A stretch of DNA of 64,000 bases from Pyropia yezoensis (lineage: Eukaryota > Rhodophyta > Bangiophyceae > Bangiales > Bangiaceae): contig CM020618.1 in assembly GCA_009829735.1 (NCBI GenBank), positions 15,668,568-15,732,567 on the forward strand, given 5' to 3'. Numbering within the stretch: the stretch's first letter is position 1; every line of letters begins with the position of its first letter. Shown here piece after piece: positions 1-64,000 of the stretch. The translations under genes were made by a program, and so were the position numbers. The notes beneath the pieces were generated by a model. That model saw only the letters and a list, made by a program, of their open reading frames with translations, was not told where the DNA came from and made no database searches.

Positions 1-1837
1 TGAAGAGGTGGCACTTACTCGCCTTCAGTGACACACCGGCGTCAGCAAGTAGCTTGAACACCTGGCCAAGATGGCCAATGTGTTCCTCCGGACTTCGGGA
101 GAACACAATGATATCATCTAGGTACACGAGACAGATCTGCCACCGTACTCCGGCCAGAATCATGTCCATAGCGCGCTGGAAAGCTGCCGGCGCGTTACAC
201 AGGCCAAACGGTAGACGCTTGCACTGGTAGGTACCACAGTGACAGGTAAAGGTAGTTTTGTGCCTGTCCTCCGGGGCAATGGGAATTTGCCAGAACCCCG
301 CGTTACAGTCCAGGGTAGAGAACACGTTCACCTCCCCCAGAGAGTCCAGACAGTCGTCCATCCTAGGTAGGGGATAACTGTCCTTCACCGTGCTCTCGTT
401 GAGCTTACGGTAGTCGATACAGAACCGGGGGGTCCCATCAACTTTGGGGACGATAACCACCGGACTCGCCCACTCGGCGTTACTGGCCTCGATCACATCG
501 AGGGCCTCCATGCGAGCAACTTGCTCCTTGACGAGGGCCCTTGAACGGGGTCCTCCCCTATACGGTTGTTGGCGTATAGGGGGTGCACCGGGCTTCAACT
601 CGATCCGGTGTTGGGTGGCTCTCATGAGTCCCAATTGGCCATCCCACAACTTGTGATATTGGTCCAAGAGGCGTTCAACTTGAACCCTCAACCTGGGTGG
701 GACACCCTCCATGTTCACATGGGGCCGAGGAGAGGCGGCCGACTTGGCTTGATGCTTCTCCTTTCCGGGCTTCGGGTCGCTACTTGCGCCCGCGTTGAGG
801 GTGACCGCTACTACCGGTCCCTCGTGTTGGTCGATATAGCCGAACTTGGCTTGGGCGACGAGCTCAGGTTCATCACCTGGATCCTCCACGGGACTCCGGC
901 TTTGGATTCCATCGTGCCAAGGGCGACATGCACTTGGTGCTTGCGAGCAAGACGGAGTTGAGGGTGCACCAACCCGTTCCCCGTATAATCAGTTACGACG
1001 TCAACGTGCGCCACCGAGTTGGGGGGCAACGTGACCTTACGGGCTAAACGCAGAGCAGCAGTAAACCCTTCTCTCACAGAGCAAACAGGCTTCGACTGTG
1101 AGGTTGTCACAGGAGCCACAGACTTTTCCTTACCAAGGATGGGGATGGTTTCCCCATTCATCAACTTGACCCAATACTCAGGGCCACAAATCAAAGGCAC
1201 TTGTGTTACAACATAAGGGATACCCAGAAGCAGGGGTACCGATATATTCTCAACTACTCCATAGGTCACGTCGACCTCATGGGTCCCCAACCTAGTTGGT
1301 AGGGTCACGGCACCAACGATGGGAAGTACCCCACCATTGATATCGATCAGATGGTCAGCTTTAGACTTCCAGCGTTGGAGCTTCATCTCCTTTGGTAATA
1401 GCGACTTGCGTATCAAGGAGGCTCCTGACCCAGTATCAAGTACGATACGGGCACAACAGGCGCGGCCGGGGGCAAGTTGCACCCGTCCAGCCACCTGGAA
1501 GTTCTCACCCGTCAGCACCGCGATGACCCGACGTGGGTTTACGTTCTTGGGGAGTCCTACCCGAGGTGGGCAGACTCCCTTAGGTCGCCGCAGTATCCGG
1601 CACGGTTGGTTCGTCCTCTTGACACACTTGGCCGAGGCTGCCGTTGTGAGCTTCGGACGACCAGCTCCAACGGTCATTCGTTTCCCGCCGACTTGGCGTC
1701 CAAATTTGAGGACGAAGGGGAAGACGACGAGTCCGAGGACGACGTGTCCGCCCCCTCCGCCGAGGGTGTGGCGACCGCCACCACCGGTCGAGACCCACCC
1801 TCGCGGCGTGAACGTACTTCGTTCGTAGCTGACTTCT
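1..1837 (-). pseudogene. E1 pol fragment: protease and reverse transcriptase, frame-disrupted
   Basis: The minus strand encodes a gag-pol linker, an aspartic protease with the motif LDTGSGASLIRKSLLP (ORF 1677-811), then an RT core. The RT part (roughly 620 down to 1) reads in one frame with WASPVVIVPK, FCIDYRKLN, TLDCNAGFWQIP, LPFGLCNAPAAFQRAMD and an intact YLDD catalytic box. The protease ORF ends at 811 in a frame different from the RT, so at least one indel lies near 850. A second indel in the linker (extra base in a C run near 1709 relative to E2) puts the protease out of the +1 frame that opens at the end of gag. The element is therefore not able to make an intact Pol protein. Integrase and the 3' end lie outside the window. 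Confidence 0.85.
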
Positions 1838-3620
1838 AACTCGCATTCCTAACAAGTTGTTGGATGCGTTTACTCAACTTGGGGCAATCATATGCCCAGT
1901 GTCCATCGGAGTTGCAGTTCCAACACCGATTATCAGTTCCCGGAGGGGTCTTCCCAACTGGGGAAGACGAAGAGATACCCTGGGAAGTTCCCACGGCAGC
2001 TACCATCCTCTCCTTGCGGATTCGGCGTGCCTCTCTCAACTCTCTGACCTGGCGCGCCTCCTCCCGTTCCTTGGCCAACTCGGCTTGACGCTCCTGGCGT
2101 TGTTTCTCCCGCAACTTGCGGTAGGCCTCGCCTCTGCGGTAGGCGAACCTAGCCAACTCGGCCAGGGTCGCCCGGGCAGTGTTATGCTCCCGGGTCTCCA
2201 TCCGGACTGATCAATGGAGTCCCTCCACAAACCGACTCTTCACCACAGCTTGTGGATGAAGAAACCCACAAAGATTGTTCAGCTTACGGACTCGCTCCGC
2301 AAAGGACAGCTCGTCCTCCGCCTCTTCCTGATGGGCTTGCGTAAACTCCTCGACTTGAGAAGCCAACGCCGCTTCATCAACCATGGCCCTCAACAACCAG
2401 TTGACGAGCTCCAAATAGGACGTCACCTCCCCAGCGCCTCCACTTGAGGAGCTGGGCATGACGGACATAAGTTCTGTCCGCAGGTCTCCCTTCGTAAACT
2501 CCTGTAGCATGTAAAAAGCCATGCCTTCACTTATGGCATTGTCGTCACAGGCTTTTGTGAAACGACGTAGGAACTCAAAGACACGGAGGGGGGGAGTTCC
2601 ATTCCACTCCGCTTTGTGCCCAAAAGAGTGAAGTGCATTCTTCTTGGCACGGCCCATGGCCCGGGCCTGGTCAGGACCATACGCCACCGACTTGTTGTGG
2701 AGGGCGTAGGTCTCACCATCAAATATCCTCTGGTAGACCGGGTTGGCTACCTGGATCTTGGGCGGCACCTCACGCTGAGGGAACAGCCGCTGTGGCACTG
2801 GGGTAAGTTGACCCTCAGTGCCCATAGTCTGGCGCGGCGCGCTTGGTGTAGCCGCCGGCGTTTCCGGGGGAAACTCCCCCATGAAAAGCGTACGCCCCAC
2901 CGAGTATGGTGTGGCTCCCTCGTTGGGAGTCACAGGTGTCGCCCCCTGTTCGGGGCGACCCGAGATAGGCGTGAGGAGGGATTCCCCCTGCGCCTGCGGG
3001 CTCGAAAGCCCCGATCCGGTCTGGACATTAAGGCCATCTGGCAAACTCGCCACAATCTGATTCAGAATAGTATTCGTCATCGTGACCACCAGGTCCGGCA
3101 AAGTCTGCCGCAACACATTGGTCGCCTCCCGACGGACAGTTTCCGCGAGGAGTGGATTGACGACTCCAGTTGAGTCTCGGTCCGCCTCCGGGAGTCCACC
3201 TGAGGGGTAACCACGTTCCTCAGGGGTCTCAACCGGGGGCATGGGCGCGAGCCCATCGCCGACCAACGGAGGTCCGCCGTCCTCCGAAAGCCTAGTTGGC
3301 GACGGCTCCAAGCCAAAGTTGGCTCCAACCCGAGTGGAACCCGCGGGGACAGTCCTCACCCCTTGGGACGTTCCCGTTGAGTATACCACACGGTGGCCAG
3401 ACTTCGGCCCACCCACATCAGAAGTGTCACCCGAGTGAACTCCCGACTGAGTCGGGGTGGCCTGTTGCCCGCCCGCACTTCCAGTCCTGCTGGCTTGAGG
3501 GACCTCTAGTCCCTCTGCGACCCCAGGTAAACCCACCTGTGTCTCACCAGTATTCAAAGGCACTGAAGTACGTGCGTCACCCGTGTACTCCCCGGACGAC
3601 GGGGGGTCCGAGCTAGCCAT
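1836..3620 (-). pseudogene. E1 gag with one in-frame stop
   Basis: Gag capsid/nucleocapsid precursor of E1. I place the start at the ATG at 3620 (MASSDPPSSGEYTGD), which matches the E2 gag start MAGSDPPSSVEYTGD at 16631. The N-terminal half is low-complexity Gly/Pro/Thr-rich, the middle is capsid-like (EFLRRFTKACDDN, SYLELVNWLLRAMVDEAAL) and the C-terminus has a CCHC zinc knuckle CWNCNSDGHWAYDC. A single in-frame TGA at 2213-2211 interrupts it where E2 has TGG (Trp), so a G-to-A change has broken an otherwise open frame; the part after the stop resumes in the same frame (2201-1836). Apart from this stop the frame is open over about 595 codons. The ORF ends with codons GCG AGT TAG (see frameshift site). 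Confidence 0.87.
1838..1844 (-). promoter_or_regulatory. Putative +1 programmed frameshift heptamer at the end of E1 gag
   Basis: Seen on the minus strand: the last sense codons of gag are GCG AGT followed by T of the TAG stop, giving the heptamer GCG-AGT-T in the gag frame. Yeast Ty3 uses GCG AGU U for +1 frameshifting into POL3. The +1 frame is open across this point (ATG CGA GTT AGA) in both E1 and E2 and, in E2, leads without interruption into the protease. In E2 the site has decayed to GCG CGT AAG. Function is inferred from the match to Ty3. Confidence 0.55.
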
Positions 3621-3739
3621 GTTGGCTGACGATCCGTATGACACGGTCCAAGTCCACCGTTCCTCTGAGACAGAGGGCCCCCTACACCCGGGTGCACCCG
3701 GAGGTAAAGTTTACCTCTGTCCCCTGCTGCTCTACCAAA

Positions 3740-4484
3740 TGTGGCAAAAACCACTTACACACACGGCACCCAAGTTGGGGCGGTGTACAAGGGCTGCCTC
3801 CCGTGTCGGGGGAACCGGAAGAAGTGCAAGTCGCACACACTCTGTCCCTGTTGTGGGGCAAACCCCCCACTGACAAACAAGAGGATGGTGTGTGGTCCAA
3901 CAGTTTCTTGGTCGGGACGGGGACGCAGGGCCAAGCCCCGCTGTCCCTCCCCTTATCCCCCCAGGGTCCCCTCAGAATCTCGCCACTCAGAATCTCCCAC
4001 CCCAGCACCTGCCCACCGGGCCACACGAAAATTCAAGACGATAAATGCAGAAAACCCTCAAATCCAAGTTGGATTTACTACTAAGCTAACTATCCCAAAC
4101 TTAGGGAATACGGACCCAAATGCAGGGGGAGGAACGGATCAGGCTAGTGGCCTGCCGCCCCTTGCATGGCACGTGTTGCCCCCGTACCTGGGGGTCAATA
4201 CTGCCACACGGTCGACCGGGCGTTTTCATTGGACACGGCCTGAGAGAGCCTCTGAATGAGGTTTGATAGATATTTGCTATGAGAAAGAACAACCTGTCTG
4301 CCCCAATAACTAACCACCTCACCAGACGAGGTTGTTCTCTACGGCTCCTCAAAGAAATAAAAACACCGCTGGAGAGAGGAGAGTGAGCCGAGTCTTATGA
4401 TGTTTTTTTTTTTTTCCTCTGTGAGTGAGCATCTCGCAGCGCAGCCCCCAATATCGGGCTGCCACGTGTAGTGCCCCTAAATCA
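3740..4484 (-). repeat. E1 5' LTR
   Basis: The 3' end (minus strand) is ...tttgccaca at 3740, directly followed by the primer binding site. The same end sequence closes the matching repeats at 16511 and 43233. The 3' portion (about 3740-4150) is clearly homologous to 16047-16511 and 42768-43233. The distal part to 4484 contains a run of T on the plus strand near 4403. The start at 4484 is a best estimate. Confidence 0.65.
3741..4259 (+). other. Antisense ORF inside E1 LTR with Zn2Cys6-like cysteine cluster
   Basis: On the strand opposite to gag-pol, an open frame of 172 codons begins at the LTR/primer-binding-site boundary. It contains the spacing C-x2-C-x6-C-x5-C-x2-C with a basic stretch (CRGNRKKC), the first five cysteines of a GAL4-type Zn(2)-Cys(6) pattern; the next cysteine is too far (x12) for a perfect match. 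The same ORF is present antisense in the LTRs at 16510-15803 and 43283-42654, the last with a one-base difference in a G run. There is no in-frame ATG before the cysteines in E1, so translation would need an upstream spliced exon or a non-AUG start. It could be an exon of an antisense gene, a regulatory LTR-encoded protein, or a conserved non-coding LTR segment. Confidence 0.35.
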
Positions 4485-4688
4485 ACCAGCTCTGCAATGG
4501 GCCTTCAAGGCCCATCTCGAGTACGATACGTGTCAGGAGAATTTCCAGTACGGCTCAGTGTTTACTCTTCTCTCGCATAGTCGAACCGTTCTGCCCTACG
4601 GAAGCACTGCCAAACCCAAGCGCGTCTGCTGGCATCGCGCACAAGCTAGGAGATGCTGTTTTTGTACTGTTTTTGTTGGTCCCCTCAC

Positions 4689-4838
4689 CCGCCGGTCCCT
4701 GGTGACGAGGGCTTCTCGAGCGCGATTATCCGCGCGCTGCTTCTTCTCTGCCGCCTTGCGCGCCGCCTCCTCGAGCTTATCAGCATCCTCAGTCATGCGA
4801 GACAGACCGGGGATGGCCAACATCAACTGGGAAGCCAT
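4689..4838 (-). CDS. Putative first coding exon of an unknown gene interrupted by E1
   Basis: From the ATG at 4838 the minus strand reads 50 codons of a charged, probably helical protein (MASQLMLAIPGLSRM..., then a Lys/Arg/Glu/Ala-rich coiled-coil-like stretch) and meets a good splice donor, CGG|GTGAGG, exactly in phase 0 after residue 50. About 200 bases beyond the donor the E1 LTR begins, so the retroelement appears to sit in the first intron and the rest of the gene lies left of the window. I do not recognise the protein. The exon may be spurious; amino-acid composition and the donor are the only support. Confidence 0.33.
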
Positions 4839-6029
4839 GTTTTTTTTCCAGATAGAGAAAGAAAATAGCTCACAGGCCCGCGCAGACGGGTCCACAGGGG
4901 GAAGCTCCCTCCTTGGCGACGACGCAAGCCCCCCCCCCTCGCTGGAAGAAACCGCGTGCAGCCGCGTTGCATCAGGTCCTGAGGAAGATCCAGCTACATG
5001 GCCGGCTCCGCCACGGGTAGGCGACAGTGTTGGGTGGGGGCGGGCGGTGCGGGGCGTGGGGTATGTGTGGTACAGTGGGGGGAGATCAACACAGACGGGT
5101 GACCAGTACAGCGCGCACCGCGACCAAGTGCGACAGATCGTTGGTTGAGGGATCAATTTCGGGGTACACGTGGGCCACGTGGCCTGGTTGGTTTAGGGGC
5201 AGTGGTTTGTTATTGGGGCAGACAAGCTACAGGCCGCTTTTTGTGTGTGCGCAAGTTCTTGCTTTCCACAGCAGCCGATGGAAAAACTCATGCTGCCCCC
5301 CGTAGTCGGGCAATATTTCGCAGCACGCAAAAAGCAGAGAATCGGACGCGATGCCCTCTTGCGCGTGGTCCCGGCTTAGACACCACTGCGATGGGCGCTG
5401 TTCCCACTATGGCGCCGCGGCAGCGCGTTTCGTGAACAGCACCACGATCAAGGGTGATGTCTGCTCGGAAACGGCAGCAAGTCTGTGGGGGGCTTGAACC
5501 GATGTTTGAATCCCGACTCCTCACAAAGAGAGTGCACACTCTCTTTCGAGCAGGGCACAAGGATGAATGGCTGCTCTTGTTCATTTGCATGTGCACATGT
5601 TTACGCACTGGACGTACCGTACAACACACTGGCCGTTCGAGGGGTGAGTCTCGGCGGCATGGCCTGCCCGCCCCCCCACCGCGGCCATCTCTCACGCCCC
5701 CCGCGCCTCGTGCCCTTCCGCCGTGGCCGCCAGCCACCGTTGACAGCCGCCCAGCTCAGCCGGCGGGGAGCCCGCCGCGTCCAAGCGGTAGGCGCCTGTC
5801 CTCCCCAATAGCACCGGGGCTTCCGTCCAGACGGCGAAGAAGAGGAGGTGCGACGGCCATTGTTCTTTTGAGGGCGGGTAGGTCAGTAGACTGTGCTCCT
5901 GGACAAGCGGCAAAAATGGAGCGGCACCAACCGTGCCGACCGCAGCCCCCATGCACAGAAGCGAGGAGGGAGCGAGTGGCAGGCGGCGCCTCGCTGCACT
6001 TCCAACCAGCCGCTCCCTCCACTGGCCCG
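4839..6029. other. Intergenic, no convincing gene
   Basis: Open frames here are short and of low complexity on both strands. I see no tRNA, no conserved protein motif and no transposon ends. Confidence 0.5.
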
Positions 6030-7451
6030 CTAGGCGCCGACCCCCCCCCCCGTCCCCCCCGACAGCTCCGCGGCGGCTGTCACCAGCGCAAGCACCACGT
6101 CCGCCGCCAGGTGGGGCCCCGGCCGGGCCAACAGCTCTGCCACATCCACCCCCGGGATTGGCGGCGACACGGACCCGTCCGTGACGGTCATGGCGCCCAC
6201 CCCCGGCACCCCCGCCCCCCGGCCGGTTGTCAGCGCGCCCACCCGCAGCCGCACCGTGTGGGGCGGCGTCGGCGGCAGGCGGGGCAGGCGGAGCGTCAGC
6301 AGGGTGCCGTCCCGCCCGACGAGGCGGGCGGGCAGCAGGGCGGCGGCGGGTGCGGCGGCGTCTGCCTCGGCAGCCGCCCAGTCCAGGATGGCCGCCGCCC
6401 GCGGCGAGCCCGGCGGCGCGCCCGCAAACGCGGCAGCGTACGTGGCGGCCGCCGCCTCGACGCGGCCCGCATCGTCGGCAGCGGCGGCGGCGGCGGCGGC
6501 CTCGGCGGCCGCCGCGGCAGCCTCGGCGGCCGCCACGTCGGCCGCCCGGCGCTCATTGGCAGCCCGCAGGGCCGCCAGCTGCGCGGCCCGCACCGCCCCG
6601 CCGCGCGTGCGGGTGGCGGCGGCCAGCCGGTCGGCGACCGCGGCGGCAGCCGCCCCCGCCCCGCCCACTCCCGCAGAGGGCGGTGGTGGCGGCGGCGCCA
6701 TGGCCGCCGCCGCCGCCTCCGCCGTCGCCGTCACCTCTGCCCTGAGGGCGGCGGGCGTCGCACCGCGCCCGGCCGTGGCGGCCGCCACCGCCCGCCGCGC
6801 GGCGGCGGCGGCAACGGCCGTGGCGGCAGCCGCGGCAGCCGCCCAGGCCGTGTCGGCGGCAGCGGCGGCGGCGGCAAGCGCCTGCACGTCGGCCGCGAGG
6901 CCCGCCTCGGCGGCGCGGCGGTCGGCCTTGGAGCGGACAAGCGCCTTTTTCGTGCGCGCCTTGACCACCTCGGCGGTGGCCAGCTCCGCCCCGTCGGGCA
7001 CGGGGCCGTCGGCAATGATGGCGGCAAAGAAGGCGCCCTTGGCCGCCGCCGCCGTGCCCGTCGTCTTTCGCGCCGCCAGCGTCTTGTGGGCGGCCGCCAG
7101 GCGGGCGGCCGCAACGGCGGGGGGGACGGGCGTGGCGGCCACGGCCGCCGCCGCGGCCGCCGCGGTGGTGGCGTTGTGGCCATCGTCGCCGTCGTCGTCG
7201 CCGTCGTTGTCGTCGTCTTCGTCATTGTCGTCTTGGACGCCGTTGGTGGACGCGCGTGGGCGTGGGGGGGGCAGGGGTGGCAGCAGTGCCAGCGCGTCGG
7301 GGGTGCCCGCCGAGGCGGCGGCCGCGAGGAAGGCGTCGTGGCGGGCGAGGAGGGCGACCAGGTCAGCCGCGGGGGGGGAGGGGGGGGGGGGTGACCCCGC
7401 CGGGGGGAGGGGCGGCTGCCCCGCGAGCGCGCGGGCCGACACGGTGGCCAT
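6030..7451 (-). CDS. Ala-rich coiled-coil-like protein, function unknown
   Basis: An intronless minus-strand ORF of 473 residues from the ATG at 7451 (ACCATGGCC context; MATVSARALAGQPP). The open frame extends further upstream without a better start. Residues about 55-80 contain an acidic Asp/Asn run (DDNDEDDDNDGDDDG). The centre is long Ala-rich helix with regularly spaced Arg/Glu/Lys (KALVRSKADRRAAEAGLAAD), consistent with coiled coil, then two further Ala-rich helices. The C-terminal ~110 residues are less biased (LVGRDGTLLTLRLPRL ... VAELLARPGPHLAADVVLAL) and could be a small folded domain. I do not recognise the family; a kinetochore-type coiled coil with a C-terminal domain would fit the layout, but there is no specific motif. 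The Ala/Pro bias means other frames are also open, so the strand choice rests on the acidic patch and the ordered C-terminus. Confidence 0.55.
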   Translation of the reverse strand: MATVSARALAGQPPLPPAGSPPPPSPPAADLVALLARHDAFLAAAASAGTPDALALLPPLPPPRPRASTNGVQDDNDEDDDNDGDDDGDDGHNATTAAAAAAAVAATPVPPAVAAARLAAAHKTLAARKTTGTAAAAKGAFFAAIIADGPVPDGAELATAEVVKARTKKALVRSKADRRAAEAGLAADVQALAAAAAAADTAWAAAAAAATAVAAAAARRAVAAATAGRGATPAALRAEVTATAEAAAAAMAPPPPPPSAGVGGAGAAAAAVADRLAAATRTRGGAVRAAQLAALRAANERRAADVAAAEAAAAAAEAAAAAAAADDAGRVEAAAATYAAAFAGAPPGSPRAAAILDWAAAEADAAAPAAALLPARLVGRDGTLLTLRLPRLPPTPPHTVRLRVGALTTGRGAGVPGVGAMTVTDGSVSPPIPGVDVAELLARPGPHLAADVVLALVTAAAELSGGTGGGVGA

Positions 7452-8506
7452 GGTAGGCCAGCGGAAGGGGGGCGCACCAGCCAGGCGGGAGGGGGGGAGG
7501 GGGAGGCGGCTCCGCTCCAAAGGGGTTGGCGGGGGGGGGTGGCGTCTGGCGGCGGGGGGCGCCAGACCACGTCCACAGCGGCAACGCGACCGGGGTTGGC
7601 CGACGGCGGGGTCGTCGGTTCGGGGCGTCGGGAGGCGGCGTCGTCCAACAACGGCGGCAGGCCTCTCAACAGGCGGGGACGGTGGACAGACCAGAGGGAG
7701 CACCAAGAGGGAGGGCGCGTTGCACGGTGGGCGTGACGGTCCACGGGGGTCATGCACGCTGGAAAGCACACGTGCAGGGGTAGACACAGCGCGGTCCAAG
7801 CTTGGACGAGCACGGCCATTCGCCCTCCCGCTGGAGTGCCAGTGGGGCCTCTCCGGTGAGGCTCCAGAGGACGAATTTCAAACTTTTGAATTGCGCGGGG
7901 GGGTGCACCCCCCCCCCTCTCCCCACCTTCAGCGCCCGCAAGCCGCTGACCCCGCGCCGCGCCGCCCAGGCTGGCCGCATGGCCCTCGCCCGCGGCGCGG
8001 CGACACCCCCTCTTCCCCCCTGCCACCGCGGTGGTGGCGGCTGGTTGGCCCACGGGGGCGGTCCCGCGCGGCCACGGGCGTCAACAAGTGTGTTTCCGCT
8101 ATATTTGACGCGGTCTCCATGCGCGTCGACCCCTATCTTGACAGACCCGCCTCAGCCGCCCCTCTGCCTTGACCCCCCAGACGGCATCCTTCTCCTTCGT
8201 CCATCACGCCCCTCCACCCTACTGCATCGACATGTCCGTGTGGTGACCGTCCTTGGCCGCTTTCCCCCCCCCCCCCGCCTAGCACCGCCGCCCGCCGCCA
8301 GTGACGGTCGTTGGGAGGCTCCCCCGCGGAGGCTGTAAAGAAGCGGGAAGTGCTTTTGTGCAGTGGGGGTGGAGGCCATCCCTGCCGCATAGGCGGCGCT
8401 CCAAGCAGAGACAGCACCTCTGCCGGATGGGTGTCAAGAGCAGTGCGCCCAGCCGTGCGTCAAGGGGTGTGTGCGCGTCTGATGGACGAGTGGGTCCGCG
8501 TCGCCA
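7452..8506. other. Intergenic between two minus-strand genes
   Basis: This stretch holds the 3' flank of the Ser/Pro-rich gene and the presumed promoter of the Ala-rich gene. It contains G runs (7520s, 7900s) and C runs (8265-8277). I see no conserved ORF or RNA gene. Confidence 0.5.
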
Positions 8507-10438
8507 CTACAGCAGGGCTCTCTGCCCGTTGGCGTCGACAAAAACGCACCCCCACAGTGGGTCGGCAAAGTTATCCGTCCGGGGCGGACGCAGGACGGCC
8601 GCGAGCACCACCTCGGAGCGTGTGCACCCACCCGTGTTACAGACGTCGACCTGCCACTGCGGACTGAAGAGACACGTAAACACCCCCCGCACGGGGCCGC
8701 AGTCGAAGCGCGAGCATGGCGGCCGTGCCGACGGCAGCGTCAGCGTGGACCGCGTCTCGTTGACAAGCAGCACGGGTGGGACGGTAGCGGAGAAGCGCGC
8801 CGTGATCCGCGGCTGGCTGTACCACTGGTAGGTCAGGCGGGTGGGGACGGTGGCACCGGTGCTACCGCCCACCCGCCGACGGCCGCCGCCGCTGCTGGTG
8901 GCGGTGGCCGTAAGTGTGACTGGCGCCCGCGCCGCGGTGGGCGGGTAGACGACGCTGGTGATGGTGGGCGCCCGCTCGTCCTGCTTGACCAGCGACGGCG
9001 TCGCCGCCGACACGGAGAGGGTGGTGGCGCCGGCCCCCGGAAAGGCCTCGTCCATACGCAGCACCCGCGCGACGCCAACGGGACACGCGGCGCGGCTCAC
9101 CTCGACGTACGCCACCGCCCCATCGTCGGCGGCGGTGACCCCGCCCGACACCAGCGCGTTGGTGATGGAGGCGCTGCCAATGATCTGCGGTGACCGGCGG
9201 GTGCTGTTGTCGGCCCGCCGGACGATGGCGACGAGCCGCACGCCCGCGACGGGGTCGGCGGGGAGCTCCACGGGGGGGTCCGCGATGGCAGCCCCCCCCG
9301 GTGCAAAGTCGTCATACCCGACGGAAAAAGAGGTGGTGAGGCGCAGCGCGTCGCGGGGTGCCACCGCCAGCCGCCGTGGCGGCAGCGGGTTGGCCATCAC
9401 CACCCGTGGCGGCGGCAGGGCGGGGAGTGGCCGCGGCTGGGAGCGGCGGCAAACGGGCTCCCCCCCGCTCCCGCCGGCTGTCGCCGCGGCCGCCACACAG
9501 ACCTCGACCACCAGCGAGCGGGGGGTGCAGCCGAGCCGCAGCCGCAGCTCCCGACGTGGGAGGCCGACGGGCTGGGCACCGCGCAGCGCCAGCACGCCCT
9601 CCCACTCGACGACGACGCCGCCCCCACCCCCCCTGCCACCACCCCCCACCCCCGTCCCGTCGCCGCTACCGGCAGCGGCGGCGGGGGAAGAGAGTACCTG
9701 CACGCGAACGTTGGTCACCGCCACCGCCGCGTTGGCAGCCGCTGGGCACGCCGACCGGACCCTCGCCTCGTACGTCCACAGCGTCTGGAACGTTTCAAAT
9801 AGGGGACGCACGGTGGTGAGGTCCGCGGAGGCGCTGTCGCACGCGTTGGGCCCCGGTGGGATGGGGAGCCCCGCGTGGGGGGGGGGCGGCCGCAACGGCG
9901 ACGGCGACGGCGGCGGCGGCGGCGGCGGTGGCGGTGGAGACGGCGGCGGCTGGGACGGCGGCGGCGGCGGCTGGGACGGCGGCGGCGGCGGTGGAGACGG
10001 CGGGGACGGGGACGGTGGGGACGGCGGCGGGAGCGGGGACGGCGGCGGGAGCGGGTCCCGCGGGGTCGGCGGCGGGGGCGACGCAAGCGGCGGCGCGCTC
10101 GTCCTTGGCGCAGACGGGGCGTCCTTGCACGGGGTAGGGGAGCTCCTTGCGGGCGCCCGTGGCAGTGGTGGTGGTGCCGATTGGCCGCCGCCGCCGCCGC
10201 CTCCGCCGCCGCCGCCGCCGCCGCCGCTGCCGCCAGCGGCGTAGCCCCCTGCGGGGAGCCGGGCGACGTCGATAGCCCCGCTGACCCTGCCAGCAGCGGC
10301 GGCGGGTGCGGCCGCGGCCGCCCCGCCAGTGCCGGTGGCGGTGGCGGTGGCGACACAGGCGGCGACGGCTACCGCCAGCGGCACCGCCGCGCGCAGCAGC
10401 CGCCGCTCCCACGCCAACGGGGTGTAGGCGGGGTGCAT
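8507..10438 (-). CDS. Secreted Ser/Pro-rich extracellular-matrix-type protein
   Basis: A 643-residue intronless ORF starting with ATG at 10438. Residues about 13-35 form a hydrophobic signal peptide or signal anchor (LLRAAVPLAVAVAACVATATA) after an Arg-containing n-region. A Gly run near 70-85 follows, then a Pro/Ser tract at about 90-190 with PPSP, SPSPP and PPPPSQPP repeats like hydroxyproline-rich cell-wall proteins. From about 200 to the end is an ordered region with several Cys (CDSASADL, RLGCTPRS, CSRFDCGPVRGVFTCLF, CNTGGC) and beta-rich segments (RLTYQWYSQP, TLTLPSARPPCS) that resemble extracellular Ig/PKD-like folds. The likely role is a cell-wall or matrix glycoprotein; this is inferred from architecture, not from a recognised family. 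There is no obvious second membrane segment. Confidence 0.62.
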   Translation of the reverse strand: MHPAYTPLAWERRLLRAAVPLAVAVAACVATATATGTGGAAAAAPAAAAGRVSGAIDVARLPAGGYAAGGSGGGGGGGGGGGGGGQSAPPPLPRAPARSSPTPCKDAPSAPRTSAPPLASPPPPTPRDPLPPPSPLPPPSPPSPSPPSPPPPPPSQPPPPPSQPPPSPPPPPPPPPPSPSPLRPPPPHAGLPIPPGPNACDSASADLTTVRPLFETFQTLWTYEARVRSACPAAANAAVAVTNVRVQVLSSPAAAAGSGDGTGVGGGGRGGGGGVVVEWEGVLALRGAQPVGLPRRELRLRLGCTPRSLVVEVCVAAAATAGGSGGEPVCRRSQPRPLPALPPPRVVMANPLPPRRLAVAPRDALRLTTSFSVGYDDFAPGGAAIADPPVELPADPVAGVRLVAIVRRADNSTRRSPQIIGSASITNALVSGGVTAADDGAVAYVEVSRAACPVGVARVLRMDEAFPGAGATTLSVSAATPSLVKQDERAPTITSVVYPPTAARAPVTLTATATSSGGGRRRVGGSTGATVPTRLTYQWYSQPRITARFSATVPPVLLVNETRSTLTLPSARPPCSRFDCGPVRGVFTCLFSPQWQVDVCNTGGCTRSEVVLAAVLRPPRTDNFADPLWGCVFVDANGQRALL

Positions 10439-11468
10439 GACCGACGTAGACAGTGGGGTGCTCTAGACGAAAGGGGAAAGAGGGGGGGGGGGGGGGGGTG
10501 GGGCGGGGGTGTGGAGTGGGGGGGGCGTTAAGCTTGTCGAGGTGAGGAGGGAGGCGCTGGGGAGTGGGGGGGGGGGGGGAATGGGAGGATGGGCGGGCTT
10601 GAAGACGTGGGGGGGGGGGGCGGGCGGCGTGCGCCACGGTGGGGGGAGGGACGGCCGACCCGGCACGGCCAGTGGGTCCATTGAAAAGCGCTGTAGGGAG
10701 GCAGCGGCTACAGGGTCGGGGCGGGAGGACGCAGACACCCTCTGACGCGGCTGCCGCCCCCCCGCGGACACCCCCCACCCACACGGGCACCAAACTGCAG
10801 CGGCCACGACCGTGCCGCTGCAAGGGGCGTCTCCCCGCCCGCCAGCCGCCCCTCCCTCTTCCCCTTCCGTGCAAGCCTTCCACCCATCCCCCCCCGCCCC
10901 CCCCCCCGCCTCTCCTCCCGATACAGACGTCGCACCCTCGGCCTTCCCGCCCCCCCCCCACGCCCAGTTAAGGGCGGACATCTGGGTCAGAACGGATGTA
11001 TCTCATTGGTTGAAAACTCTCCACCACACCGAGAAAAAGCGCAGAGAGACGCGCCAGACAGGCACCAACGGGTACCTGGAGACAGACTGGCGCAAGAGAA
11101 ACAGAGGACCCCTATACCATAAAAAGCGCTATGAGTTATCCGGTTTTATGCGCGTTTTTTTGTGTCCTGAGCTGCTGTGCTTCACGCTGCTTCATGGGGT
11201 AGCAAGCCAGACGTCCGCAAACAGGTACTCTTAACTGGGCGTGCCCCCCCCCCCGCCCCCCTCAAGCAGAAAAGACGGAAAGCTTCATGCGAGCAGTGGA
11301 GGGACGACGACGCCATCACCTCCCCCCCCCCCCCTTCCCCCCCCCCCCACCCCCCCACTCCCCGCTTCCGCCATTCCGGCAACAGCGCCGTCCCTATCAG
11401 CCGGCGCCGCCCCCCCCCTCGCATCCGCCGGCGCCGCCCCCCCCCTCGCATCCGCCCGCCCGCCCGTC

Positions 11469-11508
11469 CAGTCGGACCACCGCTGGGCTTGGGCTGTCCA
11501 AGCCCAGC
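11469..11508 (+). repeat. Hairpin module, copy 1
   Basis: A perfect 11-bp stem: gctgggcttgg at 11482-11492 pairs with ccaagcccagc at 11498-11508 around a 5-base loop. It is preceded by cagtcggacc. A related module is at 14107-14148 in inverted orientation. Confidence 0.6.
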
Positions 11509-14106
11509 TCTGGGAGTGCGCCGGTCGCTCGGGCGGTTCGGCCACGAAATGTGGGAGTTCCCCCATAAACAGATACATAAAATGGCCGACACACATATGA
11601 ATTACGTTCCGCAATACAATACCCTGAACCTGTCTCCCTCGCCATCTACCCATGCAGCGTGTCCCCCGCAGGTACTGTACCCTGCTGGCGTCGATATGCG
11701 GTGTCCCCGCTTCTCGGTCATCATCCACGCTATCACCGTCCCCGCTACGATTGCCTGCCCTGGGATGAACGCCGCGGTCCATCCGCCGCACTGTGTCAGG
11801 GACCGTGGCCAGTCCCCCGGCGCCGGCACGTGGGTGGCGTGGGCGCAGCCGCGGGCGGGGGGGCCGCTCGGCGCGCCCGGGCTGTGGGGCCTCGAGGGGT
11901 GCGCGTCGGGGAGGCGGAAGGCGCCGCTTGGGTGAGGGGTGGGAAAGTTGGTGGGGTGCAGGGGGGGGGGCGGGGGGCGGTGGGGGGAAGGGGGATTAAG
12001 TGGGAGTGCGTGGGCGGCGGTCGGGCTGAAAGGGTTGGTCGGGCTGGAGCTGCTCGTGGGGGGGACGGAGTGGGCGGCGGTGGCGCGGCGGTGGCGGCGC
12101 GTTGAGGCGGGCGAGATGGAGAGTGCGGAGGGGGAGGGGGAAGACGGGGGACGCGTGCTGTACATGCGGGCCGAGAAGGAGAATCAAATGAAGGCCTTCC
12201 ACCCCCGGGGGGGGTGGGAGGCGGGGGTGCCCGACGCCGTGTGGGCGAGTGGCAGCCACCGCGCAGAGCGACGGCCACCCACTGGCGGGGCTCCCGTGCG
12301 GTGCGGGAGCCCCCCCGTCTGGCGGCGGAGCGGCGGCACGACGCCGTCGACGACGGTCGGCCGGGGTCCTCTCCCGCCACCGCCACCCCCCCCCTTCGGC
12401 GGTGCCGAATTGGTCTTCATCGCCGCCGATGCCGCGGCACTCCATGTGCAGAAGATACGCTGAAGTAAATAAGTCTGGACCTTGTAAACATCTCTGTTTG
12501 TGCTATTCTCTCCTCGGCTTGACCGCGCTGCTCTGTGTCTCATGAGCAGACCCAAATGAAGGCCCGCATACCAGCAGATAGAGAGAGACCCACGACGAGT
12601 GCCGTTGCATGGTTTTTTTTGTCTCTCTCAGTGAGACAGAGGGCTGGAAGCGCACTCGTACACTTGCGCGGCTACTCCGATCGCCGCCGACCGCTAGGTA
12701 AAAGCCGCTCGCCGACGCCTCTATCCCTCCTCTCCCGCTACCGCTATGGCCAAGAATCCCGCCTCCAGATCCGGTGCGACAGGGGGTCTGGTGGGGGAGT
12801 GGGCGGCTGGCACGATTTTCGGCCGACTCCCTTGACCAGCCGCGGCCACAGGATCGGCGATTGGGCTCGTCGATTGCCAGAAGCTCGACAGCAGAATACG
12901 AACCTCCAAGATGCCGCCTCCACCCCCCGCCACAACACGTGTCAGCCCTCCCCCGCGACGGGCGGGTTCCGGAAACGGGTGGGTGGCGTCGCCCACAACG
13001 CGTTCCGCGGCGCCGAGTCCCCCACCATGACTGTGGGTGTGGTCCCCTCACCCCCCCTCACCCCTTTCCTCCCCCCCCCCCTGCATAGTTCGCACTGCGG
13101 CCTACACACGCGCTGAGCGGGTATCGAGGGAAAGGAGGTGGCGGCGGCTACTGCTCCACCGTCATCCCCCCCGTCCACGGGTTTGTAGAGGAGAAGAAGG
13201 GGTCTCCCATCCACTGATGCGCGCTGGACACCGCTGGGCACCAGCGCTGCAGAACGCCGAGAAGCTTCCCCCACGCACAGGCTGCGTGTCGTACGCAATA
13301 CCGAGCCGGCCCCACCGCCAGACAGACGCCGCCTGACTACCACGTGGCGACTTTTTCTACTCTTCTAGGGGACCCCCAGCGCAGGCTCGTGCGAAAGGCG
13401 GCCATGCCTCAGGGCTCACAGCCCCCCTTCCAAAGCCCTGCGTCCCTGCAGGCCTCCCTGCGCGGCGTACAGCGTCCAGCATAGTTGTGTTTTTGCGACG
13501 CAAAGCGCCCCCTCCCACACGGCCCCCTAGCGATAGCGGAAAGAGCGTGGCATGTGCGTGCGAGCACACACCTGACGCGAATGGTTGGGGGGTTAAGTGA
13601 CCCACCCACCGCCACCTTTCCCCCGCTCTCTGCTGGAGGGGGGACGGGGCGGAGGGGGGAGAAGGGATGAAGGGGGAAAGGGAGGAGGGGGGCGGGCACC
13701 TCGGTCGGTGCAGGCAGGCGTGGTGTGGCGGACGGACGGCGCCGGCCATCGCAAGGCATGCGAATGACGCAGGGAGGGCTGAGAAGCGGTCAGATGGCAT
13801 GCACTACTGGGCGTTGTTCAGGGTACAGTACCACCGGTTGAGACTTATGTAGTATCCGAGACTACCGGTATGTTCTGTACCAGGGTGCCGGCCGGTGAAC
13901 ATAATGCACGCCCACAACCTTCCATGACAATCAGGCAACCAATGAAACTATACGCTGCTCTAATTTAGAGCCAGGCGTTTATCTAGATACTTTCCGAAGT
14001 GAATATAGCTGTGGCTCTCCCGGTGGAGGATCGCAACCCGCGATTCGGTAGGGGACTGTAAGCAGCGTGCCAGGGCGCGACGGTGCCAACCGGGCCCGCT
14101 CCTCGG

Positions 14107-14148
14107 TTGGGCTTGCAAGGTCCAAGCCCAGATGGGGTCCGACTGCCC
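14107..14148 (-). repeat. Hairpin module, copy 2 (inverted)
   Basis: tgggcttg at 14108-14115 pairs with caagccca at 14123-14130 (8-bp stem, 7-base loop). On the minus strand the order cagtcggacc then ctgggcttgg matches copy 1, so the two are likely remnants of one dispersed repeat. Confidence 0.5.
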
Positions 14149-15014
14149 CCGCCCGCTCGCGCACCCGAGCCGTGGTCTGCCCCCCGTGACGCCCCACCGC
14201 CGCCGCCAACAGCGCCGCCCCGCGTCGCGACCACGCACTATAAGAAGCCCCTGGAGCGGACACGTGTACTTACAAGACGCCAACAAGACGCCAAGAAGAC
14301 GCCTCCACAAGAGCCTTCGAATTACTTCCAAGCATCCTTGAATTTTCTTTTCTGGCGAGTCATTCATCACGTCAAAGCATGAAAGTATATCGATTCATGA
14401 TCAGGAGACTGCTCTGTAAAGCATGCTCGCCGCGATCCTGTGTGCTGGACTCGTTTGGCGAGTCCAACGAAATCCTCGCTCCTGAAGGGCGATCAGAAGT
14501 GCTCCGTGAAGTCGAAGAATGACAGCAGTCGTTGTATGCCACGTCAGCGATGAAGCCGGAGCGTCGCCCGTCCTCGCCTGCGCTCCCCACGTGTCGGTCG
14601 GCTTGTTGCTCTTTCCTCAAAAGGAGGCCAACAAGTGCCCAACAAGAGCCAGAGCCCCCTCCTTTTGATTGGCTGACGCTATTTCAGAGAGGGGCTCTCT
14701 TTTCCAGCCCCGGACTCGACCAATGAGAGCGAAGCCGTTGGGCGTCTTGCTGAAACGCCCTTCAACAAGCTGCCAACAAGATCCTCTCTAACAGAGGCTG
14801 TGAGGGCACCCCCGCAACAAGACGCCCAAGAAAGAAAATAGTGCCGCGAGCCTGACCCAAATTTGCCAGCCGTGGGCCCAGCCATTGCAAAGAGCGAGAG
14901 GCTCTCTTGATGGGCACGCCGCATGAGCCGATCTAAAAATCCTGGGCACGGCCCAGAGGCAAGACGGCATCAGTCGCGATACCGTTGGATGCGTGCATGG
15001 ATTGACGCCCTGCT

Positions 15015-15808
15015 CAGTGATCCTTAAACCGGGATCCTCGACAAGCCTGACTTTCTGCCGTTACGCTTGCCCGCGACTTGTCAAGCGGGCCCCTGAACCC
15101 CCCTCCACACCCCCATATGCGCCGAGTTTTTATTGTCCTTTTCTTTGAGGCTTGCTGAACGCCCCTGGATGTCGCCGTCCCACCGTTATGATGGTATGGC
15201 TAGACGCGCAGCGACGGTGCGTACCAGAATATGTAAGAAAAAGTGTGTTCTGCCGTCATCTAGGACCATCCGACAACACTTGTCAAGCATTGTACAAGCA
15301 CTTGGGCGTGGCAGCATGTAGGTCGCAGGCCTCAGTTAGGCCTGTTCGGCCCTAACAAATAGGAAGTACCGCTGGAAAAGGCGGCCCGGCTGACATCTGA
15401 TCTGGTGTTGTAGGGACTGCAGAGCAGATTGACAGAAGCAGCTGTATGAAACATTGCAGCGAATCAAACACACACTACACAGGTGAGTGGTCGCGGCTGC
15501 ACGAGGCCGATTCTATCGTGGGGGAGCGCGTCTCTGTGGATTCTTTCGCAGCGCTGTCGTCTTGGAGACGGGTGCATCTGTTGAAAGTTCTGGGCACTTA
15601 CTCTGTGCTGCCTGTCCATCTACTGAAGGCCCGTTAGCTTTTCAAGCCGCACTTTGTCGCACTTACTCCTGCTTCAAGTCGGCTTCGCGCCAGATATTCA
15701 AGGTCATTTCACCCGACGTTTCAGCCGACAGGGCCTGTTGAACAAGCCCCGGGCAAAGCTAACGGCAGAAAATCACGCTTATCGAGGATCCCGGTTTAAG
15801 GATCACTG
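15015..15808. mobile_element. Terminal-inverted-repeat element (MITE-like), 794 bp
   Basis: The left end cagtgatccttaaaccggg at 15015 is matched in inverted orientation by the right end ending at 15808. The inverted match runs for roughly 65-70 bases with a handful of mismatches (through the tttctgccgtta segment). No transposase is visible inside, so it looks non-autonomous. No clear target-site duplication could be found (left flank ends ccctgct, right flank starts cgctggg), so the superfamily is undecided. It directly precedes the 5' end of E2. Confidence 0.65.
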
Positions 15809-16510
15809 CGCTGGGAAGACATTGCTTGCTGGCCATTCTGCGGGAGACTCAAGTTCTGAAGCGCCCCCCTGAGAACAAATCGATTGGTAGATGGGATCTC
15901 GAGTGTTAGATATATGCGCGCTCGGCCAGCGAACCGCCTCCCTCCGTGCACCGCGGTGGGCAGAGGAGGCCTGCCAGCAATACTGGTCAGGATTCTCTTC
16001 CTGTCTGGAGCAACGAAAGTGACCCCGCACGAGAAGCTCCGCAGTAGCAGAACTGGCCCCACGCAGGGGACAGGCCGCGCCACACGGGGTCGGGAGACAG
16101 CTGGTCTGACCCGTTTCTCCCTTTGCATTTGATCTCGAATTTCCCCAAGTCAGGGATACTTTGCTTGATAGTAAATCCAACATGGATTTGAGGGTTTTCT
16201 GCATTTTTATCGTTTTGAATTTTCGTGTGGCCCGGTGGTCAGGTGCTGGGGTGGGAGATTCTGAGTGGCGAGATCCTGATAGGACCTTGAAGGGATAAGG
16301 GGAGGGACAGCGGGGCTTGGCCTCGCTTCCCCGTCCCGACCAGGAAACTGTTGGCCAACACACCATCTTCTTGTTTCGTCGTGGGGGGATTGCCCCACAA
16401 CAGAGATAGCGTGCGTGCGACATGCAGTTGTTCCGGTTTCCCCGACATGGGAGGCAGCCCTTGTGCCCCGCCCCAACTTCGGTGCTGTATGCGCGAGTGG
16501 GTTTTGCCAC
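15803..16510 (-). other. Antisense LTR ORF with cysteine cluster, E2 copy
   Basis: 235 open codons antisense to E2, homologous to the ORF at 3741-4259. The first three cysteines (CLPCRGNRNNC) are kept, while the second pair has lost one (ARYLCCG instead of TLCPCCG), and K-to-N changes reduce the basic stretch. The downstream Ser/Pro-rich part (RHSESPTPAP) is well conserved. Confidence 0.3.
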
Positions 16511-16511
16511 A
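16047..16511 (+). repeat. E2 5' LTR (3' portion recognisable)
   Basis: This is about 93% identical by eye to 42768-43233 and ends in ...ttttgccaca at 16511, followed by the primer binding site tttggtggagcagcagg, which matches that of E3 after its LTR (tttggtggatcagcggg). The upstream limit is unclear because 15.87-16.05 kb does not align with the other copy. It carries the antisense Zn2Cys6-like ORF (16510-15803, minus). Confidence 0.7.
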
Positions 16512-16630
16512 TTTGGTGGAGCAGCAGGGGACAGAGGTATACTATACCTCCGGGTGCACCCGGGTGTAGCGGGCCCTCTGTCTCAGAGGAACGGTGGTCT
16601 TGGTCTGTGTCGTGCAGATCGTTAGCCAGC

Positions 16631-18700
16631 ATGGCTGGATCGGACCCCCCGTCGTCCGTGGAGTACACCGGTGACGCACGTACGTCAGTGCCTTTGAATA
16701 CTGGTGAGACACAGGTAGGTGCACCTGGGGTCGCACAGGGACTAAAGGTCCTTTCAGCCAGCAGGACTGGCTGCACGGGCGGGCAAGGGGCCACCCCAAC
16801 TCAGTTGGCGGTTCATTCGGGTGACATACCCGAAGGTGGAGGTTCGAAGTCCGGCCACCGAGTGGTGAGTCATGTGGGGACGTCCCAAGGTCAGAAGGCG
16901 TCTTCAACGGGAACCCCTCGGGTTGGAGCCAGCTTTGGCATGGAGCCATCGCCAACTAGCCTTTCCGAGGACGGCGGACCTTTGTTGATCGGTGATGGGC
17001 TCGCGCCCTTGCCTTTGGTTGAGACCCCTGGGGATCGTGGTTACCCCTCAGGTGGACTCCTGGAGGCTGACCGAGACTCAACTGGAGTCGGAAACCCACT
17101 CCTGGCGGAAACTGTCTGTCAGGAGGCCACTGACGTGATGCGGCAGGCTTTACCGGAACTGGTGGTCACAATGACGAATACCATTCTAAATATGATTGTG
17201 GCGAGTTTGCCAGATGGTCTCAATGTCCAGACCGGAGTGGGGCTTTAGAGCCCGCAGACGCAGGGAACACTTCCCCCTTCACCTGCATCGGGGCGTCCCG
17301 AACAGGGATCGACCCCCCTGACTCCCAACTTGGGAGCCACGGTGGCGTCGGCAGATCGAACGCCTTATACGGGGGCGTCCCCTGCGGACATGCCGGGGCT
17401 ACACCCTGCCCGCCGGTACAGACGGCAGAGACGTCGGGTCAATATATCACTCTGCCCCAGCGGTCATTCCCTCAACGTGAGGTACCGCCCAAGATCCAGG
17501 TAGCCAACCCGGTCTACGAGGGGATCTTTGACTGCGAGACCTACGCCCTGAACAACAAGTCGGTGGTGTGTGGTCCGGTTCAGGCCCGAGCTATGGGCCG
17601 TGCCAAGAAGAACGTAACTCAATTTTTTGGGCACAAAGCAGAGTGGGATGGAACTCCCCCCCTCCCTGTCTTTGAGTTCCTAGGTCGTTTCACAAAAGCC
17701 AGTGAAAACAACGTCATAAGTGAGGGCATGGCATTCTATATGCTACAGGAGTCCACAAAGGGCGACCTACGGACGGAGATCATGTACATCATGCCCAGTT
17801 CCTCAAGTGGAGGAGCTGGTGAGGTAACGTCGTACATGGAACTCATAAACTGGTTGTTGAGGGCTATGGTTGATGAAGCCGCGTTGTCCTCAAGTTGAGG
17901 AGCTTACGCAGGCTCCCCAGGAAGAAAAGGAGGACGAGTTGTCCTCTGAAGAACGTGTCCGCGAGCTCAACAATCTTTGTGGCTTTCTTCGTCCACAAGC
18001 AGTGGAGAAGAGTCGCTTTGCGGAAGGTCTCCATTGGTCGGTACGTATGGAGACCCGGGAGCATAATACCTCCCGGGCGACGCTGGCCGAGTTGGCTAGG
18101 TTCGCCTACCGCAGAGGTGAGGCTTACCGCATGCTGCGAGATGAGCAACGCCAAGAACGGCAGGCTGAGTGGGCCAAGGAGATGGGGGGGGCTCGCAAGG
18201 CCAGAGAGTCACTAGAGGCACGCCGGATCCGTAAGGATATGATAGTAGCCCCTGTGGGAGCTTCCCAGGGCAACTCATCGGGTTCTCCAGTCGGGAAGAC
18301 CCTCCTGGGACCTGAGAATCGGTGTTGGAACTGCAACGCTGACAGACTGTGGGCATACAACCGCCCTATATTGAGTCAACGCGTTCAACAACTTGTCAAG
18401 AATGCGCGTAAGAGGTCAGCCGCGAGCGAAGTACGCTCGCGCCCCGAGGGTGGCCCGCGGCCAGTTGTGGCTGTGGCCACGCCCTCGGCTGAGGAGGTGG
18501 ACACGTCGTCCTCGGACTCTTCGTCCTCCCTTCGCCCTCAGACTCCGAAGCCAACTCGGCGGGAAAAGAGTGACAGTTCGAGCTGGTCGTCCGGAGCTCA
18601 CAGCGGCAGCCTCGGCCAAGTGGGTCGAGAGGACGAATCAGCCCTGTCGCGTACAGTGCCGACCCAAAGGGATCCGCCCTCCTCGGATAGGACTCCGTAA
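16631..18700 (+). pseudogene. E2 gag, disrupted
   Basis: Starts at ATG 16631 (MAGSDPPSSVEYTGD) and is colinear with E1 gag. Disruptions: a TAG at 17246-17248 where E1 has TCG, and a frameshift with stop near 17896-17898. The C-terminal part (17870-18700) keeps METREHNTSRATLAEL, but the zinc knuckle has decayed: CWNCNADRLWAYNR lacks the His and last Cys. The gag stop codon used by E1 is mutated (TAG to AAG), so the frame reads on into the pol overlap. Confidence 0.82.
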
Positions 18701-21700
18701 GAACCTCAACCCACGTCGGGTCATCGCTGTTCTGACAGGAGAGAACTTCAAGGTGGCTGGCCGTGTGCAACTAGCCCCTGGCCGTGCCTGTTGTTCCCGT
18801 ATCGTACTTGATACTACTGATACTGGCTCGGGCGCTTCCTTGATACGCAAGTCGCTGTTGCCCACGGAGGTGGAACTCCAGCGCTGGAGGTCCAAGGCCA
18901 ACTATATGATCGACATCAACGGTGAGATACTTCCCATTGTGGGTGCTGTGACCCTGCCATCTACGCTGGGGTCCCACGAGGTCGACGTGACCTATGGTGT
19001 GGTTGAGAACATGTCAATGCCCCTGCTTCTGGGCACACCGTATGTGGTGACTCAGGTGCCTTTGATTTGCGGCCCTGAGTACTGGGTTAAGTTGATGAAT
19101 GAAAAGACAGTCCCCATCCTTGGAAAAGGGAAGTCTGTGGCTGCTGTGACAGTCTCACAGGCGAAGCCTGATTGTGCGGTATCAGACGGGATCACTGCTA
19201 CTTTGCGTCTGGCCCGTAAAGTCACGTTGCCTCCCAACTCGGTAGAAAACGTGGACGTTGTAACTGATTACACGAGGAAGGGGTTTGTGCACCCTAACCC
19301 CGTCTTGCTCGAAAGCACCAAGCGCATGGTGCCCTTAGCACGATGGAATCCACAGCGGGAGTCCCGTAGAAGGTCGAGGTAATAAACCTCAGTTCCTCAC
19401 CCAAGTACTTCAAGTCGGGAGCCTAGTTCGGCTATATCGAGCAACATAAGGGACCCGTGATTGCGGTCACCCTCAACGTGGGTTCAGCTAGTTGCACGAT
19501 GCCCGCGCCGGAGAGGCACAAAGCCAAGTCGCCAGCCCCTGCCCGACCCTATGTGGATATGGAGAAGGCTCCGCCCAAGTTGCAGCTTTAAGTTGAACGC
19601 CTCTTGGACCAATATCACAAGTAGTAGGATAGTCGATTGGGACTCATAAAGGCCACGGAACACTGGATCGAGTTGAATCCCGGAGTGGCCCCTATACGTC
19701 ACCAACCGTATGGGTGAGGGCCCCGATCAAGGGCCCTCGTTAAAGAGCAAGTTGCTCGCATGGAGGCCCTGGATGTGATTGAGGCCTGTTACGCCGAGTG
19801 GGCGAGTCCTGTGGTGATAGTCCCCGAACCAGATGGGACCCCACGGTTCTTTATACATTACCGTAAGCTCAACGAGAGCACGGTGAAGGACAGTTACTCT
19901 CTTCTTAGGAGGGATGACTGTCTGGACTCGTTGGGGGAGGCAGACGTGCTCTCCACCCTAAACTGTAACGCGGGGTACTGGCAAATTCCCATTGCGCCGG
20001 GGTGTCGTTGAAGGCCAACAAGTGCCTCATCTTCACTCAGGAGGTCGAATACTGGGGGCATGTTCTCCGCCCGGGGCGCCTCAGTGTCAACGAGAAGACT
20101 CTGAAGGCCGTCCATAGGGCCCAGTAACCCCGGACACAGACCCAGATGAGGAGCTTCCTCGTGATGTGTAACGTGAACCGACGCTTCACAAAGGGGTTTG
20201 CCAAGGTGGTACAGCCGCTGAACAAGCTAGTTGGCTCGACGCTGCCAGAGAATCTGCCTCCACGAAGTCGGCTGAAGCAGATGCCCTTTGAGACACTTCG
20301 GGATCAGCCGCTGAGCCATCCCATCTTGGCTTTTCCCAGGTTGGGAGGCCACTACGTCCTAGAAGTGGATTCTAGCTATGAACAACTTGGTTGCGTGCTG
20401 CTACAGGAGCAGCCGGACAAGGAGTACGTGCCGGTAGGCTATTTCAGCAAGGTGCTGAACTCGGCGAGGCGAAACTACGGAAGCACCGAGTTGGAAGGAC
20501 TAGCAGTGGTATGGGCGGTGACGTCACTTCTTCACTACCTGGTGGGTGAGACCTTCCTCATCCCCTGTGACCACCGCGCGTCGCAGTTCATCTTCAAGAC
20601 GGATTGTACCAACACTCGCCTTAACAGGAGGCGGGTGCGACTAGCGCCCTTCAACTTTGATAATGAGTACCGCCCCGGTCGGCAACATGCCTTGGCCGAC
20701 GGCCTATCACGGGTACTTACCGAGGGGCTGGATACTAACCCAATCGATGCTGACATCCCCATCTTGGAGGTGGTCACGCGCTCGGGGCAGGTGCTGAACC
20801 TCGAGGCGCCAGTGAACAAGAAGTACTTGCCCCTGACGGTGGACGTAGTCGTAAAGGCTCAGGCCGAAGATCCCTTCTGCAAGTTGCAGAGGGAGGCGCT
20901 CGAGGCAGTGGCGGAGGCACGGTTCTTCGTCGGAGATGATGGCCACCTCTTGAGGAGAGGGGCGATCCAGGGGACTGAACAAGTTGTTGCCCCCTCATCC
21001 TTCAAGGAGAGTATCCTTGAGCGGGAGCACTATGCTCCTAAAGGTGGACACCTGGGGTCTAGTAAACTTTACCAGACCCTCAGGACCCGGTACTACTGGC
21101 CCTCCATGGTGGTGGACATCTACAGTTGGGTAACTGCATGCACAAGTTGTGCGCAGAATCGCCTGATGGAAAGGCGGCCAACTACGGCCAGGTTGCTGCT
21201 CCCGGCTAAGGAGCCCTTTGCCGCGTTGGCACTGGACATCCTTGGGCCCCTTCCAGTGACCGAAGATGGCAACCAGTACCTCCTGGTCATCTCCGATCAC
21301 GAAACTTACGCGAGCGATCCCCCTGGCAGAGATGACGGCTATGTCAGTCGTTTCAGCCTTCCTAGATCACTGCGTTGCGGTGTATGGCATTTCAGACGGT
21401 ACGCTATCGGACAACGGACCGCAATGTGCGTCCGTACTGCTGCAGGGAGTGCTGGATACGTTGGGGGTTCGGGCAAACTATGCCACCCACGGCCACCCAC
21501 TAATTAATATGCAGGTGAAGCGCTTCATCAAACCTATTGTTCGGCAGCTGCGCCACTATTTGAGTGAGCACGTGAAAACGTGGGACCAATACATATCTGT
21601 TTTGACTACCGCCTACAACTCGCAGGTTCACTCCTCTACGGGGGAAGCAACCCTCGCTTTTTTCACTCCGCGCCGTGTGCGGTCGATTGCTGTACAGTGG

Positions 21701-22300
21701 CCGCTCCGAAGTAGGGAGGCCGAAAGCGGGACACCTACTTCTACTGAAAGTAAGGTGTAATCGGCTGCTAGGCTCGAGAAGCTCATCCCTAAAGTCAGGG
21801 CTGAGATGGACAAAGCGCAGAAGCGCTACCAGCGTACTTTTGATAAGAAAGTGCGTGACGCCAAACACGTCCCCAAGCATTGTGAATGGGCGCTGGTACA
21901 TTCACATACCCCAACGGGGGGTAAGCTGATTTTACAAACGAAGGGACCATACCAAGTCCTTCGTACGCATGGGCGACGGTTCACCGTCGAAAGTGACGAT
22001 GGGATCCGTACAGTAAACGGACAGGACGTGGTGAAAGTGGCACCACCTCCTCCAGGAGACTCGACTTGGGCGCGTGCGCTGAAGGTGTGGCGTCTGCCGT
22101 CGCTGCCTACGGCCAACCAGGGCCCGCAGGAGGACGTGTTCGACAAGTTCATCGACGACAGGTGGGATGAGGATGCTAGCCGCTTACTGCTGAGTGCGCG
22201 CTGGTTTTTCTACCGCGCCAAATACGATTCATAAGAGTACGTGGAGGACCTTCTCGCTGAGAAGGTCCGGGCGCACTGCGCTCGGAATGATATCGAACCT
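18393..22300 (+). pseudogene. E2 pol with RT-core deletion and chromodomain remnant
   Basis: Protease frame 18393-19382 contains LDTTDTGSGASLIRK (a small duplication inside the DTG region). RT starts near 19760 (WASPVVIVPEPDGTPRF) but jumps at about 20004 from WQIPIAPG directly to the VSLKA region, deleting the YLDD box. RNase H (LEVDSSYEQLGCVLLQEQ) and the integrase zinc motif (CTSCAQNR) follow in the ORF 20146-21507; the core ALDILGP ... LSDNGPQ spans frames, and the catalytic Glu position reads MQVKRF instead of GQAERY. The C-terminus at 22140-22300 aligns with the E3 chromodomain-like tail (DKFIDDRWDED...RWFF) and is interrupted by a TAA at 22231. It cannot be functional. Confidence 0.82.
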
Positions 22301-22432
22301 GACTGCCAACCCTCAACGTGTGGAAAGGCCAAGAGTCATTGTCGAGAGAGTGCTTCAAGTCGACGTAGTATGCAAAGTGGCTTTGAAATACAGCCCTAAC
22401 CGTCTCACTCTCGAAGCACAGGCAGCTGCCAA

Positions 22433-24186
22433 CTACGCACGCATGCTAGACTCCCCACCTCCACGACCATCGCCTTCACGTGGAGGCGAGTGGCGATACT
22501 CACGCCGGAAAAAATCACCACAAGTCGGTGGAGCCGACGGCTCCAATTCGGAGTCGTCACGACGCTCACGGCCACGGCTGTGACGACGACTGCGGCAACT
22601 AGCTTGCTTGGTATTGCGTGCAAGTTGGCAGCGCAGGCGACGGACCGACTCGGTCTCAGACGGGGTGGACGACTCCGACGCTGAGTAAGACAACTCGTCG
22701 TCAGATACAGAGGGAGAACGCCGCGAGTGGCGGCGACGACGACAATGAGGGGAGTACGCACGGCTCGCTATACGCTTGCCGCGCCCAAGTGGGGCCGTCA
22801 AAGGCATAACTGAGCCAATGCGAGCCAACTCGGTTGTCATGAACTCGGCGACCGACTCGCAACTCGCAGTCGCAACGACCGCACACGCGCGATCATCAAG
22901 TTAATGAGCTTTCGACACTTGAAGAGTGGCTGCTGATGCGGCCAGCCAGGAGATGGTACGCACCAACGTGGTGATCGCCATCTCGGAAGTCAAAGGAGCC
23001 GACGGCAATACCAACTTGCGGTAGACCGTAAGTAGCGTGGCCCCCAAGTTGGGAGACATAGGCGTGGACGACTCGACAACCACACCGATTGGGATGTCCC
23101 CGTGCGGCTGGAAAGGGACAGGCGGTGGAGGAGGGGGATGCCAAACTGGCTGAGACCGAGGGTAGCCGCGACCCCGAGTTGGGGCCTCCGCGGCTTCTTG
23201 CGCCCTGTATTCGTCATGGGTGGCGACACCCAAGACAGAGTTCGTGTCGGGGGGTGGTGCAGTGTTGCGCTCCACCCCCGCGGCGTCAGGGTAATGTTCA
23301 ATACCCAACCCCTCCTTGTGGACGACTCGTCCACCGTGAAGTTCGGGGCAAACCCACAGGGACTAGCGAAAAGCGCCTTGATCCTTTAGCACATTTGAGG
23401 GCCGGCGCAACTTGTGCTCAACACTCTCCCACTCGATGAGTCGGTGTAGCTTCAACATCTCCTTAATGAGATTGAGTTGGCTTGCCGAGCACCCCTCCGC
23501 AACTTGCTGAGGGGTGGGCTGCTCCAGTCCTTGAGCAAGGCGGGGTGGCAGATGCCAAATCATCTTGCGCACTTTCACGCACGCCACCCAGGTCGACATG
23601 ACCCCCAGTAGCCACAGTATTGCCGACATGGCGAACACCAGGTGGTCTGAGTTGGGCGACAGCATCACAGAACCAACGTGATCAATCAACAGCGGGAGTA
23701 ACGCGGAGAACCCATATGAGACCTCAACTTCAGGCCACCATTCGGGCTTCTTGGGATACATAAGCTCCTTGGTCGCCGTCGCTTGAAACGCAAACACAAG
23801 TTGAGCTGAGTTCACCGAGTAGGGACCTCGCCGGATGTCCTTCTCCATCCGAACGTCAAAGTGTTGAACGTGCAGGTCCGGCGTCCGAAGGTAGGGCGGG
23901 CGAGTTTCCACGGCGTCCCAACTGAAGGTTGGCTTGTCGACGGGGCCCTCGGTGGTGCCCCCATGCTCGAGCATGTTGTTGCACCGCTGCACGTCTTCGA
24001 CCTCCCCCTCGTCGAGGAAGGCGAAAGGGTCCGTCTTGAACCCCGCGGGTAAGCCGATCCAACGGGGAAACTTTTCCCGTAGGCGCTCGTAGGCACACTT
24101 CATGGACGACCCAACTCGGGCGAAACGCTCTGAAGCCCAACAGTCCGCATAGAGCGGCCAGGGCGAGTAAAACTACATACCAATCT
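22433..24186 (-). pseudogene. E2 antisense ORF (aORF), main part, two in-frame stops
   Basis: On the strand opposite to gag-pol, immediately downstream of E2 pol, one frame stays open from 24103 to 22433 (about 557 codons) with only two stops (TAG at 23365-23363, TAA at 22903-22901); all three pieces share the frame. The product has MKCAYERLREKFPRW, a motif YPKKPEWWPEVEVSYG, a hydrophobic stretch HLVFAMSAILWLLGVMSTWV, KEGLGIEHYPDAAGVE, and an Arg/Ser-rich C-terminus. It aligns by eye with the E3 aORF (YPVDPTWWSEYEVPRG; EEGLGHEELPYAPGVE) in the same relative position. The upstream stretch 24104-24186 is in another frame, so an indel lies near 24100, and an inverted LTR cuts the gene at 24187. 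The N-terminal piece continues at 42396-42217. Function unknown. Confidence 0.7.
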
Positions 24187-24827
24187 TGTGAGGAATCACC
24201 CACACTGGGGCAGCCCTCAACGTCCTCGCGATGGCGTCAGCGGCCCGTGACAGCCAAAAGCGCGACAGAGTGCGGGGAAGCGGGTGGAGGTGGTGACGGT
24301 GGTAAGTTTGGGGAAGCGGACAACGCAACGTCGGTGGTGATCGAGGGGGGTTCAAAGGGTTAAGGTCGTCTTTATTCTGTGTCTGTGGTTGCCCCTCCGA
24401 TCTCCCCCGGCGGCGCCGACACCCACGCACTATATACTCGCATCGGGGCAGCCGAGGTGCCCCAGAGCATGCGTTTCCCCGTCGCGCCGCCGGTAGGCAC
24501 AAGACGGCCCAAAAACAAAGCATGGCTCTCAAAACAAAGCATGGGCGGGCGTGCACATTGTGGGAGAGCAGGCCCAGTTTGCCCCAAACGAAGTTGTCCG
24601 GCGTGCAGCGCCTAGTGCGGCGCCCCAGCCGGCCCCAGACGCCAGTCGGTCCAAAGGTCCGAGAGGCGTGTAAGCACGGTTCGATCGAGTCGATCGAATC
24701 TGCCAGCCGGCTAGCCAGTCACATCGCTGCAATGCTGCAGCGAGGACATTCTTATAGACTTGCCAGCTGTGGCCGATGTGGCTCGTCATGGGTGCTGACG
24801 GTGGCGCCTTTCGACAGGCCATGATGG
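24187..24827 (-). repeat. E5: inverted LTR, 3' portion (left of E4)
   Basis: An inverted copy of the E4 LTR lacking its first ~210 bases, which are found at 42005-42216 on the other side of E4. The minus-strand end ...tcctcaca lies at 24187. No target duplication is visible between aatct (24182-24186) and caggt (42217-42221), so this may be a rearranged or recombined insertion rather than a simple solo LTR. Confidence 0.8.
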
Positions 24828-25675
24828 TGTGAGGATTTCGCCCCTAATCCCATGCGTCATACGTAGGGGAAAACATCTGGAACTTCTCCCTACAGATCCT
24901 GCCGAACGAACTCCTGGCAACATGGATCAATTCCTTGTATTGTGGGGCATGACGCGGTGTACCTGTCAGACTCACAATGGGTCAGCTGCTGTCTCACGGT
25001 GTCTGCTGGCCGCACGACAGCGGCCATCGAAAACGCATCATGGCCTGTCGAAAGGCGCAAACGTCAGCACCCATGACGAGCCTCATATGCCACAGCTGGC
25101 AAGTCCGTTAGAATGTCCTCTCTGCAGCATTGCAGCGATGTGACTGGCTAGCCGGCTGGCAGATTCGATCGACTCGATCGAACCGTGCTTACACGCCTCT
25201 CGGACCTTCGGCCCGCGTGGCGTCTGGGGCCGGCTGGGACGGCGCACTGGGCGCTGCACGCCGGACCCCTTCGTTTGTGTCAAACTGGGGCTGCACTCCA
25301 TCAGTGTGCTCGCCCGCCCATGCTCTGTTTTGAGAGCCATGCTTTGTTTTTGGGCCGTCTTGTGCCTACCGGCGTCGCGACGAGGAAACGCATGCTTCGG
25401 GGCACCTCGGCTGCCCCGATGCGAGTATAGAGTGCGTGGGTGTCGGCGCCACCGGGGGAGACCGGAGGGGCAACCACAGACACAGAATAAAGACGACCTT
25501 AACCCTTCGAATCCCCCTCGATCACCACCGACGTCGCGCCGTCTTCTTCCCCAGACCCACCACCGCCACTATCTCCATCCTCTTCCTCGCACCCTGTCGC
25601 TCTATTGGCTGGCACGGGTCGCCGACGCCATGATGAGTACGTTGAGGGCTGCCCAAGTGTGGGCGGTTCCTCACA
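24828..25675 (+). repeat. E4 5' LTR
   Basis: 848 bp, starting tgtgagg and ending ctcaca (TG...CA). Aligned by eye with the 3' LTR it shows about 45 substitutions and no length change; differences are concentrated in the first 180 bases. Confidence 0.9.
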
Positions 25676-27029
25676 TGTGGTAGCTTCAGATCGTTCGACT
25701 TTCTATCTGGCGGTGCCTTGCGATTCCCTCTTTTGTTTTGGCTCTCCCTGCGATTGTGTGCTTGTGTTGCTCCATGAGTTTGGCGTGCCACGGGCATTGT
25801 AATACGAACGTAGCGGGTTCCATACATCACACCGAACGAACAATTTCCTGACACAATCCTTGTTGTTTTTTTCACGAAATTTTTCTTTTGGTCAACCGAT
25901 TCTTGAATCCCAGTGAGATCCACATCAGATTCGGAATACTCATCCTCAGCACTGGCGTCCGGCCCGACATCCTCGGCGGCCTCGGCGCGCGATACGGGGT
26001 CCAAGTCACGTGGAACCCCCCCGGTGCGCACACCCTTGACGTTCTGCGCACCCCCGACGGCCCGCGCACCCCCGACGGCCCGCGCACCCCCGACGGCCCG
26101 TGGCGCCTTCACGACTCACGGTCCGTCGGCCCGCGGCCCCCCGTCGGCACGCGGCCCGCCGTCGGCACGCGGCTCCCCGCAGGCACACGCCCGCCCGAGA
26201 GCACACAACCCCCCGGCGGTCCACGTCCGCCTCCCCTGGGCGGGCCGGGACGCACCCAAGCCCCCCCTCTCGAGCAAGGGCAAGGGCCCTGCCACCTAGG
26301 ACACGGCAGCCCGGGTGAGCGGTCGCCTGTTACTGCTCTCCGAGAACCGGGGTGCCGCTACGCCGCCCCGCCGCCACCGGTGATTGGTCACTTTAAGCCA
26401 ACCACCGCGCGCGCGGTTGAGCAACGTGAATAACGCCAACGTGCCAAGAGTCACCGTGGGGTGCAAGGGAAGTTCCTTTGCAAACCGTGCGGTGTGCGGT
26501 GCAACAGCCTCACTGTACTATGTGATTACCGTGGATCCCGTCGCCACCGTTACACAATTATCCGCCCGGAAACCATTCCACGTTGCGAACCCTACGGTCG
26601 CGAATTTCAGTCGGTGGAACATTTAGAGCGGCACACGCGTGGCAAGGATCATCACCGCACCCTGACGCGCCGCACCAATTTAAACCTGTGGACACACCCC
26701 TTGATCTGGCCTAGGAGCCCGATTTTCCCCCCATTGATCCCCCCGCTTGGAAACCCGACACAGCCCGGCTCCGGCCCGTGCACGGACACTTCAGAACAAT
26801 CCGTTTGCGTGACTTCAACCGAAGTTCTTGTGCTTCTCGAAGTAGAGCTGCACATCCTTTGGAACGTTGCAGCAAATACCGCAGCACTTATTCCAATCGT
26901 GTTCACCACTACTGCTGCAGACAAACTCCTATCCCACATCTCCGAGATCTTCCTCGGGGTCCTTCCGAGACAAGTCTTGTGTATTCTGTGTTACAAGGTT
27001 GCTTTGCTTGGACTTGAACCCAAGACACC
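25676..27029 (+). other. E4 leader with tandem repeat and zinc-finger-like ORF
   Basis: 1.35 kb between LTR and gag. It includes three tandem copies of an 18-bp unit (gcgcacccccgacggccc) at 26046-26099 followed by imperfect repeats of ccgtcggcacgcgg. From 26434 the frame reads, without an ATG, a pair of degenerate matrin/U1-type C2H2 fingers: CKPCGVRCNSLTVLCDYRG...H (first zinc-binding His replaced by Tyr) and CEPYGREFQSVEHLERHTRGKDH (second Cys replaced by Tyr). Both replacements are single transitions away from the consensus ligand. The frame continues to 27138, overlapping the gag start in another frame. This may be an old coding exon of the element or captured host sequence. Confidence 0.4.
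25677..25695 (+). promoter_or_regulatory. E4 primer binding site (putative)
   Basis: Directly after the 5' LTR the sequence tggtagcttcagatcg begins with TGG, as expected for pairing with a tRNA 3' CCA end. The tRNA was not identified. Confidence 0.45.
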
Positions 27030-27899
27030 ATGGATGCACCAATCCCAGGGTGTGTCAACCCGGCCAATCCGGGCTTGGGCTCGAACGCACCGACCATGGA
27101 AGCGTGGACCCAGCTTACAGCTTTTGTCACGCAAATGAGCGAACAACTCGAGGCACACAAGATGGAATTAGCAAACGCTAAGCAGCAACTGTCCGAAGCC
27201 AAGGCCAGGGCCACTACTAGTGGCATGAAATCCGCGAGGCCGAACAAACCCGTGGCTCTCTCCGGTAAATCTCGCACGGTTGAAGCGTGGTGCTCGCATA
27301 TGGATCTCTATGTGCGACTGAGTGACTCCGACGATGCGTGCAGTATCGCTTGCACCTTCCTCGATGCTGAAGCGTTCGACTGGTGGAAGGTCTACAGCCA
27401 GACTACGGCTGTCCCGAACTGGGAATCCTTCCGTTCTGCGCTAATCCGACGCTTCAGTCCACTGAACAGAACACAAGCGGCACGAGACAAGCTGCACTCG
27501 TGGCGCAAAATGAAATACGTCGGAACGTTCAACAGGATGTTTCTGAGGGTCCTCTTGGACATCCCTGACATCACGGAAGCCCAGAAGATTGACCGCTACA
27601 CCCGAGGCTTGAAGCGGGACATCTGGCAGACTCTTTGTCTCAAGACCTGCTCAGATATTGAGTCTCTCATGACGGACGCTTTGCGCGTGGAGGCTGCCAA
27701 GGCTGGTGCCTCGACGCACCTCGGCAGCACATCTGCGAAGGCATCCACGACGGGTATCATTTCCATGGATATCTCCAGCATCAAATTCGAGAAACTCACG
27801 CCAGAAGAGCGTCAACGCTGCACGCGTGATGGTCTCTGCCTCCGCTGCCGTGAGAAAGGACATATGGCCAAGGACTGCCGAAAAGGCCAGCGGAACTGA
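27030..27899 (+). CDS. E4 Gag (capsid plus CCHC zinc knuckle)
   Basis: 289 residues from ATG 27030 (context caccATGG). Residues about 25-65 are a heptad-like coiled coil (QLTAFVTQMSEQLEAHKMELANAKQQL). A Ty3-type retrotransposon gag domain follows (FLDAEAFDWWKVYSQ, WESFRSALIRRFSP, DKLHSWRKM, YTRGLKRDIWQTL), and a zinc knuckle CLRCREKGHMAKDC lies seven residues before the stop. It assembles virus-like particles and binds the element RNA, by family knowledge. The frame is intact. Pol begins in a different frame (-1 relative to gag), but I see no slippery heptamer at the stop. Confidence 0.88.
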   Translation: MDAPIPGCVNPANPGLGSNAPTMEAWTQLTAFVTQMSEQLEAHKMELANAKQQLSEAKARATTSGMKSARPNKPVALSGKSRTVEAWCSHMDLYVRLSDSDDACSIACTFLDAEAFDWWKVYSQTTAVPNWESFRSALIRRFSPLNRTQAARDKLHSWRKMKYVGTFNRMFLRVLLDIPDITEAQKIDRYTRGLKRDIWQTLCLKTCSDIESLMTDALRVEAAKAGASTHLGSTSAKASTTGIISMDISSIKFEKLTPEERQRCTRDGLCLRCREKGHMAKDCRKGQRN

Positions 27900-27922
27900 A
27901 GCAGCTACCGTCATCAAACCCG

Positions 27923-30229
27923 GTGCCAGACGCTTCTTCGGTTCCTGAAAACATGTCGTCACCATTTGAAGGCCCGCGTCTCGGCCTTCTGCTTTCTACT
28001 GCCTCTGTCAATGGACATCTTGTTAAGGTGCTGTTTGAAGACGGATCTCCCATTAACGTCATATCAAGGCGCCTCGTGAATACCCTGAATGTGACCACAA
28101 AAGAAACGGACTTCGCGGCTAACATGCCCGATGGCCGCACCCACGTCCTCGCAGAGACCATTGTACCCTTAGAAATTCACAGCGGTCCATACCATGAACG
28201 CCTTCAGCTTGCTGTTTGCGACCTAAGTGCATACGACATCATCCTCGGAAAGAAACGGCGTGACGACAAGGACGTCAAAATCAACAACAAGAAGAACAAG
28301 ATCTCCTTCACGTTCAACCACAAGAACATCTCCATCACTGCCTCCCTCAAGGAGCCCCATGGCCTAATTAGGAGGCAACGCCTCGCCAAGGACCTTATCC
28401 AAAAATTTCCTGTCTTTGCCATCTACCTGCAAATCCGAAGATTCTTCCAGCACCTTTGACATCAATGCAATTAAAACGGGAACAGCTGAAGACAAGAATA
28501 ACGTCCAAGCGATTCTCAAGGAGTACGCCGACGGCTTCCCAGAAGAGCTTTCGGATGGACTTCCTCCTGAACGCAGTCACAAGTTTAGCGTCAAGCTTAC
28601 GGAGGACGCCCAAGCACGTCGCAGTGGCACTTATCGCCTATCTGAGTGGGAGCCCGATGAAATCAAGACACAACTTGCAACCCTCATACGAATGGGATTC
28701 ATCCATCCGAGCGCCTCACTGTGGGGCTCCTCTGTACTCTTTGCAGCGAAGAAGGTCGGTGGCTGGCGAATGTGCGTTGATTATCAAGCATTGAACAAGG
28801 CCATTATCAAGAACGCATACCCCTTACCACGAATTGACGACATATTCGACCAACTGCGAAAGGCCAAGTACTTCACGAAGATCGACCTCCGATCAGGCTA
28901 CCACCAGATCCGGCACGACCTTGATACTATCCCGCTGACGGCGTTCCTAACAAATTACGGGTTCTACGAGTTTACTGTGCTACCCTTTGGGCTATGCCCC
29001 CGCGGTCTTCATGAACCTAATGAATGACGTCTTCCGACCTTGTCTCTACGATTTCGTCTGTGTCTACCTCGACGACATCCTGGTCTACAGTGAAACTTAC
29101 GAAGACCACCTTAAGCACCTAAGGCAAGGTCTTGACAAGTTGCGAGAGCATAAGCTCTACGCCAAGCTCAGCAAATGCCAATTTGCTCGAACAACTGTGG
29201 ACTACCTCGGCCACATCATTTCCAACGAAGGGTTCTCTATGGAGGAATACAAGGTCCACGACATTAGATGATGGGCAACTCCACAGAGCAAAAAGGATGT
29301 GCAATCCTTCCTCGGCATGGTCAACTTCTCTCGTCGATTTATTAAGGGAATGGCATCCGTGGCTGCAGCACTCACGAGGCTCACTGGAAGCGTCGACTTT
29401 GAATGGAGCTCTGACGCCCAGAAAACTTTTGAGCAACTACAAACCCTGACGACAAGTGCACCAGTACTGAGGCCATTCGACAAGAGCTACCCAATCTTTG
29501 TGTCCGCAGATGCCAGTGGGTATGCTGTTGGCGCTGTCCTTGAACAAGACGACGGACAGGGACGACGCCCAGTGGCCTACTTCTCCTTGACGCTGAACAT
29601 CCACGAACAGCGCTACAGTATCAGGGAGGGCGAACTGCTCGCAGTAGTAAAAGCCATTCGACACTGGCGCTGCTATCTCCATGGAAGACCTTTCGGGGTG
29701 CACACCGACCATGAGTCCCTAAGGTACCTGAAAACCCAAGACAAGCTCAACGACCGCCAAGTCAAGTGGTTGAAGCTGTTGGAGCAATTCGATTTCAAGA
29801 TCATCCCCATCAAGGGCACATCCAACCCCGTAGCTGATGCCCTTTCGAGGCAACCACAAGACGCCCCCGACATGCACGCTCCCAGTCAAGATCTTCTTAG
29901 TCGCGTGCTAACCAAGACCACCGAATACCTACCCAAGAAAACTGAAATCAACAACCTCATGACCATAAGCCAAAGTGATCAAGACCTTGCCACCCTAGAC
30001 CAAGAGTACAACGCGGACCCCTAGTTTGCCGACCTAGTCAAGGACCCGGTATTTCCCTACCGGCTTCACATGAGGTTGTTGAAACCAGGTAACCGTGAGT
30101 GCATCCCCGTTGGTACTCTACGCCAGAGACTACTCCATGACTACCACGACATCCCAAGCCAAGGGCACATGGGAGTCAAGAAAACCATCAACGCTATTGC
30201 TTCCAAACACTACTGGAAGACGATGCGGA
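27923..30229 (+). pseudogene. E4 pol, 5' part: protease, RT, RNase H, start of integrase
   Basis: Protease region 27923-28459 has LFEDGSPINVIS where DTG/DSG is expected, so the catalytic Asp is replaced by Glu-Asp, and DIILGK near its end. RT 28416-29268 has [29 protein letters not shown] (then a frameshift near 28990) and an intact YLDDILVYS. RNase H follows (FVSADASGYAVGAVLEQ, YSIREGELLAVV, VHTDHESLRYL, PVADALSRQ). In-frame stops: TGA at 29269-29271 and TAG at 30022-30024. The integrase zinc domain starts (HDIPSQGHMGVKKTI, KHYWKTM) and is cut by E3 after 30229. Confidence 0.88.
30225..30229 (+). other. E3 target-site duplication, left copy
   Basis: gcgga, identical to 39959-39963. Removing E3 and one copy restores the E4 integrase reading frame across the junction (KHYWKTM continuing to KDVQRYV). 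Confidence 0.95.
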
Positions 30230-30920
30230 TGTAGGGACCCTATGGGCCCTACACGGGGGGGAACCTCGAAGAGATCGCGTCGTACCCCTGTGCCCACCTT
30301 CCTAGTGAGGAGGACGGGGCCGATTTGGCCCCTTGGGATTCTGCTGGCTTCCGATTGGTCCCCTCCTATGGAGATGGGACCGGGTCGCCATTGGTTCTGG
30401 AGCCCATGTTGGGATTTCCAGTGTATGGGAATTTCCCCTGACCCGAATTGGCCATTGGTCAATATTCCGGGATGGGATGCATTTGGGGTTTGGATTTTGA
30501 TTGTGTATTTTGCGTGATTGTGAGATTGGGGAGATCTTGAGTGTTGGCACTGATGTCCGGCGGGGCTCCTCTTCCCCGTATCTTGGAGGTTCCTGCCCCG
30601 CTGGCAGGGATGATCCGTGGGGAAGGGGGCCCTCCGGACATGTTGGAGGATTTTGATTGGCCCGCACGTGGCCCGGTGTGGAGGGTTGCTGGGTGCGGGT
30701 GAGAGAGGGTAAGAGTGTGCGTGGGGGTGCGCGTTGCTTCCCCCTTCGAAAAAAAACAGACTTGCGTGTGCTTGAACACTGTCGTCCTGGTCGCGGATCC
30801 CCGCGTGAACCAGCCAGGCGGTCGGCGGTTCGGTATCTCTCCTGTCTCCCCGCGTTCTTGGTGGGTTGTTTCCCTGTGTGTTCTGGGTGCTACGCGCCTA
30901 AGGTACGTGAAACCACTAGA
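30230..30920 (+). repeat. E3 5' LTR
   Basis: 691 bp, starts tgtaggg. It ends in actaga where the 3' LTR ends in actaca, so the terminal CA is mutated to GA. The first 35 bases contain a short inverted repeat (tagggaccc / gggccctac). Confidence 0.93.
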
Positions 30921-30940
30921 TTTGGTGGATCAGCGGGGGA
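30921..30940 (+). promoter_or_regulatory. E3 primer binding site (putative)
   Basis: tttggtggatcagcggggg follows the LTR directly. The TGG and the next bases are shared with E2 (16512 onward) and nearly with E1, marking a common tRNA primer for this lineage. The tRNA was not identified. Confidence 0.55.
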
Positions 30941-31035
30941 GGGACTAGGTTCCTTCTGGCCAAAGGGATCTACCCCTTCTTCGTACTCTTTCTGTGGTTG
31001 TGCTCTGCCTTCCCTAAGGGACCGCGGTTGTAGTA

Positions 31036-32757
31036 ATGTCTGATAACGAGCAGAATCCCGCTCAGGGGGAGACGGGAGTCCTGGAGGGCGGTTCATCCGT
31101 GAAGAAGGAGAGCGCGATTGGAGGCGCTGCTCCTCCGCGCGCCCAAGGGGCTGGAATTGATGACCTGGCCACCCGTAGGGTGTCTACCCGGCTACCCCCG
31201 CTGGAAATCGTTTCGGAGGGCCCATCGGGCGAACCGTATTCCCAGCCGCGCGGGAAGCGCGAGGGAGGGCATTCAACCGGCTTCGGCAATTTTCCTGGGA
31301 TTCTCCCCTTTGCGGAGGTGGATTCTGAGGAAACGCCCACCCCTCCGGTTCCCCTCACGGGGGCATCGTCTCCTATGGAGACACCTCGAGCGTTTGTGGC
31401 CCCTGGATCGGATACTCCTATGGAGGAATGGAAGAAAGCGATGGTGGAGGCTGTCAGCGGCCTGCTGACTCCACTCAACCAACGGTTGAGTTTTGTGGAG
31501 CAAAGTGTGCAGAAACGGGAGCGCCAGCGTGGCCGGCAGCCCAGTTCTTCATCTGAGTCGACTTCGGGTTATTCCGGAGGGGAGGCTTCGCCTCCCGAGC
31601 GCCGTCGGCGCCCGCGACCTGTAGTCCGAGCGATTTTCGCTCAGGCAGGACCGGGGCGAGTCCCCCTACGGGAGAATCTCCCCAAAATTATTCCGGCAGA
31701 CGATCGTTATGCGAGCCTGCTGGACTGTGAGACATATGCTCTCAAGAACAAAGACAACCGAGTATCGGGAGCCGAGGCCCAAGGCCTGGGTAAGAAGCGA
31801 AAGGACCTGGCCAGTATATTTGGTCGCGATTGTGAATGGAGGGGAGACCCTCCTCTGGGAGTCTTCGAATTTCTCAACCGCTTTGTAAAAGCGGCAAATG
31901 ATAATGGCCTCTCAGAGGGGCGAGCTTTGCTTCTCCTCCCGGAATATACTAAGGATCCCTTGAAGAGGGACCTTTATCGAATTCGCCCGTCCGTCGATGA
32001 CGGCCGGCGCACTGGGGAGGTGACCTCCTATTTGGAACTGGTGAATTGGCTTCTGCGCGCGTACGCGGATGAGCATCTCCTGAATGAACAGGAGGCCATT
32101 TTTAATGGTGCCTCCCAAGAGGAAGATGAGACGGAGACGGCGTTCCACCGCCGCCTCATGGAACTCCACGCGAAGTGTGGATACATACAAACCTCGGGCC
32201 AGGTCCGAGCCCGCTTTATGCAGGGCACCTGGTGGGAAATTCGGCACGAGGTACACAACTACGTAGCTGACCACCCTCATGCTCATTTTGAGCTCGTGGT
32301 ACAGTATGGCCAATGGGCAGGAGATTTCCGGCGGCGGGTTCAAGCCGCCGCCAAGGAGCTAAAGGCGAAAGAAGACGCGGAGCGTAACGCTCGGCGCATG
32401 GCGCGTCGGGCTCTGGCGGCTGTTACGTCGTCACCCCAGAAGGTGGGGGAGGCGTCTGGCTCTTCCCGCAAGGATTATCGACCCTCTGGGGGGTCCAGAT
32501 GGACGGACGGGAAGCGGGAACTCTTCCCCTGCCACGTCTGCAATAGTACCTCCCACTGGATGTCAAATTGTCCACACCTCCCGGAGGTGACTCGAGCACA
32601 GATGGCCAAAACGCGCGCGGAGCGCACGGAGGCCCGAGATTCCGCCCGCACTGGTGGGGCAATTGCTGCGGTCACGCCCTCCCCAAAGGGGAATGCAGAT
32701 CGACCGAGTTCCCCCAAGGGGGGCTCCTCTGATTCCTCATCTTCGGGAAACGCGTAA
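31036..32757 (+). CDS. E3 Gag
   Basis: 573 residues from ATG 31036 (MSDNEQNPAQGETG). The N-terminal ~190 residues are low-complexity and Pro/Ser/Gly-rich with an Arg-rich patch (PPERRRRPRPVVR). A capsid-like domain at about 215-420 (EFLNRFVKAANDNGLSEG, SYLELVNWLLRAYADEHLL, HRRLMELHAKCGY) matches the E1/E2 gag region. An Ala/Arg-rich helix then precedes a CCHC zinc knuckle CHVCNSTSHWMSNC at about residue 499. The last codons GGA AAC GCG TAA contain the -1 slippery site. The frame is intact, which together with LTR identity suggests recent activity. Its role is particle assembly and RNA packaging, by family knowledge. Confidence 0.92.
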   Translation: MSDNEQNPAQGETGVLEGGSSVKKESAIGGAAPPRAQGAGIDDLATRRVSTRLPPLEIVSEGPSGEPYSQPRGKREGGHSTGFGNFPGILPFAEVDSEETPTPPVPLTGASSPMETPRAFVAPGSDTPMEEWKKAMVEAVSGLLTPLNQRLSFVEQSVQKRERQRGRQPSSSSESTSGYSGGEASPPERRRRPRPVVRAIFAQAGPGRVPLRENLPKIIPADDRYASLLDCETYALKNKDNRVSGAEAQGLGKKRKDLASIFGRDCEWRGDPPLGVFEFLNRFVKAANDNGLSEGRALLLLPEYTKDPLKRDLYRIRPSVDDGRRTGEVTSYLELVNWLLRAYADEHLLNEQEAIFNGASQEEDETETAFHRRLMELHAKCGYIQTSGQVRARFMQGTWWEIRHEVHNYVADHPHAHFELVVQYGQWAGDFRRRVQAAAKELKAKEDAERNARRMARRALAAVTSSPQKVGEASGSSRKDYRPSGGSRWTDGKRELFPCHVCNSTSHWMSNCPHLPEVTRAQMAKTRAERTEARDSARTGGAIAAVTPSPKGNADRPSSPKGGSSDSSSSGNA

Positions 32758-35700
32758 GGGGCGGTCCCCCTAGAGCTTCTCCCACTATGTCCCCTGATGC
32801 GGGGGGGCCTACGAGGATTTTGCGCCGCCCCCCAACGAATAAACCTGCATTATTGGCACTCCCTAAGGGGGTGAAACGGGGAAATGTTATTTGCGCGATT
32901 ATGCCTTCATCCAGCTTTCAGCTGGCTGTACATTTGTTTGCTACTGAAGGGTTAGAGCATGCTTTGCACGCTGTTCTGGATACCGGCAGCGGGCCCTCCC
33001 TGATTCGAAGCTCTTTGCTCCCGAAGGGAATGGGGCTCCAGCCCCTAGGGGAGCTGGAGAATATATTGTACTTTGACCTGAATGGGGGGTGGCTCCCCAT
33101 TCGAGGAACTTTACGCTTGGGAGTACAAGTGGGAGACCAAGTCTCGTACGTCTGCTGTGGAGTGATCGATAATATGGCGGTACCCATCATATTAGGAAAT
33201 TCATTTGGTGACACCGAGGTGAAAACCATCTCCTGTGAGGACCAGACGGTGACCCTCAAGACAGGGATGGTTGTCTCAATTCTCCGGGATATGGAGGATG
33301 TGGAAATGGGTCCCATTAAGTGGAACCCTGTGTGCGCTTGTCCACAGGTCAAGACCGCAAAACTCACCTTGTGTCACAAGTTGAGGCTGATGCCTGGGGT
33401 TATCTCGCACGTGAAGGTGCGAGGGAATTTCCAAGGCCACGGGATTATTTCCGGGCAGCCCCGTATCTCCTCCAAGTACGGCGTTCACGCGGCGAACGGC
33501 CCCGCGAAGCTGAACCGGGACGCCCCATACACCGTGCAAATGATGAATCCTACGCCAAGGATGGTCCGCCTTCCCGTTGGGACGGTTGAGGCGTCAATAT
33601 CATCCTATCAAGGACCTATATTGAGCGTCTCTCAAGAAGAGATGCAGAAGCTGAGCGAAGGTCCTGCGGTGAAGGAGGAGGGCGCCCAATCTGAGGTTGA
33701 CCTAGGAGAGGTCCCTGAAGCCCTACGTGGCCAGCTCTTGGAGCTGGTGGAGAAATACAAATCCCTATGGGATGGTACTCTTGGACTCATCAAGAATGCC
33801 GTGCACCGTATCCGCTTAAAACCCGGGGCAACCCCGGTAAGGCAGCATCCCTACAAGGCGGGGCACAAGCATCGCCAGTTGGAAGGGGAACAAGTGGAAC
33901 AGATGCGAAAACTCGAAGTTATTGAACCCGCCGAGGGTGAGTGGGCTAGTCCCGTAGTAATCGTCCCGAAGTCGGACGGCACGCCCCGGTTTTGTATTGA
34001 CTACCGGCGGCTCAACCTCGTCACGGTGAAGGACGCATATCCCATCCCAAGGATGGATGAATGTTTGGACTCCCTAGGGGAAGCCAGGGTGTTTAGCACC
34101 CTAGATTGTAACGCTGGATATTGGCAAATTCCTATTGCCCCGGAGGATAAGCACCTGACGGCATTTACGTGCCAGAAGGGCATATGGCAATGTACGCGGT
34201 TGCCCTTTGGGCTCTGCAACGCTCCAGCGACATTCCAGAGAGCTATGGATATTATCCTAGCTGGTGTGAAATGGCAGACCTGCCTCGTATACTTAGACGA
34301 TGTTATCGTCTTTTCTCGTTCTGACGAGGAGCACCTGCACCACTTGGAACACGCTTTGAGTCTCCTCAAAGAGAACGGCGTGTCGCTGAAGGCGTCCAAA
34401 TGCCACCTCTTTCAGAGGGAGGTCGAATATTTGGGACATGTCATCCGCCCAGGGCGGGTGGCCGTGAATGAGAAGAATACAAAAGCCCTGAAGGGGTTGC
34501 ATTATCCGCGTACACAAACGCAGCTGAAGAGCTTCTTGGGCATGTGCGGGGTATACCGAAGGTTTGTCCCGAATTTTGCCCGTATCGCCCGACCGCTGAA
34601 CGTGCTGACTAGTACGCACCTAGCCAAGGAACTAACTACTCCGACGGAGGAGACTCAAGCGGCGTTCGAAGAGCTTCGCGACTGCCTATTGAAGCCTCCA
34701 ATTTTGGCCATCCCTCGGGAGGGAGCCCATTATATTTTGGAGGTGGACGCCAGCTATGAGCAGCTGGGCTGTGCCTTGCTGCAACAACAGGAGGACGGGG
34801 AGTATCTCCCCGTCGGGTATTTTAGTCGGGGTCTATCCCCGGCCGAACGGAACTATTGTGCCACAGAAGTTGAGGCACTCGGAGTGGTATGGTCAGTGAC
34901 CTACCTGCGTTCCTTCTTGGAAGGATCCGAATTTCTGGTGCGCTGTGACCATTCTGCCCTCACTTCTGTGATGACAAGCAATAGCCCTAATCGACGCCTT
35001 ACAGGCTGGAGGCTCCGCTTGGCGGAATTCTCGTACCAAATTAAGCACAAACCCGGGAAGGACCACAAAGTGGCTGATGCCCTGTCTCGCCTTCCTACGG
35101 ATGGCTTGGATAGGACACCTTTGGATGACCAGATACCCGTATTGGCGGTGGCCCGGTCAGCAAAGGCCCTCACAGACCGAAGCCATAAGGGCCTCGGGAA
35201 GATTACGCTTCGAGAGCTCATTGAGGCCCAGGCCTCTGATGAATTTTGCAAGCAACGCCGGATGGAGGGGCCTTTCATCCCTCCAAAGGATGCCCGTTGG
35301 CAGCGGAACGCCTTCTTCTTTGAAGATGACGATGGTGTACTGTGTCGCCACTCCCTACTCGGGGGGAATGACCAATGGGTCATCCCGGAACCGCTGCGGA
35401 AGCGTGTTCTGGAAATGTATCATGACGCGCCTACGGCGGGTCATCCGGGTTCCCGGAAGATGTACAGGACGATGCGCCAGTATTTTTATTGGCCCGCCCT
35501 AGTGGCGGATGTATACGGGTATGTCTATAACTGCCCAGGATGTACCAAGAACCGTATATCGGATAGGAGGCAAAAGTCTCCTATGAAGCTATTCCCCGCC
35601 CATGAGCCATTCCAATCGGTGGCCATGGATTTGCTGGGTCCGCTTCCGAAGACGGAGAATGGGCACACCATGCTCCTGGTGATGTGCGACCGGTTCACCA

Positions 35701-36764
35701 AACTGGTGAGGGCGGTCCCACTATCGGACACGACTGCCATTGGGGTAGCCTCTGCATTTATCGATTATTGGGTGGCTGCCGATGGCATTCCGGATTCCAC
35801 TCTGAAGGACAACGGACCTCAGTTTGCGGCCGTCTACTTCCAAGGAGTCATGGGGCTCCTAGGGATCTCCACAAACTATACGACTCCGTATCACCCACAG
35901 ACCAACGGTCAAGCGGAACGGTATAACAAGATAATCATGCGGCAGCTACGGACGTATTCGTCCGAGCACCCACGGGAATGGGATCGCTATGTGTCCCTCC
36001 TGACGACCGCATATAATATGCAGGTTCATTCGAGCACTGGGGTAGCCCCAATGACTTTTGTGAGCCCTCGGCGCTTGCAAGCGTCGAATATTGAGCGTTT
36101 ACCTAAGGTACGCTCTGTGGACACGGAAGAGCCTGACGCCGATACGGCGGCGGTTCAATATGTGAAGGAAATGCGCCACCTAATTTCCCGGATTAGGAAG
36201 AATTTAGATAAGGCCCAAGAGGCCTACAAACGCGTTTATGACGCGGGTATTCAACAAGACAAAGAGACTATGTCTCAAGGAGATTGGGTTTATGTGAAAT
36301 CCTATGCTAAGGGGCGGACGAAAATGTCTTCAAGGACGAAGGGACCGTATATGGTGCTACGCACAGACGGGCAACGGTTTCTTATTGAAACACCTACGGG
36401 AGAACAGACCCAGAGTAAAGACAATATCATACGAGCTCCCCCGCCTAAGGCAGGGGATCCAGTATGGATGCGGGCACGGGAAGCCCGGGACGCGTTCAAC
36501 GAATGCCCCGAGGAATCCCCGGGGAAGGACGTGTTCGAACAGATTGTCGGCCACCAGTGGGTGGAGGACGAAGACGGGAAGCCCGACTTGGACTTCCGGG
36601 TGCGGTGGTTTGGCCACGGCCCCGAAGGGGACACATGGCACCCCAAGAAGGGTGTGCCACGGGCTGCTCTGCTAAAATATGCCCGAAGGCACAAGCTCCC
36701 CATCAAGGGACGGGACCGAGGGTCCCGACTGTTCCCCCAAGGGGAAACGGAGGAAGAGGAGTGA
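32733..36764 (+). CDS. E3 Pol: protease, RT, RNase H, integrase, chromodomain
   Basis: Open from 32733, with first ATG at 32787 (1325 residues from there). Protease: DTGSG at residues 65-69. RT: WASPVVIVPKSDGTPRF, TLDCNAGYWQIP, LPFGLCNAPATFQRAMD, and YLDD at about 502-505. RNase H: LEVDASYEQLG, TEVEALGVVW, VRCDHSALT, VADALSR. Integrase: an HHCC zinc domain ending NCPGC, then AMDLLGP, KDNGPQF and GQAERYN, which form a perfect D,D-35-E spacing between the last two residues. The C-terminus (~1250-1310) has a chromodomain-like segment (WVEDEDGKPDLDFRVRWFGHG...DTWHPKKG). All catalytic residues are present and no stop interrupts it, unlike E1, E2 and E4. Pol is probably made as a Gag-Pol fusion by -1 frameshifting. 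Confidence 0.95.
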   Translation, partial: FLIFGKRVRGGPPRASPTMSPDAGGPTRILRRPPTNKPALLALPKGVKRGNVICAIMPSSSFQLAVHLFATEGLEHALHAVLDTGSGPSLIRSSLLPKGMGLQPLGELENILYFDLNGGWLPIRGTLRLGVQVGDQVSYVCCGVIDNMAVPIILGNSFGDTEVKTISCEDQTVTLKTGMVVSILRDMEDVEMGPIKWNPVCACPQVKTAKLTLCHKLRLMPGVISHVKVRGNFQGHGIISGQPRISSKYGVHAANGPAKLNRDAPYTVQMMNPTPRMVRLPVGTVEASISSYQGPILSVSQEEMQKLSEGPAVKEEGAQSEVDLGEVPEALRGQLLELVEKYKSLWDGTLGLIKNAVHRIRLKPGATPVRQHPYKAGHKHRQLEGEQVEQMRKLEVIEPAEGEWASPVVIVPKSDGTPRFCIDYRRLNLVTVKDAYPIPRMDECLDSLGEARVFSTLDCNAGYWQIPIAPEDKHLTAFTCQKGIWQCTRLPFGLCNAPATFQRAMDIILAGVKWQTCLVYLDDVIVFSRSDEEHLHHLEHALSLLKENGVSLKASKCHLFQREVEYLGHVIRPGRVAVNEKNTKALKGLHYPRTQTQLKSFLGMCGVYRRFVPNFARIARPLNVLTSTHLAKELTTPTEETQAAFEELRDCLLKPPILAIPREGAHYILEVDASYEQLGCALLQQQEDGEYLPVGYFSRGLSPAERNYCATEVEALGVVWSVTYLRSFLEGSEFLVRCDHSALTSVMTSNSPNRRLTGWRLRLAEFSYQIKHKPGKDHKVADALSRLPTDGLDRTPLDDQIPVLAVARSAKALTDRSHKGLGKITLRELIEAQASDEFCKQRRMEGPFIPPKDARWQRNAFFFEDDDGVLCRHSLLGGNDQWVIPEPLRKRVLEMYHDAPTAGHPGSRKMYRTMRQYFYWPALVADVYGYVYNCPGCTKNRISDRRQKSPMKLFPAHEPFQSVAMDLLGPLPKTENGHTMLLVMCDRFTKLVRAVPLSDTTAIGVASAFIDYWVAADGIPDSTLKDNGPQFAAVYFQGVMGLLGISTNYTTPYHPQTNGQAERYNKIIMRQLRTYSSEHPREWDRYVSLLTTAYNMQVHSSTGVAPMTFVSPRRLQASNIERLPKVRSVDTEEPDADTAAVQYVKEMRHLISRIRKNLDKAQEAYKRVYDAGIQQDKETMSQGDWVYVKSYAKGRTKMSSRTKGPYMVLRTDGQRFLIETPTGEQTQSKDNIIRAPPPKAGDPVWMRAREARDAFNECPEESPGKDVFEQIVGHQWVEDEDGKPDLDFRVRWFGHGPEGDTWHPKKGVPRAALLKYARRHKLPIKGRDRGSRLFPQGETEEEE
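32745..32771 (+). promoter_or_regulatory. -1 programmed frameshift signal between E3 gag and pol
   Basis: In the gag frame the sequence reads tcG GGA AAC GCG TAA. GGGAAAC fits the X-XXY-YYZ slippery heptamer in the correct phase, one codon before the stop. After a 5-base spacer, AGGGG (32757-32761) can pair with CCCCT (32767-32771) around a 5-base loop. Pol lies in the -1 frame and is open from 32733, so slippage at 32745-32751 would yield Gag-Pol. Internal initiation at ATG 32787 is the alternative. Confidence 0.72.
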
Positions 36765-36907
36765 TAATCAGCCCCCAGACAAAGGGGGGGGAATACGGCG
36801 GAGCCAGTCCCTATGGGAAAGGTGGAAACCAACGCAAAACTATCCCTCATCCCTCCTTCTCGTACGGAAGAAAGAAAACACACAACACCCCTCGTCGAGG
36901 GGGAAGA

Positions 36908-38500
36908 CTAATACCCCCACTTCTCGTCAGAATGGGAACCAGTGAAGTAACGAGGGCCATGCCCCCCTCCACCGTAAGCTGCCTCGGCGGCACCACGGAG
37001 CGAAAGACTGGGGACCTGCAACATGGTATCCATGTTGGCCCTCCCCAGCTCCCGATCCAGGCGCTCTACGAGCGCCTCCCGAGAAAGAAGTGGCAAAGCC
37101 ACCGGGGGGATGTCTCCCCAGTCTCCATGAGTGGCGACTATCGCCGCCAGATCGTTGGCCAGGCCCGTATAAGCCCGACATAACCCCATCACAAGGGAGT
37201 CCTCGACGGCATCCCGAAGAGCAGGGGGGGGCGGGTCAAAGACCTGCCCCAAAGCGGCCACAGTAGTACCTGGGATGGGACGGGGCAACGCCAAGGGCGA
37301 GCCCCCCCAGCGGAACGGAGCTACAGGCTCTGGCACAAGAACACGGCGCCCACCCGGCGCCCGGATCTCCTCTCCCGGAGAAAAGCTCCGTGGCGGAGGC
37401 GGTCTAAAGGACCTACCGCTGGATGAGCCTGCGGACCCACGCTCTCCGCAACTCCCCTTAGGGGAGTTTGGCAGCAAGCAGGGACCACACCGCTCCTGGC
37501 CAAAACCAGGGAGGCGGGGCCCCTCCTCCTCCATGCGGGTCTCTGGGGCAGGGACCCGAGTAAGGGACTCCACGCCAGGAGCATAAGGGAGCTCCTCATG
37601 CCCCAACCCCTCCTCCAAGAGGAGGGCACCCTCGGAGGTCAAAGACCGCGAGCAACGGACCAGCAAACGGGGCCGAAAGGGAAGGCCCAGATACGAGGGT
37701 AACGCCTTACGATGTACCTCCTCAAGGAGGAGAAGAAGAGCCCGAAGGAATGCCGCCCGGTCAGGGTGGTCAGGGCAAAGGACGTCAATCGGACTCTCCT
37801 TGAGAACCCGGAGCAGAGGAAGAGGGATAAGCCAGGCATGTCCGTAGAACAGGCCGGATCACAACAGTACATCAGCCACCTCGACGAGCCAGCAGGCGTT
37901 CAGGGTAGCCCTGGCCGCGGAGTCTGGTCCGTCGGCCATGAGCCGACTACCCCGAAGAGCAACAAGGTTGCCAATCCGCGCGGCCATACCGCGAGGCACC
38001 TCGTACTCACTCCACCAGGTGGGATCAACCGGGTAGTACTTCAGCCGGTCCTCGGGGGTGAAGCCCTCGACCTCCCGCTGCTCCGCACAGGCAAATATGC
38101 CATGCCGCCGACGATGCCGGGGCTCTGCCAGCGCTCGGCGCAGGAAGTATCCTCGTCGGCGCTCCCCAATGGAAGGTAGCGGCCCCGGGTAGTAGGCCAG
38201 GTCAAAGACCGGCATAGCTCCCTCCGGCAGAGAAGGGCGGTCACACGCCTCCTCCAGCTGCCGGGCCACCTTCCAGTCATCCGCAAAGCGGAGGACAGGG
38301 TAGTCGGCGGGAGTACCAATGGGGACCTCATATAGGTCCGGGAAGAGATGACGGAACGTCGTCCAAACGCCCGCCATACGGCGGGGGCTGACATGAACCC
38401 AGCGGTCGGTGACCACACAGGGAAGAGGGTGTGCATAAGGCCACTCCTTCGAAAAAGGGGTTACCTCCCCGAAGGGGCCAGGCCCCTCCGTGTCCGCCAC
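36908..38500 (-). CDS. E3 antisense ORF (aORF), one in-frame stop
   Basis: Between pol and the 3' LTR, on the opposite strand, one frame is open from 38500 to 36908 (531 codons) except for a single TGA at 37861-37859. There is no ATG at the 5' end of this frame. The first internal ATG is 38377 (MAGVWTTFRHLF), and a plausible N-terminus (MASPSGSSDHNATMGDGG) starts at 38706 in the neighbouring frame, so either an indel, splicing or frameshifting links them. Recognisable segments are RFADDWKVARQLEEA, YPVDPTWWSEYEVPRG, LLEEGLGHEELPYAPGVE and REALVERLDRELGRANM. The E2 aORF (24103-22433) shares the YP-x2-P-x-WW-x-E-x-EV-x2-G motif and the EGLG...GVE block in the same order. No known domain is recognised. 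Confidence 0.65.
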
Positions 38501-39252
38501 GGTGGTACAGGTACCTCGGCCGGCGAAGCCGGACCGGCATCACCCCGGCCGCTCCCGGCGTCGTCCATAAGGACGTCGCCCGGAGCAGCGGGTGGCATCC
38601 GCGTGGCCGAAAGGCCACGGGGGGAGGAAGGAACCGAAAGGGAAGCGGGTCCGCCGCCGTCACCCATGGTGGCGTTGTGGTCCGATGACCCCGACGGGGA
38701 AGCCATGACTGGCCGCTCTCCACCGGAGACGACGGCGGGGGAAAACGTGGATGCTGCCCCCAACCTTAAGGTGAGGAAGAGGGGGATGCACGCTGGCCGG
38801 TAGAAGCGAGAGGTGACGAAGGAGGGGAGAAGACGGTGGCCGCCCTCGCGGCGAGCACCGGTTGTAAACCCCCCTTCCCGGGTCCACCCCAAACGGGTGA
38901 GTACCCCTCGCTCCCGGCTAAGCCAGGAGAGCCTGCCCCTCACGTCCCCACCCCGTGCGGGCAGGGCCGTGAGAGGAGACGGGCTCCATCCTTGTTGCGT
39001 CCCCCACCCCTCGGGTGGTGGTTTGGAGGGGGTGTCTCCACGTATCCCGCCTGTCACGCGACGATAGTGGCCACGATTGTCTCCCCAAGGGAGGAAACCA
39101 TTGGGCCGATCTGACCCAGTGTCATCCACACCCCCATGGGGTGGGTACACTCGGCGTTGGGGACAGCATGCTGCCAAGTGGCATTGCCTCCGCCGCCCGT
39201 TAGGCACCCGGATATTTTTGCCCCGGTGTCTGGGTCGCGGGTCGCAACCCCC

Positions 39253-39267
39253 TGGAGGTGTGGGAAG
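39253..39267 (+). promoter_or_regulatory. E3 polypurine tract
   Basis: tggaggtgtgggaag directly abuts the 3' LTR start (tgtaggg at 39268), the expected place for plus-strand priming. Confidence 0.6.
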
Positions 39268-39958
39268 TGTAGGGACCCTATGGGCCCTACACGTGGGGGG
39301 ACCTCGAAGAGATCGCGTCGTACCCCTGTGCCCACCTTCCTAGTGAGGAGGACGGGGCCGATTTGGCCCCTTGGGATTCTGCTGGCTTCCGATTGGTCCC
39401 CTCCTATGGAGATGGGACCGGGTCGCCATTGGTTCTGGAGCCCATGTTGGGATTTCCAGTGTATGGGAATTTCCCCTGACCCGAATTGGCCATTGGTCAA
39501 TATTCCGGGATGGGATGCATTTGGGGTTTGGATTTTGATTGTGTATTTTGCGTGATTGTGAGATTGGGGAGATCTTGAGTGTTGGCACTGATGTCCGGCG
39601 GGGCTCCTCTTCCCCGTATCTTGGAGGTTCCTGCCCCGCTGGCAGGGATGATCCGTGGGGAAGGGGGCCCTCCGGACATGTTGGAGGATTTTGATTGGCC
39701 CGCACGTGGCCCGGTGTGGAGGGTTGCTGGGTGCGGGTGAGAGAGGGTAAGAGTGTGCGTGGGGGTGCGCGTTGCTTCCCCCTTCGAAAAAAAACAGACT
39801 TGCGTGTGCTTGAACACTGTCGTCCTGGTCGCGGATCCCCGCGTGAACCAGCCAGGCGGTCGGCGGTTCGGTATCTCTCCTGTCTCCCCACGTTCTTGGT
39901 GGGTTGTTTCCCTGTGTGTTCTGGGTGCTACGCGCCTAAGGTACGTAAAACCACTACA
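39268..39958 (+). repeat. E3 3' LTR
   Basis: 691 bp, TG...CA. Aligned by eye to 30230-30920 it differs at about five positions: two in the G run near the start, one at cacgttc/cgcgttc, and two in the last 15 bases. Followed by gcgga (39959-39963), the target duplication. Confidence 0.95.
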
Positions 39959-39963
39959 GCGGA

Positions 39964-41146
39964 AGGACGTTCAAAGATACGTACAATCATGTGATTTGTG
40001 CCAGCGAAACAAGGCTGGCACCCATTCACCTTTGGGTCACCTCAAACCATTAGATCCACCGAACCAACGATGGGCAAGTGTCTCCATGGACTTTATAACC
40101 CCTCTTCCACTGACCCCAAGGGGCCACTATGGCATTTACGTCACTGTAGACCGACTGTCGAGGATGATTCGACTAGCACCAACGAAGCCCGACTGTACTG
40201 CACCAGTCGTAGCGCAACTCTACCATGATCACGTCTACCGTCATCACGGTCTACCATCCGACGTCGTCTGCAACCGAGACCGTATCTTCTTCTCTAACTT
40301 CTGGCAGTCGCTCACCAAAATTCTCTCAAGGTCAAGATCAAGGCATCTTCGGCCTATCATCCCCAGACGGACGGACAAACCGAGATCATGAACAAGAAGA
40401 TTGAAGAAATCTTGCGAAATTTCGTGACCAATCACCAGGGTGATTGGGACCTCTTCCTTGTTGCTGCAGAAATAGCTTACAGCCGGTCACCCAATGCGGT
40501 CACGACGTCCTTCCCATTCTTCCTGAACTATGGATTTGAACCAAGGACGGTACCTGTGGACATCCTCGACATCAACTAATCGAAACGACCAGCAGTCTCA
40601 GATTGGCTAAGCAGTCTGCAAGAAGCTCAGGAGACTGCCATTACCGCCATCAAGAAGGCAAATGACACACGCTCGGCGTACGCTAACCGCCGACGCCGAC
40701 CATGTACGATCGCTGTCGACGATCTCGTGCTCCTAAGCACCAAGAACCTTACCCCGGACGCCTTCCAAGGCGCTCGCAAGTTGATGCCCAAGTTTTCGGG
40801 ACCATGCCAAGTCACTGAAAGCATCAACGATGTTATGTTCCGACTGGATCTTCCTCAAGCAGTCCTTGCTCAAAACGTACACAATGCCTTTCGCGCCAGT
40901 CTACTGAAGCCGTACAGCGCTGATCCGTATGGTCGACATCCTCCCGCTCCACCTCCAGCAGCATTTCCGGACGGTTCGGTTGAGTACGAAGTGGACTCCA
41001 TTATACGGTCACGAAAACGCCGTGGACGACTGCAGTACCTGGTCAAGTGGAAAGGCTGCGATGTCAGTGAGAACACCTGGCTAACCAAGCAAGACCTCGA
41101 TAACGCACCTGAGGTTCTCGACGCTTTCCTTCGACGCACATCCTGA
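39964..41146 (+). pseudogene. E4 pol, 3' part: integrase and chromodomain
   Basis: Continues the E4 integrase after E3: zinc domain cysteines (SCDLCQRNK), first catalytic Asp (VSMDFITPLP), and the second catalytic region reading VVCNRDRIF where SDRD is typical, so Asp appears as Asn. A frameshift follows near 40325, then GQTEIMNKKIEEIL (catalytic Glu present). A TAA stop at 40577-40579 interrupts the frame. The C-terminus is a textbook chromodomain: YEVDSIIRSRKRRGRLQYLVKWKGCDVSENTW at about 40988-41085, with the aromatic cage positions visible (Y, W, W). It ends with TGA at 41144. Confidence 0.9.
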
Positions 41147-41156
41147 GGGGGGGAGG
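41145..41156 (+). promoter_or_regulatory. E4 polypurine tract
   Basis: gaggggggggagg-type purine run overlapping the pol stop codon and abutting the 3' LTR at 41157. Confidence 0.7.
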
Positions 41157-42004
41157 TGTAAGGATTTCCCCCCTAATCCCTTTCCTCATATCTAAGGGAT
41201 AATATCTGGGACGTCTCCTCACAGATCCTGCCGAACCAACTCCTGGCAACATGGATCAATTCCTTGTATTGTGCGGCATGACGCGGTGTACCTTCCTGAC
41301 TCACGATGAGTCAGCCGCTGTCTCACGGTGTCTGCTGGCCGCACGACAGCGGCCATCGAAAACGCATCATGGCCTGTCGAAAGGCGCCACCGTCAGCACC
41401 CATGACGAGCCACATATGCCACAGCTGGCGAGTCCGTTAGAATGTCCTCTCTGCAGCATTGCAGCGATGTGACTGGCTAGCCGGCTGGCAGATTCGATCG
41501 ACTCGATCGAACCGTGCTTACACGCCTCTCGGACCTTCGGACCGCGTGGCGTCTGGGGCCGGCTGGGACGGCGCACTGGGCGCTGCACGCCGGACCCCTT
41601 CGTTTGTGTCAAACTAGGGCTGCACTCCATCAGTGTGCACGCCCGCCCATGCTCTGTTTTGAGAGCCATGCTTTGTTTTTGGGCCGTCTTGTGCCTACCG
41701 GCGTCGCGACGAGGAAACGCATGCTTTGGGAAGCCTCGGGTGCCGCGACGCGAGTATATAGTGCGTGGGTGTCGGCGCCACCGGGGGAGACCGGAGGGGC
41801 AACCACAGACACAGAATAAAGACGACCTTAACCCTTCGAATCCCCCTCGATCACCACCGACGTCGCGCCGTCTTCTTCCCCAGACCCACCACCGCCACTA
41901 TCTCCATCCTCTTCCCCGCACCCTGTCGCCCTATTGGCTGGCACGGGTCGCCGACACCATCAAGAGTACGTTGAGGGCTGCCCAAGCGTGGGTGGCTCCT
42001 CACA
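41157..42004 (+). repeat. E4 3' LTR
   Basis: 848 bp, starts tgtaagg, ends ctcaca. Same length as the 5' LTR with about 45 substitutions by eye. Confidence 0.9.
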
Positions 42005-42216
42005 GATTGGCTGTCGATGGCTGCTGTCGTGCGGCCGGCAGACACCGTGAGACAGCGGCTGACTCACCTTGAGCCTGAAAGGTACACCGCGTCATGCCCC
42101 ACAATATAAGGAGTTGGTCCATGTTGCCAGGAGTTGGTTCGGCAGGATCTGTAAGGAGAGGTCCCAGATATTATCTATTGGGTATGAGGCATGGAATTAG
42201 GGGAGAAATTGTTACA
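42005..42216 (-). repeat. E5: inverted LTR, 5' portion (right of E4)
   Basis: The reverse complement matches the first ~210 bases of the E4 LTR (tgtaacaatttctcccctaa against tgtgaggatttcgcccctaa) and completes the inverted LTR at 24187-24827. The join is exactly at E4's target duplication (gatgg/gattg). Confidence 0.85.
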
Positions 42217-42396
42217 CAGGTCCTTCCTTGCGGTGACGGGGCCTACCTCGGGGGGAGAGCCCGCCGCTGAATTGTCGTCGGGCAACGCAGGCATCCCGTT
42301 CCCCTGGGCAATCGCGGAGCTCCCGCCGAAAGTTCCGGCGGGTGCTACAACGCGGCGCGTGTCCTCCATACGGTCGTCAACGCAGTCAGACTCCAT
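42217..42396 (-). pseudogene. E2 aORF, probable N-terminal piece
   Basis: From ATG 42396 the minus strand reads MESDCVDDRMEDTRRVVAPAG ... PPEVGPVTARKDL and runs into the E5 LTR at 42216. It lies where the 5' end of the E2 antisense ORF should be, between E2's interrupted aORF body and its 3' LTR. It resembles the E3 N-terminal candidate (Asp/Gly/Ser-rich start) only in style. The assignment rests mainly on position. Confidence 0.4.
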
Positions 42397-42639
42397 CCCT
42401 GATTCACCATGGCTCACCCTCAGTCAGGGGGAGGCAACTCGGTTACAGCTGCCCGAGGCCCACCTCGAGTTGAGGGGGACTTGGATCGAGGGAAGACAAG
42501 GGGCCTCCCCACGTTGAGGTGGCCCAGGGTAAGAGAACGGGGAAGTGTTGGTGCGGACGTGGGGGAAGGTGGTGGTAAGGTGCGCTCGTGTGAGTTCAAG
42601 CTGCCAAGCAGGCGAGCTTGAGGAGAGGGCCGGTCGAAG

Positions 42640-43233
42640 TGACCGCCTCCGCATCAACGTGACGCGCTAGGGGACAGCGAGTCGCGCCCCCGGCGAGTGC
42701 GACACCAGCTCATATACCCTCTCACAGGGCCGACCGGGTCGGTCGGAACTGAGGGGAGAGGAGTGCGGCAGAACTGGCCCCACGCAGGGGACAGGGCGCG
42801 CCACACGAGGTCGGGAAACAGCTGGTCTGACCCGTTTCTCCCTTTGCACTTGATCTCAAATTTCCCCAAGCAAGGGATACTTTGCTTGATAGTAAATCCA
42901 ACATGGATTTGAGGGTTTTCTTCATTTTTATCGTCTTGAATTTTCGTGTGGCCCGGTGGGCAGGTGCTGGGGTGGGAGATTCTGAGTGGCGAGATTCTGA
43001 TAGGACCTTGGAGGGATAAGGGGAGGGACAGCGGGGCTTGGCCTCGCTTCCCCGTCCCGGCAAGGAAACTGTTGGCCCACACACCATCTTCTTGTTTCGT
43101 CGTGGGGGGGACTGCCCCACAACAGGGACAGAGTGTGTGCGACTTGCACTTCTTCCGGTTCCCCCGACACGGGAGGCAGCCCTTTTGCACCGCCCCAACT
43201 TGGGTGCTGTGTGCGCGAGTGGTTTTTGCCACA
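42640..43233 (+). repeat. E2 3' LTR (start approximate) with antisense cysteine-cluster ORF
   Basis: 42768-43233 is about 93% identical by eye to 16047-16511 and ends in the same ttttgccaca, with no primer binding site after it, as expected for a 3' LTR. The start near 42640 (TGACCGCC after a purine-rich ggtcgaag) is a guess. The antisense ORF with CLPCRGNRKKC and TLCPCC reads from 43283 to 42654, but one extra G (run near 43106) splits the conserved frame relative to E1. Confidence 0.62.
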
Positions 43234-43950
43234 GCGCCCATGACGCTGCTGGTCTGCGCATCGCGCAAGCAGCGACGTGTCACCCACTCATCGTTCGCAG
43301 TCTACGCCATGCTTGAGGACATGCGGGCCATCAAGGAGGTGCCGACGGTACATGCGCTGGTCCCCTGCGCCGACGAGCATGCGCAACCGGCGGTTGAGTT
43401 TTAAACGGAGTGCTTGTCGCTGCACAACACGCTGGACCTTGACGGTGTCGTCCATCCCAAGGTGGGTGCTGCTGTGCACGAGCTCCGTGTTCTTTATCGA
43501 AAGGGCGCCATTGCCACCATGATCTGGCTGCACGCCCGCGGTCAGATGGCCGACGCCCTGACTAAGATGGGCCGCAATACGCCCCTTGAGCACTGTATCC
43601 GCACTGGAGTGTACGACGTGCGATTGAGTCCTGGCGACTTTCCGACCAAATCGTCGAGCTACACTCGGTACAACACGGTGCCCTCGCCCGTCCCTGTCGT
43701 CAATGAGACGGAGAGCGACAACGACGGCAGCGACGGGGTCAACAGCGGCATCGACACGGGCAATGACAGCGTCTCCTCCGTCTCGGGTGACCTCGGGTGT
43801 ATGCGATATTGTTGCGCGCCACGCGTACCGCGCGAACAGCACGCAAGATGCCTGTTAAGATGCCCCCTCGTGGGGAGTGCCCCTCCGCAAGGACAGCTGG
43901 CCCGTACCCTTTCACCAAGGGGCTGCCTGGCAAGGGCGGGCAGGTACTAG
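43234..43950 (+). pseudogene. Ty1/copia-type RNase H remnant
   Basis: Starts abruptly at the E2 LTR end and reads APMTLLVCASRKQRRVTHSSFAVYAMLEDMRAIKE ... a TAA at 43402-43404, then in the same frame ECLSLHNTLDLDGVV ... LHARGQMADALTKMG. SSF-x-VYAM and QMADALTK correspond to the SSTEAEY and Q-x-ADxLTK landmarks of copia RNase H. The remaining ~100 residues (ETESDNDGSDGVNSG) are low complexity. E2 probably inserted here, but the matching left part of the copia element is not visible at 15.8-16.0 kb. Confidence 0.6.
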
Positions 43951-45492
43951 GCCGATGTCCAAGGAGGGATGCCTCGTCGATAAATATCGCGTCTGGCGGG
44001 CCGAGGGTAGTCATGAGGACGAGGTAACAAGAAAACGATGATATTCTGTCACCGGTCACATGGGCAGCACGCTGGTCAGCCGTTGGCGTCCCCCCGCGTC
44101 AAATCGTACGCACTGCGTTCGCCTCCACCCTCATGACGCTTCGTTCTCCCGCCTCCACATTAAACCCCCCCCCAGCCTTCTCGGCGCACGCCAATGGGCG
44201 CCGCGGGCGCCGCTGTCGCCGACTCAATCGCCGCCGCCACTGCCGCTGCTGGTGCGGTCAAGGTCACGGTCGCGGCAACGGTCCGAAAGTGGCCGCGCGG
44301 CTGGCGGCGGCGGCAGCAGCGGATACGTCGACGGCGGAAGCCTCCCCGCCGCCGCCGTGGCGGCCGCGTCCCTGTCGGCCGCCGCTGCGACGGCGTGGAG
44401 TGCGTCCGCAACCGTGGCGGCGGCGGCGGCGGCGGCGACGGCAACCAGGCTGTTGCTCCTCCGCCGACCACCACTTCTGCTGTCACTGCGGCCGCCACTG
44501 CCACCGCCAGCGCCACCGCCAGCGCCACCGCCGCCGCCACCGGAACTCGAGGCTGTAAAAGTGTCTCACACGTGGCGACACGTGCTTGGTTGTTGATGAT
44601 TCTCATCGTAGGTCCCCCCATCGTTCCTCTTAGTAATAATTTACTCAATACTTTTGAAGCGATCATAATCGCCCCTCAAACAGGGGTCGTCAAGCGTACC
44701 AGATTTGGTCCAGCGTATGGTACTGGGAGTCGTGGCTGCGGCACGAGTATCTACTGTCAGCCAGCCGACATCTCGGCAAGCGCAGTGGCGCCTGTGACCG
44801 GAGTCATGAGTATTCACAACCGTACTAGCCAGGAGTATATTTGGGCGACTAAATGAGTACTGCAAGAGTATCCAGAGCATGAAAAACAGGTCATACGAAA
44901 ATGTACCGCACTTTACCTTTCCGTGTGACTGGATTCCCTTCTCTGATGGCTCTCCTTTACGATTGACAAGCGAAGGGAGCAGGGGATCCTGCGCTGGGCC
45001 TCTCTGTTGTCACGACTCCTGGGGACATTCCAGAGCCAGATGGTACACGGGCGCTGGCAAGAGTGGATGTCATTGGCTTCGACTTGCCCGTGAGCACTGC
45101 CTGACCTTCAATCGCATCAGCAGGCTGCAAAGAAGTTTGTCAGCCCCTCACCCGCCTCACCCTGGGGACCGCCCCAAGGGCCCGTGGGACCTCGGCGACG
45201 CATCCAGGGTTGTTGTGGCGGGTGCGCCTGGGAGGCGTCGATTCATGGATCGAAAAAACACATCAGAATCCGAGTCGACAGGGTCGTGCTACGCTTGAGT
45301 TTTCGAACTCCGCGTATCACGAGCCGAGAAAAGAGTCCATGAGTACTGGCCGCCAATACTCGCGTGATTTTCATGCAAGCGCATGGTGGATGCACGCTCA
45401 TGAAGCAAGTGAGTACTCGGGATGCTGAGCGAAAATTGCACGAGTACAGTACCGTCACTACGTTTTTTGAAACATACGCGCGTATACGCTTG
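43951..45492. other. No firm gene
   Basis: 44.1-44.6 kb has overlapping Ala/Pro/Arg-rich frames on both strands (GC-rich, coding undetermined). 44.6-45.49 kb is less GC-rich with no recognisable ORF or RNA. Confidence 0.45.
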
Positions 45493-45569
45493 AGGCCCGT
45501 TCGCAGTTGCAATCGGCGTGACGGTATATGCGCGTAACGCCGACCTGATTGGCTGTGCCCGTCCCGACG

Positions 45570-45636
45570 GTATACCGCAGTATAAACATACGCGGGCGCG
45601 CCGCGTATGTTTATACCGCGGTATACCGCGGTATAC
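45570..45636. repeat. 57-bp near-perfect palindrome plus a repeated arm end
   Basis: gtataccgcagtataaacat... (45570-45598) is mirrored by ...atgtttataccgcggtatac (45599-45626) with one or two mismatches and no spacer. cgcggtatac is then repeated at 45627-45636. It could extrude a cruciform. Confidence 0.75.
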
Positions 45637-45716
45637 ACTGCAGACGGCAATACTTGCAGCTACCAAATTGCGATCAGCGATGAAATTCCTTGAGACAACT
45701 CTTTGGCCAGCGTGCT

Positions 45717-46206
45717 GTCATTGAAATTTGTCACTCAAGGGGTGGCACGCGCAGATGCGCCGGGCAGGGGTAGAGTTCACAGCGTCCACAACGTCCCACA
45801 AGGCGCGGTACAAAGTGGCTGGATGCGCTCCAAACGCCGCGCAAATGTCTATGTAGCTACCGCCGCCCAAGTAGCGCAGGGCCATAGCCGCACGAATCTC
45901 CGCCGAGAAGCCTCAACGCGGCAAGCGAGGGCGCAGGACATCGACCAGGCCGTGGAACGTGCTCTCGGACATGCGCACAGCGCGTGGAAAGAGGGCGCCG
46001 TAGCGAGCCCAGACGTGGGAAAAAGGAACAGAAGTGTATTGAAAGGGGTCCGAGAGAATACCACGGCGAGCATGTAGGGCGCCACCTACCGAAGTCACAA
46101 ACGCACTCGCACGCCAGATAGGAGTGGGGTCCATGATGCTGTTCGCCGCGCCGTGGACGGTGGATGGTCTCCGGTGGCATCCGACTTGGGCAGGGCTGGC
46201 AAACAC
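45717..46206 (-). pseudogene. PIF/Harbinger-type transposase fragment, frameshifted
   Basis: Minus strand 46206-45914 reads SVPFSHVWARYGALFPRAVRMSE-STFHGLVDVLRPRLPR in one frame, then from 45911 the next frame continues GFSAEIRAAMALRYLGGGS followed by YIDICAAFGAHPATLYRALWD and VVDAVNSTP. The ALRYLxGGSYxDI and xxxVYRxxWxVVDA pattern is typical of the N-terminal helix-turn-helix region of PIF/Harbinger (DDE_Tnp_4) transposases. It ends at a stop soon after CHPLSDKFQ, before any catalytic DDE residue. One frameshift plus a C-terminal deletion make it non-functional. Confidence 0.7.
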
Positions 46207-46390
46207 CCCGCTCTTCTTCTAGTCACACTCATTTGTGTCTGTCAATCTCAAGGAATCTGGAGAATGTGTAGAATACTTATGTACATGGTATAACGTATAC
46301 AGCGACCCTGTCTAGTTTCTTTCGCAGCTTTTATACCGTTTATACCGTCGTCACACGTGACGGTACGCGAACTGCGAACGGGCCTGAGCC

Positions 46391-47646
46391 AGATACGCTT
46401 GACAACCCCGGCTCTCAACCCTGGCCTCGGCCGCCACACTTCAGAAATGGACTGAAAAGAGGCCGCGTACGATCCATCTGCGGTCACATGTCCGATATTG
46501 TACTTGGCGTGCTGACATGTCTTCCAAGTACTCAAGTCAAACCTCAACCTGGGTTGGTCCAGTCCAATGCGACCCGATTGCCACGTGTGACGGTCGTCAA
46601 GGTGCCTCACTCGACCGGGCACGGACGAGTGAAACGGCAGCTGCGGTCCCAACCGCTTTCCCGCCCTCCCCCCCAGAGCTGATCACTCCGCTGTGCGCGG
46701 TGCCCGTTTCTTCCGCGCGCCACGCCCCCGGCGGCCTCGCGCCACCCTGGCTGTTCCCCCCCCCTCGCCCCCTTTCCCGCCACGCGCCTTTGGGACACTA
46801 CCGTCGGTCGGTCGTGCCGCCCTTTGTGGGTGGTCACTGTCGTCACCCCCACCCAGCACACCGGCCGCGCGGAGTGTGTGCCCGTTCTGACCAGCGACGC
46901 GCCGTCCCGCCGCTTGGCTTGGCGGGCTGCAGACCGAGGCGGGAGGCGGGGGGGGGGGGGGGGGGGGGGCGCCCCCCCCCCCGGCCCCCCCCCCCCCCCC
47001 CCCCCACCACCCCTTTTTTATCCCCGCGCTGCGTGAGAGTAGCAACCGTCCGCCCCCGCGCGGCGCTCTGCCACGCCCGTCGGTGACCGCGTTTTCCGCC
47101 GCCCCCACCCGCCCGCGCGGCCGCCTCGTGGACCGCCCCCGCGGGTGCCGGCGTCGGCACCCATCGCCCCCCCCCCCTCTCTGTCGTAGACGGCCACCCA
47201 CCGGGCGCCGTGCGTGTGTCGCGTGGTTAAGACGCTTGCTGGTAACGCATGCCCCGCCGAGCCACGCGGCCTGCCCGCGACCCGCCACACGGCCGTTTGC
47301 CGACAATCAACGTCCCCCCCGCCCGCCCCGCCTCCCACGCTGGCGCGCTTTCGCTGCCATCTCCTTCACCTACGTGCGCTCCCCTCCTCAACTACACCCG
47401 CTGCCGTGCCTGAGTGCTACCGGCGCCTCCCCTCTCGCATTTCGCCTCCCCCCCCCCCCTGTCCCTCTCCCCCGTCGACACCTCCGCGTCCCCCTCGTGC
47501 ACACATTCCCCACCCACCCCCCCCCCCCCGCCCCCCCCCCCTTCTCGCTTCCTGCCGTCCATCATGGCGTCGCACTACCTCCCCCCCCCCCCCCGCTCCA
47601 CCCGGCTGCGGCGGCGGCGGCGGCCGCCGCCGCCGCCTCCCGCCCC
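46391..47646. other. Intergenic with extreme G/C homopolymer hairpin
   Basis: 46948-46969 is a run of 22 G, followed after cg by long C runs to about 47005. The strands can pair G against C locally or form G-quadruplex. The rest is Pro/Arg-rich in all frames; it is the presumed promoter/5' UTR of the following gene, and the open frame extends upstream of its ATG. Confidence 0.55.
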
Positions 47647-48747
47647 ATGTCCTACGTCGACCGCGACCGGATGGCGCGGACGTTTACGCCCGCGGCGGGC
47701 GTGCTGGCCGGTGCGGCCGCCATCCCCGGCTGGGCCGACGCGGCGGATGATGGCAGCGGCGCGGCGGCGGTGGGGGGTGTGGACGGCGACCTCGGCGGCG
47801 GCGCCGTGGCGGCGCCCGGTCCGGCCATGTACAACCCGTCGGGGGTGCTGACAGACGGGGCGAGGGGCAACGGCCTGCCGCCGCCGCGGCCGACGCCGGC
47901 CGGCGGGGGGGGTGGGGGCGGGGGCAAGCCGTCGGCGCGCTCCCGCCTCGGCCGCCCGTTTACCCGTCGCCCGCCGGCGGGGACGCCCGCCCCGTCGGCC
48001 GCGTCGGCAGCGGCGGCGGCAGCGGCGGCGGCAGCGTCCGAGAATACCCCGCCACCAGTGGCCGACGCGGCGGGTGGGGGCGGGCTGCCTTTAGCCCCCG
48101 ACGGCGGCGTCGAGGCGGGGGCGCTGGTGGTGTCCCCCCACCCCCCCCCACGGATGGCGGACCTGATGGGCCTGACCGGCTCGACGGTGGGCGCCGGGCG
48201 CCCCCCCGCCCCCGTGACCCCCCCCGACGTGGAGGAGCGCGCCGACCGCCTCACCGCCGCAGCCGCCGCGGCGGCGCGGCGGCGCACGCCGGGCGGGCTC
48301 GCCGAGGCGGTGGACCTCCTCACCGCCGCCGCCCGTGCGCGCGAGACGGCGGGCGGCTTTTCCACGCCGGGCAACCAGCAGGTGCACGCGGCGCTGGCGG
48401 GGGCCCTCCGCCGGGCGGGCCGCCGCGGCGAGGCAGAGTGCCACGCGCGGGTGGCGGTGGAGATCCTGGCGCAGGGGGGGGTGGTGAGCGGCGAGCGCGT
48501 GGGGGGGGCCTGGCTCCTCGTTGCCGCGTGTATTGATACGGGCGGCGCGGGTGGTGCGGGCGCGGGCAGCCGGGACGACGAGGCGGAGGAGGCGTACCGA
48601 AAGAGCCTGCTCGCGTTCAAGACGGCCAAGCTGAACGGCTGCCGCGGCATCCCCGTCGCGCTTTGCCGCCTTGAGGCGCTGCTGGTGCGAGGTGGGCGGG
48701 GCGCCGAGGCGAGGGAGCTGGCGAGGTCGCACTTCAAGGACGCTTGA
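47647..48747 (+). CDS. Ala/Gly-rich protein with C-terminal TPR-like helices
   Basis: 366 residues from ATG 47647 (MSYVDRDRMARTFTPAAG). An upstream ATG at 47564 is in another frame across a C run and gives only Pro/Arg. The N-terminal 190 residues are low complexity (Gly run, Pro tracts, Ala run). From about residue 200 there is an ordered helical region: ERADRLTAAAAAAARR, LAEAVDLLTAAARARETAG, VHAALAGALRRAGRRGEAECHARVAVEILAQGG, AEEAYRKSLLAFKTAKLNG, ALCRLEALLVRGGRGAEARELARSHF. The spacing and the A/G-x-G-E-A signature resemble three or four tetratricopeptide-type helix pairs. Function unknown. No introns needed. Confidence 0.6.
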   Translation: MSYVDRDRMARTFTPAAGVLAGAAAIPGWADAADDGSGAAAVGGVDGDLGGGAVAAPGPAMYNPSGVLTDGARGNGLPPPRPTPAGGGGGGGGKPSARSRLGRPFTRRPPAGTPAPSAASAAAAAAAAAASENTPPPVADAAGGGGLPLAPDGGVEAGALVVSPHPPPRMADLMGLTGSTVGAGRPPAPVTPPDVEERADRLTAAAAAAARRRTPGGLAEAVDLLTAAARARETAGGFSTPGNQQVHAALAGALRRAGRRGEAECHARVAVEILAQGGVVSGERVGGAWLLVAACIDTGGAGGAGAGSRDDEAEEAYRKSLLAFKTAKLNGCRGIPVALCRLEALLVRGGRGAEARELARSHFKDA

Positions 48748-49491
48748 GTTTGGCACCTCTGATGGGGAGGACGACGGGGGGGGGGGGGGGGGGAGCTGGG
48801 TGTGATGGGCAGTTTCGGACGGCAGTGGTTGGCAACAACAGGCACGGGGTCTGCGGCATCAACGGGTGCGCGGGGTCGGGCGGCTGGTTTTTATTGGCGT
48901 GCTGAGCTCTGCGACCGGCTGTGGGGTTCTGGTCGATGATGCCCGTGGGGGAGGGACTGGATGGTGTGGTCGAGGGGCTCGTGCTGACCGGCAGCGCGCG
49001 GCCAGGTCGTGCTGACCGGCAGCGTGCGGCCTGGTCGTGCTGACCTGCGTGGGACGTGCTGACCGCGGTGTCACCCGCGGGCGCACGGCCGTGCTGACCG
49101 TGAGGAAGCCGCACGTCCAGGGTGCGTCCATGTAATTAGAATTATGATCCGCTACTGTTTGAAAACTTGTTGTTAATGTTCTGCGACCAGAAGAGAAAAT
49201 ACCCCATTTTGGCCATTGGGTAGGTCTGGTTCCTGGTTCATGCATGAAACCTTCTCGTGCATCGGCCAGCCCCGGCCAACCAAATGTAGTTACGTGGCGA
49301 TGAATGACGTGGCCGTAGCGCGCGCTCGGGGGCTCTGCTTTTTTGCCGCCACGGCGCCGCCAACCCCGCGAGCCGCACACGCTGCTGCCACGCGGTCACC
49401 CTAGGGCCCTCCGCCCGCCCACCCGGCGGCGCTTCCCGCCATCCCCGCCGCACACGTGCGGCGCCGGGGCGGCCGACCGCGGCCTTGCGGG
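48748..49491. other. Intergenic with short tandem repeat
   Basis: 48980-49104 contains five spaced copies of cgtgctgacc within imperfect 20-35-bp units. A run of G is at 48778-48793. No gene is seen; this is the promoter region of the kinase gene. Confidence 0.6.
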
Positions 49492-50348
49492 ATGGAGCCG
49501 GCCAAGCCGCCCGCCCCGCCCCCCCCGCCGCCGCCACCGCCCACCGCGCCGTACGGTGGAGGCTGCCACCCGCCGGGCCTGCCGCCCGCGTGGCCCGTGT
49601 CTGGTGCTCGCGGCATGCCGCCCCGGGGTGGTGGTGGAGGGGGCGGCGGCGGGGCGGCTGGCGGCAGCTCCGGCGGTGGTGGCGGCGGCGGCAGCGGCAG
49701 CGGCAGCGGCGGCGGCGGTGGCGGCGGCGGCGGTGGCAGTGGCAGTGGCGGTGGCGGCGGCGGCGGCGGTGGCGGCGGCGGCTATGGGAGTGGTAGCAGC
49801 AGCGGTGTCGGACGCTATGGGGGCGGCGGCGGCGGCAGCGGCGGCGGCGGCGGAGGCGGCGGAGGCGGCGGTGGCGGTGGGGGAGGAGGCGCTCGCGGCG
49901 GCTACAGCCGAGGTGGCGGCGGCCACAGCGGCGGTGGCGGCCACAGCGGCGGTGTTGCCCATGGCGGGGGTGGCGTTCATGCTGGTAGTGGCAGTCGCCC
50001 TGGCGGTGGCGGCCATCTTGGCGGTGGTAGTTACCCTGGCAGTGGCAGTCACCCTGGCGGTAGTAGTCATGCTGGCGGTGGCGGCGGCCACGTTGGCAGT
50101 GGCAGTCACGCTGGTGGGGGAGGCCACTCCGGCGGTGGCAGCCGGGCTGGCGGTGGAGCCCACGGCGGCTTTGGCGGCCACGTCGGCGGGGGCGGCCACG
50201 TTGGCGGCGGCGGCCGCGCAGGTAGTGGCCCTCACGGTGGCGTTGGCGGCAGTGGCGTTGGGGGTGGGGTCCCTGGCGTCGGCGGCGGCGGGCGCATTGG
50301 AGTTGGTGGGAGTGGTGTGGCTGGAGTGAGTGGGGTTGGGCGAGGCGT

Positions 50349-50438
<90 letters not shown>

Positions 50439-53400
50439 GCGCGGCAGCCTGGGCAGTGGTGTCGTCGGCGGTGGCCGGGCGGGCGGCGCCCCCCCGCGGC
50501 GGGGGCGGCCATGGTCGTCGCGGCGGGACCTGTCAGAGTTTGAAAAGCTCGAGCAGGTGGGCGAAGGCACCTATGGGCAGGTGTGGTCGGCGCGGGACCG
50601 GGGGACGGGGGAGGTGGTGGCGCTCAAGCGGATACGCATGGACGAAGGCCGGGAAGGCGTACGTTGTTTGCCGTGCAGGGAGGGGGACGGGTGGCGGGGT
50701 GGCGTGGTTGTTGTTTGTTCGGGGGGGGCGGGAGGGGGGGGATGTGAAGGGGGCGCTGTGATCGTCACTGGCGTAACCGCCGCTGTTGTTGGGGGGCTTC
50801 GTCTGGCGCTGCGGTGGACTGTGCAAGCGGCTGGTATTGTTGTTGGGCGTGCTTGCTGACTGGCTGTGGCCGCTATGTCACGTGTGCGTTTTGTTGTGGA
50901 CACCGGGTCTGTCGCGTCCCTGTCCCTTGTCTGGTTCGTGCTTGTATTCTCACCTCTTGTACGTCTTCTGGTCGGATGCGACGGGCGTGGCGGTGTACCG
51001 GCGACAGTTTCCCCTGACGGCTTTGAGAGAAATTCGGCTGCTCAAGTACTTGCGCCACGAGAACATTGTCAACCTGAAGGAGATTGTCACTGGTACGTCC
51101 TTTACTCGTCTGTTTGTATGTTTCTTGTTTTTATGGTCTTGTTTGAGCCCCTGGACCTGGCTGCGGTGGCGAGTGGCGGCATGCAACGGCGACTGACAAC
51201 ATTTGTGCATGCTTCGTGGCGCGTGTTATTCTCTTTTTCTCGTTGGTGTGATTGGCGTCTTGGTGCTTCGGTGGTCGTCTTTTGCGCAGATGGAGCGGAA
51301 GAAGACCATACGCACGGAGGAGACCGCTGCATTTACATGGTGCTCGAGTACATGGATCACGACCTGACAGGCCTGATGGATACACCCGACGTCCACTTTT
51401 CGCTTGAACACGTCAAGTGCTACATGCAGCAACTTCTTCGTGGCCTTGAGTACTGTCACAGCCACGAGGTGTTACACCGGGACATCAAGGGCTCCAACCT
51501 GCTGCTAGACAACCACGGTAATCTCAAGATAGCGGATTTTGGTCTTGCCCGCTGGAATGGAGAGCCCGGCCGTGCCTACACAAACCGTGTCATCACTCTG
51601 TGGTACAGGCCGCCCGAGTTGCTGCTGGGCACGAATATGTACGGCCCGAGCGTGGACATGTGGTCTGTAGGCTGCCTTCTTGCGGAGCTCCTCCTCCGGC
51701 GCCCCCTCTTCCCGGGGCGGGACGAGGCGGAGCAGGTGGATTACATATTTCGGACGCTTGGCGCACCCAACGATGACGTCTGGCCGGGCTGGCGCGAAAT
51801 GCCCCACGTCGACATGGTCACCGCGGCACGGCACTCGCCCTACGTCCAGTCTCGGTTACGTGAGAAGTGTGCCAAGATGGAGGCGGGCGCTCTGTCACTG
51901 GTGGAGCGGCTCCTCTCCATGGACCCGAGCCGCCGGCCGAGCGCGTCCCAGGCGCTTGCCGACGACTGGTTCCGCACCAAGCCCCTTCCTTGTTCGCGGG
52001 ACAAGCTGCCCGTCTTCAAGCAGGGCACCCACGAGTTTCAGGCCAAGCAGCGACGACAGGAGGCGCGCGCCGCGGAAGAGCGGGGGGGTGCCCACGGGCG
52101 CGGGGGCGGCGCCCAAGCGTCCCGCGACGGCGGTGGCAGTGGTGGTGGTGGTAGCAACCCCCCATTGCCTCGCCCAGCGGGGCCCGGCGGGGCAGCCGCC
52201 GCGGGCGCCGCCGGCGCGCGGCCGGCGCTCATGTCGGCGCCCCCCCCCCGGCGGTGGCCGCCCACGCGTCCGGCCGCGCCGCTGCCGCCGACGGGGGCGG
52301 AGCGGGATATGGCAATGCTGCGGCCCCCTCGCCCGCGGGCTCCTGCCCCTCCGGGGCGCCCATGGCCTCCGCGGGTGGGGCCGAACGGAGAGCAGCTGCC
52401 GCCGTCTTCTGTGGCGCCGGCGGCGCGACCGGTCGGTCGGGAAGGGGGGGGGAGCGTCCCGCCGCCGCCGGTGTCGCGGGATCCGGCTTCAGTTCCCAAG
52501 CCGTCGGTCGTCGTTGGCTCCGGTGGCGATGGTCGGCGTCTGCTGTTGCCGCCGCGAGGGGGGGTTGTGGGGCCATCCACGCGGCCTGTGGCGGATGTGG
52601 CCAGCGCTGTGGCTGCCCGCCGCGCCGCTGTCACCCAGGGAGGAGCCGCGGCGTCTGACATGCCGACTTTCAAGCGCTCTATTGTCATTTCTGATGGCGA
52701 TGGTGGGCTCGCCGGGGCCAGTGGCGACGGGCCTGCCAAGCCCGATGCACTCAAAGTTTCGGCCGTCACCGCCGAGAGCAGTTCCGCAGCGGCGGCGGTT
52801 GCGGGGGGCGTTTCGGCGGCAGGGGCTCTGGCTGACGGTGCCGAAGCTGACGGTTCTGCCTCAGTGGAGAAGGCAAAGACCACCGTAGATGCCTCTGTCG
52901 ACGTCAAGGCAGACCCCCCCAAAGACCCTGCTGCCATTACATCCGTCTTTACTGCGGACGCCAAGACTGCTTCTAAACTTCCGGTGGACATGCCAATCAA
53001 GAGCGCCTCTCCGGATGGGGCGGCCACCTTTGCTGGCACGACCATTGACGTCAAGGCAACCGTTGTGGCCGCCGTCGAGACCTCGGGCAGCACTGTTGCC
53101 GCCACCGTCGATGCGGGTGCCGCCAAGGCGAGCGACGGCGTCAGGCCGTCTTTGGCAGTCACAGACGTCAAGGCGCGGGGTGCGCGAGGTGCGCGCGCCT
53201 CTGCCGCGCCAGGCAGCACCCCAGCTAGCGCCACCACCCCGGCGGGTCGTAAAGCGGCTCGGGGTGGCTCGGCGGCTGGCCGGGGCAGGTCCGCGGCTAA
53301 GGCGCCGGTCGGCATGGACGCTTGGGTGCCCACGCGGTCAACGCGGGCGGTTGCCGCCGCTGCCGCTGCCGCGGACGCAGCGGCGGCCGCCGCTGCCGCT

Positions 53401-54351
53401 GACGCTGCGGACGCTGCTGCCGCCAAGTCGGCAGCGGCGGCCAGCAGCCGGCCCGCCGCTGCGACACAGTCTGCCCTCATGTCGAGTGGGCCTGGCGAGG
53501 CGGCGGGCCCCCCGGCGGTGGCGGCGGGGGCGGCGGCGACGGCGGCAGTGTCTGTGGCGTCGCCTTCCCCTCCCAAGGGGTTGGTCCCCGGGGTAGTGTC
53601 TGAAGACCTGGAGCTCATCTTTGGCGTGTCTGCAGCGGAGAGCAAGCCCCTCCCGGCCAACCTCCCGCCCGACAGCAGAGCCGTGTTCGCCATGTTTGAT
53701 TCGTCTGAAGGCGGCGGCAGCAGCAGCAGCAGCCGCAGCAGCGGCGGCAGCAGCAGCAGCCACAGCAGCAGAGGCAGCAGCAGCACACAGCCGGCGGCGC
53801 CTTCCGCGCCATCGCCGCCGCTGTCGTCCCCGCAGCCAACGCGCGGCGCGGGCCGCGGCGGCCGCGGCACCAAACGGCCGCGCGACGACAGCGACGGCGC
53901 AACCGACTCTGACAGCGACGCCGACGCTGACGCTGACGCTGACAGCGACAGCGACGGCGGGGGCGGCCGCGACGGCCGCCGCCGCGGCTACGACCGGCAC
54001 CGCGGCCGCAGCGACAGCCCCGGCGGTCGGGCGGCTGGCGGGCGGCCCGACGGTGGGGCCAGGGGGCGCGCTCGGCGGCGGCGGCGGCGGAGCGGCAGCC
54101 CCGGCCGGCCGGCGGGCGGCGGCGGCGGGGGGGGGCACTCTGACCACGACGGGGGCGGGGGACGCGGGGGGGCGACGCGCCGCCGCCCCAGCGGCAGCCC
54201 CGGCCGGCCGGCGGGCGGCGGGCGGGGGCGACGGTCAGACGACGACAGCGACAGCGGCAGGGGGGGGCGTCGAGGAGGAAGGGGACGTCGTCGCAGTCCT
54301 CGGCGGTCTGCCAAGGCAACGCGTGGCGGCGATGGCGGCGGCCGGCGGTGA
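49492..54351 (+). CDS. CDK12/13 (CDKC)-like cyclin-dependent kinase, three exons
   Basis: Exons 49492-50658, 51008-51092 and 51290-54351 join in frame to 1437 residues. Intron 1 is gtacgttg...gcgacag, intron 2 gtacgtcc...tgcgcag. Residues 1-340 are a Pro tract then almost pure Gly (GGC repeats 49627-50433). Kinase domain about 350-645: VGEGTYGQV, catalytic Lys about 379 (VVALKRIRMD), cyclin-binding helix FPLTALREIR (PSTAIRE position), LEYMDHDLTGL, HRD at 480-482 (LHRDIKGSNLLL), DFG at 500-502, and T-loop YTNRVITLWYRPPELLLG. The last two and LEYMDHDLTGL match the CDK9/CDK12/13 group, which phosphorylates the RNA polymerase II C-terminal tail in elongation. The tail (645-1437) is Ala/Pro/Ser-rich, ending in Ser/Asp and Arg/Gly/Ser-rich repeats like the RS-type tails of CDK12/13. 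It should act in the nucleus with a cyclin K/T-type partner (inference). Confidence 0.9.
49627..50433 (+). repeat. GGC-rich repeat encoding poly-Gly
   Basis: About 800 bp of (ggc)n with interruptions inside exon 1 of the kinase gene. The most perfect run is at 50349-50432. His/Gly repeats (GGGGHSGGGGH type) occupy the middle. All three forward frames and several reverse frames stay open here for the same reason. Confidence 0.85.
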
Positions 54352-55249
54352 CGGGGAAGAGGGGCGGGCGGGTGGGGGGTGCTGTCTGCCGAGTGAGGTG
54401 AAGGGGATGGCCGCGCCGCCCTCGGCGGGGCGGAGAGTACCAAAAAAAACAGGCCGAGGACAATACCGTGGCGGGGGGGGGGAGTGAAGTGGGGTCCCGG
54501 GGCGGCCGCCGACGCCCCCGCGGGCGGCGTCGGTGGCCGGCAATGGTAGGCGGCGGGCACGCCGCGCGGGAGCGTGGCCGTCCCACGCGCACGTGCGGTG
54601 GCCTGGCGGGGGCGCGACACGCGGCCGCCGTCTCGACGGCCACCAGGCGGGCGGGCGGGAGGCGGGGGGGGAGGGCGGGAGGGCGGCGGCTGCCCCCACC
54701 GCCCCCCGCCGGCCCCTTCTACCGCGCTGGGCGTGTGTGCGTGTAGCGGCCGGTGTAGCGTCCGTGGCTGCCCCCCCCCGCCCCGCGGTGGGCGCCCGCC
54801 CGCCGTGCGGCGCGGCAGGCGTGGCACCGCCGCTGCTCCGCGTCTGTACCGCCAGCGGCGCTGCCTCCATGCGGGCGCCGCCACCCCGGCGGCGGCCCAC
54901 TGCCCCCAGCGGACACACCGTGAGTCTGTGCTCCCCCCTGCTGCGCGGGTGTCTCTTCTTGTGTGTTCCCAGCGGCCGGCACGCTCGCCGCAACTGGTCC
55001 CGCTTGGCGGGTTGCCCGCCTCTGTTTTGTTTTCCCGTGGCCGGTTGCGCGTTTGTCTCCAACGGCCGCCCGCACAAGGCGCGTCCATGCGATACGCGCG
55101 CACCGCCGGCTCCCCCCCCCCCCCCCCCCCCCCCCATCATCCGTGCCCCCCCCCCCTTTGTACTCCCGTGTGTCGGCACTGGCCATATAAGCACCCCTCG
55201 GCCCGTCTCCGCCACGTGGGCCCCTCCCGCCAATGTCAATGGAGCGTCG
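54352..55249. other. Intergenic between convergent genes
   Basis: The 3' flanks of the kinase gene (plus) and the phosphatase-like gene (minus) face each other. It contains a run of 24 C at 55112-55135. Pro/Arg-rich frames only. Confidence 0.5.
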
Positions 55250-57832
55250 TCACCCACCACTCGCCACCGCCCCGCGCCGCCGCCGCCATCCCCATCCCCA
55301 TCCCCGCTGTGGGTGGACGGAAAGGCTGCCGGCCGTCCCCACGCCCCCGCCACCGCCGCCTAAGCCGCCGGCGCCACCGCCAGCCGCCGCCGTTGGCACC
55401 CGGTCCACCGCGCACTGGGCGTCCCAGTCAGCGGCGAGGACCGGCGCCAGCCACGTCCGCACCGCGCGCAGGCCACACGCGGGGGCGCCGCCACAGGCGG
55501 GCAGCGCGGGCACGTAGCGCTCGTGCAGCCGCAGCCGCACCACGTGCGTGACGACCGTGGCGGGGGGGGAGGCGGGGGGGGGGGTCATCGTCACCGCCGC
55601 GGTGACGGCAGCCCGACCCGTCGTGCGTGGCGCCGCCGCCGCCGCCGCCGCCGCGGGCGCAGGCGCGGGCGCCTCGCACCGGTGGAGTTCCACCGCAACG
55701 TTAGCCCCGAACGGGGCCATGGTGCTGAGGTAGGCGCGGCAGCCATTCACATTTACCGACGTGGTCGCGTCGGCGGTCGCGTGCACCGACGGCGGGGCGG
55801 CGGCGGCGGCGGCGGCCACAGACCCCCCGTTCCCCTTCACGACGGCGGAACGCACCGAGGCCGGGGAATGGGCGGCGTCCAAACCCCCCGCTACGGGCGG
55901 CGGTGCGTCCGTGTTGGGAGTCCGAAACACGCGAAGCATTGTCAAGAGCGGCACCAGCGTGTGGTGCGAGCCGACCCGCACGTCAAGTCCGACGCACGGT
56001 TGGCGGGGTGAGGCAGCCGTCGCGTTGCCCCTCTCCTCTGCCGCACACGCGTCGAGGGAGGCGAGCAGGTCCGCCACCAGCGGCTGGGCGAGAGCTGGGA
56101 AGGCGGCGCGGGCTTTAAAGAAGGGGGCGGCCGCCTCCTCGGCGCGCTCTACATCGAGCACCCCCGCAGGTGGCAGCAGGCCGCACCACCCACCGTCGGT
56201 GGTGGCAGAGGCGGCAGCGGCGGCGGGTGTGGCACTCCCATTGGCTGCCTCGGCGGCGCACGCGTCCAGGGCGGCCGCCGCGTGCTGCCCGTCTACGTGG
56301 GCAACGCCGAGCGACGTGCCCAGCGTCTTGGCCATCCCGTCCAGCCGCGCGCGGTCCGCGCCGGGGCGGTTGCCCGCCACAGACGCGGCAAAGCGCACAA
56401 ACGCAGCACAAGCTTCGGTAAAGCGGAGCACCTCGGTGGCGCCCACGGGCAGCGCCTCAACTGCCCCCACCGTGGCGGGAGGCGGGGACGCGCCGCCCGC
56501 CGAGCCCGCCCGCCCGCCCGCCGCTGCGGCTGCCGCGGCCAGGCCGTTCCGCAGGGCAGTGGCGGTGGAGAGGACGGCGTCTCCACCAGACGCGCGCACG
56601 CGCACGCGTGCTGCGGCAGGGGCGGGGTGGTCGCGTCGCCCGCCCCCGGTCGCCGCCGCTGCCGCCGAAGCGGCCAGCGCGGGCCCATAGGTCCCCCATA
56701 GGCGGGCGCCAAGCGCGGCGGCGCCGTCGTGGCCCGCCCGCGTCAGGCCGTTGACGTGGCCCGCCGAGGCGTCGGCGTGCCACGGGTTGGTCCACCCCCG
56801 CAGCCACGGGGGGGGCGTTGGCGGCGCGCCCGCTCCGCCGCCGCCGCTGCCACCGCCCGAGCGGCGGCCAGCTGCGGCAGGGAGGGCAGCGCCGAGAAAG
56901 GACGCCAGCCGGTCCAGCCGCGCCACCTCCTCGGTCGAGGGTGGGACGGCCGCCTCGCGGCCCACCACCGACACGTGCACCAGCCGGCAAGTTGGGTCCG
57001 TGGTGGGGTCAGTGGCCGTCGCAGCGGCAGTGCCCGCCGCTGCCGCCGCCACTGCCCGGCTAACAGGCGCGACCGCGGCGGGAACCAGCCTTGCGGCCCC
57101 CGCCGCGACAGCCGCCTCCCCCGTCGCCCCTGCGGCAGCGGCAGCCGCGTCGGCTGCTGCTGCCGCCACAGCCGCTGCGGCGGCCGCCCCCTCAGCCGGC
57201 ACGGCCGGCGGGGCGACGCGAAGGGGCGTCGGGTACCCCCCCCGGGCGCCGAGGTGCTGGCTCGCCCGGAAGCCCGCCATGCACTCACGGTCCGTCGCGA
57301 CGAGTCCCCCCAATGGCTCGGCAGGGGAGCCAGGAGCAGCGGGCGGCGGTGGCGGCGCCGCCCCGCCGCTGCTGTCAGCGGCAGCAGGCCCGCCAGTGGC
57401 TGGCGCGGTCCCGTCGCCCGCCGTCGTTGCCGCCGCGCCGCCACCGACGCCATCGACGCTGGCGGTGGCGTTGCGGGCGGCGGCGGCGCCCGCATCATCG
57501 GCACCGCCCCCTGCAGACGGCACCACCCCCCCCGACAGGCTGTCAACGGCGCCCGCGGCGGCGCCCCCCGAGCCCGGCACCGTCGATACGTCGGCCACGT
57601 GGGGGCGTTGCAGGTGGTCGGTGAAGGAGGCAACACCAAAGAGCGTCAGCAGGAGCACCACAATGAGGGCAAGGGAGCCATAATGGGAGCCCCCCCCCCC
57701 TCCGCCGCCGCCGCTGCCGCCGCCGCTGCCGCCGGAGGAAGAGGGGGCGCCCGACATGCCGAGTCGCGGGGACTCGACATCGTCCGCGAGCAGCGCCGTC
57801 GCGTCGGCGACTTCATCCGGGGGGGGTCGCAT
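55250..57832 (-). CDS. MINPP-like histidine phosphatase domain protein, type II membrane, probably inactive
   Basis: 860 residues from ATG 57832 (MRPPPDEVADATALL). A single transmembrane segment HYGSLALIVVLLLTLFGVASF at about 50-70 follows a short cytosolic tail, so the rest should be lumenal or extracellular. After a low-complexity linker comes a histidine-phosphatase branch-2 layout: CRLVHVSVVGREAAVPPSTEEVARL aligns with the MINPP block that normally carries RHGxRxP; WLRGWTNPWHADASAGHVNGLTRAGHDGAAALGARL matches the W-x-NP...L-x3-G-x3...LG-x-RL region; RVRASGGDAVLSTATALRNGL matches the second Arg block; and DVRVGSHHTLVPLLTMLRVF matches the block with HAE/HD. The catalytic Arg-His-Gly is replaced by Gly-Arg-Glu, and HAE by Ser-His-His. 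Inositol-phosphate phosphatase activity is therefore unlikely. Confidence 0.66.
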   Translation of the reverse strand: MRPPPDEVADATALLADDVESPRLGMSGAPSSSGGSGGGSGGGGGGGGSHYGSLALIVVLLLTLFGVASFTDHLQRPHVADVSTVPGSGGAAAGAVDSLSGGVVPSAGGGADDAGAAAARNATASVDGVGGGAAATTAGDGTAPATGGPAAADSSGGAAPPPPPAAPGSPAEPLGGLVATDRECMAGFRASQHLGARGGYPTPLRVAPPAVPAEGAAAAAAVAAAAADAAAAAAGATGEAAVAAGAARLVPAAVAPVSRAVAAAAAGTAAATATDPTTDPTCRLVHVSVVGREAAVPPSTEEVARLDRLASFLGAALPAAAGRRSGGGSGGGGAGAPPTPPPWLRGWTNPWHADASAGHVNGLTRAGHDGAAALGARLWGTYGPALAASAAAAATGGGRRDHPAPAAARVRVRASGGDAVLSTATALRNGLAAAAAAAGGRAGSAGGASPPPATVGAVEALPVGATEVLRFTEACAAFVRFAASVAGNRPGADRARLDGMAKTLGTSLGVAHVDGQHAAAALDACAAEAANGSATPAAAAASATTDGGWCGLLPPAGVLDVERAEEAAAPFFKARAAFPALAQPLVADLLASLDACAAEERGNATAASPRQPCVGLDVRVGSHHTLVPLLTMLRVFRTPNTDAPPPVAGGLDAAHSPASVRSAVVKGNGGSVAAAAAAAPPSVHATADATTSVNVNGCRAYLSTMAPFGANVAVELHRCEAPAPAPAAAAAAAAPRTTGRAAVTAAVTMTPPPASPPATVVTHVVRLRLHERYVPALPACGGAPACGLRAVRTWLAPVLAADWDAQCAVDRVPTAAAGGGAGGLGGGGGGVGTAGSLSVHPQRGWGWGWRRRRGAVASGG

Positions 57833-59886
57833 CCCTAAAGCGGAGGAAGAGGGGGGTAAAGCGCCTACCAAAGGGGGGAGCCCGGCCCCGCCCGCCACGG
57901 TACCGTCGCGCTGTACACTGTCGGGCTTGCGGGGGGGGCAGAGGTGGACTGCTGGGCGCCGTGGTCCTCAAGGAAGTGCGGAGGAACGTAGCGAAAGTCG
58001 TGACGGTGTCGGTGCGTGGTGGCGGTGGTGGTGTTGGTGGCGGTTGCGGTAGCGCGGTGGGGGTGACAGGGCCGGCGACACGGACGGGTGGGGGAAGGAG
58101 CGGCCGTGGCGGACGGGGGAGAGAGGACCAGACGACCAGCTGGACTGCAGCCAGCACCCGTTCGACGATGGTGCGGACGGAATGTTGGAAAGAGGAACCC
58201 AACTGGAATTGACAGTGGGACAGTGGGGTGGCCAGGCGTGTGGTCGCAAAAACATCGCTCAAAAACATGAAAAGTGCCACGTGTACATGCTTCGGCGGAG
58301 GTCCACAACGTAGAGGGTTTGTCCTTCCGCGTGAGCACAATTGCCTCCACTGCAGCTGTTGTTCCGCCTCCCCTGCCTATTTATCCACAGTGCCTATTCG
58401 CCATCAGAGAGCTTCGGCAAGTGCGTCGTGGGTACCAAACGTGATTAAAATGTGAATCGGCGACCCACGTGAACCGACCCATATTTGTACCCTCGCCGAG
58501 CTTCGGCACGACTCAAATATCGATTGGGACGTTGCGCGAGCTCTCGCCCTCGGCAAGGAAAGTTTTCCCACTTGCGCCATGCCGCCGTTTCTCGCACGTA
58601 TTTACAAGCGTGTAAATGCTCTGCGCGCAGCGGAGACAGCTGACAGACGCGGGGAGCGCTGTCTGGTGTCCCTGGGAGGGACGCCGTCGTGGCCTCGTGG
58701 GAGGGGGGCGCCGCCCTGGCTGCGCGGGGGCAGGGCGTCGCCCTGGCCGCGCGCGGGGGGGGGACGCCGTTGTGGCCGCGCGGGTGAGCGCCGCCGAGAG
58801 CTGAGGGAGGGGAGGAGCTCCTGTCCCCCAGCCCGCACCAGACGAGACACCTTGGCGCGACTTTCTTGGCGCAGGAAGAGAGAACCCCGCCGCAGGCGGC
58901 GCCGTGCCTCTCAGGGCTGGCATCGAGGTTGGCTTTGCCGTCGAGGGAGGCCCTCGTGGAGAGAGGCTCGAGCTGGCAGGGGGAGGAAACAGGGGGGGCG
59001 GGGGTGGGGAGGGGAGTGGAAGCACAAGGGAGTAAGGGGGAATAGGGGCGGGGTTGGCGGCGTTGCGGGGGCCCCCTGAAGGAAGGCAATAACCGAATAC
59101 CACGCGCCGCGAGAGGGGAAGACGGGTGCATGACGAAGACGAGTTGGGGTGGGAAGGGACGGCGGTTCCAGAGGTCGAGACAGACAGCCATGGTGTACAG
59201 TCCAAGCCCGTGCCGTGGCCAAGGGAGCGCCACAATCTGGTGGACAGCCAGCCCTCAGGTGTGGGCGTGCAGAGGGCGTCACCGACGGGTGCCGCACTGG
59301 AGGCAGCTGTCGGTCTCCAAGTATCGGGCAGCGCGCGCGCTATTTATGTAAGTACGCGTCAAGGTGGCGCGAAACGCGCCGCCGGAGGCGCAGTCGGACC
59401 GGTGACAAACGTGGGTACGGGGGGGTAGATAGCCATTTATGGGTCGTCAAATGTGGGTCGGAGGCCGAACGTGGCAGAAACGCGTCCTCGACCCACGCAA
59501 CTAACCCACATTAGGCATGTCGAAGCTCTCTATTGAGTCTCGGTGATAAATTCTGAGGATCTGTGATCAAGTCTGACCTGTGGGACCCTCTTGAAAGGCC
59601 ATTGGGGAGGGCAATCCGCCTGGTTGGGGTGCAGACGCAGATTGCACAGGCGGCACTTCTGCTCATGGTGCTCATGATACGTAGAAGCAAAAGACGGAGC
59701 AGATGATACGAGAGGAAAGAAGAGCTCATCAGCATGCCGCGCATACCACTCAAGGTTGTATGAGGCGTCGTGATCGGGGCTTTCTCAGCTGTTGAAGAAA
59801 AAAAAAAACTCCAATCGACCGCTCTTAGATGGTCCGTGAGCGGCAGTACTCTGGCTTTTTTTCGTTTCTCGGCGGTGGTGGCGACC
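57833..59886. other. Intergenic, includes GC-rich tandem repeat
   Basis: 58690-58790 has imperfect ~27-bp repeats around ccctggc(c/t)gcgcg. Frames are low complexity on both strands. 58.25-58.6 and 59.4-59.8 kb are less GC-rich and contain no recognisable ORF. A run of A is at 59798-59808. Confidence 0.5.
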
Positions 59887-60144
59887 ATGCCCCCCGAGCG
59901 GCTGCTGGTCATGCAACTCGGCGACGGCTGCGAGCCGCTGTGAGCCTTCCTCGGCGTGCCCGACCCCGACGTGCCCTACCCGCGGGTCAACGCCGCGGGG
60001 GGAGGGTCCGCCTTTTTCCGCCACATCCGCGACGCGGCGCTGGCCGAGCGCGTGCGGCAGCTGGCGCCCGCCACGGTGGCGGTGGTGACCATGTCCGCGG
60101 CAGTTGTAGCCACGGTACAAGGTGGGGGGGTTGACCGAGCGTAA
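59887..60144 (+). pseudogene. Sulfotransferase-family C-terminal fragment with stop
   Basis: The frame starting at 59887 reads MPPERLLVMQLGDGCEPL, a TGA at 59941-59943, then AFLGVPDPDVPYPRVN ... and ends in a hydrophobic segment (LAPATVAVVTMSAAVVATV) at TAA 60144. The PPERLLV-x-G-W/C-x-PL-C-x-FLG-x-P-P-x-PFPRVN signature is the conserved C-terminal region of the P-loop sulfotransferase family often annotated Sulfotransfer_4. The stop falls on the conserved Cys after PL (TGC to TGA). No P-loop or upstream domain is present, so this is a truncated gene relic. Confidence 0.62.
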
Positions 60145-61007
60145 GGGGAGGGGCAGGATGGGGGAGGGAAAGGAGGGCGGGGAGGGAGGAGGGATAGCTG
60201 CGTCGCGGGAGCAGTGGGGGGTGTGGACCACAGACATTTCCCCCCCCCTCCCCGAACCACCTGCAGCATCTTCGTTACCGCCGTCACCACTGCCTCTTCC
60301 CCACACCATCTCCGGCACCACCAACACCGCTGCCGTACTCCAACCCATGAACCCCCGACCGTCGCTCTGCCACTGCTACACCACGAGACAAAAGAATATG
60401 GACGAACCTCTTTGGCGAACGGAATTCTCTATCATGTATTAGTCCCCATATGTCAGTTCCCTGGACTTCAGTACAGGGTACTATCTCTCATGTCAGACGT
60501 CCGCTGTTAACTTTATTTTTTTTCTAGTGCACGCGCGGGAGTACTTGCAAAGGGCCCTTCGTGCAACGGTTTTGTCTCGCGCGTTTCGCAAGAACGCCGC
60601 GTTCCCGATCTCTTATGCTAGAAAGAAGCGCCTTGTCCTGCCCATGCCTATGACGAACTTTCAAGAGAAACAGTACATGCGATCGTCTGTACGGAGCGTT
60701 TGACTGAAAACGCCGGTTGGAAGCGGTCATAGAGGCCGATTCTGCCTTGTAGGGGGTGTGAGGGGGGGTTGGCGCTCTGCAAAATTCTTTGTACTTGTGT
60801 GATGTGAACAAGGCCCTTCACGCTTTTTGCGAAGAGAGTACCGATGTGCTGTGCATGTTTCGTCAGCCACATCCACTTCCGCCGCCGCGCTTCCCAGTGG
60901 CAGCACCGGCCCGGTGCGTCTTTCACGGCATCGCCGCCAGTCTCGAATTCTACGAGACCTGGGTGTCGATCTGTCGTTGTAGCACGGCTCCAGCGTATCT
61001 GTTGCTG
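60145..61007. other. Intergenic, relatively AT-rich
   Basis: 60.35-60.85 kb is the least GC-rich part of the right side, with a T run near 60516. I see no gene or RNA. Confidence 0.5.
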
Positions 61008-62015
61008 ATGGCCGCCCGCCCACCGACGCCAGAGCCACCGCCTCCTGCCACCACGGCCATTGGGGGGAGGCACGCGGCGAAGACACGCCGGTCGCGGCGG
61101 CGACGGTCGGCGGCGGCGGAGCGGCCGCAGCGGCCGCAGAAGTGGCGAAAATGGGTGTCCAGCCGGCCGCGAAGGCCGGGCTGGCGGCCGCGGGCTGCGG
61201 CCGGGGGGGTAAGCGCGGCGGCTGCAGGGGGTGGCGCTCGGCGTGGGGGTGCAACCCCCCCCGCCGACCCCGCCACGACCGCCTCGGTCGCCAGGGCGGC
61301 CGCTCAAGGGGCCGCGTCAAGGGACGGCGCCGCGGCTGCGGTGGCGATGGCGGCGGCAAGAGTTGGGGCGGCGGCGGCGGCATCGCCGGCCGCGCACGTC
61401 AAGTCAAGGACGACGGGCGGGGACAGTGAGGGTGGAGGCGGGGGAGATGGGGGAGTGCGGCCGGATGGGGGGGTTGATTCCCCCCTGTCGGTCCCCCCGC
61501 CACCGCCCTGTGTACCACCTCCACCCCCTTGCCCGCAGCGCGGCGCCGGCGCGCACGCGGTGGTGGTGACGGCGCTCGTTGCTATGGCGGCGGTGGCGGG
61601 CGGCGATGTGCCGGCCGCGGCAAGCCGGCTGCCGGCAGGGGGTGTCGGAGGGGGTGGCGGCGGTGTCGTGGGCGTTGGGGGGGAGGTGCTCGGCGGCGGG
61701 GCTATTTCGTCCGCCCCCGTCACCCCCCCCACGCTCTCCGGGGCCGCCGCCGCTGCCCGCACCGCTGTCGCCCCGGCGGCGCGGGGCGGAGGCATGGCGG
61801 TGCGAGTAGCGTTGACGCGCGGCGCCGAGTCAGTAGCGGCGGCGGGCGACTCGCGGCCTGCCTCCGAGAAGTCGGCAGCGGCGGGGGGCGGACGGGGTGA
61901 CGGTGGCGGGGGTGGCGGAGGGGTAATGCTTGACGGCGGGGGGCCGTCGTCCCTCCCGGGGCCTCCTCTCTTCGGGCCGCCGGCTCCCTCCGTAACGCCG
62001 CCTTTTGCGAGATGA
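61008..62015 (+). CDS. Ala/Gly/Pro-rich ORF of uncertain coding status
   Basis: 335 codons from ATG 61008 (MAARPPTPEPPPPATTAIGG). It contains an Arg-rich basic patch (AKTRRSRRRRSAAAERP), Trp-containing basic sequence (WRKWVSSRPRRPGWRP), Ala-rich helices and Gly runs. No family recognised. Reverse-strand frames are also open over much of it, so the strand is not secure. The basic patch could be a nuclear localisation signal if translated. Confidence 0.3.
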   Translation: MAARPPTPEPPPPATTAIGGRHAAKTRRSRRRRSAAAERPQRPQKWRKWVSSRPRRPGWRPRAAAGGVSAAAAGGGARRGGATPPADPATTASVARAAAQGAASRDGAAAAVAMAAARVGAAAAASPAAHVKSRTTGGDSEGGGGGDGGVRPDGGVDSPLSVPPPPPCVPPPPPCPQRGAGAHAVVVTALVAMAAVAGGDVPAAASRLPAGGVGGGGGGVVGVGGEVLGGGAISSAPVTPPTLSGAAAAARTAVAPAARGGGMAVRVALTRGAESVAAAGDSRPASEKSAAAGGGRGDGGGGGGGVMLDGGGPSSLPGPPLFGPPAPSVTPPFAR

Positions 62016-62587
62016 GAAGGGGTGGCGGCGCCACGGTGGTGGCGGGGCCAACTGGCGGTCCGATCTCAGCCGGAAATGGTCTGAGAACTACCGTTTCTAC
62101 TCGCGGAGGAGCGCCTTCTGGTCGTGGTCGTGGTCGTGAAGAGCGAGAACAGAACATCTGCATCGTGAGAGGCCTCTGCACCGCCCCAACCATTGTTCTC
62201 CGCTTTCAGCGCCATATGTAATAAACTCGGACCTGGTGGGGCCGACGGCGTCGATTTCGGGCGGCTCGCGGTCACGCTCTCCTGCTGTTACCGCGTCCCC
62301 AAAATGGAGTAGATAAATATCTAGCCTTCATAAACTCAACCCGAAGACGTAAGGCCAGGGTACTTTCGCGAACGCGCTTTCAGTTTCCAAGAACAATGGA
62401 CACAACACTGAAAGTGCTCCAGAAGAATTTGATCGGCGGGCGCGGGTCGCGATGGGTGGACGAGGAGCCCTTTGTCGTCGTAGGTCATGTTCGCCTCTAT
62501 CGTGCCCGCCGCCACATCCAGCCCTCCTTTCGCGCCCATTCCCTCCCCTCCCCACTCCACCCCACCCCCTTTCTCAGCCCCTTCACC
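62016..62587. other. Upstream region of the WDR18-like gene
   Basis: No gene on the plus strand. A minus-strand frame (62560-62336) reads a not unreasonable 74-residue peptide, but without start context, splice signal or homology I can name. Confidence 0.4.
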
Positions 62588-64000
62588 ATGACACCACCCT
62601 ACACTATTCTCTCCCTAGGTGCCGACGGTGTGCATTTGCACGGACCTGCCGACACGGCGCCCCGGCACACGCTGGCGCTCCCCGCCCCCCCCCCCGGCGC
62701 CCCCCCGCCCCCCTTTGCGCTCACCCACGACGGCGCCCGCCTGTACGTCTTCCCGCCCGGCGGCACGACCGCCTACGCGGTGCCGCCACGCGGGGGCGCG
62801 CCGCTCATGCGGGCGGCCCCGCCCGAGCGCCCGCTCGTCGCGGCCGCCGCTTCGCCGTGTGGGTCGTGGCTCGCCGCGGGAGCCGCCTCGGGCCGCGCTT
62901 ACGTGTGGGACGCCCCATCGGGCGCCCTCCTCCGCGCCTGGGATGCGCACTACCGGGGAGTGACGGCACTGGTTTGGACTGACGACGGGGGGGGGGTGGT
63001 CACTGCGGGGGGGGACGGCCTCGTCGCGCTGTGGCCGACGGTGGGGCTCGTCGCCACCCGGCCTCTGGCTGGGGGCCACGGCGGCGGTGGTGGCGGGGGG
63101 GATGCCGCCGCCCTGCCCCCCCCCCCCCTTGCGCCACCGACGGCCCTCGCGACGCTCTCCCCCCACGCCCTCCCCGTCAGCGCCATGGCGGTTGGCTCTG
63201 GCGGCGTGTCGGCCCGCCTCCTCACAGCCGCCGCCGACGGCGGCGCACGGGTGACCCACCTGCCGTCGGGGGCGGCGGTGGGCTCCATTCTCCTCCCCTC
63301 TCCCGCCAGCGCTGTCGCTTGGACGGCCGACGAGGCGGGCGCGTACGTGGGTTGTGCTGACGGGGGGGTACGGGCAGTCGCCGTCGACGCCCTTCACCCG
63401 GCAGTACCCGTCGCGCCCTCCTCGGCGCTCCGTGCGCCCACCTCGGCGGGCGCTGTCACCGACCTGGTCGTCCCGCCCGTGGGGGTTGGTGGCTGCGGCG
63501 GCGGTGGTGGTGGCGGCGGCGGCGGCCTCGTTGCCGCCTATGCCGACGGCAGCGTGCGTGTGTGGGCGCCAGCTGCCGGGGCGGTGCTCCGCTTGTATAG
63601 CCGCCACGCTGCCGGACGGGTGCGACTGGCGCTCCTCCCCCCTGCCGTTGGGGGCCACCCCCCCCCCGCAGGCACCGCCGCAGCGGCGGCCGCTGCCGCC
63701 GTCGGGGCCGCCGCAGCGCGGCCGCCGCCGCCGCTGGCGCGGATGGTGACCGCGGCCGAATGGGCGCCGCAGCTCGGTGCGCTCGACGGGGGCGGCGTCA
63801 CTGCCACCGCCGCTGCCGCGACCGCGGCCGCCGAAGCCCGCGCCGCCGCGGTGTGGGCGGCGGTGGACACGGCTGCGGCCGCCATCGGGGTGGCAGGCAC
63901 CCCGTCGGGCGGGGCAGCTGGCGGGGAACCTCCGGCTGTTGCAGCCGCTGCGGCCGCCACTGCCGCCGCGGCGGCGGCAGTGGAAGAGGTGGTTGCCCTG
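62588..64000 (+). CDS. WDR18: IPI3/WDR18-type WD40 protein, 3' end outside window
   Basis: The frame from ATG 62588 (context caccATGA; MTPPYTILSLGADGVHLHG) is open for 471 codons to the window edge without an intron. WD40 blades: FALTHDGARLYVFPPGG, then SPCGSWLAAGAASGRAYVWD-APSGALLRAWDAHYRGVT followed by ALVWTDDG and VVTAGGDGLVALW, then HALPVSAMAVGSGG...RLLTAAADGGARV, ILLPSPASAVAWTADEAGAYVGCADGGVRAV, and LVAAYADGSVRVWAP. The AAG-x-ASG-x-x-YVW...G-x-LLR-x-W-x-AHY block is characteristic of IPI3/WDR18, a subunit of the Rix1/PELP1-TEX10-WDR18 complex acting in nucleolar 60S pre-ribosome maturation. Gly- and Ala-rich insertions lie between blades. Blade 2 to 4 similarity makes me fairly sure of the subfamily. 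Confidence 0.8.
   Translation, partial: MTPPYTILSLGADGVHLHGPADTAPRHTLALPAPPPGAPPPPFALTHDGARLYVFPPGGTTAYAVPPRGGAPLMRAAPPERPLVAAAASPCGSWLAAGAASGRAYVWDAPSGALLRAWDAHYRGVTALVWTDDGGGVVTAGGDGLVALWPTVGLVATRPLAGGHGGGGGGGDAAALPPPPLAPPTALATLSPHALPVSAMAVGSGGVSARLLTAAADGGARVTHLPSGAAVGSILLPSPASAVAWTADEAGAYVGCADGGVRAVAVDALHPAVPVAPSSALRAPTSAGAVTDLVVPPVGVGGCGGGGGGGGGGLVAAYADGSVRVWAPAAGAVLRLYSRHAAGRVRLALLPPAVGGHPPPAGTAAAAAAAAVGAAAARPPPPLARMVTAAEWAPQLGALDGGGVTATAAAATAAAEARAAAVWAAVDTAAAAIGVAGTPSGGAAGGEPPAVAAAAAATAAAAAAVEEVVAL

What the first reader, a model, noticed from the sequence alone, without database searches (positions are those of the whole stretch)
22433..42396. A conserved antisense gene between pol and the 3' LTR of red-algal-type chromoviruses (E2 and E3)
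Seen: in E3 the strand opposite to gag-pol keeps one frame open for 531 codons (38500-36908) with a single TGA; in E2 the same location holds one minus-strand frame of about 557 codons (24103-22433) with two stops, although E2's own gag-pol is badly broken. The two translations align by eye: YP-x2-P-x-WW-x-E-x-EV-x2-G, then a hydrophobic block, then EGLG-x-E-x3-P-x-A-x-GVE, then a shared helical C-terminal region. Known: some plant Tat-lineage elements carry antisense ORFs at this position, and HTLV-1 expresses an antisense gene from its 3' LTR. Inference: this lineage has a real antisense gene under selection, of a protein family I cannot name.
Basis: partly seen in the sequence, partly recalled or inferred. 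Interest (0 to 1): 0.87.

Follow-up and report, generated by a model that had tools for sequence, protein, structure and literature searches.

The report
Antisense gene in nori retrotransposons
Jumping genes in a nori-type red alga carry an extra protein-coding gene on the strand opposite to their other genes; it has been preserved by natural selection in many copies, matches no protein family that we could find, and may help the element control its own activity.

Summary
The genome matches Pyropia yezoensis by scaffold sizes. Between pol and the 3' LTR, Ty3/Gypsy elements E2 and E3 carry a gene antisense to gag-pol, tail-to-tail with pol. E3's copy has a frame break near 38.5 kb and one in-frame TGA; E2's is split by a nested insertion. 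Of 27 E3-type copies with long matches, 12 keep an antisense frame open; the longest sense-strand run is 210 codons. In another E2-type family, 68 of 68 scored (best-first) matches encode all 647 residues without a stop; of 14 copies closest to E2 only 2 are open. In eight pairs the antisense frame has dN/dS 0.10-0.31; other frames 1.1-3.1, except a stop-ridden wobble shadow (0.23-0.47). Constraint (0.12) approaches that of pol (0.08). E2 and E3 products are homologous (hhalign 97.6%). Relatives occur in a third family beside pol, a fourth without recognised pol, and Pyropia vietnamensis. No Pfam, TRP28 or PDB sequence match. Antisense accessory ORFs are known in plant and fungal Gypsy elements; this is an apparently unrelated protein family in a red alga. 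Function (nuclear regulator?) is inferred; transcription is untested.

The parts
30230..30918 (+). E3 5' LTR (689 nt aligned; begins TG; GCGGA seen at both flanks, a likely 5-bp target-site duplication)
   Evidence: 99.4% to 39268-39956; flanks read
31036..32757 (+). E3 gag, 573 aa
   Evidence: open frame; no Pfam match at E 0.001; called gag from its place and a zinc-knuckle-like CX2CX4HX4C seen by eye (recalled motif)
32787..36764 (+). E3 pol, 1325 aa: RT, RNase H, integrase, weak chromodomain
   Evidence: Pfam
36908..38500 (-). main part of the E3 antisense gene (531 codons, one internal TGA), tail-to-tail with pol, 143 bp from the pol stop
38464..38706 (-). N-terminal part of the E3 antisense gene (ATG aligned with that of related copies at 38706), in another frame than the main part
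   Evidence: tblastn of P0001; start located
39268..39956 (+). E3 3' LTR; an antisense promoter in or near it is inferred, not shown
16047..16511 (+). E2 5' LTR
   Evidence: 93.3% to 42768-43233
17467..22234 (+). E2 gag-pol remains, broken
   Evidence: tblastn with E3 gag and pol; Pfam on 20146-21504
22433..24184 (-). larger, C-terminal part of the E2 antisense gene, two internal stops
42199..42396 (-). N-terminal part of the E2 antisense gene, separated by the nested insertion
   Evidence: tblastn of P0007 matches 42402-42199; frame read
42768..43233 (+). E2 3' LTR
24826..42004 (+). E4, a nested Ty3/Gypsy element with a clear chromodomain and no antisense-family match (pol stop at 41146, LTR from 41155); it interrupts E2's antisense gene and holds E3
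   Evidence: LTRs 24826-25675 and 41155-42004, 94.7%; Chromo 59.3 bits; no antisense-gene match there

Best explanation
SHOWN BY SEQUENCE COMPARISON: E2, E3 and related Ty3/Gypsy elements of this red alga carry a protein-coding gene antisense to gag-pol, between pol and the 3' LTR and tail-to-tail with pol. In the copies with long open frames it encodes about 600-650 residues: a low-complexity N-terminus, a conserved core of about 300 residues (Y-P-x2-P-x-W-W-x3-E-V-P-x-G-[MF], then G-S, W-L-x-E-V, G-x2-W-x2-P in most members), a proline/glycine-rich linker, and a second conserved segment. Selection has kept the protein sequence while several element families diverged. PREDICTED: the core and the second segment are mostly helical. 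INFERRED (about 0.4): an antisense promoter in or near the 3' LTR makes a separate mRNA, and the product is a nuclear accessory protein that acts on its own element (transcription control, protection from silencing, or guiding its nucleic acid), as proposed for plant Retand/Grande antisense ORFs and as HBZ does in HTLV-1. The stated confidence is for the gene and its selection, not for the inferred mechanism.
For: Six-frame dN/dS in 8 pairs: antisense frame 0.10-0.31; every other frame 1.08-3.14 except the sense frame whose third positions face the antisense third positions (0.23-0.47, with 22-32 stop codons per pair). Bootstrap: antisense gene E3 x L026 0.121 (0.092-0.158); pol of the same pair 0.077 (0.059-0.099). 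12 of 27 E3-type copies with matches of at least 1400 nt keep an antisense frame open over at least 85%; antisense runs reach 528 codons against at most 210 on the sense strand. 68 of 68 scored matches to P0025 cover all 647 residues without stops (best-first list out of 3665 candidates). E2 and E3 proteins are homologous: BLASTP 2e-13, hhalign 97.6%, 4.6e-12. A third family has pol 66% and 50% identical to E3's in two stretches and an antisense protein 32% identical. Twelve fetched loci were searched for pol; in the 9 where it was found, the pol match nearest to the antisense gene faces it. Relatives in protein collections: P0014-P0020 (organisms not given, and P0014 looks the same as locus L020's product) and P0026, 'hypothetical protein MMPV_001527' of Pyropia vietnamensis, 55% to the third family. 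For a nuclear role: the E2-type C-terminus has a basic, RS-rich stretch (11 R/K in 20); no strongly hydrophobic segment.
Against: Neither window copy is intact, and no transcript or protein evidence was available. Only 2 of 14 copies closest to E2 keep the frame. The E3-type proteins lack the basic C-terminal tail, so the nuclear inference does not cover all members. No recognised domain supports any molecular function. The structure models are of low and medium confidence (mean pLDDT 50 and 61). Family D has the core but no match to E3 gag or pol in the 4.5 kb fetched, so the link to pol may not be universal. L057 also holds a pol-like piece on the same strand as its antisense gene, further off (5229-6299); I take it for another element.
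Confidence: 0.9

Rival explanations
1. Chance open frame in GC-rich DNA, or a shadow of constraint on the sense strand or on DNA-level signals.
For: Region is 64.5% GC; 15 of 500 shuffles reach E3's own 316-codon run. One sense frame also shows dN/dS under 0.5 in all 8 pairs.
Against: No shuffle reached 500 codons, the longest was 437, while 9 of 27 E3-type copies have runs of 504-528. The sense frame in question holds 22-32 stop codons per pair and is weaker than the antisense frame in all 8 pairs. Six collection proteins are 31-39% identical to the E3-type product (P0015-P0020).
Confidence: 0.02
2. The antisense RNA rather than the protein is what matters: convergent transcription makes double-stranded RNA that silences or tunes the element.
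For: Tail-to-tail layout of pol and the antisense gene. A review names antisense RNA as a possible regulator (PMC7264820, passages).
Against: An RNA role predicts no difference between synonymous and non-synonymous sites; the observed dN/dS is 0.10-0.31. RNA effects could exist in addition.
Confidence: 0.05
3. The product is a structural or envelope-like protein (second capsid-type protein, or membrane/movement protein as proposed for sense env-like ORFs of plant elements).
For: Position between pol and the 3' LTR is that of env; the core is predicted helical, and one helix is moderately hydrophobic (highest 19-residue Kyte-Doolittle mean 1.2-1.9 in 7 proteins).
Against: No anchor-like hydrophobic segment in the 7 proteins scanned (no dedicated predictor was run); no similarity to E3 gag by hhalign (0.3%); antisense placement would uncouple it from the genomic RNA (inference).
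Confidence: 0.15
4. A captured host gene, or a separate mobile gene (family D type) that the LTR elements acquired.
For: Family D is a relative of 344 aa; 22 of the 117 matches listed are 85-100% identical over nearly the full length (query included), and the one locus read has no match to E3 gag or pol in 4.5 kb.
Against: No cellular homologue was identified, though the surroundings of most listed matches were not examined. In the tree family D joins the E2 type on a long branch (87/95 support, with a long-branch warning) rather than standing apart from the LTR-borne proteins.
Confidence: 0.2

Closest known systems
Retand/Tat-lineage Gypsy elements of flowering plants with antisense ORFs (Grande gene23, RIRE2, Retand; TRP28 domain) - PMC11963269 and PMC7264820 (passages read)
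   Same: Ty3/Gypsy; antisense ORFs between pol and 3' LTR, kept in many copies and across species; function unknown; nuclear localisation reported for Grande; regulatory role proposed.
   Different: Those are described as non-chromoviruses; 97% of clusters encode TRP28 (PF04195), which the paper says appears only in flowering plants. Here PF04195 matched none of the proteins scanned and nothing in the genome (a search without a positive control); the protein is about 600 aa and shows no recognisable relation; the host is a red alga.
Boty-type Gypsy elements of Botrytis cinerea with the antisense gene brtn (cited in PMC7264820 and PMC8365987, passages; original paper not read)
   Same: Antisense additional gene in a Gypsy element outside plants.
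   Different: Fungal; the sequence of brtn was not available here, so homology is untested.
HTLV-1 HBZ and related antisense genes of deltaretroviruses (via the introduction of PMC11963269, passages)
   Same: Antisense gene read from the 3' side of a provirus; nuclear regulator of the element.
   Different: HBZ is a bZIP protein (recalled); no bZIP domain was matched here.
Sense env-like ORFs of plant LTR elements (PMC7264820, passages)
   Same: Position between pol and 3' LTR.
   Different: Orientation opposite; no strongly hydrophobic segment here.

Membership tests
Gypsy elements with conserved antisense ORF between pol and 3' LTR (aORF-3R) | Open frame antisense to gag-pol between pol and 3' LTR | tested here: met
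   E3 and E2 in the window; of 12 fetched loci searched, the 9 where pol was found have the nearest pol match facing the antisense gene
Gypsy elements with conserved antisense ORF between pol and 3' LTR (aORF-3R) | Kept in many copies of the element | tested here: met
   44 DNA match rows to the E3 gene and 42 to the E2 gene, some rows being pieces of one copy; 12 of 27 and 2 of 14 open; 68 of 68 scored matches intact in another E2-type family. The share of elements lacking the gene was not measured
Gypsy elements with conserved antisense ORF between pol and 3' LTR (aORF-3R) | Present in more than one species | tested here: inconclusive
   A related protein is recorded from P. vietnamensis, but whether it lies antisense in an LTR element there was not examined
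Gypsy elements with conserved antisense ORF between pol and 3' LTR (aORF-3R) | Antisense transcription | not testable with these tools
   no RNA data on hand
Retand lineage | TRP28 (PF04195) domain in the antisense product | tested here: not met
   no PF04195 match in the proteins scanned with Pfam (6, 13 and 6 proteins, overlapping sets); none in the genome at E <= 1 (where no control genome exceeded the cut-off, so that search has no positive control)
Retand lineage | RT of the non-chromovirus Retand clade | not tested
   no RT tree was built
Chromoviruses | Chromodomain at the C-terminus of integrase | tested here: inconclusive
   E3 19.9 bits and L055 23.0 bits, both under the cut-off of 25.1; the E2 piece has no match; nested E4 scores 59.3
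HBZ-type antisense regulators | bZIP domain | tested here: not met
   no bZIP family in the Pfam scans of the antisense proteins
HBZ-type antisense regulators | Transcript starting in the 3' LTR | not testable with these tools
   no RNA data on hand
Env-like proteins | Signal peptide and transmembrane segment | tested here: inconclusive
   highest 19-residue hydropathy 1.2-1.9 in 7 proteins; no dedicated predictor was run

The most novel reading that the evidence does not exclude
The antisense protein is an old, self-interested module of its own: a family of mobile-element regulators of Bangiales red algae that predates the present element families, is exchanged between them by recombination, and in family D spreads without gag or pol. 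It would act in trans as an anti-silencing or DNA-targeting factor, with divergent alleles kept in elements whose LTRs are nearly identical.
Probability: 0.2. Interest if true: 0.85.

Novelty: new variant of a known kind. Interest (0 to 1): 0.68.

Why it matters
Antisense genes in LTR elements have been described in flowering plants, fungi and deltaretroviruses, and in the LTR elements their function is mostly unknown (PMC7264820, PMC11963269, passages). An apparently separate protein family at the same place in red-algal elements suggests that evolution has put an antisense accessory gene there more than once. It also offers a family with dozens of uninterrupted, near-identical copies. The six-frame substitution test indicates that the protein, not only the antisense RNA, is under selection; the term 'purifying selection' does not occur in one of those papers, nor 'selection' in the other. 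In practice, at least one such gene stands in the public record as a host 'hypothetical protein' (MMPV_001527), so gene counts in Bangiales genomes, where LTR elements predominate among repeats in P. yezoensis (PMC7423979, passages), may be inflated.

Tried and rejected
Rejected: chance frame and sense-strand shadow; similarity of the product to E3 gag; TRP28/PF04195; Pfam and PDB sequence relatives. The scattered Pfam and PDB hits at E 0.15-1.8 (RNA_pol_L, MFS_MOT1, BRI3BP, MIX1) were taken as chance.

Limits: dN/dS is Nei-Gojobori pairwise, without a tree or a model of two overlapping strands; the antisense dS of 1.0-1.2 is near saturation, and the comparison of the third family with the E3 type (dN/dS 0.35 at dS 2.3) is saturated and not relied on. 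Copy counts from the genome search are lower bounds and listed best-first, so 68 of 68 intact is a biased sample. In one search copies with matches under 1400 nt were dropped (5 of 32 E3-type and 1 of 15 E2-type loci); L002-L008 were left out as second fetches of L009-L015; not every place listed was fetched. One search counts a copy as open if any of the three antisense frames is open over 85% of the match.
Full report
Setting. The window is part of a 107.5 Mb genome whose three large contigs (43.6, 34.3, 29.4 Mb) equal the scaffold sizes given for Pyropia yezoensis (PMC7423979, passages). The genome itself is unnamed here, so this identification is an inference. Four Ty3/Gypsy elements lie in or reach into the window. 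E2 has LTRs at 16047-16511 and 42768-43233 (93.3%). E4 has LTRs at 24826-25675 and 41155-42004 (94.7%) and is nested in E2. E3 has LTRs at 30230-30918 and 39268-39956 (99.4%) and is nested in E4. E1 is a relative of E2 (82% DNA identity over 3.9 kb) in the opposite direction, running off the left end. E3 has an open gag (573 aa) and pol (1325 aa) with RT, RNase H and integrase.

Observation. Related copies show that the gene starts further upstream. In E3 the matching ATG is at 38706, in a frame that meets the main one near 38.5 kb. In E2 the N-terminal part lies at about 42396-42199, beyond the nested insertion. E2's antisense gene was interrupted by E4's family: the repeat coordinates read as a solo LTR in the opposite direction (24180-24826 and 42010-42217) with E4 inside it (inference).

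Is it a gene? The strongest test compares copies. In 8 pairs covering E3-type and E2-type families at 73-88% DNA identity, the antisense frame has dN/dS 0.10, 0.13, 0.15, 0.20, 0.25, 0.26, 0.26 and 0.31. The two other antisense frames and two of the sense frames lie between 1.08 and 3.14. The remaining sense frame, whose third positions face the antisense third positions, lies at 0.23-0.47 but holds 22-32 stop codons per pair. With bootstrap, the gene in E3 x L026 has 0.121 (0.092-0.158) and pol of the same pair 0.077 (0.059-0.099). Between close copies dN/dS is higher (antisense gene 0.39 for E3 x L011 and 0.28 for L054 x L057; pol 0.41 for E3 x L010). That is expected if inserted copies decay while the replicating lineage is under selection.

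Of 27 E3-type copies with matches of at least 1400 nt, 12 keep one antisense frame open over 85% or more; the longest sense-strand run in any of them is 210 codons. Of 14 fetched E2-like copies, 2 do. A more uniform E2-type family is far better kept: 68 of 68 scored matches cover all 647 residues without a stop, many with the same score (best-first, out of 3665 first-look candidates). Shuffling E3's own region gave no run of 500 codons in 500 trials.

One family of proteins. E2 and E3 products match by BLASTP (25%, E 2e-13) and by profile comparison (probability 97.6%, E 4.6e-12); the same method gives 0.3% against E3 gag. A third family (L055) has pol 66% and 50% identical to E3's in two stretches, and an antisense protein 32% identical. 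Six proteins from public collections, organisms not given, are 31-39% identical to the E3 type (P0015-P0020); P0014 (76%) looks the same as the product of locus L020 and may be this species. A P. vietnamensis protein named only 'hypothetical protein MMPV_001527' is 55% identical to the third family over 308 residues; its surroundings were not seen. A fourth family (D, 344 aa; 22 of 117 listed matches at 85-100% over nearly the full length) has the core, but the one locus read has no match to E3 gag or pol in 4.5 kb, about 2.2 kb of it on the side where pol would lie. The tree recovers the groups; the deep joins involve long branches and are uncertain.

Layout. Twelve fetched loci were searched for pol and it was found in 9. 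In each of these the pol match nearest to the antisense gene faces it tail-to-tail. L057 also has a pol-like piece on the other strand further away, taken for another element. The gap is 143 bp in E3. E4, the element with the clearest chromodomain (59.3 bits), shows no such gene: its pol stop (41146) is followed within 10 bases by the LTR, and no antisense-family match falls there.

What the protein may be. No Pfam match better than E 0.15 and no PDB sequence match better than E 0.62 was found; fold searches are told under Tried and rejected. The AlphaFold2 models have mean pLDDT 50 and 61 and show a mostly helical core, and in the first a C-terminal helical segment. No strongly hydrophobic segment is present in 7 proteins scanned; the E2 type ends in a basic, RS-rich tail with 11 R/K in 20 residues. 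I infer a nuclear accessory protein acting on the element, expressed from a promoter in or near the 3' LTR, at a probability of about 0.4. An envelope or structural role is less likely (0.15). An RNA-only role does not explain the codon pattern.

Known background. Antisense ORFs between pol and the 3' LTR are described in Retand-lineage elements of flowering plants, where 97% of clusters encode TRP28 (PMC11963269, passages). They are also described in Grande, RIRE2, PvRetro13 and the fungal Boty (PMC7264820, passages). PF04195 gives no match in the proteins scanned or in this genome (no control genome exceeded the cut-off, so there is no positive control). The layout is thus of a known kind, while the protein family and host are new as far as these searches go. 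Ten paper searches listed no report from red algae, and most papers of subscription journals are not in that library.

An extra oddity. Between E3 and the related subfamily the LTR is 91-98% identical in 100-base steps (E3 against L026), pol 86% in the 758 bases compared, but the antisense gene only about 76% (L026 and L028). Its dS is 1.0-1.2 against 0.57-0.61 in pol. Either the LTRs have been homogenised by recombination or the antisense genes are older alleles that were swapped in. The first 75 codons have much lower dS (0.31) in the one E3-type pair examined; the E2-type pair did not show this (0.71).

Noticed in passing
L056 2230-3261 (minus) and further places listed: A 344-aa relative of the antisense protein core in a repeat family (22 of 117 listed matches at 85-100%, query included); the one locus read has no match to E3 gag or pol in 4.5 kb. 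Nature of this repeat unknown.
   Followed up: partly
window 39268-39956 and 36911-38706 against L026/L028: The LTRs of E3 and L026 are 91-98% identical in 100-base steps while the antisense genes differ at about a quarter of positions (dS near 1), which suggests recombination between elements.
   Followed up: partly
window 38464-38706 (first about 75 codons of the E3-type gene): Synonymous divergence is about a quarter of that in the rest of the gene in the pair L018 x L026; possibly an overlapping DNA or RNA signal, or a recombination block. The E2-type pair did not show it.
   Followed up: partly
window 24180-24826 and 42010-42217: These read as two parts of one solo LTR of E4's own family, in opposite orientation, with E4 inserted inside it; the whole sits within E2's antisense gene.
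   Followed up: partly
places on contigs C1-C3: 68 listed copies of one E2-type antisense protein, 98-100% identical, all 647 aa and uninterrupted: apparently a recent burst (DNA identity and LTR ages not examined).
   Followed up: no
P0026: A relative is annotated as a hypothetical protein (MMPV_001527) in Pyropia vietnamensis; Bangiales gene sets may contain more such element genes.
   Followed up: no
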